A stretch of 64,000 bases of DNA from Tetracentron sinense (Eukaryota; Streptophyta; Magnoliopsida; Trochodendrales; Trochodendraceae). Within the stretch, counting starts at the first letter, position 1, and each line of letters opens with the position of its first letter. The notes beneath the pieces were generated by a model. The model saw nothing but the letters and a program-made list of their open reading frames with translations. It ran no database searches and was not told the origin of the DNA. The stretch spans positions 13,398,607-13,462,606 of the forward strand of contig CM026568.1 in the NCBI GenBank assembly GCA_015143295.1, written 5' to 3'. Below are positions 1 to 64,000 of this stretch, piece by piece. The position numbers and the translations under genes are program-made.

Positions 1-135
1 ACCTCCCTCGCTAAAGGGCAATGCAAGAAGAGGTGGTTCACTGTCTCTTCCTCCTGACAACACATAAAACACCTATTAGGCAAACACCAACCCCGCTTCC
101 GCAAGTTATCATCCATCAATCATATAATTAGTTAA
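1..135 (-). mobile_element. LINE-1 fragment, zinc-finger region after reverse transcriptase
   Basis: On the minus strand this reads DDNLRKRGWCLPNRCFMCCQ then EEETVNHLFLHCPLARE. That is the Cys/His region near the C terminus of plant L1 ORF2 (zf-RVT), with the usual C-x2-C and H-x4-H-x-C spacing. The element continues off the left edge, and its other border near 135 is not sharp. Confidence 0.85.
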
Positions 136-555
136 ATGTGCTAATGGAGAATGTAAAAAGGTTAAAAAAAGTTATCATCTATTATGGCTTTAAACTTTGT
201 TAACGATTAATAATTCAGTAATTACAGAAATCTACTTGACTTGCTCTTGTTATTTCCTACTTTAAAAGTTAAAAACCAACCAAATGCCCCATCCGAGGTG
301 CTTTTTCCATTACAAAAAATAATGATTTCTGCAAAGCTTCTCATGTCTCTCCAGGATTTATTCTCCCCAACGGTAGCATCCTGGATCAGGTAAGTCCTCT
401 CTCTCTCTCTTTCTCTGTGTGTGTGTGTGTGTGACCGTCGATTATCAAGAGGAACGAGAGGTGGGGTTTGAAGAGTGAGACTGTCGTGCCCTAACACCCC
501 CTCGCTTTCTTTTTCGTGTCTATATACGGGGGGAGGGTGTTAGAGAAAAAAAATA
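136..555. other. Unrecognised intron sequence with a CT/GT microsatellite
   Basis: No coding signal. It holds a compound microsatellite, (CT)n followed by (GT)n, at about 396-433. The open frame across it is not supported as a gene. Confidence 0.5.
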
Positions 556-718
556 TGTTACTTAACTCGAGGGAGTTGGCCAATTCGAGTTGCTTGTCTG
601 ATTCGACCGAGAAACTCGCTCTTAAGGGGCATTTCTGAGTTTTTTCGTTGTGTCGGCTCGAAACCTGATTGAGTAGACTCGGCCGAGTTTCGAGTCAAGT
701 CACTGAGTTTTAGAACCA
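556..718. mobile_element. Remnant of a CGAGT-word hAT-like element
   Basis: The 160 bases repeat the words cgag, gagtc and actcg many times and finish in tttagaaccatg, like the right ends of the other word-repeat elements here. A matching left end and target duplication were not found, so it is called a remnant. Confidence 0.45.
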
Positions 719-3066
719 TGGACAAAAGTAAGATGAAACCTCTACGTCCAGGATTGGTGGGATCACAACCACTTGATCACGACTTGTACATTATAATGGT
801 AATTGGATGGATAGTGGAGTTTGGATAAAAATGATTGAGCATTTGTTTAAATGAGAGTACTTGGGATGATACTACAATCCTGAACAAACCGACCTGGATT
901 CTATCTCATCTTGTAAATGGGATGTATTGCAAGATGATTTTGAAATGGTGGATTTTTTGCCGTTTGAGAGAAAAAATGAGGAAAAAAGCGGGATATTTTA
1001 GTGAAACTTATGGTAAATGTTAACATAAGAGATGCAACTGGAAGGGAGAAAGATATGTTCTGGTGGTGGTGTATGATGATAATCTTATATTAATATAACA
1101 TTCACATTACTTAACTTCAAACTATGTAATAATTAAACAGAAACGTACATCTAATACATGTATTTTTCTCATCAATATCCTATTTCTATTTCCATTATTT
1201 TTTTGTTTTTTGTTAATTAAAATTTTAAAATAAATTAACTTACTGTAAATAATCAATTTTTTTGTAACATAATTATGTAAAGGTTATCGATCACATAATT
1301 GTTTTCATTAGTTATTAAATTAATTTGTACATTTCAATCTACAATATATAGAAAAATAATATGAGTTGGTTTAGGTTGATTATGGTCATATGAAACCAAA
1401 TTTTAGAGAAATTTATTTAAAAAAAACCAAGTTGGAAGAAATTCTGCGATAAATAAGAAATATTGTGAGATGATGCAATAAAATGACGATATTTTAGGAA
1501 TACATTTGAAAACATATGTTCCATCTAGGAATAGATATATCCATGGGGTGCAAAATTGTAACCTATTGCAGTATCGCTGCTATATCACATTTTTCGTAGA
1601 TTTTTAAAACCTTGATTGGAGGTGAGCAATACAACTCATGTTTTTCCATTCAAGTCTACTAAGAGCCAACATTGATGAGCGCCTGTTACCAAATCTTTTC
1701 TCATTATCTCCATCAAAGTCCTTTTCATCCCTCCCTCTCCCTTTTAGAGCCTTCAACATACATTAACTTACTCCTCAGTTCTCACTACTGTTGTCACTAG
1801 TATTCCTTGAAGTTGTTAAGCCTGACCACAGTTAAAGGGGGAAATGAGAAGGGAATCGGCTATCTAACCGAATGCGGGTCGGCTAATCTGCTCATAATAA
1901 AATGATTATGGGAGTTGTAGTCCCATTCGCCTCTAGTTTAGTTTACCATTTGAGTTCTTTTCTTAACAAATACACATAAATGAAATGTTCACGCTAAACC
2001 ATAGAAATACTTTGGAAAAAATACGTACTCTTAACTCAAACAAATTTTGTGAACATTTATGTTAGAACGAACTGTATAATGGTTCCCTTTCCATATAAGG
2101 GACTCTCTATCTCTCTTAATAAAAACACAGATAACGATAGTGATTAAAAAACAACAAATCAGAAAAAGAAAAAAAAAAAAAACAATTTTTATTTGTCTAT
2201 ATTTGTGTTTTAAGTTGGTTCAGAATTTGTTTCTCTAATATACTCTTAGTATCATAAATTAATTAGATAAAGCAATCGAGGAGTATAGAAAAAGGGAAAT
2301 AGCATGGCATCCTTCAGGCTGTTCTCTCCACAATCTTTATTCGGGCCGCCACGGAATAAGGTTGAAGCTTGGAACCCTCTCTCATAACTCAACCCCCAGT
2401 ACGGAATACAACCCTCACACTCTGGGTATTAGAGGAGACACAAATAAACATACATGGAATGAAACAAATGCTATTGACGGACCACTATTTACAATTGTTT
2501 AAATTCCAATAGATGTACATTTTATGGAAAAGAAAAAGAATGAAGAGGCAAAGCACTAACTCTTCTGCATGCTTGACCTATATTGGATTATGGAATTTAG
2601 GCAATACCACGAACTTCCTGACAGAACATATAGGAAATCCACGACACAGCATATTTGTTTCAGGAAACATGAGCAAGGAAGGAAGATCATAGTGCTTCGT
2701 GGAAGCAATGTAATACCTCAAGATGGGTGGCCCTGTATCCAACACAAGGGGTGCATGAAAGTCTTTGGGAGATCAAATTTAAGCAAGATTTAAATAGGTA
2801 GCAAGGGTTGTGGGACGAAGGGGTGCAATGTTTTGGTCGAATCACCCGTCCCACAATCTTGTTGGATGCATTGGGCGGACACGCCTCTACATTGAAGAGT
2901 TGTCTCAAACGAAGAGGTGGGTCATTTTAGAGAGAGTAGGGAATGGTTCGGGTGAAATTGAATTGTTTAAATTGAGGAAATCAATGTGCCACTTGTCATA
3001 AGATGGTAATCCTACGTGGCAATGGCAAAAGGGGAGAATAGATTCTGGCATAGTATTAGTTAATAG
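719..3066. other. No gene recognised; one possible hAT-like end
   Basis: AT-rich intron sequence without a recognised coding match. Bases about 1545-1614 (atatcac...aaaaccttg) look like the right terminus of an element of the GATATCG-word type, but the partner end was not located. The rest, including 2300-2460, shows nothing I can name. Confidence 0.4.
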
Positions 3067-3290
3067 TGTTGGTATAATGTAGTTGTTGGTTTAATCTAGT
3101 TATGAGCCTCTCTTATGTTGTAGAGTGGCTCACACTTATGTTTTTTACTTTGCTTTCTCTTGTATGGGCCTTGGGCCTGAAGAAGAGGAACACGATTAAT
3201 TCCTCATCTCTCTTCTCCCATCTGTCTCCTTTCTTTCTTTCTCTTCTTCTCTCAAACCCTAACCCTAACTACAAAACTGCTCGGTATCAG
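3067..3290 (+). repeat. 5' LTR of Copia-1
   Basis: Begins tgttggtataatg and pairs with 8169-8414. It ends close to aaaactgc, immediately before the primer-binding site. It carries two CCCTAA units near its end that merely resemble telomere repeat. Confidence 0.88.
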
Positions 3291-4062
3291 AGCATCAAAG
3301 AAGGAAAAGGGGGCTTGATTAAAACCACAATAGGCAACAAAGAAAACAGTAGGCCAATCAGCCGTACGACTCAGGCAGCCCATGGGGGTGTTTTGAAGGT
3401 AGAATCTTAGAGCTCTTGACTTTAGAGAATTTTTGAATAAAATATCATGTGATTTAGACCAATATTGAAGAAGTTGCATGGATTTAAAGAAAATTTCAAA
3501 TAAACTCTGAAAAAATTACTGTAGAAGTTCAGATCTGTTTTTATCCAAACAAGTTGTTTGTGTTGTTCATTGGACATGGTGATACTTTTTTTGTAGGAAT
3601 GTTTCTAAACTGGGTTGGGCGATTCCACAAAGATTTGAAGGAGTTGTGAGGTTTTTTCCACGCTACTAGGTACCCTTTTTTTTCATATTAGGGTTTTTTG
3701 TGGCTTGTTTGCTTATGACAGCCCTGATATTGCTTCATTGAGTCTTCTTAAGACCTATGATTGATAGAAGCAAGATAATATTGAAAGCATGACTCTTTAT
3801 TTGAAGTTGGTGTTGAAGTGCAAGATTGGATGTGTGACTTCTTTCTTGCTTTGGGGTTGGAAGTGTGACTCCAGTATTCTAGCAAATTCTGAGTGTGTGC
3901 TTTGAAGAGATTCCAATGTCAAATGAATCTTAAACCTCCATTGAGATACCTTTGAGGGTTAGTATGAACCATGAGGGGTCGAGTAATGACAACCCTCACT
4001 TGCAAATCATGTTAGAAAAACTTGATGGTGAAAATTATGTTTATTAGGCAAAATCTGTTGAA

Positions 4063-4810
4063 ATGTACATTGGAGCGAAGGGTAAATTAGGTTACCTACT
4101 TGGAGAGATAGCAGAACCTGCCAAGACGGACCCTACACATGCTAAGTGGACTCAAGACAATTTGATTGTGATATCTTGGTTCACTAATTCCGTATTACCC
4201 CACATTAATTGGGGCTTGGTGTTCTTGAAGACTACTAAGGCTATTTGGGACACCCTCTCTCAGACTTACTCGAATGTAGGCAATTTTGCCTAGCTTTATA
4301 AAATTCAACGGGATATCTCCCAAACTTGTCAGGGGGAGATGCCTTTGAATATGTATTATTCCAAGTTGAGGAAGAAATGAGCGTAATTTGATCACTACTC
4401 AGACTTTAAGCCTAGTTGTACTGCTGATGCTGTTGCCTTCAAGAATTGGGTTGAACGGGTGCGAATTTTCGAGTTCTTAGCCGGTCTGAATCAGGAATAT
4501 GAAAATGCTCGATCACAGCTCGTAGGTCGAGATCCTCCTCCTGAGACACTTAGCCAAGTATATGCTCATATCCGAAATGAAGCAAACAGACGTGATGTGA
4601 TGACCTCCAGGACGGTGATTTCTTCTGAGAGGTCTGCCTTTTCCTCCACTTTCCAGCGTGGTGGAAGTGGTGGTAGAGGACCTTTTAGAGGTTGAGGTAA
4701 TCGTTCTGATGGTGCCCATTATGATGAAAAAGACAAGTTGAAATGTAGCTACTGTGGGAGGACATGCCACACTCGTGATCAGTGTTGGCAATTACATGGA
4801 TGGTTTACAT
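4063..4810 (+). mobile_element. Copia-1 gag region
   Basis: Encodes typical plant Copia gag sequence (WTQDNLIVISWFTNS; EFLAGLNQEYENARSQLVG) followed by a C-x2-C-x4-H-x4-C zinc knuckle at about 4745-4795. Fossil, not a working gene. Confidence 0.85.
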
Positions 4811-5029
4811 AGAAGGGAGGTCGCTCAGGTGGATATGGAGGTGATTCTCGCCGTCCAGAAGGGTGGCGACCCTTCTGCCCATACTGCTACATCTGCTGCG
4901 ACTTCTAGGTTTATTACAGCGCCGACATCATCTCAGTTATTATCCAGAGATGATATGTAGTCTTTCCGTCACGACCTTGATGAAATGCGTAGGGCCATGT
5001 CCCACTCGGAGATCATTTCCACTTCCTCC

Positions 5030-6765
5030 TTTGCTCAGTTAGGTACATCCGCCATTGCCCTACATGTCTCAGTCCCATCTGCTCCTCACTCTTGGATCAT
5101 TGATTCTAGGGCCTTCGAGCACATGATTGGTATGTCCTCTATTTTTTCATCATATCTTCTTTATTTTGGGAGAGACAAAGTTAGTATTGCGGATGATTCT
5201 ATCTCTCAAATTGTTGGTAAGGGTACCATCCATGTCTCTCCATCTATGCCTTCATCGACTGCTCTACTTGTTCCTAACATTGCTACTAATCTTTTATCCG
5301 TTAGTAGTATTACCAAGTCTCTCAATTGCAGTGTCACCATTTTTCCTTCCCATTGTGTTTTTCAGAAACTGGTGACGAGGCGGATGATTGGCAGTGGTCG
5401 TGAGAAGGATGGTCTCTATCAGTTGGATTCTCCTCCTGGGATGCGTGCTTATCTGTCCTCTTCAGGGCCCAGGAGTAATTTTGACCAGTTGATGCGATGA
5501 CATTTTCGTTTAGGCCATCCATCTTTTTTGTTTCAAGAGGATGTTTCGGTTGTTTCTTTTTTTATCTGCTACTTCCTTTAAATGTGAAACTTGTGAATTG
5601 TCTAAACATTTTAGGGTTTCCTATCCTCCTAGTATATCTTAATGCAATTCACCTTTTGAGTTTGTTCATTCTGATGTTAGGGGACCTGCACCCACGCATT
5701 TTGTGTTTGGTTATAAATATTTTGTTACTTTTGTAGATGATTTTTCTCGTGCCATTTGGTGTATCTTCTTAAGTCCAAATCTAATGTTTATGCTTTTTTT
5801 AAAGCTTTCCATAAAATGATTTATACTCAGTTTGATGCTAAGCTTAAGATACTTCGTTCTGATAATGGTGGGGAATATCTGAATGTGGACCTGTGCACCT
5901 ATTTTAATAACCATGGTATTGTTCACCAAACCACTTGTGTTCACACTTCATAGTAGAATGAAGTAGTTGAACACAAGAATAGACACCTCCTTGACATTAC
6001 CAGATCTCTTCTTCTTGCCATGTGTCCCTAAATACCTTTGGTCTGAAGTCCTACTTTTCGTTGCCTTTCTTATGAATAGAATGTCCTCCCGGATCTTGGG
6101 CTTCAAAGCTACATTGGATGTCCTTTCACCTACATCTCCCCATTTTTCTATACCACCCAAAGTATTTGGGTCGGTCTGTTTTGTGCACGTGCCCAAACCT
6201 AACCGCACCAAACTTGATCCTCGTGCTATCAAGTGTGTGTTCCTTGGATATTCCCCCACTCATAAGGGTTATAAGTGCTACCATCTTCCTTTCAAGCGGA
6301 AGTTTCTGTCTATGGATGTCTCTTTCTTTAAGGATGTTCCTTACTTTCCTCCTCTAAAAGCTCTTCCGGGGGAGAATGTTGATGTTGAAGTGTTGTCTTC
6401 TCTTATACCTCTTCCTCGTCCTATTTTCGATATCCCTGACTCTATTGTGATTGATATTGGACATGCGCAAGAGAAAAAATTGCAGGTTTACTCCAGGGGA
6501 TCACGACCTATGTCTCATTTTCCCTGCCATGATTCTCCCTTGGATCCAAATCCTTCCAACTCAGGTAATGATTCTGATTCAATAGTTGATGATTCCGATC
6601 TCCCTATTGCCATTAGAAAGGGAGTTGGATCTTGCACTCACCATCCTATCTCAAATTTTGTTTCTTACAACTCATTATCTCTTTCATATTGTATTTTTTC
6701 CTCTTCTTTGTCTTTGGTGTCCTTGCCTTGCAGTGTTTCTAAAGCACCGGCTCATCCTAAGTGAA
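5030..6765 (+). mobile_element. Copia-1 protease and integrase region
   Basis: A protease-like segment (SWIID) lies near 5090, and GAG-pre-integrase and integrase-core segments (LRSDNGGEY, near 5850) follow. The integrase tail (KVFGSVCFVHVPKPNRTKLD) is at about 6160-6230. Order and content are those of Copia pol. Confidence 0.85.
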
Positions 6766-6769
6766 AGGA

Positions 6770-8162
6770 TGCGATGTGTGAAGAAATAAGGGCTCTTGAG
6801 AAAAGTGACACATGAGAAATTGTTGACCTACCAAGGGGAAAGAAACCGGTTGGATGCAAGTGGGTTTTACAGTGAAATACAAGTCAAATGGTTCTGTGAA
6901 AAGATACAAGGCTAGACTGGTTGATTCTCTCTCTGACTGCTAACCAAGATTGACCTCTTCATCAATTTGATGTGAAAAATGCCTTCCTTCGTGGAGACTT
7001 AGTGGAGGAAGTTTAGATGACTTCCTCTTGGTTTTAGCTTCCCCACAGCACAAGGGAAAATTTGTAAATTAAAAAAGGCCCTATATGGGTTGAAACAGTC
7101 CCCCCGTGCCTTGTTTGAAAGGTTCAGTGGTGCCATGAAGAAACAAGGGTATACTCAAAGCCAAGCCGATCATACCCTGTTTATCAAACAATGTCAGGGT
7201 ACGACAACTGCCCTTATAATCTATGTTGATGACATAGTGTTGACAGGGTTTAATGCGAAGGAAATTAAGAGGTTAAAATCTCAATTGGCTAAAGAGTTTG
7301 AGATAAAGGACTTCGGGCAGTTAAGGTACTCTCTTGGCATAGAAGTTGCCATTTCAGGGAAAGGAGGAATTTTTATCTGACAAAGGAAATACATCCTCGT
7401 TCTTCTCAAAGAAACATGGATGATGGGATGCAAGCCTTTGAATGCACCAATAGAGCAGAACAACAAGTTAGTAGATGATGGTGGTGAGCCTTTTAATGAT
7501 GCAGGCAAATATCAAAGACTTGTTGGTTGTCTTATTTATCTCTTTCTCACTTGCCCTAATATAGCCTATGCAGTTAGCTTGGTGAGCCAGTTTATGCATG
7601 CCCTAAAAAACCTCTCATCAAGAGACAGTCTACAAGATTCTCAGGTACTTGAAATCCTCTCCTGGGAAAGGGATTCTCTTTGACTGTCATGGGCACTTAA
7701 GAGTAGAAAGATACACCGATGCTGATTGGGTAGGATCTGTCTCAGATAGAAGATCTACATCTAGATATTGGACAAACTTGGAGAAGCAAGTAGCAGGCTG
7801 TTGTGGCGAGGTCTAGTGCAGAGGCTGAGTTTAGAGCCATGACTCATGGAATATGTGAATTGTTATGGGTAAAGATTTTTCTAATGGAGCTTGGATTTCC
7901 AGTAGACAAGCCTTTGAGTCTTTATTGCGACAACAGAGCTGCAATTAGCATTGCACACAACCCAGTCCAGCATCACAGAACCAAACATATTGAAATTGAT
8001 TGTCATTTCATCAAAGAAAAAATCAGCTCTGGAGAAATTTGCATTCCCTATGTAAAGACTGGTGACCAACTTGCAGATATCCTTACCAAAGGAGTCCCAA
8101 GCTATCGCATATCTGATATGCTTAGCAAGGTGGGCATGTGTGACATATACGCACCAGCTTAA
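6770..8162 (+). mobile_element. Copia-1 reverse transcriptase and RNase H region
   Basis: The reverse transcriptase core YVDDIVLTG lies near 7224-7250. The RNase H block (SSAEAEFRAMTHGICELLW; LYCDNRAAISIAHNP) occupies about 7800-8160, ending just before the purine tract and 3' LTR. Confidence 0.88.
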
Positions 8163-8168
8163 GGGGAG

Positions 8169-8414
8169 TGTTGGTATAATGTAGTTGTTGGTATAATCTA
8201 GTTATGGGTCTCTCTTATGTTGTAGAGTGACCCACACGTATGTTCTTACTTTGTTTTCTATTGTATGGGCCTTGGGCCCAACTATTTTATTAGCCAAGTT
8301 AATATAGCTAGTAGAGAAGAGGAACACGACTAATTCCTCGTCTCTCTTCTCCCATCTATATCCTTTCTTTATTCCTCTTCTTCTCTCAAACCCTAACCCT
8401 AACTACAAAACTAC
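8169..8414 (+). repeat. 3' LTR of Copia-1
   Basis: Direct repeat of 3067-3290 with scattered substitutions and small length differences. Its right border abuts a TA-rich stretch of a GAGGCTT-word element. Confidence 0.86.
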
Positions 8415-9088
8415 TAATATATATATATATATATATTTGTATTTGCGTACATGTGTGTGCATGTGGGTGCTCGTGTACATATAGAAAATACTATATAAAT
8501 TATTACTATCAAAAAAATAAATATAAGAAGGGCAAAAAATGCTGAAATTTAAATTTACCTTTTTATTCATACACTACTGAAGATGAGCAATCATCAATTC
8601 ATGTGGTGGATTTAGAATTTTAGTAAAAAGTTGCTAAGAAGTCATGAACTACATTGTAAGCCAGTGACTCCAAATTTTTGCAATGTCTAGTAGGGAAATT
8701 AGTGTGACTAGACTCAAAAGGTTTTAAAAGCCTAAATATGTTAAACATAATAAATTAAGTGTTAGTTGAAACCAATATCAACATCATCATCGCTTTTAAC
8801 GTCTTATCTGAAATAATGTGTTATTTGCTATTAATTGAGACAAATGACAAATTTAAAATAAAATGCAACATTTAAGTCTCAGTTTATTGCTAGAACCATA
8901 ATTTTAGTTAATTTATAAGATGTACGCTATAAACATAAAGGGAGTCTCAAGGTGTGAGACGTGTTCCCCATGTGAGCTTCATACTTTGAGGCATGCCTTA
9001 TGAGATTTAAGCCTCATGGTTTCATCTCGAGGCATTTTTCTTAAGCCTCGCTTCGAGGCGTAAACCTCACACACCTTTTAAAACACTG
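8415..9088 (-). mobile_element. GAGGCTT-word hAT-like element, copy 1, one end missing
   Basis: Reverse complement of most of 19553-20361, including the shared core (caaatttttgcaatgtctag; ctaaatatgtt...aacataataaattaag). The right end (in + orientation) is packed with gcctcg/gaggc words and stops at acactg. About 200 bases of the other end are absent: homology begins exactly where the Copia-1 LTR ends and is not found on that element's other side. Confidence 0.75.
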
Positions 9089-10239
9089 AGCTACAGCCTA
9101 AAGGTGTTGATCCAATATGTTTGACAATGAGTATATAGTTTAGGGGGATACTGCAAGGTGATGAAGTGTTAGTTGACAGCTATACTAATAGGTCTATAAC
9201 CTAGTGATTGGGCTTGTGTTAGTGAACCGAATGAGGTATTGGCTGTATATTCCACCATATTAATACGTATCCTTTGATATGTATCCTTTTTTGAGGTTTC
9301 TGAAACAAAACTCTAATGTCAAAGACTCAAAAATACACCATACAATACATATCATACTATTTCAATTATTTTGCATATCAAAATTGAGAGTAACCTCCCC
9401 TCCTCCCTTTTTCAGCTTTATGAACCTCATTTTCTTCCTTCTTTACTCCTCTCCAAACCTTGTGTTCTAGCCCTAAAAAAAATTGTCCATCTTTAACAAA
9501 TCATTGAAAAACCTATTTGATTTTTTTGGAGATAAAATCAAATGGGATATTCCACACTATTCATCTAGGTATTCTCCATTCTTTTTATTTTCAAAATTTA
9601 AGGTCCCAAATCCCTTGAAATGAAAGGGGAATGGCTAAAAAATAGATCATCAGATCTTTAGATTTGGCTTCATTAAGGTGATTTAATCTTACATTTTTTA
9701 GTTTTTCACCAAAGCTAAAGATATTATTGAACTTCTTAGTTAGTAAATTTGTATGTTTTATGTACTGAAATGCCTTTATTATGCATTTACTTGTGTTTAC
9801 ACTTGTGTTAGTGCTGGTGTAATCTTAATCTTCTTGTGTTTGCGTAAAATGCATGTTTTATTAATGAATTATGTTTGTATTTGTCTAATCTTATGTTGTA
9901 CATGTAATGGATACGTATACACCTATACACAACGTATTTGTGCTTTTAGGAAGTAATGCATTGTGGTAACTCATATAGACAGTTTAAACAATAGTTATTG
10001 GAATTGATCCATAATATTTGTAGCTTATTTTTGCATTAAAATTTTAAAATAATTGTGGCATGAAATTTGCATGCGTTTTAACGTGTCTTGAATTTTTTAC
10101 ATCATTTTTGTGCATATTGATAAATATCCACGATATGTTTACCAATTTTGACTTACCTATACATGCACCATTACCAATATTATGAATTGTTTCCGAGAGA
10201 TTAGCTAGGACTTCTTTATTCCAAGCCACACTTCCATGT
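9089..10239. other. No gene recognised
   Basis: AT-rich intron sequence with several short open frames that match nothing I know. No terminal repeats were identified. Confidence 0.4.
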
Positions 10240-10875
10240 TATGAAGTTTGAACAAGGGAAGTCAAATGCTCAAGAAACGGATGTTCTTAATGTGGCGGAA
10301 TTTGGAAATGGGGATTTTGTTGGCCAATGTCCACATAAAGACATAGAGCCTTAGGGTTGACTAAGAATGGAGCCTCTAAAGACCGAGGAGAAATCACATG
10401 ACAAAGGTTAGGAAGATGTATAGAGGCCTTACTGCTTGATTCAGATGTTATTGTATTCTACTTAGACTTCTAACACTTCCAAAACACGGGAAAGACGATT
10501 GGCTACGCTCAAACGTATTTCAGACAAGGGTGAGCTTCGATGGAAGCGGTTCGACCTAATTATTGAGATGCCAAGACTAGAAATGTTAGGTGTACAACTT
10601 AAACTTCTCCCACAACCTTACAAAGTGCCATGAATCATGGTGTGTCTTTTGATGATAAGCATTGTTTGGTTACTTACTCTTTAGCTGTAGGCATGCAACA
10701 TATATCAATTTTATCCGATGTGATCCCCTTCGAGTCAAAGTTCGCCATATTTTATTAGGGAGGCCATGGCATTATGATCAACAGGTGGGAAAAGCCAGCA
10801 CTTATGCTTTAATGATGAATACTGGGGACATTTTATTGCAAATGTTGAAAGAATCGATCAACCAAGGCAATAGAT
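10240..10875 (+). mobile_element. Ty3/Gypsy retrotransposon fragment
   Basis: Segments resemble plant Gypsy gag-pol in order: a knuckle-like piece (VGQCPHK), a protease-like piece (DDWLRSNVFQTRVS, near 10500), and the conserved HILLGRPWHYDQQV block ahead of reverse transcriptase at about 10748-10790. Only this short stretch is recognisable and it is broken. LTRs were not found. Confidence 0.7.
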
Positions 10876-11476
10876 AATATGAGACTGACGGTTATTCGAT
10901 CCAACAATAAATGGAAAAACCGGTAATGACCGGATCCAGTGATGGTGGGTATCCTAATATGCGTTCCTTGAGACATTAGCAGCACGATAAGAGAACTCTT
11001 TGATCAGGTACATGCAAAGAAACAACATGAGTTAGGAGGCTAGGGGAGCATCTAACATGTCTAGCAAAGTTGAGGGATTGGGTGATGATGATACTAGTCT
11101 CTATGTTCCTTTTGAGGAGGTTGAATATAAAACATGAAGTGCTTATTAATTTCTGATCTAGTAGCCTTGGAGTACATTGTAACATTTTCTAGTAATCTCA
11201 CAATCTGTAGCATCCTACGAGCAAGATCCTTACATCACAAACCACATTCCTTACCATGGTTCAAACTTCAAAATATTCGTATCGAATCCTGTATTGGTTT
11301 GGCGAATTTAAGATACATATCATGGATATGCTGACAAAATTAAGAAACACTTGGATAAACAGGGAAAAACTTGGATACATTTCATAAAATTTCTTTTAGT
11401 GCAAAGATTGGTTAAAAACAAACTAAATGAAACCCTACAACTATATTTATAGCCATACATATGAGATTTAAGAATT
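10876..11476. other. No gene recognised
   Basis: Nothing recognised; part may be further Gypsy or hAT debris. Confidence 0.35.
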
Positions 11477-12040
11477 CTAAAAGTTAAAAAAGTCATTAGT
11501 ATTTGCATTTCCCTCATCCTCCTGAGTATAAGTCCTTAGAGTCTTTATCAATTCATTGAACTCGCCATCATTCTCATTTCCCACATTAGTCCCAACCCCA
11601 CTTGGCCTAGCCTTACTCAGTCCAGGCCCACTAATACCAGCACTACTGCTATGCCCAACTCTACTATGTCCTACTCTGCTCGTACCAGCTCCACTTGATC
11701 CTGGCTCATCCAACCATTCCCCCGTCAAATTACCGCTAAGGGATTCTCTCTCTACAGCTCGTTGTGTGCCCTCATTGCCTGGTTGATCTCTCTAGGAAAC
11801 TTAGAGATAAGGTAGATGTTTGTATACCCACCTAACAAATGTTGTTTGAATCAAGTGATCCAACCACCTATAGAGTAGAGATTCAAACCCACAAAATCTG
11901 CATCTCATCCTTAACCTACTACCATCTATACGGTTCAAAGACTACCAAGTACCACCCTACATCTTTGACATGCTCTACACTCTTCTTTGGCACCATCTCA
12001 AACCTTTTTAGAAAGAAACAAAGATCTTTAATATATAACC
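11477..12040 (-). pseudogene. hAT transposase relic, BED zinc-finger end
   Basis: On the minus strand, KDVGW is followed by MRCRFCGFES and later FPREINQAMRAH, in more than one frame. This resembles the N-terminal BED zinc finger of plant hAT transposases (DVGW...MRCKFCG...HL...VP.EVR..M..H). An 83-codon open stretch rich in Gly and Ser (GTSRVGHSRVGHSSSAGISG) follows at 11477-11728, as linkers often do. The usual DUF659 and dimerisation domains are not visible downstream, so it is a decayed fragment. It may be a relic of a source for the small hAT-like elements, but nothing ties it to a particular family. Confidence 0.6.
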
Positions 12041-12959
12041 TTTCAGAGTAGCCAATTAATTTATTTATAAATTTTTCTAACAATATAATAAATCAAAAGA
12101 ACCAAAAATCTTGAAATATATTTTTTAAAATTTAAAATAAATTATTGCAGAATATCTACCATTTTAGAGTATATAAATAAGATGCACTTATTTGAATACG
12201 ATATGCATACGCAAAAATATTTTATAAATAAATTGTAATTTTTTAAAACTAAAATTTCAAAAAAATAAAATAAAATAATTGGGTTAGTTCATGGTTTGTG
12301 AATATCATCGATAGACTTAACTCATTTCATTTTTTTATGGATTCAACGTATTTTTTTAAAGAGTGAAGAGTATAGGGTTTTCAATTTTTTAAAAAAACAA
12401 AATGAGGAAAAATCATGGATTTTGCCTAAAAATAGGTTTTTGATCCTTGAATCTCGCACGAAATCAACAAATCTACTCATTTTGGGTTGACTACACCTAT
12501 TTGCATCAATTCAAACAACTAAAATTAAAAAAAGATAGAAAAATAGTTTACTTTTGAGATTTTGGGAATTTTTTTTGAATTTGAAATCAAACACCAAGAT
12601 CTTTGTTTTTGAACCTAAAATTGACAAATGAGTTGTTATTTTAGGCCTAAAATTCGACCAATAAAGGAAAAATAGGCTCACAAGGGGCTCCAGGCAGTGT
12701 TAGAAATCTCATTCTTAGGTTTTTATCGCCTGAATTTTTCCCGGGAGATTTTCAAATATAGAGTTTTTTTTTTTTCTGGTATTTCTTGCCTAAATCTTGG
12801 CAATGATTAGAATAATAATTAAAATTACAAATTGTAGTAATATATATCACATTCATAAATTTCATCAAATTAACAATATTGGGTATTTTTCGCGATATTT
12901 TTAAAATCTCAGCTAAATATCGGGATATTAATTGATAAAAAGAGAAAATTGTATTTCTC
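12041..12959. other. AT-rich stretch with decayed GATATCG-word sequence
   Basis: No gene. The part from about 12690 to 12940 contains cgatattttt and atatcgggatatt words like those of the GATATCG-word elements, but the ends cannot be fixed. Confidence 0.4.
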
Positions 12960-13615
12960 ACGAGACTCTTAAACTACCGCGATAAAAACGTAGTTTTAAA
13001 CTAGCCGCCTTGGCTATCATTATTATAATTCTGATATATATAATATTATTATTGTTTAATGATATAATTTTTTTTTTTGGTTTGAATATGGTAGTTTGGT
13101 AAACAAAAAACATGTATTGTATATACTTCTCATGTCTTTTACCATATAATATAGTAGAGATTTGTATATCCAACAAAAAGATTTGTATATCCAACAAAAT
13201 AGATTTGTAGATTGAAGAAGAAAGAAGAGACGAATGGTGTGGAGTAAGTTTTCCTCATGTTGACTTGTCATCTCTCTCGCTCAAAGGGTGGACCAATTGG
13301 TCTCTCTCTTTCTCCCTTTCGATAGTCATTTTAGACTTACTTTTTTTGTTCCTTTTTTTATTCTCAATACTTGAAATCACATTTTATTATTCCTAGAATT
13401 GTTTTTAAGGAGGGTTTCATCATAACATCTTGATAATGAGAATTTTGCAATTATATCAATTGCAGTGCCTCTTTTTCAAGGAAATGCATCATACATAGAT
13501 CTCATATTGGGAAAGATTTTTGCAGCAAAAAGTTCATCAAGTGAAGCCTTAGGCTGCCACCTTAGGCATTCAAGGGGTCGTTCGCCTCAAGTTGCCTGGT
13601 CGCCTTGACAACCAT
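12960..13615 (+). mobile_element. GCCTAGGCG-family element II, copy 1
   Basis: Shares with 43281-44050 and 54305-55389 the core with accatataatat, atatccaacaaaa, the ttgtcatctctc/ggaccaattggtctctctct block and catagatctcatat. It ends gtcgccttgacaaccat. The left end is decayed and no target duplication was established. Confidence 0.65.
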
Positions 13616-13669
13616 ATTTGTAACAATGGTTCTACCCAAAATGAAACCCCATTCAGGTTTTATAGTCTT

Positions 13670-13962
13670 TCGATAGTTTTAACCAATACTATTGCATATC
13701 ATAACAATATCAATAATATCGACTGATACTAGTAAGTTGTGCAACAATATTGCTCGATATGTTGGAACTAAAAAAAAGGGTTTAAAATATATGGTATTGA
13801 TTGTGTTTCGATATGTATTGACGTATCGAGCCGATGTAGACTTACAATTGATAAGTCTCAATACACACTCGATGCAGGAAAAAAAAGGAAGTCTGCATTA
13901 AGGTGTTTTGGTATTACTAAAAACCGAAACGTATCGAACCGATACTTGTCAATATTTTAAAC
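13670..13962. mobile_element. Small CGATAC-word element, candidate
   Basis: About 290 bases with gtatcgaaccgatac and related words at one side and cgatagttttaaccaatac at the other, loosely inverted. It resembles the CCGATACG-word family (28606-28925) but no target duplication was confirmed. Confidence 0.4.
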
Positions 13963-13984
13963 AATTTTCCTTACATGATCCTCC

Positions 13985-14500
13985 TTTAGGTTTTCTCTTA
14001 ATGACCGTGTTGATATGCAAATATATGCAGCTACACTTGTATCATCTTGTCATGCCTACAACGGAGGAAAATGTGGATCATCTTCTTATACATTGCCTTT
14101 TTGTGATCGGTCTCTGGAACTGGTTTTTATCTCTTCTTGGAGTTGCCTGGGTCTTCCCTTGTTCCTTCCATAGCTCTTTATCTTGCCAGCATGCGTCTAC
14201 ATTGGGTGCCTCAACTGAGATGGTATGCGCTTTTCTTCCAGGGGCAATCTCATGGTCCATTTAGAAGTGGAGAAACAAAAGGATATTCGAAGACACCACG
14301 CTCCCACACTCTAAGGTCCGAAGGCGGGTTAATCACTTGTTGATGGATTGGTGCTCTAGCAAGGTTGATTTTGAGCATTTGGAGATATCTCGTTTGTTGC
14401 CTGAATAGGAGATCATATAGTCTCAATGACGTTTTAATATTTCCCTTCTTAATATGTTGCATTTCCTTTCTGTTCTTTATTATTTGATTATTCATTAGTC
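13985..14500 (+). mobile_element. LINE-1 3' fragment
   Basis: The + strand reads PTTEENVDHLLIHCLFVIGL then WNWFLSLLGVAWVFP, followed in other frames by IFEDTTLPHSKVRRRVNHLL and SSKVDFEHLEISRLLPE. This is the C-terminal zf-RVT region and tail of plant L1 ORF2. The 5' part is missing, and the 3' end near 14500 has no clear poly(A). Confidence 0.8.
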
Positions 14501-14664
14501 TTAGCCCTTCACTTCACTATCTGTGAACTTTAACTTGCACATGCTATTTCAGAATGTACTATTTGATTTTTTCTTAGAAAATTTGTAAATATTCAAATTG
14601 TTTGGTTCTATATATATATATATAAATATATGAAGATTTTCTGTTAGATCAAGTAAAACCTTGT

Positions 14665-14665
<1 letters not shown>

Positions 14666-14705
<40 letters not shown>
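14666..14705. repeat. (CA)n microsatellite
   Basis: About nineteen uninterrupted CA units, 130 bases upstream of exon A. A likely length-polymorphic marker. Confidence 0.95.
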
Positions 14706-14708
<3 letters not shown>

Positions 14709-14835
14709 TCTCCTTTGTTTTTGGTTGTCCTTTTCTTCTTGGATCACTATTTTGGTTATCTGCTCATCCTGCTTCTTCAGAAATTTTTCGTGATTTCTGA
14801 ATTATTTTAGGACCTCTCAATTCTGTCTTTGTCAG

Positions 14836-15048
14836 GTCATTGGGGATCCTTCTTTGATTTCAAAACAAAGATCTCTTGTGATAGATGCTGCACGTGCCCT
14901 TGACAAAGCAAAAATGATGCGGTTTGATGAGAAAAGTGGCAATTTTTATTGTACAGAGCTTGGTCGCATAGCTAGCCACTTTTATATTCAATACTCCAGT
15001 GTTGAAACTTACAATGAAATGCTGAGACGCCACATGAATGACAGTGAG
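14836..15048 (+). CDS. DExH14: Helicase exon A (71 codons, end of cassette 1 winged helix)
   Basis: First exon visible in the window, phase 0 at both ends, with acceptor tttgtcag and donor gag|gtattt. It includes [20 protein letters not shown] and [14 protein letters not shown], the strongly conserved winged-helix to Sec63 junction of the ASCC3/Brr2 family. The preceding exon, expected to encode a NPLAYGIGW-like segment, was not found upstream. Confidence 0.93.
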
Positions 15049-18000
15049 GTATTTGGTTAGGTCTAACATACTTGTTTCTTTCTGCCTGGTCCAACATACT
15101 GGTTTCTTTCTGCCTAGTTTATTTTCGATTTCTAATCTTATTAGTTTTCCTGATTATTAAGTATATGATGTTCATTATGAAAATTCGAGCAAACTTAGAA
15201 GAGCTTCTTACGTTTGCAGATATACTCCTGCTTTAGACAATGAGTAGGATTCATCATTCCCCAGTTTTAGTTTGGGAAGCCGAAGTGTCCTAGTTACGAT
15301 AATTTTACACCATTTCTTTTTTGTCTCTCTCAATCATGGGATATTTTCTAAATTTTTTTCCCTGGAAGGACCATGTCTCATGGTGCACAACTTAAGATGT
15401 TGGGACAAATCATTAACTTATTTTAACTAGGGTAATGTAGGTTTACTTTTTTTCCATTATATCTAGTCCATTATAACTAGAGTGGTTCATTTAATCCCTG
15501 CCATTCTTTCAATACTACAGGTAATTAACATGGTGGCCCATTCTTCTGAATTTGAAAATATTGCTGTTAGAGAAGAGGAGCAGAACGAGCTAGAAACATT
15601 GGCTCGCACATCATGTCCCTTAGAAGTTAAGGGTGGTCCTTCTAATAAACATGGAAAAATTTCAATCCTCATTCAGGTATTTGCTTACTTCTCAGAGATT
15701 TCAGTAGTTATTGATTTCCCTTTGCCGAGTAAAAGAAAAGGTGATATTTGAGAAATAATTTTCGGTTATGTAATTTGCAGTTATACATATCACGAGGCTC
15801 GATAGATAGCTTTTCGTTAATTTCTGATGCAGCATATATAAGTGCAAGCTTGGCCCGTATCATGCGAGCGTTATTTGAAATTTGTCTGGGCAGGGGGTGG
15901 TGTGAGATGTCTTCCTTCATGCTGCAATATTGCAAATCTGTGGATCGCCAGATTTGGCCCCATCAACATCCCCTCAGACAGTTTGATAAGGATCTCTCTT
16001 CAGAAGTTTGTGTAGCATCTTACTATTTTCCAATTTTGGTTAAGTATTTTGTTATGAACTACATTTAATTATATCATAACCTATCTGAATCAGATGCTGA
16101 GGAAGCTTGAAGAACGAGGCGCTGACTTAGACCGCCTGCAAGAGATGGAAGAAAAAGACATTGGAGCACTGATTCGTTATGCACCTGGAGGAAAGGTAAC
16201 ACTTATCATATGCATCTGATCTGACTGTTTCTATGTATTTTATTTAGTTTAGATCTCCAATTTTAATTTTGTTTTCTTTCATTTTGAAGTTGATTAAGCA
16301 ATATTTAGGACATTTCCCATGGATCCACTTATCTGCTACTGTAAGTCCAATTACCAGAACCGTTTTGAAGGTAAGTCTCTCTTTGTCCAAGGATGAAGAT
16401 CTTCCAGTTAATTATTCGAGACTTGGGTGTGAAATTCCTATTGTTTGATATTCAACTCATTTTCTCAGGTAGATTTGCTCATAATGCCAGACTTCATCTG
16501 GAAGGATCGCTTTCATGGTGTTTCTGAACGTTGGTGGATTCTAGTTGAGGTGCTAACCAATAACCCACTTTCATGTTTGTTAGTTCCCAACAAAACATTC
16601 TGATGAGTCCTTGAGTGTTTTTTTGTTAATTAATTAATTTATTTTTTTCTAACACCTGGATTTAGATTAGCATTTACAGAACCATATGACAAATCTCATT
16701 TGAAGAACCTCTCCATCATTACAGTATACATCTAGGGAGATCTTATTGTATATTTGTTGATTACAGGATCTTCTTTCAGGAAAATTTTGTGATAATTAAA
16801 AGAGAATATTTGGACATATATATATATATATATATATATGAGGACAAGTTGTATGTATGTGATACATGGGGAGTGTTGCTTATGCGTCACATAGTTCGGT
16901 GCCATGCGGCAACTGTTTGTGCGCACAAAATAATTATGTATGGGTCCCCTAGGTGTGCCACGTGGCAAAAAAAAAGAGCTTGATCAGTGATGACCAGGCC
17001 ATCTGATGATGCTATTTTTCATAATGCGCCAAATCACCAGGCCTAGTACCCTGAGGTTATGTGCACGAGGGGACTGGAATCATTTTTTTCTTCTTTTTAA
17101 TTTGTAGGCCCAAACACTTGCAACGTGGTGCCAAACTGTACCTCCAGTCTTTTGTGGAAAAAGTAAATACTAATATACTATACATACCTTTATTCTCCCC
17201 TTCTTCTGGCATTTTGAGTGCTCTACTGTTTTCTATATATCTGTTGTATCTAACACTTTGTGTATTGTGGTATTTCATATTTGTGGCTGCGTAAGAGCTG
17301 TCTCTTAGCTAGATATTGTTTCTAGCCTTCATGAAATTAACTGATAGTCAAATATTTACTAATGTAGTGGTACACTTCTTGTCAACCTTACTCTAAATAA
17401 TCCGAGTACTGTGAAATTTGTAGTTGCGTCACAAGGCTCTCTTGCTAGATAGATATTGTTGAAGTTAATGACAATCATTGTGGGGCGCTAATGGAATGGC
17501 CTCCTATGGAATGATGAAGACAGCTGTAGGTTAGTACCGCCATAGCGGTTGAATCTAAAATATTTGACCTACTTCCAGAAGACGACAAACATGGTTTTCC
17601 GCCAAAGATCACAGACAGAAGCAATGGATTCGCGTTTGGTTCAACCATTTTTCTTTTCTCCAAGATCCTTTGTTTGATCAGCTCAGACCTATCAAAATCA
17701 AACTAATGGAGGAGTGGTGTTCAAGAGGATGAATGTCAGGGGGGGTTGTCTGTATTGCAAAAGAAAGAACATATTGATAGTAATCCCGAAAGGTTTCAAG
17801 AGAAGCGTATGGGTGAATAAGCAATATGTGATCTGCTCACAATTCCTCCCATCCTAAAATTCAAAACCGCTGTTTTCTCAACTACGACCCTCTGACGATA
17901 TCAGAGGCCATTTCCAGCAAAGCTCAGATCGATGGTGAGAGGGGAACTGGTCTGGGTTTGGGTGAGGTGGCCATTAAGACGTGCCATGGTGAAGGGGTAA

Positions 18001-21000
18001 ATAAATTTGGGAAATGGCATCTAACTTTGTTGTGTGATATGCTACGATGGGCTGAGTTGGGGTGGTAGTTGTGGATTGTTGGAAGAGTTTTTATGTAGTA
18101 GCTTCCTCATCTCTCTTTTTCCATTTGGAAACAGGATAGTCATGTTCTTCTGTTTTCAATTTGTGCGAACTTGGTTTATGACAATTATGACCAATAAAAT
18201 AGTTATTCATTGTTGGTGGTCTTTATTGAACTTTGTATCCCTCGATTGTTTGATTGCTAGCAGATGGATTAGTGTCAAGGGACTCACATTCCGTCTTTGG
18301 TCAGAATTGGTGTTTGAAGCCTAGGTGCCTCGCTCAGAGGACTAGAAGACATTGATTTCTGGTCAATCAACTTGGAAAATCTCTCGGAGGTCCTGAAATT
18401 TAATAAAGGAGGGATTTATAAACTTACCCCAATCAATCTCCATCCTTGATCAGGAAATGGTCTTCTCGCTGGTGGTCGAAGAGAATAGCAGTTAAAGAAA
18501 AGCTTCCCAGTATAGGAGGGGTCGAGAAGACGAATCAGCCTTGGAGTTTCTAGGTTGCTGAGCTGGATTCTCGGACCATGTATCTTCAGTTTTACAGGTC
18601 CTTTGTTGACCGTGAGGGTACAATGGCGACTTTGAGTCAAATAATAGTAGAAGGGAGGGATACCTTTAACCATGGTTGGGAAAACCAAAACCTTGAGTTC
18701 AAGTGTTCACAATCACATGTTTTGAGGCAGTGATGATGTGGTGAAGCCTAGACACATGACATATGTTCCCCTTTCCAGAAGTTATAAGAGAAAATCACCC
18801 TACAAACTTAATATCAGAGATCACTTTAGTTTGGGAGTTTGATTCGTGGACAAGAATTCGGATCCCCATCTTGCAATTTTGTGGTGGCCCACAATCTGAC
18901 CTGAAATAATGGGTTCTTAGTTAAAGGACCGAAGGACGCTATCAGACATTTTTCAAACTGCAGGGGCTTTATCAATAATTCACAAAAAATCTTTAAGAGA
19001 AGGCAGATAATCTATCCTTCCCATCTACAAGCGAAGAGTCTAATCGACCTTTAATGGGAAAATCTGGTCACCATCGTCAAAGAGGGGAGCCATCTAGGCG
19101 TTTTAAGGAGATGTAAAGCAGTGCCCTTGTGAAAATTCATATATTCCAGAGGTCAACTGAAAAGGACATTACTATTTACTAGGAGAAGACTTGTTGTCGA
19201 TTGGAGATGCTTATGACTACCATGGCTGACTCTGAACTATGGTGGAGATTGGCAAAGCCATAATGGAAGTGATGGAAAGTATGATTGAGTGGGACAGAGT
19301 TCATTTGTCTAAAATCATTCAATTGTCAGGTACTTTCAGCTCCTCCCCCATATCCCTCTTTCTTGTCTTTTAGTTGTGGTTGTAACGGAGGGAAGGACGA
19401 AAGGGAGAAGGTTGTGGCTTGAGGAGCAAGAAGAAGCAAAAGAAATGAGTGAATTTGAAGGTGCTACCATGGTTAACTTTTGTGAAGAGGAGATCTTCCT
19501 ACTGACAAAAGGCCGGGCTGTCGATAATGAAGTGAACCATGTTACGGTAGATCACTTTTTTAAAAAGCATGTGAGGCTCGGCTCGGGGCGAGACTTAAGG
19601 AAAACACTTTGAGGCTCAACCTTGAGGCTTAAACCTTATGAGGCTCACATGAGGCATACCCCTCACCTTGAAGTCGCTATATGTCTATGGCGTACGTCTC
19701 ATACATTAACTAAAATTAGGTTTCTAGCCACAACTAAGACTTAAATGTCATTGTTTTAAAATTTGTTTTTTGTTTCAACTAACACAAATAGTAATATTTA
19801 TTGTAGAGAAGACATTGAAAATGATGATGGTAATATTGGTTTCATTTAACACTTAATTTATTATGTTTATATATTTAGGATTATAAAACCCTTTAAGTTT
19901 AATTCACACTATTTCTCTAGTAGACATTGCAAAAATTTGGAGCCACTAGCCTACAATATAGTTCATGACTTATTTGCAATATTGTTACTAAAATTCTAAA
20001 TCCACCATATGAATTGATGTTTGAATATCATCTTCAATACATATATGTACAAAAAAGTAGATCTACATTTCAACATGTTTTTTTTTCTTGCATTTCTTAT
20101 TTTATTTTTTTATAATTAAATAAATTATATAGTATTTCCTATATGCACGCGTGCGCCCACCGAAACACAATGTGCACGAATACAAATATATATATATATA
20201 TACTATAATCTTTCATTAACTTTTGAATCTTTTTACAATTTTCCTTATATTTTTTTTTATTTGTTAAAATGAAAGAGCATGAAGCTTTCTTGTGAGGCTT
20301 AAGCCTCACGCATCTTGAGGTGCTAACGCCTTGCCTCATGCCTTCACGGTTTACAATATTGTTGTAGATATGCAAGAGGAGAAATTTCATTTGTCTGGAG
20401 ATTCTTAGCTCTATGGGATTGGGATTGTATGTTTCGGAGACTCAAGAGCTAGTGGTCGAGAGGAAGCCTAGAGCGACTTCTAAGTGACGTAGAATAATTT
20501 GAAAATTTTTGGGGATCCCCCAAGTGGGTCATGAAGAAGAGGTCAAATTGCTATTTCATGAAATCGAGAAAAATAAATGAAAGATTCCGGAAGAAAAAGG
20601 TGGAAGAGTTAAGGAAGGAATAATTTTAGATACCAGAAAGCCACGGTAACTATGAAAGAACATTAGTAGGCATAAGGAAGAGAGCAGTCGAAAGGTCATG
20701 GGTATGTCCAAAGCCTTGTAATCAAGCAAGGAATTATTTCTTGGAATTCCAAAGGTATTGAAAGTACAGTTAGAAGAATGCTAATCAGTGAATTTATGAA
20801 TAACCCAGAGCCAGAGATCACATGTATTCGAGATCCTAAGGTTGAACAAGTTGAAGAAGTTATAACCCGGGAGATTTCGGGGAACAAATACTTTGGCTAG
20901 GAAGTTTTACCCTCTATACATGCATTTAGAAGCATCATCATTTGCTCGGAGTAAAGAAGTGATGGAGTAGTAAACTATGTAATGGGGGAGTACTCTATAT

Positions 21001-24000
21001 ATTCTACTTAAAAACGTAGTAGTCCACTTTTATTGGGTTTTCTCGGGAGTGTGGCACGTCAAGAAGTGGCTCTTCTTCATTTTTCAGGAGGTGTTAAGTT
21101 CCGTTCCTAAGAAGTGTGCTCTTCTGTGGTGCTTGGTTGGTGATTTCAACACTATAAGAATTTCATACGAGAAGAAAGGAGGAAGGAGAATATCGTGGAA
21201 GATGGAGTTCGGGGAGTTTCTCAATAGGAATTGAACTTGTGGATAGCCCGTTAAACGGTGCGGCATTCACATGGTCAAACTTCTAAAGAAACCCCTCCTT
21301 GCCGTTACCCGCTGGTGTCTTTGGAAGCTTTGCCCTTCCCTGTTTGGACCACATATCTATTATGCTAGAATCTGGAAATAGGTTGGGGGCCTTCGCCTTT
21401 CAAGTTTATAGAAATGTGGCTGCAAACTCCATATTTTCTAGATGTTGTAAAGGATTGCTTGAAATAGTCTTCTTTGGGGGTAAAGCAAGTATGGTTTTTC
21501 TATTGAGATTTGCTCTTAAATTAGAGACTCAAAAGGAGGAATAAAGGTGCTTGATTGCATTCTGGAAACAAAAAACAAGATGGTTACTGACATCCCTTCA
21601 CTGGATATGAAGGAAGAGTTATGTTTGCTATCACTAGAAGTAGACACTAGGTATGCGGCGAAGGCCTATCAGAATACGATGCTTGTGAAGAAATCAGCTG
21701 GAAGCCTAACTCCAAAATTAGGTGGTTGAAGGAGGGAGAGAAGAATTCAAGTTTCTTTCTTTGCATGGCTAAGTCGTGGAGTACCAACAATATATCTGTG
21801 AGAGACTATATGATGAGACCATAGCCTGAAACTTGATGAGGTGATTTTCAATTGTGTATTGCCGATTAATTGTTTTTTTTTTATTGATATGAAATTCAAT
21901 TAGAAGCAAAGGAGAATATCCGAGAAAAAGAAAGAAAAAAGAACTAAGGGGATTCCTGAAGAAAAAGAACAAAAAACAAATCAAGAATTAGTAGTCGCAA
22001 AATAAAACATGACTCCATCAGTGCAAAAACATCAGTGATACTGACACTAGGAGTGTAAACGAGCTGAGTCGAATCGAGCTTGGCTCATAACATATGTAAC
22101 TGACTCGAGCTCTATATTGTTAGCCCAATCTCAGTGTTTATAAATAATCAAGTTGAGCTGGCTCGCGAGCTATGTTATTCTTGACTCGCTACCGTATTTT
22201 ATAAAAAAAAAAAATCAAATCAAATCAAAATCCAAATGAAAACCCTAGTCCCTAGATAGTAGAAGCATACTCTGATTTCCATCAAAAGATAATATAGAAA
22301 AAATAGAACATGCTCTTGGTTTGTGGATTTATCTACGTCTTTATGGTAGATGCAAGGGAAGAACTTTAGAAAAGAGACATAGATGTAACCTAAAACAGGA
22401 AGATCATGGGATTTCCTGTAGAGCTTTAGTAAGTGCTGTCCTGGTTTTGCTGTCTTATACACCCAAAACACAACAAAGCTGGAAACAAAGCCATCACATG
22501 ATTGTATCTTTTTTTGGTATGTGTTCATAGTTCACACCAAGGTTATGAATGTTGATATCGTAGGATATGTCACACCGACGTGAAAAAGATATATAAGGTA
22601 TACATCTTCTTGTGGGGATTATAGCGCACGTCGAGGAAAACATAGAATTGTACAATGAAACTTCAGGAAATGTTAATGTAGATGTTAATACACATTTGAG
22701 GATAAGAGATGCAATGGGAAGAAGGGGGCAAAGATGTGCGCTAACGACAATGTATGATTAAATAATATTGATATAACTTACATAAAATGTTTCATTCATC
22801 CATCAATCACAATCAGAGTTCCTTATATAATACGTCCATGATCCAATCCATCCCAAGAACTACAATTAGAACCAAATGGAGTTATGCAAAGGCTTGAATG
22901 CATCTCTATCCTAACTAGGTTGATGATAGTACCATGATGCATAGCGCAGGTGGTTACGTGGTCCAAGTGTAGAAACACTCCCATCAATGGATACTATGGG
23001 TATTAAGGCATAACTATCACCATGAGCCTTAGGATTCGAAAAAAGCCTTGCAATTTGGAAGTTGAAATTAGACCCGGACAGCTAAAAATTGAACATTAGC
23101 CTAGAACTAGAAATTTTGATGTTGATTCTTTTGCAATTTTAATTTATGAGTATTTTAAATGAATATAAATGGCGGGCACCTAACATTTGCTTAGAAAGTT
23201 TTTGTAAAGCTTGAATGCAAGTCTTTTTCTGTTGAATTGTTAGTTGAGTTTTTGACCATGCAGATGAAAATATTTTTGAAGACTAAAATATGACTTTTCT
23301 CACCAGACTTTTGGGTTTTAGTAATGTTTTGATACAGTAGAATTTATAAAATTTTAAATTTTGAGAAATATCTTAGCATTTGAAAGTTGAAATTTTGACA
23401 TGAATCCTAAAAAGCAGATTTTGTTCTTGAACTGAAAAGTTGACTTTTTATTTTTTCTGGAATTTAGATCTACGTTTTTATAGCTTAAAAATCAAAAGAG
23501 TAAAGCATTAACCAAAATATCGCATATATGACATGATATATGCGAAATTTCAAAGATATCGCACAATATTCTTATAAAATAACGAAAGTACCCAAAAGAT
23601 ATATTGTTTATGTGCGATATCGAAAAATATCATTGATATTTCACAAATACCGACAATATTTTAAATCATGGTTCACACACAAAAAACCCATAGCTGCAAC
23701 AATGTATGTTTCAAAAACAAAACGAGGGAGGTTCCCAGATATTCCTTTCCGTTACCGGCCATAACAATATTGCATATATCTCTTTGTTCTTAAAGAGAGA
23801 ATATTAAAGGTAGAGTTTTCTATAAACAAGACTTAAAAGAGGAAATTACATTTAGGTTATACCTTAACAAAAAATTGTTATTTAAGTTTCATTATTCTTT
23901 CATTTGAAAAAAAGTATTGTAAGGGCTATTAGTGTAATTCAAAAGACTAAAAATTAATCGAGCGGAGCCGAACCTGAGATAGATTCTGCTCGATAACTAA

Positions 24001-27000
24001 ACGAGTTCATCTCAGTAGTTTAGCTCGGCTCATCGACTAAACCCCCTGCTTAAGCTCGGTCCGTTTCGAAACGAATCGAGTCGGCTCACGAGTTGATTTG
24101 TCTCATTGACAACCCTAATTGACACTTAAAAACTCTATAGAAGCCATTGTTCAGTTTCTCAAACTCCAACCAATAGATGACCAAAGGGACGTTGTAGAGG
24201 AGCCGAATAATCGAAGATCCTACTATTATGCACTTTCCAAGGCCCCAACAGATTGAAGCTAGTAACATCTCCGACAGGACGTTACTTCTAGCACTAAAGA
24301 CACCATAAGGCCATTCAAAAATGACCTTGACATCTTTTCCCATAGCTAGAATGAACCCCAAATCCATTCATTAGACGGAGAAATGAAGGAGAAGATGAGA
24401 TACACATTATTTTGTATCGTGACAAAGGAAATATCTATTTGAGATGTACACCACGGTTCCTCAAATGGTTGGCAATAAGAATCTTATCCAACACATTCAT
24501 CCAGAAAGCAGCTTTCACTTTAACAATATGTGTGTAGCCTTGATCCCTGAGAAAGGTGGAATCAGGATTTGAAGGATCCCTGCCGAATTAGTTCGGTGGA
24601 AAGTCTTTCTAAGATTCTTCCAAAAGTGTTAGTATTGTGACTTAAGGAGGTGATGTGTATCTTTAGCTCTCCCTCAATGGGGCTTTTGTGAAAGGTAGGC
24701 AGATTTTGGTTGTCGTCCTCATAGCTCATAATCCAGAATTCGAGAAGGAAAACCCGGGGTCTTGCGTTAACTAGAAATCAAAAAGCATATGAGCATTCTA
24801 ACTAGGATTTCTTGGGTTATTATCATGGGAAGAGTGGGATTTGGTATCAGGTGGCGAAGATGGATTAGATGGAAGCTTACAATTCTGATGCTTATCTCTT
24901 TATCTTGATTAATGGTTCTCCCATGTGGTATTTCAAAAGCTCTTGGGGTTTTAGACACAGTGATAAGCTATCTCTTTCTCATCTTACTATGGTTACCGAA
25001 ACATTAGGTAGACTAATATCCAAGGCAAGAACTATTGTCATTGAAGGCTTTTCATTAGGATTCAAGGTTCAATAATCTCGTCTTCAGTTTGCAGGTGATA
25101 CTCTGTTACTTTATGAAGCATCTCATAGCCAATTAAGAATTTTAACATGCATCGTTAGAGGTTTTGATGCAATATTAGGTTTGAAAGTAAACCTTAGTAA
25201 AAGTAATATTTTTCGCTGTGGGAATGAGCTTTCTAATTGCTTGAAAATGCAAGGTTAGCTCATATGCCTCAATATATTTGGGTCTTCATCTTGTTGCAAG
25301 CTATTAAGCCTAATCTTCTTGGGATTCAGTATTGAAAGTAATAATAATAAGCTTGCAACGTGGAAATCTAATTTCCTCCAAAACGGTGGTAAGCTTACTC
25401 ACTATTATATTTTTAGCCAAGGTTTTCAATATTTGTGAAGAATGCATTATATTGGCTGATATATCGCAATTTCACACCCCAGGGGTATGTCTATCCCTTG
25501 TAAAAATCTCCTTTTAGAAGGACAATAGGGTTGATTCGAGATAAAGGGATATTCTCCAAAAGTCAAGCGTACAGCCCTAAGGGGTGTAGAACCACATAGG
25601 GACACGCCACAATGCGCTCTTGCATCACTATGTTAGTGGTTAGTACTTAGTACCATGGTTTTGGAGCTGGCAAGCACACTGCTATATCAGCACAGGGGAA
25701 CTGCTACCTATATATTGGGAATTCTCCCTTGAGACTTGATCCAAGGACCTTGGCTTAATGAAGGGCACACCTTCGCTATCTGACTGGAAAAATATCTTCA
25801 ATTTATTGCATTGATCTCTCAATCTTTTGCAAATATCTCATATTATCGCACGATATTTTGGATAATCTCCGTATAAATATTATGCTGGTCAAAATGGGGA
25901 TATTTCGATCGATGACTTAAGATATTGGGGAATTTCTTCCTTCTTGGTTTTTCAATCTCGTTTCTCTCAAATGTTCTTTGATTTTGCTCTAATCAACTAA
26001 AATAAAGTGGAAATCGTTGCGAAGAATGCTTGAGGAGTTTTGTTTTTCTTTTTTTAAAGCGCAAGAAAGGTATGCATTTCTAAGTTTTTAGGATTTTATG
26101 CTTATTAGTAGACCGACTGGATTCAAACTTAAGTAAGGTATTTCCGACCATTCTAATGATTGACGAGAAAATTTTTAATTAAAAAAAAATGTTATTATAG
26201 AAATAAGTTATGAGGCAAATTAAGTTAAAGTTCAGTATGTTCTATATGTATGGTCGATCTGCCAATTGGCCAGGTTCTTTTAATTTTTGGAAAAAAAATG
26301 ATTTTAGCTACAAAATATTTATAAGCAATTTAATTACGCATAAATATAAAATAAGTAAGTGTACAATAATTATGTAAAGCATTACATAATTTTGTTAGAT
26401 TTCTTTTCAATGTTTAATTAAAGAATTCAAAAGTTAATTAAAATTGGATATTGAAGGAAAAAAATACATATATTAGATGTATATGCTCCTTTTTGCAACT
26501 ACTATGTAATTCGTAATTTTTTTTTTTGGTTATAAGTGTGCATTTATGCTTAACCAAATTTGCCCCAATTTTTCTATTGTATGATGGAAAATCCGCCATT
26601 TTGAAAATATTTTGTGATATATCCCATTTCAGCCTACAATCTTTCTCGGGAAAACAAAATTTAAAACCTTATCAGTAGCAAATTGTCTAGTTTGTATAAA
26701 TTTGTTCCTTCCCTTGATTCCTGTGTCGGATCAAGAACGGATAGGGCTATTACTCAATCAAATCATTTCACCTTGACCTTGCTATGTTAGGAGGCAACAA
26801 AAGCTTTTTTCCTCACTTTATATGGAAGGCTGGAATCCCATCAAAGTTTTCTTATTGTGGTTGCTTTACTTGATAAAATTCTCACCATCAAACATCTTAT
26901 TTGTTAGAGGTTGAAGAAATACAAATAACTGCTATACGTGTAAAAAAGACGGGGAATCTGTGTACCACCTCCTATTACACTGCAGTTTTTCCAGGGTTAT

Positions 27001-30000
27001 GCATTCATTGGGTTTTTCTATGGTCTCTTGTGGATTGCATATCCTGATGGTCTACAAAAGCTCGATACCAAAGAAACATAACTTTTAGAGAAAAGATGGG
27101 GAATCTGTGTACCGCCTCCTACTACACTACAGTTTTTCGAGGGTTATTTGGACCGAGTTTATTTGATTCTTAGGCATTCATTGGGTTTTTCTATGGTCTC
27201 TTGTGGATTGCGTATCCTGATGGTCTACAAAAGCTCTATACCAAAGAAACATAACGTTTGGAGAATGATTGCTGGGTGGTTTGTTGGTGCATCTAGGAGG
27301 GAAATTATCGTATTTGGAAGACATCCTCTTTGTTGCATAAGGTTTTTATTATTAAGAAATTTCTAGTGTTTTGGTGTTCTCACTTTAAAGAGTTATCTGT
27401 AGTGAGGATTGCTGATTTTTCTATAAGCGAAATGGTTAATATCCTATAGAGGGGCTATTTGTTTTCTAGCCTTCGAGATTCTATATGCAGTCCCTTACAG
27501 GGTTTTAAAAATTGCTGAGTTAACTCGAAACTCGATCGAGTCAACTCGAACCGGTCAAGTTTCGAACCAATTTGGTTAGAAACTCGGAAGTATAACTCAT
27601 CGAGCCAAAACTCGCCTGACTCATCCGAGTCAACATGACTCAACCTGTCGAGTGGATCTGACTGATCCTTCAAGGGGTTGGGCTTTTAATTTATTTTAAA
27701 ACCCTAAAAATATAAAGAGAATAAAATAGATTTATTTATCTTCGTAACAACGATTGAAGAAGTAGTAGTAGTCTCGGGTAATTTGGAGCAGCGCTGCTAA
27801 AGATCGACGAAATTAAGTGCTTACTTGACGAGATTAGGTATTTACTCGGTGAGATTAGGAATTTACTCGTCAAGATTAGGTGCTTATCTGGCGAGACTAA
27901 GTGTGATGCTACTGAAGCTCGAGGAGATTAGGTTCGTAAACACTCAAGCTTCCATGAATGTGACAGAAACCCGACAAGATCAGTGTAGTCAAGGTGTCGC
28001 CTAGGCGATTTTGGGCCTCTGTCGCCTAGGCGCCCCTCTAGGCGGGCGATCCTAAAAAAAAGTTTTTTTTTTTTTTTTTTTTGCTTTAAAAAATTCCAAA
28101 ATTTCCTAATAAATAAATAAAAAATATAAAATTTCTAAATCGTTTTTTTCACTAAAAAAATCAATAAAGTAGAAATAAGATTCTAAATCGTGCTTATCTG
28201 GCGAGACTAGGCGCTGCCCCCCCTGCCACCCCCCCGGGCAATCGTAGGGGGCTCTGCCTAATATTATACATGGACAATGACACGAATTTGGGTATTTTAC
28301 CCAGATTTTGAAGTGTTTAATACTCCACTATGTTAACATGTCTTTGGTTATGTGATGAATGCTTGTAATAGACTTTTTATTTTATGTTTTTGTGGAATGT
28401 GGGTGTGGAGTTTTGATCTTTTGGATGTTATATATATACGTGATATATATATAATTATATATATATTTATATTAAATTTATCGCCTAGGCAACGCCTAGG
28501 CGTCGCCTAGGCAACGCCTAGGCGTCGCCTAGGCAACGCCTCGCCTAGCCGGGGCTAATCGCCTAGACGCCTTGACTACACTGGACAAGATTAGTGTGAC
28601 AGAAGCATGGAAATAAAAATTGCTGAAACCGATACGAAACGGCCACTACGTATAGGTTTTGGTAGTTCCCTATACGATTTTTATACTGATACGAAACGGG
28701 TGAAACATATTGTTTATCGGTTATTTATGTTTCCATTTATTGTGTAATTATAATTGTGTTTGTTATTTTGTCTTTGAGTCACTTCCCATCGCTTGATATT
28801 TGGTTCCTATAATTCATTTGATTTTTTAAAAATTAGAAAAAAATTATATGTATCACCAGAAACCGATACATATAGGTTTCTGTTGGGACTGATACATCTT
28901 CCGAAACTGTATTTTTTTATCCTTGGACAGAAGATAAGGTGCGCAAAACACTAACTTGGATAACCTCTGTTGTGAAATATACTAAAAAAGAAAAAAATTG
29001 TGTTGTGATATCATTGACCCCTTTACCGTCTCAATTACATGGAGGACTAGCTTCTTCCCTTTGCGTCTTGTAGAAATTAGTTTAGGGTAGTTCGTGAAAT
29101 TGCAGAGTACCAGCTTCCTCCCTCCCTTTGCATTTTGTCCCTCTACGTCTTTGCCAAAATTAGTTCCTAAGCGAAAAAGGGTAGTTTATGAGATCAAGAT
29201 AATAAGAAAAGAAAGGGATCAGAAAGGAGTAATTCCTTGCCCCTCTTCTTCCCTCTGTTGGACTATGCGACCTGTGGTGTGATATACAGTAGAAAAGAAA
29301 TAACAAAATTGGTGTGATATGACTACCTGTACAACATAAAGCATTGATTAGTCTCAGACCCCATTAAAGTAATATACAATATTTTCTGAGCATGTCAGAC
29401 CAAGATAATAAAATAAATAAAGTATTCTTTGAATGCATGGATGTTGGAGTTGAGCTTTTGAGCATTAGAGGTCTTATTAGTTTGGCCTATAGTTCAAAAA
29501 CCTGGCGAGTCACCCGAGTAACTCGGCCGGGTTACTTGACTTGACTGAATTTCTAGTCGAGTCGCCTCAAAACTCGAAGGACGCACTATTTGCCGAGTTA
29601 CTCGAGTGACTCGATCGAGTCAAACAAAGTTTTTCGACTCGCTGGACTAGGTCGAGTCACAGAAGGGTAATTTTATTAGTTTTTTTAAACCTAAACTCGA
29701 ACGTCATGCTATTTTTGCATCATATTTTTTTGGGTCTACAAAGACAACCTACTATGGGTTCTGTTAAACCTAGTTTATAGGTTTGAGGTTGTAAACCAGC
29801 GTACTTTGAGTTCTTTTAACCCAGGTTTTTCAAGTTATTACATATATATTCCGAGTTGGACCGATTCGAATTTTTTTCGAGTTTTCCGAGTTACTCGACC
29901 TGGCCAACTTTCGAGTCGAGTTGAGTCGAGTTTTTGGGTTTTTGAACTACGGTTTGGCCTATCAACCATTGAACACAAAGAAAAAGGAATCATCTAACGG

Positions 30001-33000
30001 TTGTTCTTCCTTTGAAAAATTCTTTGTAGAGCAAAAGACAGGAGGGTGTTTGTGTTTAGCATTTAACTTCATCATCATTTCAATCTTGCTTTCTCCCCAA
30101 GCAAGCTTTGCATCTCACTTCTCAATAAATGAAGCTTGAAACATGAGCAATGCAATAATTTTTCTTTAGTGGGTATTTTGGTTGTCTCTATCTACACTCA
30201 CCCCAACTCACTTTATGCCTATTTTTTAAAACTATGGTTAGTGCCTTAGTTGGATTAATATGTCTTTGGTGGGGCACCATTTGCAATCACGGCTCACCCC
30301 ACTCTTTGCATGTTCCTTTTTTACTATGGTTAGTGCCTTAGTGGGATTAATATGTCTTTGGTGGGGCACCATCTGCAATCACGGCTCACCCCACTCTTTG
30401 CATGTTCTTTTTTTACTATGGTTAGTGCCTTAGTGGGGTTAGTATGTCTTTGGTCAAATAATAATTATGTAATGTTGATTGATTGTTTATAATATATTGG
30501 TTGATCACCATCTAAACGTGAACAATGCAATATATTGATTGATCCGTATAATATGTGAACAAATACCAGCATGTTGAAATAGTAATTAATATTCATTATA
30601 TAAGTTATTTTTAAAATAAATTTTGCAATTTATTTTTTATTCATAAATATTTGGGCTCCCAGATAGGTTAGGGGCCCTCATGGGGTGGGATTGTGGAAAG
30701 GTATCATGGCGGTAGCAAGTTTGCTAGAACCATTCTTCTCATTTAGAGTGGGTAATGAGGTGGAGGTTCGTTTTTGGAAGAATGTGTGGTGTGGTGAGAG
30801 CAGTCTTGGGGTTCGGTTTGAAAGTCTCTTCCGTCTAGCCCTAGACAAAATCGCATTAGTAGCAGACTGCTTTGAGATGCGTAACGATGAGGTTATTTGG
30901 ACCTTGAGATTGAGGCGGTCCTTGAATGATTGGAAAATTGACGAATATTGCACTTCTTTACAATCATTACAACCTTATGTACCTCGGCCACTCAGTAGAG
31001 ATACACGGATTTGGACTAGGGATAACAAGGGTCGGTTCTCAATGAGATCATTGCTAAAAACTCTTGAGCCAAGCTCTTCCTGCTCTTTGCCTCATAAGTT
31101 TGTGTGAAATCCTCTAATTCCGTTGAAAGTTGTTTTCTTCCTTTGGACCGGAGCTCTAGATAAAATTCTCATCTATGACAACTTGAACAACCAGTGCTAC
31201 ACGTGCCTCCTTGCGGAAGAGCCAGCAGATCATTTGTTGCTACATTGTCACATTGCTCATGAGATTTTGGGATAGTTTCTTAACCGGGTTGTGGTAGCCT
31301 AGGTCTTCCTTAACTCAATTTAGAATTCTTTATTTTGCTGGTCTAGAGCTAGTGTGGTGGGTGATCTTGTGGCAATTTAGTCTATTCTACCCGGGGCTAT
31401 AGCTTGGGCCTTTTGGAAGGAAAGGTATTCTAGAGCCTTCGAGAATTCGTCTTCTTCAATTCCTCAAATATGTGCGCGCATAAGACATTCAGTTTCGGAA
31501 TGGTTGTCAATTAGCCGCATGTCTGCAAGTTTGGGAGCCCATCTCTGAGAAATGTAGTATTTTTTTAGTAGTTTTCCTATCTTTTCTTTTTGTAGTCATA
31601 TAGTAGTCTGTTTTCAGCTTAGATGGTTACTTCTCAGTAATCTCCAGGTTCTGCTTGTATTTCCTTTTTTCTTTCAATATATATATCTCTTCATTACTGA
31701 TTAAAAAAAAATATATTATTCATAGATATAATATTATATTAGGTGTAGTCTTACTATTAATATTTAATTCATACTACTTATATATATATATATGTATAAT
31801 AAATATTGTAAAGATATTATATTTTTCGAGTTATAGATTTTGAGTTTTGGCTGAGTTTCCAAGTTGACTCGATTCAGCAAGGTCTCTAGTCGATCCGCAT
31901 TTCCGTGTTTTAAAACACTGGTCCCTTGTTATCTTTATATTCTTTGGATCATAGCAATCTCTAGTGTAATCAGCCTTTTGGATATCCTTTCTTTCTCGTG
32001 AATAAATTCTCTTCTATCCTCATTAAAAATAAGAAACTACCAGGTATTCCAACACTTACCATTTTAGTGGTACGCTTACTGCAAATGTATGTAATTGTTA
32101 TATACAACATAAAATAATGAGGTTCTAGTGGTTTTGGTGCAATCTAGTTTTTGTTTAGAGGTATAGATATTAAGGCAAATTAATAAAACCCTAGCGTCTA
32201 TTAGATGAATTTTCAAAGACTACCCTGAATTTTTCACATTAACTAAAATCTCCTTATTGATACGTTAGCTGAACATGGGTTGATGACATTATGGTTGTTT
32301 ACTGGATGGAAAACCCTGATACATCCTGCTCCATATCAATCATTCTATCTTGAAATTAGTAAAGGCTTTTAATACTAAAGATGTTGGGAGTTGTGATGAT
32401 TGTAGTAATTTAAAGTTACAAGTATTGGATTATATGCGTTGGTTGTGTGCTTGACAGATATGCACATATAACCGTTATTTGCTTACTCTTCATTTATGCA
32501 TAAAGGGCACACATTTCTTTTCATTTCTGCTAAATTGGACGTAGTATCACATGGTTCAACACATTGATCAGCTAGTGATATTAATAATTAATATATTTTT
32601 TTCGGAAGTTTAATATACATTTATATAATTTTAATCAATTTCTATTTATGTTGGTGCATTTTTACCATATAAAAAGATTCTTTGAACTAATAATGATATT
32701 ATATAAACATTTAAATGGTAAATTAATTGTAGAAGTCATTAATGAGTCGGGTTTTCTAGGTCAAGGTTTTGAATGTCGATATCGCGAGATGTCGCACCTT
32801 GAAGAAAAGATATATTTACGAAGAATATATTACACATAGAAGAACGAATTGGGAAAAAATATGAAAATTGTTTAAGCGAAACTTCAGAAATTCTTAAAAT
32901 GGATGTTAATCTACATTTGAGAAAAAAAAAATTAAAACAAAAGTATATAAAAAATGCAATGGGAAGGGGGGCAAAGATGTGCACTGACGACAATTATGAT

Positions 33001-36000
33001 TGACTAAAATTGATATAACTTATATAAAATATATCATTAATCTCCTTAATCAATCATAGCAATAAAAACTCAGAATCAGAGTTCCATATATAATCCATCC
33101 ATGATTCAACCCATCCCAAGAACTACAATTAGAGCCACATGGAGTTAAGGTAAAAAAATATTAAATTTTTTTAGTTTGGCCCAGTTTCTCCTCCCTAAAG
33201 TAAGATTTGAATTTTGAGCTTAGAAATTTAGTGCAATTTGCACTAGTTTAGCTCTAATGACATACTAATTATGTAAATTCTCATTCTAATTTGAAGAAAA
33301 TTCTTATAGTTTAGAGAAATTTTGTCAAAGGTAGTGCAAATGGGGTACACTTCGACTCCAAATGACAAATGTCTGTAGATGTGAGTATAGTAACAAAATT
33401 CTTCAAATTTTTGAAAAAATCGCGAATTATTCTCGAATTTTAGGTGTGCCAAATTATTCTCCGAATTTTTTTGTGAATTTTATGTTTGCTGAATTATTCC
33501 CAAATTTTTCCCGATTTGGCGACTTATTCTCGAATTTCATGAATGATTTCCGAATTATTCTTGAATTTCACAATAATTCGTTTAGTTTGAGAAAGTAAAC
33601 AACTTATTTTGTATATCATCTAATCAAATTGTTGGATATCTTTTCATAATTATTATTTTTTTCTCGAATTGTTCCCCGAATATTTCTCGAATTTTTTCGA
33701 ACTTGACCCTTGCCGAATTATCCCGAGCCCCAACTATGTCACTATGAACAAGGTTCGAAATTTCGATAATATCGGCGATATTTTTTGATATCGGTGGTCA
33801 CCGATGTATAGATACTCTGTTGGGAAAAAATTACACCATGTCGGGAGATATTGGCCAAATCTGTAAAAAATTAACTGTTTTCCCTTTTTTTTTTTTTTGC
33901 TGATGCACATGCATCATCCAAAAAAACAAAAGAAAAATCACGGATTGAAATCAGTCCTCACTCCATAATCTTTGATTTAAAAATAAAAAATGGTTGAGAC
34001 TAGAGAAGAAAGAAGAGGGAGGCAAGAGGGTCCATACCTCTCACCGTGGGTTGTTGACATCACCGTGTGCCCGTGGGTTGTAGCCATTGCCGTCAAGGTT
34101 ATCCCCTCTCTCTCTTCCTTTCCAAGCTCAGTCTGAGCTTTTTTTTTTGGGTTCTGTTGATATCAGCAAATATGATGAGGCTTAGCCTCTTATTTTGTAA
34201 CTTAAGTAACGCTAAGTTCTTGAGAAGGGAATTCTAGGGTCACTCCTAGCCCTATGTAATAACATATTCTCTTATGTTTTAACTAAGTAACCCTAACAAG
34301 GGTATGCTAAGGTCACTCCAAGTCCTATGTCATTAAACATATTTATCTTGTGTTTTAACTTAAGTAACCTTAACAAGGGTATGCTAGGGTCACTCCTAGT
34401 CCTATGTCATTAAACATATTTCTCTCTTATGTTTTAACTTAAGTAACCCTAATAAGGGTATGCTAGGGTCACTCCTATATCATTAAACATTCTTCTTTAA
34501 TTGTCATGTTAAAAAGTATTAAAATTTTAATATAAGGCCTAATATTGATTTACATTATACACCAAATTATATTATACACCTAATGACAAAAATTAATATT
34601 GATTTATACTATACACAAAAAAAAAATGTATTAGAATTGTAATATAAGCCTTTTTTATTTTAAAGATTATACATGAAATTCATGAATATTTTATTTAGTT
34701 AGGAATTTTAATAATGTTTTATTATAATTATTAATAGTTAATAATTCTAAATAATGTACTTAGTAATATGAACTTCGACCAAATAATATAACTTATTTAA
34801 CTAACAAGGGTATTAACTATTCCAACGTTTCCTGAAGATTCACTGCAAAATTCCATGTTTTGCCATTTTTAACAAAATCACCGATAAATGATATATCTCC
34901 GATATATCTTTTTTCTACGGCTCGACATGTCGAGCGATATCGACATTTAGAACCTTGACTATGAATGTGAGTACCAAAGTAGTGATTTCTCAAAAAAATG
35001 AAAAAATTCTTCAAACTCCTACAAAATCTCTAAAATTCCTCGTGTTTGGTCAATATTTTCCCATTTTATAGTCTAAGGAACGAAATATCCCTATCTTAGA
35101 AAAGATATATCTGAAATATCGAGCAATATATCGGGGATTTAAAAAAAAATGCATGTGAGGGATATTTCACACCTCTGCGATATCAAAAGATGTTTAAGAT
35201 ATATCGGAAATATCAAGGATATTTCAAACCATGTCCTAGGTTGCAATGCTTGACACCTCATATTAGTCTCTTTTTAACATACCCATGGAAATAAAAATCG
35301 CCGAAACTGATACGAAATGGGCGATATGTATTGGTTTCGGTAGTGCCCTGTATGATATTTATATTGATATGAAACGAGCAATACGTATCGTTTATTAGTT
35401 ATTTATGTTTTAATCCATTGTGTTTGCTACTTTGTTTTTTAGTCACTTCCCATTACTTTATATTTGGTTCCTATAACTTATTTGATTTTTTAACATTTAA
35501 TTTGATTTTATTTCTAGAAAAAGAAAAAATTATAGTATCGCCCGAACCCGATACAGAAACCGATACATGTAGGTTTGGGACCGATACATCCCCCGAAACC
35601 TAATTTTTAATCCTTGAACGTACCTCTTAATTTGATTCTCGCTTCACTTTGCTGTTACAAAGTAGTCTTGGTGGAGAGTTTTCTGTTGTTTGGCTGTGCT
35701 TTTTCATCATTCCTTGTGATTTGATATGTTCTCTGGCACTTACATATTCTACTTGGTGAGACCAAGGCACTTTACTGGATCGGTGCATCCGAACGGGAGA
35801 CCTATTGATCAACTTTTTTGAGCAGGATTCTGAGAATGACCACATCTACCATTCAGAGCTTTTCACTCTGAAAAAGAGGATGGCAAGAGGAGAATCTCAA
35901 AAGATTTCCTTTACTGTACCGATATTTGAACCACATCCACCTCAATACTACATTCGTGCTGTCTCTGACTCTTGGTTGCATGCAGAGGCTTTGCACACTA

Positions 36001-39000
36001 TCTCTTTTCAAAATCTGACGTTGCCAGAGGTGAGAATGTTTAGATACCTTGAATTGTAATTCCTTTTATAGCAACTTCAGATGCTCTTATGGATTTTCTG
36101 TCTTATGTAAAAAATTCAGGCTTCTACATCCCACACAGAACTTCTAGATTTGAAGCCTCTTCCTGTGAGTTCACTCGGAAATAAAACTTACGAAGACTTG
36201 TACAAGTTTTCACACTTCAATCCAATTCAAACACAGGTATGCATGCGGTAGTTGTTCTTACAGTAACCTAATCACGAGTTCTCTTGGTTTACAACCATTT
36301 CTGAATCAAGTTTCATTGCCTGCACTTCAACTTGTCAGACCTTCTATCTCCTATATCACACAAACAACAATGTTCTCTTAGGAGCTCCTACAGGAAGCGG
36401 AAAAACTATATCAGCTGAACTTGCAATGCTTCATCTCTTTAATACTCAGCCTGACATGAAGGTATGCATGTTATTTTACTCTATGCAATTGAGACAGTTC
36501 ATCTTTCCTTATGTCCTTTTTTCTTTATATATATTTTTCTTAAGTAGTGTCTCACATTTGCAAGGCAGAGCCACGTGTCCCACAGTCATCATACTAGGAC
36601 TTCATTTATAGTACTTTTTGCTTTACATCTATTATCTTTACTGGTTCATTGACGAAATTTTACCTTGTGTCATGCAATCCGTATTGTGTTCTGGGGCCCA
36701 ACCACCATCAATCAAGACTTTAATGGCCTTGATGACCTTACTGGGTCCTTGACAGAAACTTTTTCTCTTGGATAAGCATAGCCCAAAATTCACTGATCAT
36801 CCAGTCTTAACATCTTCAATAGGGTTGCAACAATGTTATATACCATATGGTTAAATTGTCCAATCATTGTGAACCTTGGGGTATGACCCACCAATCGAAT
36901 TGTTAGGATATGTGAGTTGGTGGTGAGAAGTGCAGTATGGGGTGCAGGTCATAAAAAATTGTTTATGTTGCATAACAATTTTTTGTTAATTTAGTAACAT
37001 ATATGTAACTATTATATTATATCATCTCAAACTTAACACACAAACACATGTCCACCTGTTTAAGTCACATAAATTTTACTTAATTCTCTTGATACAAAGT
37101 ACACTGAGATGCTTAAATGATTGTCTACATGCAGGTTATTTACATAGCACCTCTGAAGGCTATTGTCCGGGAAAGAATGAATGATTGGAGAAAACGTCTT
37201 GTTGCTCATCTCGGGAAAAAAATGGTAAAATACAAGATCCATCATTGGTCGTGCAGAAACAATTTAAATATGTAGTAGATGAACTAATTTGCTACTGCTG
37301 TCAGGTTGAGATGACTGGGGATTATACTCCAGATTTAAAGGCACTATTGTCCGCAGATATTATAATTTCCACTCCTGAAAAGTGGGATGGTATCAGTCGT
37401 AACTGGCATAGTCGAAGCTATGTGACAAAGGTTAACTCTCTTTTAATATTTCTATTATTCACTACTGTTACCCTTCAATAATTATTGTAACTGTTATTAT
37501 TATTACAATATATTTCCCTGAACTTCTACACTGTATGCACTATGAGTATTCTGTCTGGTCATTCTAAATGCTCACAAGTTAATCTGTAGGTTGGGCTTGT
37601 GATTTTGGATGAAATTCACTTGCTTGGAGCTGATCGTGGACCCATTCTTGAGGTATTCCCTTATATATTATTCTTTTGAACATTGCACTCACTTCAATTA
37701 ATAATTAAGTCTAGATTCTAAGAAATTTTAACTTAGTGGCGGCACCTTAATGAATATAATTGTTGCATGGATATTGCATGAACACCAGCTTTCTTGCATT
37801 ATCTGTTTTGGAAATGTAATTTATCAGAAATTTTCCCAATTTGTGCTTACCATCCCTTCAGTTTATAAGAAATCACTCAATCTGCAGCTTTAGAGGTTGG
37901 AATCAGTTGTTGGTCATCTTATAAATCAAGAACAATCTATCAAGGCAATGATGTATGTTAGGTCTATGTTTGTAATTGACGAATTCCGTTGTCAAAACTG
38001 TGTCAAGTTGTGTGTCTTGACTCTTGAGTCATGTCCATCCTGATTTGAATTGTTTGTGAGGATGAAGATTCAATGGGATCGACTGAAGCACATCATTCCT
38101 GAAGCCTTGTTCTCATCAAGTTAGGATGGTAAGTGACCTAGATACCCTTGTCTGCACCTTAGGTGAATTGACCTAGAAATACTTTATACCTTAGGTGATT
38201 AGGGTCTTGACCTTAGCTTAAGGAATAACAGTCTAAAGCTCAAGCTGGAAAAGATATGGAGCAATTTCACTCGAGTGAGCCTGATTTGGCTCGAACGAAC
38301 CGTATCTCGCTCGAGCGAATGTGATAGTCCAGTAATTAAGAAATGTGACCAAACCATTCAAGCTCTCAGGTTTTGACAATCTTACTCAAGCGAGATCCAA
38401 CGAGTCAAAATTTTAAAAGCTTAAAATCTGTTTTTAGGGTTCCATATATATAGATTCTATTCCCTATAATTAAACAAGAGAGTAAGGTGTTCTTCAAAAA
38501 ACCTAGGGTTTCCTACATTGTTTTGTGAGATCTTATTGAAACCCTTCTCTCCTCCTCTAGAGAAGCTTGTCCTTTTAAATAGATCCGTACTTGCTTCATG
38601 AGGTTTCTCAGTGTTGAGAAAACCATCTAGAGATTTTCAAACCACATGTTTGAAATCTCAAATCATTGAGTGGTTGTTGGTGAAAACCAAAGCCTTCCTT
38701 GATGGAGATTGATCATCTGAATTGAGGCTGATGGTGCTTGAGAGAAGGCTAGGCCGGTGAGGAGCCGGAGCCGTTACGGTCGAGATTGAGCTTTCTAGTT
38801 CGTGGGTTGAAAAGGCGGGTAGAACTGGTTACTGTGGATCATCGTGTCGAGTCCAGTTGGGTATAGTTCGAGTCTTCTAAGTTGATTACTTTTCTCTTAG
38901 TGCAAAATGTTTGAGTGTTCTAAGTCGATTACTTTTCTCTTAGTGCATATTTTGCTGGACCTGGAAGGGTTTTTCCACATTAAAATTCTGTGTTTATGGT

Positions 39001-42000
39001 TTGTGAATAGGTTAAGTAATTTGGATCAAAAAAGTTGTTTAGAATAATTGAACCAGACCTATTCACACCCCTTTAGGTCTTGTGAACTCATATTAAGGGA
39101 ATTTCAATGAATAATCTCTCTTGGTTCACTTGTTTCTACTTTCTCCTAAAATATTTTCGACCTGGACTTCCTAAGTTGAAAATTTGGGTCCCTTAAGATG
39201 TATAATATGGCCCGCACATCTTTTTTCTCTTTTCAGTAGTTCTTGGTTATGTGTACTATATGGAATACAAAGATCTCATAATGAGTTGTTTCACTTTCAC
39301 ACTTAAAAAAATCTTGAATTGTTTTGTATGTGAGAAGTTAATATGAGAACTAATCCACTCAACAATCAACATAAGCTCTAACTGTTCACTTGTCTATATT
39401 TCTCTTTATGAAGATCTTAGTTGGTTTTACCCTTTGGGTAAGTTTGAAAAAAATCTATCACGGTTTGTCTAAACAAAATATTTGATTACATAAAAATAGT
39501 GACCACCCCTACATGAGAACATGTGTGTTAGGCTTGTCACTCATGTTTTGAAACTATTAGCAGACCAACCAGTCGGATTGTCGTCTGGCCTCTTTATGGG
39601 TTTTGGAACCCCCCAAAGCTGTTTAATACAGAAAACCATTCGAAAGAAAGAGAATTGTTTGATCTAGGCAATCAGACTATCAGACCGTTCGAAGGTTCGA
39701 CGAATCAAACTAGTTTGTGAAAAAAAAAACTATATAACTGCTAGTTGATTCGTGTGCGTTTTGGAAGTCTAAAATCCCTATAAAATAAGGAGAATAAAAG
39801 AATCCACTTAGGGCTCTTTCATAGAGAAAATTGACTTCAGAGTTATTTTGTTTTGCAGTTTGTTTGAAGAAAGAGATTAGGGTTGTCTAAAGTGAAAAAG
39901 GAAGGGAGGCCTTCCACCTCTGCCATCGCTGTTGCTTCCCTGTTGTCTGTTTCCTATTGCAATGGAGTTGGAAAAGACTTATTTGTTAAAAAGGAAAAGA
40001 AAATTTTTAAGGACCTTAAATCCCTAGAATAAAAGGAGAATAAAAGAATCTACTTAGGGCTCTTTCATAGAGAAAATTGACTTCAGTGTTATTTTGTTTG
40101 GCAGTTTGTTTGAAGAAAAAGATTAGGGTTGTCTAAAGTGTAAAAGGAAGGGAGGCCTCCCACCTCTGCTATCACTGTTGCCTCCCTGTTGTCTGTTTTC
40201 GATTGCAATGGAGTTGTAAAAAGACTTTATTTGTTGAAAAGGAAAAGAAAAATATTAAGGACCTTAACTTTAGGTATACATAATAACTTCAATACACTCA
40301 CATAAACAATACAGTTTGACCAGTCAACCCAAACGACCAGCAATCGGTACCTCTTATGGGTTAGTGGACGGTCCAGATTTTAAATTACTATTGATCTCTA
40401 TCGCATCATGACCCAAGGCAAATATCTTATCTTTTGTAGTTGCATTGATTTATGAAACATTTCTAAATATATGTAATTCTATTGGAGATCTCATTCGCAG
40501 AAACTTTGTATTTTCAGGTTATTGTCTCCAGGATGAGATACATATCTTCACAAACAGAGCGTGCGGTACGGTTTGTAGGCCTGTCAACAGCGTTAGCAAA
40601 TGCACGGTATGTTGCATATATCACAAACTGCTAGACAAATGGTACGTTTATGAATAATGACACTTCAGGACCTCCTCCCTTCTACCACTGGATTCCACAG
40701 CCATGCCATCTATTGTCCCTTTGCACCACTGAGGCACTGATTCTGGACTCTTTAGTCTTTTGTGTGTATGAATGCTAGATTTTTCTTTTGGTTGGTGTTG
40801 TAATGGGCCATCTAAATAAGCCCGTCACCTCCTTAGTGTCTAGTTACTTTATTGTTAGCTATTGTCTTTTATGTGCTTAAGGGCATTAATGTCCTTTCAT
40901 CTTATTAGTGATATAAAAGGAGATCTAAAGGGTTAGGAGATATTCCAAACCCTATTCCAGTCTCATTCTTACTCTTCACTTCTATTCTTCTCTTCTACAA
41001 AACCTAGGTATCAAACCCAAGTTTTCTACTATTAGTAAGCTGGAACAGATGGGCAGAGCTGCGAGTCCGCCCGGCCCACTCTAGGCCTGCCCGGCCCGAT
41101 TATTAATTGGGTTGGGCTTGGAGTCTAAAGCCTGTGGCCCATTTCGGTAGGCTTCTAACCAGGTTTAGCTGCACTAACCCGGCCCGATTAGGCCCATTTA
41201 GTTTGTAGGCAACAAATTACACATGATTTTCTAGATGGGTCGGCCCGGCCCGGCCCGACCCAATTCGACCCGAAATAAGTAGGCCGGCATTGACACCCCT
41301 ACCAGTCACCTAGCCGATTCGACGGCTAGTTCAATTATGAAAACGTTTTATATACTAGTAAATGGAAGTTTTGAAATTAAGTTAAATTGTAATCAACTTT
41401 TTAAGTCCCCTATATTAATATAAATAAAGTTAAAATTAGTAAACGACAGTTTTGAAATTCAGCAAAAATTCAATCAACGGTTTCAGCCATTCTTAGATAT
41501 ATTAATAAAGGGCAGTTTTGAAATTAAGCTAAACTTCAATTAACCCTTTTCAAGTAAAACATTCTCTTTATATATTGACAAAGGGGCAATTTTGGAATTA
41601 AGCTAAAATTCAATTATTCTTTTTAAAAATTATTCTTTATATATGAATAAGGGTAGTTTTGGTATTAAACAAAAATTCAATCAGTGTTTTGAATCTGCCC
41701 ATTCTCTTAATATTAGTGAAGATAAAGATAGCCCTTTTAAGTATCATTTTCTTTATATATCAGTAAAGGGGCAGTTTTGGGATTAAGTAAAAATTCAATT
41801 AACCCTTTTAAGTAACATTCTCTTTTTATATTGGTAAATGGGAATTTTTTGTATTAAGCTAAAATTTAATCAACCTTTTTAAACCTGAGCATTCTTTTTA
41901 TATTACTAAAGAAATAATTAGTGAAGAAGATAATAAGAATCAAAACTTAATGAGAATTAATTCTTACGAAAGAAAGAATCACCAGCAATTCCTATCGACA

Positions 42001-45000
42001 GCCGGTCCAAATTTGAAATAATTGCTTTATATATTAGTAAATGGCAGTTTTAGAATTAACTTAAATTTCAAAGCTAAAATTAGTAAAGTGCAATTTTGGA
42101 ATTAATTTTAAATTCATTCGACGTTTTGAACCCGGTCATTGTCTTTTTATTAGTATAAAAAAGAGAGTAAATGATTGTTTTGGAATTAAGTTCAAATTCA
42201 ATCAACCTTTTCAAATATTGTTCTCTTTATGTATTTAGTAAATGGAAGTTTTGGAATTACTCTAAAATTCAATCAAAGGGGTAGTTTTGGAATTAACTTA
42301 AAGTATCATTCTCCTTATATATTTAGTAAATGGTACTTTTGGAATTAACATGAAATTTAATCAACATTTCGAACACCGACCATTCTATTTCTATTAATAA
42401 AGATAATTATATAACAAAGAACTCTAACTAATATAATAGTAGCGGAACACACTTGCGATGCACATGAGTGTTCAGTCCTAATGAGTGCAAACAATTAGAC
42501 CAAATGACAGGCTTGAAACATGTGCGATGCACGTGAGAGGGGAGAGGGAGAGAGATTGGAAAGAGGGACCCTAGTGAGGGTCATTTAATTTGGAAAAAAA
42601 ATTAATGAATATTTTGGGTATAGAAACTTGAGGGACATTTTGGGTAAAAAAAATTGTGAGGAACACGTGGAGTATATAAACATTACGTAGGGACATTTTG
42701 AGAACCAAAAAGCTTTAGGGGCATTTTGGTTATAGAAAAAATTTGGGGAATTAGGGTATATAAACTTGAGGGACACTTTAGAAATAAAGAAAATAAAATA
42801 TGGGCAAACTTGAGGAGCATTTTGGATAGAAAAATTTGTGAGATGCATTTTGGGTATAGAAATTTGACTTAGGTGTATTTTGGGAACTGAAAAATATTCG
42901 GGACATTCTGACTATAAAAAAATTTGAGGGCATTTTGGGTATAGAAACCTGACTTAAGGGCATTTTGAGAATTAAAGACTGTAGGGACATTATGGCCAAG
43001 AAAATAAAAAATATATATTTTGAAAAGTAAAAGGACATGATCCAACTGTACCAGTCGAATCGGAAACCGGTCACCCTACCAGTTCGAGTTTGACGATCGG
43101 TTCAGCTATAAAAACATTGCTTTATATATTAATAAAGGGCATTTTTAGAATTAAATTAAATTTCAATCATCATTTTAAGTCCACTATATTTTTTGGTGAA
43201 AAAGTCTCCTATATAATTAAAAGCTAAAATTAGTGAAGGGTAATTTTTGAATTAAACTAAAATTCAATAAACCTGTTAAACATAATTGTTAAAGGCGTCG
43301 CCTAGGTGATCAGGCGCTCTGTTGGGCTCAGGTGATTGGCCACCTAGGCGATCATTATTAAAAATCTGATTTATGTAATATTATTATTATTTAAGGTTAT
43401 AAAAAATTATTTTATTTGAATATAGTAATTTAGTCAACAAAAAAGCACATCATTTTATATTCTTTTTGTGTTTCTTACCATATAATATGTTAAGGTTTAT
43501 ATATCCAACAAAAAAATGTTTACAGATAGAAGAAAATGAAAAAATAGACCATACAGTAGTAAGAATGTTTCCCTCGTGTTAATCTGTCATCTCTTTTTCT
43601 TAGTGCGTGGACCAACCAATTGATCTCTCTCTCCCCCTCTGGCCTCTGTTTGTGGGTGAATGATATAGCCCCCATATGGTTTTTGCATGGTTGTTAAAGG
43701 CATCGCCTAGACAACCAAGCATACAACTAGGCTCATGCGGTCATGCAGCCTAATAATAGAAAAAGACCTTTAAATACCCCAAATTTCCTCTATGACCCTT
43801 AAAGCTCCATAAACTCATTTTAAATGAGTATTTTATAATTTAAATAAGTGTAGGCTCCAAGGATGGTTTTATCAAAGTGCATCTTGACAATTGAGATTTT
43901 GAAATTTATATGAATTATAGACTCTTATTCAAGGAAATGCTGCATACATAGATCTCATATTAGGAAAACTTTCTATTGCAAAGGAGTTCATCAGGTGACG
44001 CCTCGGGCGCCTCAGGCTATTACGTCAAGCTTCCATGGGGTCTATGGACTTAACTAAATTCAATCAACGTTTTGAGCCTTTTATGAATAAGGGCAGTTTT
44101 GGAATTAACAAAAATTCAACCTACGTTTTTAACTCTTCCACTCTCATTATATTAATAATAGTTACATTGCGTGTGCAATGCACATGAATGTTTAGTCTTA
44201 AAGAGTGCAAAAAATAAGACCAAATGACAGGCTTAAAACACGTGTGATGCACGTGAAAGGGAGAGGGTCATTGTGGGATAAAAATTTCAGAATATTTTAG
44301 ACATAGAAACTTGAGGGACATTATGGTAAAAAAATGTGAGGGACACGTTGGGTATTAAAACATGGGCAAGCTTAGGAGCATTTTGGGTTAAAAAATTTGT
44401 GAGATGCATTTTGGCTATAGAAATTTTGACTTAGGGATATTTTGGGAACTACAAAATATTTGGGACATTCTTACTTTAAGAAAAGATTTGAGGTAGTTTG
44501 GGTATGGAAACTTGACATAAGGGCGTTTTGAGAATAAAAAACTTTAAGGACATTATGGCCAAGAAAATAAAAATATATATATTTTTAATAATAAAAAGAC
44601 ATGATCTAATCGTACCGGTCGAATTAGGAACCAGTCACTCGACCAGTTCAATGACCAGTTCATTTATAAAAACGTTGTCTTTTATATATTAATAAAGACC
44701 AGTTTTAGAATTAAATTAAATTTCAATCAATTTTTTACGTCTACTATATTTTTTGGTGAAAAAATCCCCTATATAATTAAAAGCTAAAATTAATAAATAA
44801 CAATTTTGGAAGTAAGCCAAAATTGAATTAACTTTTTTAAGTGTCATTCTCTTTATATATTAACACAGTGGTAGTTTTAGAATTAAGCTAAAATTAAATC
44901 AATCTTTTAAATTAGTGCTGTCTTTATATATGAGTAAATGGTAGTTTTGGAATTAAATAAAATTCAATCAACGTTTTGAACCCATGTGTTAAGAGCAGAT

Positions 45001-48000
45001 TTGGAATTAGCTAAAAATCAATCACCGTTTGAACTTTGAACCTATATGAGTAAAGGGCAATTTTGAAATTAATTAAAATTCATTCAACATGTGTAAATGG
45101 CAGTGTTGGAATTAGCTAAAATTCACTCAACATTTGAACCTTTGTGAGTGAAGAGCGATTTTGGAATTAACTAAAATTCATTCAACATTTTAAATCTATA
45201 GGAGCAAAGGGCAGTTTTGGAATTAGTTAAAATTGAAGGGCAGTTTTGTAATGATCTAAATTCAAGTAAAGAGCAGTTTTGAAATTAGTTAAAATTCAAG
45301 GGCAATTTTAGAATTAACAAAATTCCATCATCCTTTTGGGCCTTATATGAATAAGGACAGTTTTAGAATTAACTAAAATTCAACCTACGTTTTTAACTCC
45401 CCCATTCTCATTATATATAAGAAGATAAGATATTCTAATACACCATAGTTTTTTAAAATATATGAATAGCTTGAAATTCATCTTATTTCCAAATGAGAGG
45501 CCTCCCAAATAATAGACTTGAACCTTCTCTTCTTGAAAAGCAATTAGAAAATTTTAAGCATAAATTAAAATAAGTTTACAATGGCATATATCTTGTAATA
45601 GCAAATACATACTTATCAAAGAGAGTCGACTGACTTTCTAGAGGAACAAATTGGAAGTTTATTCAACTCCTAAAATTGGAAGTTTACTACTTAGTATGAA
45701 GCTACATAACACAAAATTGGAAGCTTATTCAACTCCCACTCCTTGACTTACTCCGGTGTCCATGAGGGAATATTCTGAGTGGGTTGGTGCGGACACCTGA
45801 AAGAATCAGTCCTTGTCTTGAAGGGTTTGGGATACCCTTCATTGCCAAAAAAAAAAGTTTATCCAAGGAGAGAATCTGGCCTTGCAACATAGGCTAGTAA
45901 TTGTAATGTTTGCATTAAAGAATCAGAAGAGAAATGAATGATAAATAAAAAGGCCCAAGAATAAGGTGCTGGAACGTAAAAGGCAAAAAGCGGTTGAGTT
46001 TAAAGGGAAATTGAGAAAAGAAGGAAGATGGAATTTAGAAGCAAAAATTCTAGAGATGTGGGATATAACCAACTATTATAAAACATGGGGAAAAGGTTTT
46101 GTGGGAATTTAAAGGAATTAATCACATGGCGACACTTGGTGGGATGAGGTTCAAAAAGGCATTAGAGAAAAGAAGCCTTGTTATTACTTGGCAAGGAACT
46201 ACAAACAAGGAAAATATAGAAGATAATACAAAAAATATTAGATTAAAAAGTGAAGAAAGTACTAAACATAAGGAATATAATGACATATACAATAATTTTA
46301 GTGTAAGAGAGAACAATGTCTGTAAAGTGTAAACTTGCGAGTACAAGAGACAAAAGAAACTTGGTGGGAGGGGGTTCATAAAGTCGTTAGAGAAAAGACC
46401 CTATTATAATATTTGGTAAGGAACTACAAACGACGAAAACATAGAAAATATATAAAACTGCTATTCTGCTAAAAAGGAACATAAGAATTCCCATCGAGTT
46501 TACAAAGAGAGTGGTCAGCCTGACTTTGTTTATACCCATTCTTCATCGTAGCTCCCCTGAATCTTTCAAACCAAGATCTTGGAGACTATTTCAAAGCATA
46601 GAGCCTTTTTTTTTTAACTTGTACACTTTGTTCCCTGCACATGGGATTGTAAAGCTAGGAGGAAACTTCATATTAACTTCTTCTAAGTCCCCATGCAAGA
46701 AAAAATTCTTTTACATCAAGTTGGAAGAGAGGCCAATCCATATTTGCAGTTTGAGTTCAACTTGTCAATAGGTGCAAATGTCTCCTAGTAATCAATCCTG
46801 TAAGTTTGTTAATGCAACCATCCACTTTATACTTCACTATAAATGGCCACTTGCACCCCAAAAGGGTTTTTCATTTGGGTAACTCTACTAAGCTCCATGT
46901 TCCATTTTTTCAAGAGCATTAACCTCCTCACACATGTTGCTTTCCAGTTGGGGTTGGAGAGAGCCTCTTTGACACTTTGTGGCAAAGGAACAAATGAAAT
47001 AGAAGTAGCAAAGACATGGCAGGATGGAGACAAGAAATCAAAGGAAATATAATTAGAGATAAGGTGTTGAGTACATTTACGAACACCATTACGGACGATT
47101 GGCTGATTTAAATCAGCAACAGTTGACTCATCAGTAGGAAAAACAGAAGTAGGCAAAGTGCTACCTAGATCAGAGGGGACAACTTGACATGGTATATGAG
47201 CATCACTTTCCTTCATCTCCGAGAGTAAACCTTTAACTCCTTTTCCATTGCCGTTGAACTGCCACCACCACCACTTCATGCTAGGGTTTCCCCTTGAATA
47301 TCAAACACATAGGGAGGAACAGAACACATAGGAAGAGGAAAAACAGATGAAGAAGAAGATTTCTCTTCAACAACACATTGATGCTCCCCCTGAAGAAGAG
47401 TCTTCCCAAAAGAGAAGAAAGTGACGGATTCTACAAAAGTGACTTCCGTAGAAACAAAATGCTTACAAGGAGGATGATAGCATTTATAACCTTTTTACTG
47501 GGGAGAGTACCATACACTTCATTGGCCTTCGGATTAAGCTTATTCCAATTTTTTTTAGACATGAACATAACAAATATAGCCAAATACATGGAGGGAAACA
47601 TGAAACAAAAGCAAAGTATGAGACAAAAGTTCAATGGGAGTTCAAAAATCTAGAATCCGAGAGGGAATACGGTTCATAAGGAAGGCAACATTAAGAACAA
47701 AATCTGCTCAGAACACCTTAGGAACATTCATACCAAAGAGAAGGACACGAGTGATCTCAAGGAGCCAAGGATTTACCTATTCTTTCTCTCCATTTTGGTG
47801 TAGAATGTCAACCTAGGTAGTCTGATGGACTATCCCATGTTCTGCAAAGAAGAATGGTAACTCCCCTGAGAGATACTCACCACCAGTATTAGAATCCAAG
47901 CTCTTAATTTTGGACTCTGAGTACTAACCATTTGATAAAAGATTTTTGACATAGAGCAAACATCAATGAGATGAATGAGTGAAAAGACTAAGGAAGATAA

Positions 48001-51000
48001 AATCATAAACGAACGCACTTGAGACTTGAGAGAACCTTGGAGGAGCTCATACAGTGATATAGTAATGGATTGCTGATTTAGAATTTTTGGACACGTTCAA
48101 TGAAGGTCAATTGTGGCTCTAGTGAGGAATAAATTTGTGCAAGTTGAAGGCTCAGAAAGTGCAAGGGGAAGACCGAAAAGGACGTGGATGGAAGTAGTGA
48201 AAAAAGATTTGATAACTGATGCTTTAAACGAATGTGTCATTTGATAGCCTTCAATTGTGGAACAGGTTTTGTGTTGCTGACCCCAAATAGTTGGGTCAAG
48301 GCACGTTTGAAAAAGAAAATGAAGATAGGTGAAGAAAAATCAAAGAAATAAATTTCTATATTTAAAAAACAAATGGATTAAAAAGTAAAGAATCAATTTC
48401 TGAATATTGAACGACCTTCCCTTCCATCATCACCAAAAAGGATAAGTAGAAAGAACAGAAAAAGAGGCAAATTTTGAAGTTTACTCGTTCGATACTCCAC
48501 ACGGTGATTCTAATACATTCTTTCAATGGCTAGATGATTTTTGGACTCATTTTTTCCTTCAGTTTAGCTGAATAAAATTGATTCATGTCAATTTCCTATC
48601 TTTTGAACACTGATAAATAATACCAATATACGCATACTTCATATTGTAAGAGATCAATAATTAATAACTCTTACAAGCCTTTACTTAGAGGGATTGGCCT
48701 GGATGGATTCCAGGTCTAAGACTTTCACTTTATCAAGAAAAAAACTTCCCTTTCTTGGTCATAGATTTATTAAATTAATTTGCAGTATGATCCTTTGAAG
48801 ACCCTTGAGGATGAAGCAGTTATTTTTTCATCTTCTCCATGTAATTTGACATAAGCATGACTATACGCAATTTTGTAATTGACCAGTATTTTCACCAGAA
48901 TGAGGGTTATAAGTCATAAGGAAGCACCTATGTCTCAGTGAGAACCGCTGAAAAAATAGTCTTTAATAACCTGCCACACCTATTCTTCTTATGCATTGGA
49001 TCTTTAGTGACTAACTTGGATGGGTCATCCTGTCCCTGGTTTAGCATGCTTCAGCATGATCCAGTTATACTACTGTCAATATGCTGAATAATCTTTGTTC
49101 AGAATTGTTATTCTGTGCCAAATCTTTTTCAGTACAAGCCCTAGTACGAGTATCACGTTTTCCAAAGTATCTATATTTTGGACAATGGGTGCACAGGATA
49201 TGTTTTCTTTTTTCATATATTTGTTGACATCTTTTTTATAATCATCTGTTTATTTCAGTGATTTGGCCGACTGGTTGGGTGTTGGGGACATTGGACTATT
49301 CAATTTCAAGCCAAGCGTGAGGCCTGTACCTCTTGAGGTTCACATCCAGGCAAGTGAATGCCACATGACTCTCACCACCACAATTGAGGACTCTGTCACC
49401 ATATTTTCTGATGTATCTAAGAATTGTGCCCTTTGTGAAAATTCTCAACTATGACAAAATTTAGCGACAATTTTATTGTCCTGGGTTAGATTCGATCTGT
49501 AAAGAAATTGAATTTCCTCTAAGAATTCTCAAGAGAAAAATAGTGAGAACTACATGAGATTTTGATGTTTCTAATAGATGAACAAAACAGCAATTATTTT
49601 CTTTGGAAATTTTATGTGTATATATATATGTGTGTGTGTGTGTGTCTATTTTATTTATTTTTAAAATTGTATATTCTGATTCTCTAATAAAACTTCAGGG
49701 GGAAAGCAAGTTTAGGTTCTCCCAACAATTTTCTATGCAGAAATATCCATTAACAAGTCTTGAAACTGTATTAAAGGATGATCCTGTCTATGAGATGAAA
49801 AATTAAGTTCTTATAGTGTATCTCTATGGATGCACTCAATGGTTGACCTTTATTTTCTTTTCTTGCTCCTGTGACCTAGAATTAGCATGATTGAGCAAAT
49901 GACAGCATTTATATTAATTTAGCTGCAATTTATCTTTAATACTATAAGCTTCTATAAAGTATAGGAACTGTTGATTAAATAAAAAGGCGGACAGGTTTTT
50001 TTATGTCTTTTTGTTTCATGAACAGTGATCAAGATATACTACAAAAGGAGGTTTTAGGAAGAAGCACATCTTCAATTCTTCATTAGCTCAGAAATAACTA
50101 ATGGCCCATTTAATTGGAACTGCAGAATAAGAATTTCAGTTCCTGTCATTGGAAACTTCCAATTCCTATTAGGTTCACGAGGGAATTAAAATATTATCAA
50201 TTCCTACATTTTGTGGGAATTGGAATATCTACCTTGGATTCATGTGAACATGAGAATTGACAGAGATCTTTAGAACTCTCTCTTCCTCTAGACACTTGAT
50301 TATTTTCATATTTGTTCTCTCTCTGTCTAGACCTAAGTAACTAGAGCTTAGAGCGGGAGTGAGAGCAGGAGCGCGAGAGCATCAAATTTCAATTTAGGAT
50401 AGGGTCGAGAGCGCCTCCGGAGCATTGACATATATATAAATAATATTTTTTAGAAATTAAGGTTATATTATTAAATACTAAGAATTAATAAATTTTAATC
50501 ATAATTAAAAGTAGATAAAAAGGACACAAAGGTTGGGCGCGATTGTGATTGGGTGCGATTGAACTTAGGTGAGTTCAATCACAATTGGTGTGTGGTGAGA
50601 ACCTAAGATCTCATTTATCCACTTAAAAAATAAGAAAACAAAGAAAAAGTAGTTGAAAAGACAAAAGCTTATGACACAAGTACTGACACAAACTACAAAC
50701 AATTAATAAAAAGCAAAGCAAAATGATGAATGTGCCTTTTCACCAAATAGTTAAACAAATTTTAAGGGGAAAAAAATTACAGAAACTGTCTTTTGACTTC
50801 CTTGGACGATTTAAAGTTTCAAAACCGGCGGTTTGTAAATTGTGAAACCGCGCTCTTCACATTGATCCACTCTCAAACCGTGAAAGCGAGGTTTGAGAGT
50901 GGGAGCGGAAAGGGAAAGTGATGGTTTGGGTTACTAAGGTCTAGACACTTGATTATTTTTGTATTTTATTTTTTATAATATTTTAAAAATATTTTCTATT

Positions 51001-53432
51001 TATGTCTCAAATAAACTTTATTTAAATTGCTTTTGAATAGGTTTTTATTTCAGTTGTTTAAATAATTTTTAAGGTTGTTAACCAAACTTAATTTAAAAGG
51101 AAGTGATTATTTATATATTTAAATACTTTTAAAATAAATGACAGTCGATTATTTGGATAATTAATCTATTTAATTAATTTACAAAGTAATTTTTTAAAAA
51201 TCATTATTTATAGAAAGAAAATTCCTGCCAAGCTATGGAGTTTATAACCTTTTGCTTTTACTAGGAATCTACAACATATCAAAAATGTATTTAATTTTAT
51301 TAAAAAGCATTAGCACCCACTATTCAACAAATTGAAAAAATTTCACATCATGGGTCCTAATGAATGAATCTCAACCCATTTGTATGATTGCTTACTTATG
51401 TAATTTATATGTGTTTAACAAATCGGTTAATTCTCAAGTAATTTGTAAACATTTAAACAATTGAATTGGAACTAAGAGGTCACTTCCAGCAAATTCCACA
51501 GTTTCGGGAAACAATAGAATTCTGATACATTAGTTTCCAATTCATAGATATTCTAATGCTTATGCATTGGAATCCTCATTGATGTTTAAATTCTTGTGAT
51601 CCAAACATTTATTATTATTAAGAATGTATAATCCCTACTTGGAAATGAACCTCTCATAATACGGAAATAAAATGATGAAAATAGAACTTTTCATCAGGTC
51701 AATTCATTATGAGGAGGTTTGGTCAGATTTACCCGATCGGGCCTCTTCTGGTTCCATATCTGGGTTACTTTTGAAAATATTGCTAGAATCTTCTGCTGTC
51801 GGTGTATATCTGTTCACATGTCCAATGCTTTCATTCAACCATGCTCCTTTTTTTCGATCAGTTTCAACCCTGCTGTTTTGTAGTGTCATTAGAGATTTTA
51901 TCTTCTATTCCTTGCAATGCTCATGAAATCTGTTCATGTTTCTGGTTTTTGTGAAAATTCATTATAGTGGAGTGCAAGTGCTAGGTACCTTATGTTTTTT
52001 TAGGCATAATTGCTGGACAACTTGGCCTAAGTCCAATTTCATGAACAGGGATACCCAGGGAAGTTCTACTGCCCAAGGATGAATAGCATGAATAAACCAG
52101 CATACGCTGCCATATGTACCCATTCACCTACAAAACCAGTTCTCATTTTTGTTTCATCTCGTCGCCAGACAAGGCTTACTGCTCTGGACCTCATTCAGGT
52201 GAGATATCCTAAATTATGCTGGAAGATGAACTTTTCTAAGGTATCATCATTTGTTAATTATGTACACATGTAATTGCAGTTTACAGCTGCAGATGAGCAT
52301 TCGAGGCGATTTCTAAATATACCAGAGGAAGCATTGCAGATGGTCCTTTCTCAGGTCACTGATCAGAACCTTAGGCACACCTTGCAATTTGGTTTTGGAT
52401 TGCACCATGCAGGACTGAATGACAGAGATAGATCTTTGGTTGAGGAACTCTTTATAAACAACAAGATTCAAGTACTTCTTTATCATCTTGACTTTTTTTT
52501 AAATAGGAAATATTGTAAACTTTAAATAAAGCCATGTTCCCACTTTTATTATTGACTGGACTCTTTAAATTCTGTCGAATTATAGGTTTTGGTTTGTACT
52601 AGCACATTAGCATGGGGTGTAAATCTTCCAGCTCATCTGGTTATTATCAAGGTGAGGCAAAAGTACATTCGTAGAGTTTATATGTTTTAACTTTTAAAGT
52701 TGTTCTCACAAATCTCATTCGCAGAAACTTTTGACAAGGGAAGTTCTGTGGAAATTTTAGAATTCAGGTTTCTCACTGGTTCTTATAAGAAATGTCTCTG
52801 GAAAATTAAAATAGAATGCAAAAATATGACTTGGTACTTTCATGAGGTTCTTGTGTCAGTTTAATTATTTATTATGTACTGTACTTGTAAATTTCAATTT
52901 GATGCTATATGCGTGCCTTACTTACAGAAATTTATGTACATACATATGTAGGTGGTGATGTGTACGATATTTTCTTTCATAGACTGCAAGATCATCCCTT
53001 TCACCCCCTAAGAAATTTTGCTTAATGAAACTTCCATTTCTGTTACAGGGAACAGAATATTATGATGGAAAAGCAAAAAGATATGTTGATTTTCCCATTA
53101 CAGATATCATGCAAATGATGGGTCGTGCAGGCCGGCCGCAATATGATCAGCACGGAAAAGCGGTCATTCTTGTTCATGAACCCAAAAAGAGCTTCTACAA
53201 AAAGGTTAAAATAAATATGAACTAATTATTTGACTTTTATGTCATGTTTTTAATCTTTGAAATAACTTCCAAATTATTATGATGGCAGTTTCTTTATGAA
53301 CCATTTCCGGTTGAAAGTAATTTGAGGGAGCAGTTGCACAATCATATCAATGCTGAGATTGTTTCTGGCACAATTTGCCATAAAGAGGATGCAGTGCATT
53401 ATCTCACCTGGACATACTTGTTCCGCCGATTG
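14836..53432 (+). CDS. DExH14: DExH-box RNA helicase of the ASCC3/Brr2 group, internal part (19 exons)
   Basis: The product is a Ski2-like superfamily 2 helicase with two cassettes. In animals ASCC3 unwinds nucleic acid in the ASCC complex (alkylation repair, splitting of collided ribosomes); the plant role is inferred from homology. Nineteen exons join to 823 codons without a stop. Order: winged helix and Sec63 region of cassette 1 (first six exons), immunoglobulin-like segment, then cassette 2 with [16 protein letters not shown] (motif I), [11 protein letters not shown] (Ia), STPEKWD (Ib), DEIH (II), STALANARD (III), [10 protein letters not shown] (IV), [12 protein letters not shown] (V) and [10 protein letters not shown] (VI). 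All visible catalytic motifs of cassette 2 are intact. The family protein is about 2,100-2,200 residues, so roughly 40 percent lies here. Exons fill 2.5 kb of a 38.6-kb span because six introns are swollen with transposons. No start codon, promoter or polyadenylation site falls in the window. Confidence 0.95.
15521..15676 (+). CDS. DExH14: Helicase exon B (52 codons, Sec63 region 1)
   Basis: Acceptor actacag, donor cag|gtattt, phase 0. It encodes [20 protein letters not shown] followed by a segment ending GKISILIQ, the start of the first Sec63 helical bundle. It follows exon A after a 472-base intron. Confidence 0.93.
15781..16005 (+). CDS. DExH14: Helicase exon C (75 codons, Sec63 region 1)
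   Basis: Acceptor tttgcag, donor gaa|gtttgt, phase 0. It contains [20 protein letters not shown] and the [10 protein letters not shown] signature of Sec63 domains. One residue looks unusual: LGRGW, where relatives as remembered have R or K in place of the first G. Whether that is a polymorphism or lineage change cannot be told here. Confidence 0.93.
16094..16195 (+). CDS. DExH14: Helicase exon D (34 codons, Sec63 region 1)
   Basis: Acceptor aatcag, donor aag|gtaaca, phase 0. It encodes [20 protein letters not shown] then [12 protein letters not shown], the helix-loop-helix part of the first Sec63 unit. Confidence 0.92.
16290..16370 (+). CDS. DExH14: Helicase exon E (27 codons, Sec63 region 1)
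   Basis: Acceptor ttttgaag, donor aag|gtaagt, phase 0. It encodes [20 protein letters not shown] then ITRTVLK, the strand that opens the immunoglobulin-like fold of the Sec63 unit. Confidence 0.92.
16469..16549 (+). CDS. DExH14: Helicase exon F (27 codons, Sec63 immunoglobulin-like part)
   Basis: Acceptor ttctcag, donor gag|gtgcta, phase 0. It encodes [17 protein letters not shown] and ends in RWWILVE. The donor opens the 19.3-kb transposon-filled intron, and the reading frame resumes exactly at 35826 with [13 protein letters not shown]. Confidence 0.92.
16550..17459. other. Proximal part of intron F-G, no repeat recognised
   Basis: Contains a (TA)n run at 16814-16840. The remainder resembles ordinary intron sequence and may be the old, pre-insertion intron. 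Confidence 0.45.
19553..20361 (+). mobile_element. GAGGCTT-word hAT-like element, copy 2
   Basis: Both ends carry gaggctt/aagcctc words (19570-19670 and 20290-20340), around an AT-rich core shared with 8415-9088. Ends are cacttttttaaaaagc and, reversed, caatattgtaaacc. The flanks cggtagat and ttgtagat agree at 6 of 8 positions. It sits inside L1-A. Confidence 0.7.
22048..24117. mobile_element. CGAGT-word hAT-like element with TAGG ends
   Basis: Inverted ends taggagtgtaaacgag and (reversed) tagggttgtcaatgag, with flanking 8-mers actgacac and attgacac (7 of 8). Both subterminal 150-base zones are dense in gagtcg, gagctcg and ctcgag-type words. It contains another element at 22538-23670. No transposase is seen, so it is non-autonomous. 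Confidence 0.85.
22538..23670. mobile_element. GATATCG-word hAT-like element, copy 1
   Basis: Starts caaggttatgaatgttgata and ends attttaaatcatg, flanked by a perfect 8-bp duplication, gttcacac. The right end is full of gatatcg and atatcgc words. It aligns with the outer element at 32762-35233 over several hundred bases (aaagatgtgc, cccatcccaagaactacaat). Nested in 22048-24117. Confidence 0.92.
25418..26671. mobile_element. GATATCG-word hAT-like element inside L1-A, candidate
   Basis: Begins caaggttttcaatatttg and ends with aaaatttaaaacctta; gatatatcgc and atatttcg words lie at the ends. The flanks tttttagc and tcagtagc agree at only 5 of 8, so the exact borders are uncertain, but the L1 reading stops and resumes across it. 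Confidence 0.55.
25510..25785 (-). mobile_element. Candidate tRNA-derived SINE
   Basis: The minus strand has a box A-like tagcgaaggtg and, about 25 bases on, a box B-like ggatcaagtc, followed by about 230 bases of unique-looking sequence. No tail or target duplication was confirmed. It could be chance similarity. Confidence 0.3.
27806..27930. repeat. Short minisatellite, 21-25 bp period
   Basis: About five imperfect copies of a unit like gacgagattaggtatttact lie in the left part of the 4.4-kb hAT-like element. One copy shares a 20-base word with the next inserted element. Confidence 0.7.
27981..28583. mobile_element. GCCTAGGCG-word hAT-like element I, 603 bp
   Basis: Inverted ends cagtgtagtcaaggtgtc and (reversed) cagtgtagtcaaggcgtc with a perfect 8-bp duplication, gacaagat. 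Both ends are arrays of gcctaggcg/cgcctaggc, and the right end (28480-28560) alternates tcgcctaggca and acgcctaggcg. The core is AT-rich with no coding potential. Confidence 0.95.
28606..28925. mobile_element. CCGATACG-word hAT-like element, copy 1, 320 bp
   Basis: Starts catggaaataaaaattgc and ends atttttttatccttg, flanked by perfect gacagaag duplications. Words ccgatac, gatacgaaacgg and gtatcgg fill both ends. Same family and orientation as 35284-35616. Confidence 0.95.
28934..29487. other. Interior of the 4.4-kb element, nothing recognised
   Basis: Unrecognised sequence, presumably the internal part of the hAT-like element at 27498-31920. No open frame of note. Confidence 0.4.
29488..29951. 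mobile_element. CGAGT-word hAT-like element, 464 bp
   Basis: Ends tatagttcaaaaacc and (reversed) cgtagttcaaaaaccc, flanked by perfect gtttggcc duplications. Subterminal zones repeat gagtcgagt and gagtaactcgg. Its ends differ from the other CGAGT-word elements, so the word is shared by families with different termini. Confidence 0.88.
30231..30461. repeat. 92-bp tandem repeat, 2.5 copies
   Basis: Unit starts actatggttagtgcc; starts at 30231, 30323 and 30415. The two full copies differ at only a few positions, so the duplication is young relative to the surrounding fossils. Confidence 0.93.
30651..31715 (+). mobile_element. 5'-truncated LINE-1 copy (L1-C) with target duplication
   Basis: An open 140-codon stretch ([40 protein letters not shown]) continues in other frames to [18 protein letters not shown] and [15 protein letters not shown]. 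This is the C-terminal part of plant L1 ORF2, followed by a 3' UTR and an A run at 31703-31711. A 14-bp duplication matching at 13 positions (ttattcataaatat at 30637-30650; ttattcatagatat at 31716-31729) marks insertion by target-primed reverse transcription into the 4.4-kb hAT-like element. Confidence 0.92.
33749..34957. mobile_element. GATATCG-word hAT-like element nested in a relative
   Basis: Starts caaggttcgaaatttcgata, ends atcgacatttagaaccttg, with perfect actatgaa duplications. Ends carry gatatcgg and cgatatcg words. The core differs from the outer element and includes a 79-bp tandem repeat, so it is a separate family sharing the terminal style. Confidence 0.94.
34178..34500. repeat. 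79-bp tandem repeat, about four copies
   Basis: Unit contains taagtaaccctaacaagggt, then tatgctagggtcactcct; unit marks at 34204, 34285, 34362 and 34441 (spacing 77-81). It lies inside the nested hAT-like element. Confidence 0.9.
35284..35616. mobile_element. CCGATACG-word hAT-like element, copy 2, 333 bp
   Basis: Starts catggaaataaaaatcgcc, ends aatttttaatccttg; flanks aacatacc and aacgtacc match at 7 of 8. Aligns along its whole length with 28606-28925. It sits only 210 bases upstream of exon G. Confidence 0.94.
35826..36029 (+). CDS. DExH14: Helicase exon G (68 codons, Sec63 immunoglobulin-like part)
   Basis: Acceptor tgagcag, donor gag|gtgaga, phase 0. It contains [19 protein letters not shown] and [20 protein letters not shown], both typical of the family. 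It is the first exon after the 19.3-kb intron and has no stop, which argues that the big intron is still spliced. Confidence 0.94.
36120..36236 (+). CDS. DExH14: Helicase exon H (39 codons, entry to cassette 2)
   Basis: Acceptor aattcag, donor cag|gtatgc, phase 0. It encodes [20 protein letters not shown] and [10 protein letters not shown]. The last segment resembles the Q-motif region that precedes the first RecA domain of cassette 2. Confidence 0.94.
36339..36461 (+). CDS. DExH14: Helicase exon I (41 codons, Walker A of cassette 2)
   Basis: Acceptor cttgtcag, donor aag|gtatgc, phase 0. It carries motif [10 protein letters not shown], encoded at 36381-36407, followed by [11 protein letters not shown]. 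The lysine and threonine that hold ATP are present. Confidence 0.95.
36462..37134. other. Intron I-J, no repeat recognised
   Basis: 673 bases without a recognisable element or coding signal. Confidence 0.5.
37135..37224 (+). CDS. DExH14: Helicase exon J (30 codons, motif Ia)
   Basis: Acceptor catgcag, donor atg|gtaaaa, phase 0. It encodes [20 protein letters not shown], motif Ia of the Ski2-like group. The preceding intron (36462-37134) has no recognisable repeat. Confidence 0.94.
37305..37430 (+). CDS. DExH14: Helicase exon K (42 codons, motif Ib)
   Basis: Acceptor ctgtcag, donor aag|gttaac, phase 0. It encodes [10 protein letters not shown] and [16 protein letters not shown], the family motifs around Ib that contact the nucleic acid strand. 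Confidence 0.94.
37590..37652 (+). CDS. DExH14: Helicase exon L (21 codons, DEIH box)
   Basis: Acceptor ctgtag, donor gag|gtattc, phase 0. It encodes [22 protein letters not shown] is motif II (Walker B) of cassette 2 and is intact. Confidence 0.95.
37956..39106 (+). mobile_element. Solo LTR, probably Copia type
   Basis: Starts tgttaggtctatg and ends aagggaatttca, with flanking 5-mers atgta and atgaa (4 of 5). The near-terminal phrase cctattcacacccctttagg is typical of long plant LTRs. No internal region or partner LTR is present, so it is read as a solo LTR left by recombination. It contains ctcgagcgag-type words (38275-38400) and a short internal duplication near 38873-38960. Confidence 0.75.
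39107..39542. other. Intron L-M, unrecognised part
   Basis: Nothing recognised between the solo LTR and the ACCGGTC-word zone. Confidence 0.4.
39543..40395. mobile_element. Candidate element with accagtcgg/gaccagtc words at both ends
   Basis: Repeated gaccaaccagtcgg, gaccgttcgaaggttcga and gaccagtcaaccc words lie at 39560-39720 and 40315-40380, around the 246-bp tandem duplication. The style is that of the other word-repeat elements, but target duplications were not found. Confidence 0.4.
39772..40267. repeat. 246-bp tandem duplication
   Basis: Units 39772-40017 and 40018-40267 are near identical (ggctctttcatagagaaaat, then gaagggaggcct, in each). Only a scatter of substitutions separates them, so it is recent. 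It ends 250 bases upstream of exon M. Confidence 0.93.
40518..40606 (+). CDS. DExH14: Helicase exon M (29 codons plus 2 bases, motif III)
   Basis: Acceptor ttttcag, donor cg|gtatgt. It encodes [19 protein letters not shown] and GLSTALANA; the final two bases join the first base of exon N to give an arginine codon (ANARDLADW). It is isolated between a 2.9-kb and an 8.7-kb intron. Confidence 0.94.
41050..41301. mobile_element. GGCCC-word element
   Basis: About 250 bases dominated by cggcccggcccg and gggttgggc words, ending ggcattgacaccccta. Reversed, that end reads taggggtgtcaatgcc, resembling the TAGG-ended element at 22048-24117. The left end and target duplication are unclear. Confidence 0.6.
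41302..45420. repeat. Higher-order tandem array, possibly stacked Helitron-like elements
   Basis: Four modules recur in the same order: an ACCGGTC-word patch (41303-41340, 43040-43110, 44600-44670); minisatellite A, units of roughly 55-80 bases like gggcagttttggaattaa plus aaaattcaatcaac (41340-42420, 43120-43280, 44060-44160, 44680-45420); a hairpin pair of the type cacgtgcgatgcacgtg (42450-42535, 44165-44255); and minisatellite B, 27-30 bases like ggcattttgggtatagaaa (42590-43010, 44270-44580). The modules near 42480 and 44200 align at a 1,720-base offset. The tatatattaataaagg starts and GTGC-hairpins recall plant Helitron termini. That assignment is inference. Confidence 0.6.
43281..44050 (+). 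mobile_element. GCCTAGGCG-family element II, copy 2
   Basis: Starts cataattgttaaaggcgtcg and carries the family core (accatataatatgtt; atatccaacaaaa; catagatctcatatta). An internal atggttgttaaaggcatcgc near 43690 repeats the element start, and the same internal copy exists in 54305-55389, so it belongs to the family. The right end is truncated inside the gcctcaggc zone. Inserted in minisatellite A. Confidence 0.75.
45421..46100. other. Intron M-N, unrecognised part
   Basis: No element or gene recognised. Confidence 0.4.
46140..46455. repeat. Imperfect direct repeat, about 85 bp, 225 bp apart
   Basis: 46140-46225 and 46365-46455 share gttcaaaaaggcattagaga-like and gcaaggaactacaaac-like sequence. 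It is not recognised as part of any element. Confidence 0.65.
46640..48060 (-). mobile_element. Ty1/Copia fragment (Copia-2), minus strand
   Basis: The minus strand reads integrase remnants (47640-48020), then a linker with [16 protein letters not shown] and [16 protein letters not shown], and the reverse transcriptase start near 46850. These phrases match Copia-1, so the two belong to related families in opposite orientation. LTRs are not seen. It is a broken fragment. Confidence 0.8.
48065..48330 (+). mobile_element. RTE-type LINE 3' fragment
   Basis: The + strand reads FGHVQ, then [39 protein letters not shown] and, in another frame, a decayed version of the ADPKxVG ending. This GRGRPKxTWxEVVxxDL block is the C-terminal signature of plant RTE-clade non-LTR elements. 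Only the last 90 codons remain, with stops. Confidence 0.8.
48331..49258. other. Distal part of intron M-N, nothing recognised
   Basis: Probably original intron sequence leading to exon N. Confidence 0.4.
49259..49349 (+). CDS. DExH14: Helicase exon N (30 codons plus 1 base) with a GC donor
   Basis: Acceptor atttcag. It encodes [20 protein letters not shown] and [10 protein letters not shown]. The exon must end at cag because exon O begins with GYPGKFYCP, so the donor is cag|gcaagt, a GC donor in otherwise ideal context. Confidence 0.92.
49350..49355 (+). promoter_or_regulatory. Non-canonical GC splice donor
   Basis: The intron starts gcaagt, not gt, directly after exon N and ends with an AG at 52047-52048. 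No GT within several bases keeps the frame. GC-AG introns are a known minor class handled by the major spliceosome, normally with a strong CAG|GCAAGT context, as here. It opens a 2.7-kb repeat-bearing intron. Confidence 0.85.
49615..49646. repeat. (TA)n(TG)n microsatellite
   Basis: Compound dinucleotide run in intron N-O. Confidence 0.9.
50095..51620. mobile_element. Candidate outer element in intron N-O
   Basis: aatggcccatttaattgg at the left and, reversed, aaatgtttggatcacaag at the right are weakly inverted, with ggaatt/aattcc words inside each end. The style resembles Harbinger or hAT MITEs. A target duplication was not established. Confidence 0.35.
50333..50938. mobile_element. Terminal-inverted-repeat element with a palindromic target duplication
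   Basis: Ends ctaagtaac and (reversed) cttagtaac; flanked on both sides by gtctagac, an 8-bp palindrome, at 50325-50332 and 50939-50946. Because the duplication is its own reverse complement, the inverted repeat seems longer than it is. gagagcgggagtgagagc-type words near the left end and gagagtgggagcgg near the right fit the word-repeat style. A 20-base flank (tctagacacttgattattt) is also present just upstream. Confidence 0.7.
50947..52048. other. Rest of intron N-O
   Basis: AT-rich, with no gene or further element recognised beyond the candidate outer element. Confidence 0.4.
52049..52198 (+). CDS. DExH14: Helicase exon O (50 codons, motif IV)
   Basis: Acceptor tgaacag, donor cag|gtgaga, phase 0. 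It encodes [20 protein letters not shown], then [19 protein letters not shown], motif IV at the start of the second RecA domain. Confidence 0.95.
52280..52471 (+). CDS. DExH14: Helicase exon P (64 codons, motif IVa)
   Basis: Acceptor attgcag, donor caa|gtactt, phase 0. It encodes [20 protein letters not shown] and [20 protein letters not shown]; the second block is the highly conserved LHHAGL segment of Ski2-like helicases. Confidence 0.95.
52586..52651 (+). CDS. DExH14: Helicase exon Q (22 codons, motif V)
   Basis: Acceptor attatag, donor aag|gtgagg, phase 0. It encodes [20 protein letters not shown], motif V. It is followed by a 397-base intron with no recognised repeat. Confidence 0.95.
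53049..53204 (+). CDS. DExH14: Helicase exon R (52 codons, motif VI)
   Basis: Acceptor gttacag, donor aag|gttaaa, phase 0. It encodes [19 protein letters not shown] and [20 protein letters not shown]; the glycine-arginine pairs of motif VI are intact. Confidence 0.95.
53289..53432 (+). CDS. DExH14: Helicase exon S (48 codons, start of cassette 2 winged helix)
   Basis: Acceptor tggcag, donor ttg|gtatag, phase 0. It encodes [29 protein letters not shown] and [11 protein letters not shown]. The next exon, expected to start with an AYYGLE-like segment, is not seen before the window ends, so the following intron exceeds 10.5 kb. Confidence 0.93.
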
Positions 53433-54304
53433 GTATAGTTTTGGCGATTAATCGTATATTCCACAGTGTTTTAATCAGATAATAATCATCTACTGGTTTT
53501 AGAAGTATGCTTGGCATTCACTGAATGAATTCTAATCTCTTAATCTAAATGAGGTCAATTGTGACCTTTGAGGTTCTAGCCTTGGTTCCCTCTTTACGTA
53601 CTGAAATGGTCATTTAGTTCTTTGATGCTTGCTTTTGAAGAATGGAGGTTTTTCCAGTCACAACATTATTTTTATACTATAGATCTTCATTTCCTCACTG
53701 ATTTCAAACTGGAGCATTCTTTTTTTCTGTTGGGAATATGTAGTTATGTTAAATTTTTTGGTTTTTGTGGAACTTTTCATATCATTCTGGGGCCATATGT
53801 GTATGCAGTCCTGGTTTGCTCTTTGTGCTAATGTATAATATTGGGTCATCCCTGTAAGCATTAAGTGTAGATACCGCACCATTTTTTTTCCTCTTGTATC
53901 AGGGACATATTCTGTTTTAGCGGGTGATGGTTCATTTGTCCCAGGCTGCCTACATAACTAATGTTGCATAAAACCCTATTTAATCTAACACTAAATGTTT
54001 CTTAATTTGTGGCTTACCAATTTTTTTCAAGATGGCAGAGCTAGGATACCTAGCCACTCAAGTAAAAGAAATATTCTCTTTGAATCCAAGTAATATATAT
54101 ATATATATATATTCTTGATCTTGTCAATCATCGTATATAGTTCCAAAATTCTAAGACAAGTTAATTTATAGTTGATTTGGTTAGTGAATCGAAACATTGA
54201 ACTGAACTGCTAGCTGCAATCTTCAAGTCCTTGAGTGCCCACACCCTGCACTTGTGAACTTGGTTATCTTTAAGAGGCCATCCTATAATTGTTCTGAATA
54301 TCAG
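53433..54304. other. Proximal part of the last intron
   Basis: No exon or repeat recognised apart from a (TA)n run at 54091-54112. Confidence 0.45.
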
Positions 54305-55389
54305 CATCGTGGTTGTCAAAGCGACTAGGCGACATGAGGCAATAGACCCCATGGACGCCTGAGGCGTCACCTGATGAACTCCTTGATGCATAAATTTCCC
54401 CCAATATGAGATCTATGTATGTTTCATTTCCTTGAAGGGCCTTTATAATTCACATAAATTGCATGATCTTCATTGTCAAGGTGCATTTTGATAGAACCAT
54501 TCTTGGAGATAGTTCTCGAAATAAGAAAATGAGAATTTCAAGTTGTGGGAATTATTAAAACAGAGCAAAAAAATAAACAGTCTACAATGATTCTTGAAGG
54601 GGGGGCCAGAGAGGGATTGTAGGGATAAAAAAAAAAAAAATCTACCATCACAGACAAACAGGATAGAGGGAGAGAGGAAGGAGAGGGGGGACAATGTAGG
54701 ACCGAATAAGAAAATAGAAAAATAATATGACAGTCAATGTGCAACTGAACAAGGGGGAGAGGGGTAGAAAGGGAGAGGAGTTTACTCTCTTTTTTTTCTT
54801 CATTCCTCTCAATTATGCTCAAAAAAGGTAATAAAAAAATATATGATAAATATACCATAATTATGGGACCTGCATAGCTGCACTTATTTGAAACTATAAA
54901 AGACCCTTTAAAGATGGGTTCATGAGAGTTGTCGAGGGCTTGGAGGGCAATTTGGGCACTTATAGGCCTTTTATCGTTATTGGGCTGCCTAAGCCTATTT
55001 GTATACCTGGTCACCTAGGCAACGCCCTTAACAACCATATACAAACAGAGGGGGCCATAGTCCACCCACAAAGAGAGAGGGAGAGAGACAATTGGTTCAC
55101 CCATTGGGCGAGAAAGATGACAGATTAACATGAGCAAAAACATACTTCACACCATATATTTTCTTGTTTCTTATTCTATTTGTGAACTTTTTTTTTTGTT
55201 GGATAGACAAACCCTAACATATTATATGGCAAAGGACACTCAAAACATATAAAATAACATGTTTTTTTGTTGACTAAAATATCATCTTAAAATAAAATAA
55301 ATTTTTGGTACCCATAAACAATAATAATAGTACATAAATCAGATTTTTAATAATGATCGCCTAGGTGGTCAGTTGCCTGAGCTCAGCAG
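54305..55389 (-). mobile_element. GCCTAGGCG-family element II, copy 3
   Basis: Reverse complement of the family seen at 43281-44050. It starts catcgtggttgtcaaagcg, has gaggcgtcacctgatgaac, atatgagatctatg, an internal aacgcccttaacaaccat near 55021, the ccaacaaaa-type core and gatcgcctaggtggtc near 55357. The far terminus after 55389 is missing. Confidence 0.75.
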
Positions 55390-57165
55390 GGGCCTCAAAA
55401 TGCTAAACTTGGATACTTTGCATACAACTTCTTTTAAATTAATGCAAAGATTAAGTTACAAAAAAAAACTAAATAAAGTCCTACAACTACCATTACAACC
55501 ATCATATAAGATATCAGACCACAAGATGTCTTAAAACGCGAGTCTATTGATAGTTTGAAAAATAAAACCATAATCGATTTGATACAACACAAACAAGTAT
55601 AATTCACTAATAAATAATAATAGCATTAAACTTTCAGATTTGTAGGAAGAGATTAACTTGAACAAGAGCCCTTGTTGAAGAGATAACTGGAGCAACCCAA
55701 AATTGGCCTTTGACAAGGTATTAAGGGAATTACAAAAAAAAAAATAGTTTACAAAAATACCCCTCCTTCATATTTGTAATTTCCAAACTACCCCTGTCAT
55801 AAGGTAAATTTTGTGCTTCTCCGGTTATCTCTTCAATTGGAGCTCCACTTCATAGTTAATCTCTTTGGGGGAATTGTTATCTTCAAAACTTGATCCCTCA
55901 ACTTTCTCAATCTTCCATTATTATTATTTTTTTTTGCACATCTGTGATTGTCAATTGAAACCTCTCATTGTGTTCCTAACTTCTTGCGGATACAACAGTT
56001 GATAACACACCCACCAGCTAATCGTTGCTTTAATTGAGTAAATCCTCCTCTACGTAATTCAAGCCGACACTCCTTACACTTTGTCAGGGTCTTCATGGCT
56101 CATGCTACCATCCAATCGATTGAAGTTGTGTTCTTGGTAATTAAGACATGAGTTATATGTATATAACATGTGGCATGGATAAGATTTTTTTATAAAACTA
56201 CAACTTGATGCAAATATTTAATAAAAAAGTTTTAATTTTGGAAAATATTTTTTAATTTGAAATTTTATCTAAATAAATTTGCTTTTGAAAATTGACATTA
56301 TTCTAACAATAGTCCATTAACATGTATGTTTTTACACCGTATGTACTGTGAATCAATAAAAACGATATTAATTTAAATTTTTGAATAAAGTTTGCTCTTT
56401 TTAAATATAAAAATAAAATTATTTTAATTATAAAAATAAAATTATATTAATTATAAAAAATATAAACTATAATATAGATTCAAAATTTATGATTATAATA
56501 TGTAATTAATTTTTATAATTGTAAAAATGGAGATTAGTCCATGGATGTGGTAGATTCTCCATAAACTAATTATATATGTTTTTTAATTATATAAAAAAAT
56601 TATAAATTATTTTTAAAATGTATTTACTTTATTTATTATATAATATAATTTATTTTTATAATTATAAAATATTAGATTAGTCCATAGATGTGGCAGATTC
56701 TCCAAAGAATAATCATACGTTTTCACAACTTAAATGAATAGTATTACTCAAAAAAATAAATGTTTACTATTTTCAAAAAAAATCTCATTTTATTTAAAAT
56801 ATATTAATATTTTTCCAAACAACCATAGTCTAATCATAAATATTTTTAATATATTAGTAGTACTACTCACAATTAAAGTATTATTAAATTTTGGAAAACT
56901 ATTATTTATTTAAAAGTTAAAAGAGCATCTCCTTTTCAGTTTTCAATATTTGGGTTTGTCCATGGATGTGGTAGATAATCCATAGGCTAACCATGTATAT
57001 TTTAGTTGGGCTTAAAATGATAGTTTTTCTTTGAGGAATTTTTTGGTTATTCAGTTTTCCCCAAAATGCGTGAATGTGTCCCTGACATCCAACAAATAAC
57101 TATTGTGGATCCATTGATTTCACATGAAGTCCATATATCTACACTGTTACATGTTAAATGATGTG
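55390..57165. other. AT-rich stretch with a thrice-repeated phrase
   Basis: No gene. The phrase agtccatggatgtggtagat (with small changes) followed by tccata recurs near 56534, 56675 and 56952. The element it belongs to is unknown. Confidence 0.45.
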
Positions 57166-57173
57166 ATTCAAAG

Positions 57174-58246
57174 CAAGGTATTAAACTTCGGTTTCGGTAT
57201 AAACTTCGGTCGCTAAGAAAGTTGACACGCTTCGAGGAAGTTTAAGGAAGTCCAAGGAAGTTATGTAAAAATTAAAGAAGTGTAGGAAACTTTAAAGAAA
57301 CATTAGAAATCTAAGATGAAACTTTAGAAATTCAATACTTAAGCATAAATACACATCTAGAATTCATTATATTACTGACGCAAGCATGTAGTACTCAAAT
57401 GTGAGAATCATATTAAGTGACATGTGTTGTTTGCTTGTCTGAGCTGTAATTTTTTCTTGGTATTTCTCTGGATTGTCAATTTTTTAAAACTATATTTCAT
57501 CTTCTTTGTCAAGTGAAGAGGTATGTATTCTCTTTATTTTTCAATGATTAACTATGTTAATTGTTTTGGAAACCTAAAAACCTTATGAATGCACATTGAA
57601 GTCGATAAATAATTGAAATTCAATTTAGTTTCTAAACATATTTCATTCTATAATTGATGAACTCAATATTTTTACAATACTGAATCAATATGTAAAAAGG
57701 AGGAGATGGGTATTTAAATAATTTTGAATTTATGAAATACTATTAGGAAATTATTTGATTTTTTTAATATTACTAAAAAGTCATTATGAGCATAATATAC
57801 TAATAACAAGATTATTAGTATAATAAAATGATAATTTATAGTAAGGTTAATGCTAACCACACTCTAATAATAAAATTATAATTTATAATAAGGTTAATGC
57901 TAGCACTCTCTCTTTTAAAGTTGATTATATTTATAATAAGGTTAATGCTAGGTACACATGTCTTTCCTTACGAAGAAAGTAAGTTTAAAACGAGTGAAAC
58001 TAGCATTACCCTTTTAAGTTAAAACCTGAAGTCCTTCAATTTACAAATATTTTCTATACATTTCGGTTAACTTCTACTGAAGTTCTACATTTTCTTAACA
58101 ATTTTTTTCTGTTTCGGTCGAAGTTTATGGAAGTTTACTAGGAAGTTCAGTATTTTTAAGATACTAGTGCATTTCACTTCAGACACCACGGAAGTCAACT
58201 CAATTCGGTCAACTTCGGTGGAATTGAGTCGATTTTCGATACCATG
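57174..58246. mobile_element. GAAGTT/ACTTCGG-word hAT-like element, 1,073 bp
   Basis: Starts caaggtattaaacttcgg and ends gattttcgataccatg, flanked by perfect attcaaag duplications. The left 130 bases repeat acttcggt and gaagttta; the right 200 bases repeat acttc, gaagttt and cggtcaact. The core is AT-rich. A possible small inverted-repeat element (aaggttaatgctag ... ctagcattaccctt) lies near 57940-58016. Confidence 0.93.
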
Positions 58247-58261
58247 ATTCAAAGTAGTTTT

Positions 58262-59600
58262 TGATGCCCACTAATGAACCCTAGGGGGGGGTGAATAGGG
58301 TTTCTGATATTTGCGGAATTTAAAAATTATTACAACAACTACCAACTGAAATCAGAGATAATAGATAAAGAGAAGGATAGAGATACCAGACACCAGATAT
58401 GTTATCGGGGTTCAGCAACTTGCCTACGTCCCCGCCTTTAAGCTTTTTTCGCTTCAAGGATTCTCACACAATTCACTAATCGTACTCTTTTTTTCCGGCA
58501 GAGAGCAAGCCTTACAATCATTTTCCAAACTCAGGAAGAACCTTTAACAATCCTTTTATAGGCAAAGGAGTAACCTCTTCAAGAGAGACTCCCTCTTGGA
58601 TACAAGAAGACTCTCTTCTTAATAGGGTGCAAGAATCCCTGATTCTTGACTTTCAAATAAATATAGAAATTGGTGGATATTAAATCCGAATTGAAAGCTC
58701 CTAAATTGAGCTAGATAAGAATTGAATGCAAAGCTTACAATCTCTCAAAATTGATTGGAATTGAATGCTCAAAGAGAAAGGGATTGAGATTCTAATTATT
58801 CAATAGAAAAACAGAGTATTGATTACTGAGAGTTAGTGAGTGATGAATGAGCAATAGAACAGTGATTGGAATTCTTAGAATTGTGTATTTTCATCATTAA
58901 TCCACTCTTTTTATAGTTGGGCAATCAATATGGCCGTTTGGAGTAGCATTGAATGCGAACTAGCCATTGAAGAATTTTCCCGCAGTCACTCGTCGACAAG
59001 TGGGAAAGAATTAGGCTTGAGTCGTCGCCGAGTTGAGATAGAAGCAATTGCTTCATTTCTTATCATCCACTCGTTGACGAGTTCCTTGTACTCGTCGACA
59101 AATTCACTAAAATTTTTCAGTAAACTCATCGTAATGAGACCGAAGAGATGGGAATCATGCTAGGTCCCTTAGGCAATTTAATAATCAATATTTTAATCAT
59201 TTTTAGGGCCTTAGAGTGATGTCCACATTATACTAAGTCACCTAGGGTCTATCTAGGTAATCTTTGAGCAATTCTTTTCCAATGTTTTGAGAACTATTAC
59301 AAGGTCCTAGACACTTTAACTTAGACACTAGTCTTCATGAAAGAATGGTCTTCAATCTTGATTTGAGAAGCTTCACTCTTTGATGGATCTTCATGCATTG
59401 TCTTGAGCTTTTGAAGCTTTTGGAAGTACTAGCATTTGAACTTGTGACCTTGATGACTTAAGCTCTTCAATCCTTCATATCTTGAAATTTGATTCTACAT
59501 GGACTGTTTTATTGAAATTTTACCTACTCAATGAAAATATTAGTATATCAAGAGTCTTAGAGTTGTAACCTTGAGGCTAACAGTTTTAATCATCAAAACT
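58262..59600 (-). mobile_element. LTR of a Copia-type element, minus strand, no internal region
   Basis: On the minus strand it ends with the phrase ctattcacccccccctaggg and gggcatca, as long plant LTRs do, and begins near ttttgatgattaaaactg. It carries ctcgtcgacgagt-type words at 58985-59105. No partner LTR or pol sequence adjoins it, so it is probably a solo LTR. A target duplication was not confirmed. Confidence 0.6.
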
Positions 59601-60327
59601 GAAAAAAAGAAAAACCTTTGAAAATAATGAAGGGCTTTTGATGCGAAGTCGAGCTAGGAATTGCATTGTTTTGAACAAAAGTGGACCATGGAGTTTGTCA
59701 ATTTTTGTTCTGAAATGCAGTGATTGAATGTTGAAGAAAACAATGAATGCTACGGGTGTTTCCAGACCTCCAACATGTCTTGGGTTCCCTTTAATTTGAC
59801 CATTGCACATATCGCACAATGTGAAAAAAAGTGCATGTGTCGTGTGGAATCGATCTGTATCATGTGGATCCATACCTATTGCGCACAATGCAAACTGACA
59901 CAGGTCAATACTCTGGATTTCTTTTCATATGTATATTTTGCATCAATATTTTAGACCATGCATCCTATATGAAGTTCAAATTCTCAATATGCCATAGAAA
60001 TGTTATTCATGATAACTAAGTGAATTGAGCATAGATGTTTTTGTAAAACCGGAGAATTTGCTTGATTGTGATCTTAGTTAGGAAACCTGCTATGTTCTTC
60101 AAATATAACACCCATCACTCTAAATATTAAGAAAACTTTATGGCGAATGGTATGCAAAACTTAGGAGTGCTCCTTTTTTTAGTTTTTCAAGCCTTTAACT
60201 TTTCTCCTTTGGGATTCTTTTTTTATTTCTTGAAAATCCGTCTTAAGGCTTCTGAGGATATTGTCGTCACGGAAGAGAATGATCAAAACACATGCATGGG
60301 ATAATGACCTCATTTAATGTCATTACC
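59601..60327. other. No gene recognised
   Basis: A 100-codon minus-strand open frame here matches nothing I recognise and is not supported as a gene. Confidence 0.4.
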
Positions 60328-60672
60328 ATCTAAAAACTAAACTACTTGTTCTTCAGTTATAGTTTGTTTAAACAGTTGTATGCTTTACTTGAATGCACAA
60401 GTTCATTGTTATGGAAAATCAGAAATCTAAAAACTAAGGGCCCTTTTGGCTTCATTCCCAAGAACAATTTTCTATTCCCTGGGAATAGGAACTCTCTCTT
60501 AAGGTTTTATTCCCAGGGAATAGAGAATTGTTCTTTCGGAGTGATGCCAAATGTGCCCTAAACTACTATATGTATCATACAACTTAAATTTTTGTATGTT
60601 CTTCAGTTATGGTTTGTTTAAACAGTTGTATGCTTTACTTGAATGCACAAGTTCATTGTTATGGAAAGTCAG
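60328..60672. repeat. Tandem duplication of about 95-125 bp carrying one MITE insertion
   Basis: cttcagttatagtttgttta and the following 70 bases at 60351-60423 recur at 60600-60670. Each copy is preceded by, or followed by, atctaaaaactaaactac, intact at 60328-60345 and split by the MITE at 60425-60565. The two copies differ at only a few positions. Confidence 0.85.
60438..60558. mobile_element. Hairpin MITE, Tourist/Harbinger type, 121 bp
   Basis: Inverted ends gggcccttttggcttcattc and (reversed) gggcacatttggcatcactc, flanked by a TAA duplication at 60435-60437 and 60559-60561. The inner parts, caattttctattccctggga and (reversed) caattctctattccctggga, are also inverted, so nearly the whole element is one hairpin. 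An empty version of the same site lies about 95 bases upstream (60338-60340). Confidence 0.92.
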
Positions 60673-60899
60673 AAGTTAATACATGACTAAACTATCAAGA
60701 GGCAGACAAAAAGTATGTGAATTCAAAAGGCAAAATCAAACTAGGAAGTGTCTGACAGGGCTATATAACCGCCCCATGTATAAACTTAGTTGTTCCCTAG
60801 TCCAGAGCTGGTGTGCAGTTAATTTTCATCCAATTAACTTCATATTGTGTCAGTTTCGGATTTGAACGGTATCAGCTGTACTAACCTCAACAAACCCAA

Positions 60900-63800
60900 A
60901 ATGCAGACATGTCCATATAGTTTATTTCATATATTATGAGGTATAACCTAGCAATATTTAGCTCATGTATGTGGATAATCTAGAAGAATGTAATTAGATA
61001 AGCTTACATGAGCAGTATATATATTGAATCTAACTATTACAACCAGCGGCAATGATAAAAATAGAAATCTAACCCTAAATGCAATCAAATGGATGTTTTA
61101 GGACTGGAATAGTTAGTCTACTCTTTCTAGTATATGCCCACATCTTTATTAACAAAAGAATAGTAAAGGACAGTAATTCCCTTACCATAGTGTGAAACAT
61201 AAGACAATAAAGAAAATCTACCAAAGCATCATGGGCTTCTAAATCTAGGCCCATTACAATTCTCCTTCTCAGGCAGGGCGTATATATCTAACAGGCCCAG
61301 CTTGCTAATAATATCATGATGCCGACTTGACATTGCTTTTGTGAGAATGTATGTCAATGGATCATCTGTCTTGAGTCTTGAAATATGGAAAACTCAATAT
61401 CTTGTAAGCAACGTTTTATTGACTAAAGTGTTTTGAACATCAATTTGTTTTATGCTGAACTGGATTGTGAGCAATATTAATGGTTGCCCGGTTATCACAG
61501 TGCAGCTTCATCTCTGAGAATCTTTGACTGGACTGGAAACTCAAACTCTGTTATTAGGATCTTAATCTATAATAACTCACAAGCTCCATGAGTCATTGCC
61601 ATGTACTCTACTTTAGCATTGAACCTTGCACAAACTGCTTATTTATTGTTTCTCCATGTTATCAAGTTGGCAAGTTCCCACAAACAAAAGTGCAATAGCC
61701 CGACGTAGATCTCTTGTCTAAGCCTGGCCAGTCTACATCAGTATAGCCATCAATTACTAAAAAAGTTAAACATTATCCAGGTTAAAAGGTCGCAGTATCC
61801 TTTCAGTTGTCTCAAGATGGGTAATTCATTGCTTATGCATAAACTTACTAATTAGACTAACATAAGCAATGTTTGGCCATGTCAAATACAACTAAATAAG
61901 TCTTCCAACTAGTCTCTGAAACATCCCAACATCCTTGATAAGCTCTCCACCTTAATGATCAAGTCTGAGATTAGCTTCCATAGGTGTATCAACAGGTTTC
62001 ACACCAAGCTTTCCAGAGTCCTGTAGCTAGTTTAAGACATACTTCCTTTGGGAGATGAAGATACGCTTCTTGGACCTAGAAACCTCAATTCCAAGAAAGT
62101 ACCTTAAGGGACCCATATACTTGATCTCAATTTTTTTTAGCTAAAAACGTTTTTAAGTTTTTGAATCTCTTGAGGAATGTCACTTGTCACCACAATATCG
62201 TCAACATATACAACTAAAGTCTAGTGGTACCTCTCAAGTGCTTCACAATAGGGTGTGCATGACTCTGGACATACCCATATTTCTTCATTGTCCTACTAAA
62301 TCTTTCGCACCAGACTCTGGGAGATTGCTTTAGTCCGTAGATTGTCTTCTTTAACTGACACACCTTACGTTCTTGATTTTGAACTTGAAGTCGTGGAAGG
62401 AGAGTCTTATGAACTTCCTATAAATCCTCGTGAAGAAATGCATTTCACATCTAACTGATGAAGGGATTAAGAAAAATTTGTAGCATGTGAGAGCAACATC
62501 CTAACAGATTTGATCTTGAAAACTAGAGCAAACGTCTCTTGATAGTCAGACCCATAGGTTTGAGTAAACCCTTTAGTCTTATATTTCACCCTGTACACCT
62601 TCTTACATTCCACCAGTTTCTTCTGTACAAGCGTCAAAAAATTCCCAAGTATTGTTTTTATGAGAGCCTTCATTTCTTTCTACATGGCTTCTTTCCATTA
62701 AACACATTTCAGAGCTTCTGCCACACTAGAAGCAATAGACACTAAAGACAGAGAAGAAACTAAGGCTTAGATAGGTGAAAAAAGTGAGTCATAAGAAGCA
62801 AAGTGGGAAATTGGATGAACAGTCGTACAATTGTGTTTTCCATTGTGTTAGGCAATGGGAGCATCGTCATCAGGAATACTAAGATGAGAAGGTTGCTCTG
62901 CTGATGGAGTATTTACCATTGGCCGCCTAGAGTTGGTTTTAAACTCTTTGTTCTCACCTTTAGTAGACTCAAATGATGAAGAAGAAGGGGCAATAGATGG
63001 TTGAATTATAGAAGGATCATCAAACAATGAAAGTGGAAGGTGAGCCTCTGCATGACTACTCTCCCCCTAAAGAGGAACACCAGAGAAGAAAGGAAGTGCC
63101 TCAAAAAATGAAGCATCCATAGATACTAACATCTTACTCATTATTAGAACATAGCATTTATACCTTTTTTGAGTGGAAGAATAACCCTAAAATAGGCATT
63201 TCATGGACTTAGGATCTAGTTTGAAATGATTTGAACCCAAAATATAAATGAAACAAGTACAACCAAAGACCTTAATAGGAAGACCAAAAATTGGACACTT
63301 AGGAAATAACAGCTGATGTGGTGATTTGAGCCTGCACCTTTGATGGCATATGATTGATAAGTTGCAGTGACTAGGGAGCACAACTTCAAACTAGGACTTC
63401 TTCTCAACCTTCATAGCCAATAAAAGGCTTTTAGAAATCGCTAAAAGTTTCCTGTTCTTTTGTCCTGTTACTTTGTTTTGTTGTGGAGCATAGGTACAGC
63501 TGTTTTGATGTACAATGCCATGTTCTTCTAGTTATAACTACAGTTGTCCTTCACTCCTTCTTGATGCTCACATCCATTGTCAGATCTGAGAATTTTGTTT
63601 TGATTTTTTAACTACGTTCTCGGCATCTCCTAAAAGGGACGAATGATATTAGGTACTTCATTTGTAGTCTTCAAAAGATAAATCCATGTATACGGAGTGC
63701 AATAATCCACAAACTAAAAGAAATAATGAAAGCCAAATATAGGAAAAGTAAGAGAAGGCCCCCACACATCAAAATGCACAATATCGAAACGAATCTAACT

Positions 63801-64000
63801 TTTATTATTACTATGAGGAAAACTTGAAAATTGTTTCGCTGGTTCACACACTACTATTAATTTAGCAGACTGACAGACATAAATAGACTAGAAAACACAA
63901 GTTGACAAATGGCCAAGCCGCTTATGCCAAAGCAAAATCCTATCTTTATTAACACTAATAATAGACTATAGTGCACGAGGAGAAGTTGGAGCAAGATCTA
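60900..64000 (-). mobile_element. Ty1/Copia retrotransposon (Copia-3), minus strand, open at the right edge
   Basis: Reading leftwards from the edge: integrase (63187-63407, with FGLPIKVFGCTCF and LDPKSMKCLF), reverse transcriptase (62100-62700, with VYRVKYKTKGFTQTYGSDY and a YVDD core near 62190-62210), RNase H (about 61400-61720, KVEYMAMTHGACEL), a purine tract near 61259-61272, then an LTR beginning tgtaatgggcc at 61258 and running left. The LTR's outer end could not be fixed; 60900 is a guess. Broken, with probably ten or more lesions. Confidence 0.82.

Follow-up and report, generated by a model that had tools for sequence, protein, structure and literature searches.

Transposable elements of the analysed region

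Inspection of the window (the whole stretch of Tetracentron sinense DNA that was analysed, 64,000 nucleotides) reproduced ten elements flanked by 8-bp duplications, which are perfect (8/8) in six cases, match at 7/8 positions in three and at 6/8 in one. These elements are listed below, together with one incomplete element and one single end.

8420..9089, no strand assigned: incomplete element with the TGAGGC word; right tip CAGTGTTTTAAAAGG (read inward) at 9089
19553..20361, no strand assigned: TGAGGC-word element; duplication CGGTAGAT/TTGTAGAT (6/8), ends set by eye
22048..24117, no strand assigned: CGAGC-word element; tips TAGGAGTGTAAA / TAGGGTTGTCAA; duplication ACTGACAC/ATTGACAC (7/8)
22538..23670, no strand assigned: GATATCG-word element nested in 22048-24117; duplication GTTCACAC (8/8)
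27498..27630, no strand assigned: CGAGT-word left end of a second CGAGT family, recognized by its likeness to an element at locus L003
27981..28583, no strand assigned: GCCTAGGCG-word element; tips CAGTGTAGTCAAGG (12/12 tip matches); duplication GACAAGAT (8/8)
28606..28925, no strand assigned: GATAC-word element; tips CATGGAAATAAAAAT / CAAGGATAAAAA; duplication GACAGAAG (8/8)
29488..29951, no strand assigned: CGAGT-word element; tips like CATAGTTCAAAAACCC; duplication GTTTGGCC (8/8)
32762..35233, no strand assigned: GATATCG-word element, host of 33749-34957; duplication TTCTAGGT/TCCTAGGT (7/8)
33749..34957, no strand assigned: GATATCG-word element nested in 32762-35233; tips CAAGGTTCGAAAT / CAAGGTTCTAAAT; duplication ACTATGAA (8/8)
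35284..35616, no strand assigned: 28606-family element, its second copy; duplication AACATACC/AACGTACC (7/8)
57174..58246, no strand assigned: GAAGTT/TTCGGT-word element; tips CAAGGTATTAAA / CATGGTATCGAA; duplication ATTCAAAG (8/8)

The original prediction had counted at least twelve elements (seven perfect duplications, four at 7/8 and one at 6/8), but two of its ends were not upheld. The left end at 27498 shows 67% identity over 133 columns to the complete element at L003, and a scan of positions 27600-28300 yielded no right end whose duplication matches. Position 8415 was rejected as an element end, because an LTR repeat (8167-8415, matching 3065-3281) stops there. The adjacent element at 8420-9089, which adjoins this LTR repeat and a TA run, has lost its left end, and a search upstream of the LTR element gave no continuation; it is 76.6% identical over 693 columns to the reversed sequence 19547-20202.

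The ends of the 19553-20361 and 22048-24117 elements were read by eye: the automatic list did not rank the duplication pair of the former, and position 24112 was taken as the end of the latter in word counts. Tips of the 22538 element match at only 7/12 positions, and both its left and right ends resemble those of the 32762 element; the tip of the GATATCG ends is CAAGGTTCKAAATGTCGAYA. The 35284-35616 element shows 72% identity to the 28606 copy from tip to tip, with different flanks.

Flanking duplications and superfamily assignment

A blind scan of the window for duplications was compared with 20 Markov-simulated windows and with an inverted-flank control. With CA..TG ends, an 8/8 duplication and at least 7/12 tip matches, 6 pairs were detected (simulated mean 1.95, maximum 4; inverted-flank control 5), one of which (52046-53172) was judged not to be an element. 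Looser criteria gave 18 pairs (simulated mean 11.75, maximum 17; control 12), and omission of the CA..TG rule gave 13 (4.30, maximum 8; control 11). Because these counts are so near the control values, the duplications within the window are by themselves weak evidence, barely above chance, and the scan was rejected as insufficient proof.

Strong evidence for 8-bp duplications at the element tips comes from copies elsewhere in the genome. The expectation that copies collected by their termini would carry such duplications was borne out at 7/8 or better in 24/27 non-duplicate copies of the 29488 family (20 at 8/8 and 4 more at 7/8), in all eight of the 57174 family (seven perfect, one at 7/8) and in all ten of the GATATCG family (nine perfect, one at 7/8); in the control for the 29488 family, none of 862 swapped pairs reached 8/8. 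The 28606 family is less clean, with 3/12 copies at 8/8, 5/12 at 7/8 and four that fail, and two of its copies have common flanks. For the remaining window families the duplication was seen in one or a few copies. When eight loci were picked by the CGAGT word alone, the automatic scan found a complete element with a duplication of at least 7/8 at five. The others include one element recognized by eye (6/8) and one single end; locus L005, where an 8/8 pair from the scan has no more than 6/12 tip matches, was not counted.

Position 2 of the duplication is T in 32/53 cases (p = 7e-6 against the inner positions) and position 7 is A in 27/53 (p = 0.012); in the GATATCG family, and likewise in the four autonomous elements described below, this preference is weak. 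The duplication preference of hAT elements is nTnnnnAn. Short inverted tips are present in the window families and in their genome copies. The exact 8-bp duplications of the copies, the preference for T at position 2 and the presence in this genome of autonomous hAT elements of the same anatomy thus support the predicted placement of the window families in the hAT superfamily. The CACTA superfamily was ruled out, since its tips and 3-base duplication do not fit those observed, as was Mutator, given the 8 bp between fixed tips; Mutator elements produce 9-11 bp duplications and usually have long inverted repeats.

Words repeated at the element ends

Each family word occurs in many copies, in both orientations, within the outer ~200 bp. 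For words picked after looking at the sequence, the most enriched 6-mer of the outer 160 bp was tested against 400 random window pairs, from which element-containing pairs were not removed. The claim that every family has its own end word was supported for eight elements, those at 27981, 29488, 19566 (the 19553-20361 element) and 22048 exceeding the 1% level and those at 32762, 33749, 35284 and 57174 the 5% level, but 28606, 22538 and 27498 remained within the 5% null. The strongest word of the 19553-20361 element, with ends set at 19566 and 20354, was GCCTCA (8 copies, 0.11 expected). At 8415 nothing but TA repeats exceeded the 5% null. The GCCTAGG-type arrays at 43286-44036 and 54312-55036 lie within the null and were not counted as parts.

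A table of 15 elements by 10 words was nearly diagonal, with one motif repeated near both ends; the off-diagonal cases were TATCG (3 copies) with GATAC (5) at 28606, TGAGGC with only 4 copies at locus L007, and the 22048 element, where CGAGC is the main word (9 copies) and CGAGT has 5. The proposal that CGAGT is common to the 22048, 27498 and 29488 elements therefore fails for the first, while its sharing by the other two reflects homologous ends (69-80% identity between the 29488 and 27498-type families). The cores of these two families are indeed unrelated, so that the idea of one word in families differing in both core and termini stands for the cores, but not for the termini. A search of the open-access literature found no description of these words. 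The maize hAT element Bg has a TATCG-like motif; the literature search listed no paper on Bg, which plays no part in the comparisons below.

Autonomous hAT elements and transposase clades

Genes of hAT transposases are abundant in the genome. Six were examined closely, all with hATC by selection, and four of them (L039, L055, L059 and L046) belong to complete autonomous elements with inverted tips, 8/8 duplications and 16-22 copies of their own word lying no more than 200 bp from the ends; element ends were not recovered for L041 and L063. Profile scans of L039 and L055 (the two scanned) revealed BED, RNase-H-like and hATC domains. Autonomous genes with end words, as sought in the original prediction, thus exist, but the analysis turned up no transposase that goes with CGAGT, CGAGC, TGAGGC, CGCCTA, GATATCG, GATAC or GAAGTT. 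The hAT gene at L054 was rejected as the GATATCG partner, because the array beside it is part of another element, 2068 bp long, which has inserted into a LINE-like reading frame next to the gene.

Among 30 hAT loci that were cut out, ATCCGA was found in 3, AGGGCC in 22 and neither in 5, and the ATCCGA and AGGGCC loci sit in separate transposase clades. Of 50 3′ flanks of hAT genes (these 30 and 20 more), 18 lack an array over roughly 1.5 kb and 2 have weak arrays only. The two clades are 43-45% identical and have the tip TAGGSNTGTCAA in common, with unrelated words (ATCCGA versus GGGCC); between L039 and L055 the tips are alike (z 6.4) and the subterminal parts are not (z 0.9 and -0.8). For both clades that were sampled, the word therefore follows the transposase clade. 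Short tips, in turn, are alike across clades and across families with unrelated words: each of three tips (TAGGSNTGTCAA, CARTGTTTTAAAA and CAAGGT..TAAA) was found with two or more such words, which confirms the predicted occurrence of different words behind the same termini.

The 57174 element and the L054 GATATCG element have a common core (78% identity over 247 columns), located 301 and 327 bases, respectively, from the left tip. Between core and tip nothing significant was detected (left z 1.2 and 0.4; right 0.5). A change of word in place, suggested by an alignment read by eye, gained no support from shuffles outside the core.

Interpretation of the end words

We consider it very likely that the window holds several non-autonomous hAT families, whose arrays of family-specific words are candidate subterminal repeats bound by BED domains. 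The end word is probably the landing site of the element's own transposase. Its recognition would fall to the BED zinc finger of the corresponding enzyme, and an array might allow several BED domains of one multimer to bind together, whereas the conserved catalytic part would recognize the tip. Tips could then stay alike as words and BED fingers diverge together, and a non-autonomous family would be mobilised by whichever transposase reads its word. Joint diversification of word and transposase, as originally proposed, fits the two clades, but the analysis matched no transposase to any window word.

A purely fortuitous origin of the duplications and tips, with words that are genomic repeats unconnected to transposon ends, is highly improbable. 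The window scan, about threefold over the simulated windows, hardly surpasses the inverted-flank control, but the copies found elsewhere in the genome terminate at identical bases, each with its own duplication, and most of the loci selected by word (5/8 in the automatic scan) are complete elements; for families having genome copies this reading is refuted. It is also unlikely that the elements are real and their words by-products of slippage or conversion in repeat-tolerant ends, without a recognition code. Slippage can extend short repeats, direct as well as inverted; the binding of words by transposases is deduced here; some maize Ds1 elements are mobile without the Ac hexamer (PMC3260210); and in the Hermes structure, as described in the accessible text, BED domains occupy only three repeats, all of them at the left end (PMC10368747). 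The latter two observations imply that arrays need not be required. Slippage at one end, however, would not produce the same word at the opposite end, and here a word recurs at both ends and across copies, within 200 bp of the tips, and tracks the transposase clade.

Chimerism might also account for families that have a tip in common and differ in their words: rather than a word having changed in place, new ends would surround an older body, or such a body would have been captured. This is a serious contender that we place just below the probable. The common core of the 57174 and L054 GATATCG elements, without significant similarity from core to tip, is what it predicts, and filler-bearing Ds2 elements provide a parallel (PMC3260210, accessible text); against it, the core is nearly equidistant from the left tip in both elements, the left tips agree, and one pair was examined. 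More tentatively, hAT ends may be modular, with a conserved tip for the catalytic part and an exchangeable word for the BED finger, a possibility that we regard with some doubt. If so, a lineage that swaps its word at both ends would become independent of its relatives, and such ends would constitute a natural BED finger-DNA recognition code, readable from sequence alone.

Under the favoured reading of the words as BED-bound subterminal repeats, the pairing of tip and word could explain how related elements avoid mobilising each other. The pairing of one tip with several words, of which two go with ORF-bearing transposase clades, would give access to BED finger specificity by comparison. hAT transposases serve as genome tools and are a recurrent source of host DNA-binding proteins.

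Comparison with known systems

The following comparisons draw on the accessible parts of the cited articles. hAT transposases bind subterminal repeats (PMC10368747, PMC3260210), and family-specific repeats of this kind are already a known hAT feature (PMC10368747, PMC3260210, PMC8097297); the elements described here are new families. The view that no such set had been described consequently stands, within the open-access literature searched, for the words themselves, but not for the principle. Maize Ac/Ds resembles the window elements in its 8-bp duplications and short tips; its transposase binds the AAACGG hexamer, copies of which recur in the outer 200 bp, and its non-autonomous relatives have a common tip and word and little else (PMC3260210). 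Unlike Ac/Ds, this genome has other tips and many other words, those of the window so far without a transposase. In Hermes, a housefly hAT element, the BED finger of a multimeric transposase binds subterminal repeats near the tip (PMC10368747); there, in an animal element, binding was demonstrated, whereas here it is deduced, and fewer repeats are bound than make up the present arrays. hAT-encoded CGG-binding proteins have diverse binding preferences that match the subterminal regions of their own elements (PMC8097297); these were measured, in other eukaryotes, and the accessible text presents no same-tip set. A parallel to such a set, which qualifies its presumed novelty, is that of the soybean CACTA elements (Tgm1, Tgmt*), where conserved tips accompany divergent subterminal motifs within one species (PMC2613891). 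These differ in superfamily, in their 3-base duplications and in having a separate binding protein, with which coevolution has been proposed (PMC2613891).

hAT-like elements of the window

According to the original prediction, at least twelve elements of the window, designated here by their start positions, are flanked by 8-bp duplications, seven of them perfect. We read approximately 44 of the 64 kb (C18:13398607-13462606) directly, scanned all 64 kb for flanking duplications and inverted tips (the extreme end bases), compared the window with itself, and measured the frequencies of words, i.e. short motifs repeated in the outer ~200 bp of an element. Ten elements were reproduced, not all twelve: six with duplications matching at 8 of 8 positions (8/8), three at 7/8 and one at 6/8, two of which, 22048 (7/8) and 19553 (6/8), were placed by eye. 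Elements 28606 and 35284 belong to the same family, at 72% identity tip to tip, and differ in their flanks. The apparent element start at 8415 is produced by the end of a Copia-type retrotransposon. The window contains:

3065-8415: Copia-type retrotransposon, LTR-like repeats at 3065-3281 and 8167-8415
22538-23670: element clearly nested within 22048-24117
33749-34957: element clearly nested within 32762-35233
30231-30454: 92-base unit in tandem (2.4 copies, 96% alike)
35641-53450: exon-like stretches resembling, as judged by reading, a DExH-type RNA helicase (BRR2/Ski2 kind), with several hAT elements between them
41347-45416: long degenerate tandem arrays of ~70-75-base units containing GGCAGTTTTGGAATTAA
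43286-44036, 54312-55036, 12999-13614: related GCCTAGG-type repeats, mutually similar in the self-comparison, with weak end arrays; ends like GGTTGTTAAAGGCGTCGCC at 43286 and 54312

Pairs with CA..TG ends and 8/8 duplications numbered six in the window (one spurious), compared with a simulated mean of 1.95 (maximum 4 in 20 windows) and five in an inverted-flank control. Two further scan criteria gave 18 pairs (simulated mean 11.75, control 12) and 13 pairs (4.30 and 11, respectively). With these counts, the window by itself is no proof of the duplications. Word enrichment, judged against 400 random window pairs, exceeded the 1% null level at 27981, 29488, 19566 and 22048, and the 5% level at 32762, 33749, 35284 and 57174; enrichment at 28606, 22538 and 27498 stayed within the 5% null.

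Genomic copies

The duplications were judged in copies from the 1.16-Gb assembly (1479 contigs), identities being given with self excluded. The search with 29488-29951 (40 scored among 3098 candidates) gave nearly full-length copies, 87-92% identical. Thirty loci were cut, tips were set by the best match to CATAGTTCAAAAACCC, and three loci with repeated flanks were removed. Among the remaining 27, the predicted duplications were borne out at 8/8 in 20 and 7/8 in four (3-5 matches in three), compared with 0/862 and 10/862 swapped flank pairs, respectively. The 40 scored copies of 57174-58246 (2719 candidates) are 92-95% identical; seven of the eight read have 8/8 duplications, one of these without some right-tip bases, and the eighth 7/8. 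Copies of 28606-28925 (40 scored among 2502 candidates) are 78-84% identical; of twelve read, three have 8/8 duplications, five have 7/8 with exact tips (two with common flanks), and four are off the tips or at 6/8. Swapping flanks among these 20 copies of the two families, with a six-base slide allowed, gave 8/8 in 0/380 and 7/8 in 18/380 pairs.

Autonomous elements and transposase clades

A PF05699 profile search scored 150 of 1709 candidates, all above the cut-off. Thirty hAT loci were cut (numbered with L, as are all loci from this genome) and words were sought 3′ of the transposase. ATCCGA arrays were present in three, AGGGCC arrays in 22 (only three copies in L066) and neither in five. 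The ATCCGA and AGGGCC loci belong to separate transposase clades, whose proteins share 43-45% identity. The TTGACANCCCTA-form tip occurs in 3/3 ATCCGA loci, 20/22 AGGGCC loci and 0/5 loci with neither word.

An extra 2 kb was fetched 5′ of six hAT genes. Autonomous genes with word arrays at their ends were found: four of the six are complete elements. None of the hAT genes examined was matched to a word of the window elements.

L039: 4119 bp, tips TAGGGCTGTCAA, 21 ATCCGA within 200 bp of the ends, duplication 8/8
L055, L059, L046: 3950-4148 bp, tips TAGGSNTGTCAA, 22, 19 and 16 GGGCC, respectively, within 200 bp of the ends, duplications 8/8

No element ends were recovered for L041 and L063, the additional 5′ sequence included. 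BED, RNase-H-like and hATC domains are present in L039 and L055.

Twenty further 3′ flanks, sampled from the 150 matches, contained one AGGGC array, four AGCCC/GGGCT arrays (L125-L128) and two weak arrays; 13 had no array within 1.5 kb. AGCCC/GGGCT is a further end word; as read by eye, the tips that come after it resemble TAGGGGTGG or TAGAGGTG. Related tips (TAGGAGTGTAAA, TAGGGTTGTCAA) are carried by window element 22048-24117, whose word is CGAGC.

Words and tips

A tally of ten words in 15 elements, taken over the 200 bp next to each tip, gave a near-diagonal table. The prediction that identical termini occur with different words agrees with two comparisons: (i) L039 and L055 have similar tips (z 6.4) and dissimilar subterminal parts (z 0.9 and -0.8), and (ii) tip CARTGTTTTAAAA is present also on TGAGGC elements, whose tips resemble those of the CGAGT family (z 5.5) and whose cores are unrelated to it (z -0.6).

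L007:309-1234: TGAGGC element, duplication 8/8, tip CARTGTTTTAAAA
L031:927-2338: TGAGGC element, duplication 7/8, similar tips with changes; a 29488-type CGAGT element is nested in it

CGAGT had also been assigned to elements with different cores. This is true of 29488 and 27498-type elements, but not of 22048 (CGAGC), and the ends concerned are homologous. Besides the 29488 family, a second one uses this word (L003, L004, L008; one tip CATAGTATTAAAACTCGG or CACTGTTTTAAAACTCG, the other CAGTGTTTTAAAACCCG), and 27498 resembles this second family. The ends of the two families are 69-80% identical and no core similarity was reported in the comparison; the shared word therefore reflects common descent of the ends. 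At the first eight places with CGAGT three times in a row, otherwise unselected, the automatic scan found five complete elements; one more (6/8) was placed by eye, one place had a single end, and L005 had no counted element.

The GATATCG array in L054 is not the end of the neighbouring hAT gene; it belongs to a separate element, which adjoins that gene and is inserted in a LINE-like reading frame.

L054 element: 2068 bp, tips CAAGGTTCTAAATGTCG and CAAGGTTCGAAATGTCG, duplication ATTGGGAG/ATTGGAAG, 18 TATCG within 200 bp of the ends

Its left 757 bases scored 40 matches among 4046 candidates, nine at 97-100% identity (self included). The flanks of ten further copies (eight at 97-99%, two at 92-93%), all of about equal length, were fetched and read directly, and have duplications of 8/8 in nine and 7/8 in one. 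The family is young. It shares a core with 57174 (78% identity over 247 columns), the ends of which carry GAAGTT and TTCGGT, unlike the GATATCG ends. Shuffles gave z 22.8 for the core, 1.2, 1.0, 0.5 and 0.4 for the surrounding parts, and 3.6 for the right tip. As the likeness is confined to the core, either the capture of a body or an in-place change of the word would account for it.

Comparison with known systems

The window elements are well supported as real, and as new families of a known type: family-specific subterminal repeats are an established hAT feature, and our searches of open-access papers turned up neither these families nor a same-tip set of this kind. Passages of PMC10368747 describe an N-terminal BED finger in hAT transposases, and subterminal repeats bound by Hermes BED domains, supplied by a ring-shaped octamer; no BED binding is seen there at the Hermes right end. 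Sections of PMC3260210 report that Ac transposase binds AAACGG repeats cooperatively, and that some Ds1 elements without them are still mobile. Four hAT-encoded proteins have binding motifs matching the subterminal regions of their own elements, as stated in parts of PMC8097297. Each word would be a putative site for the BED finger of its own transposase clade, and the tip would be read by the conserved catalytic part. The families hold promise as a natural experiment on BED-finger specificity. Excerpts of PMC2613891 describe conserved tips with divergent subterminal motifs among CACTA elements of one species, soybean, and propose coevolution of these motifs with the binding protein.
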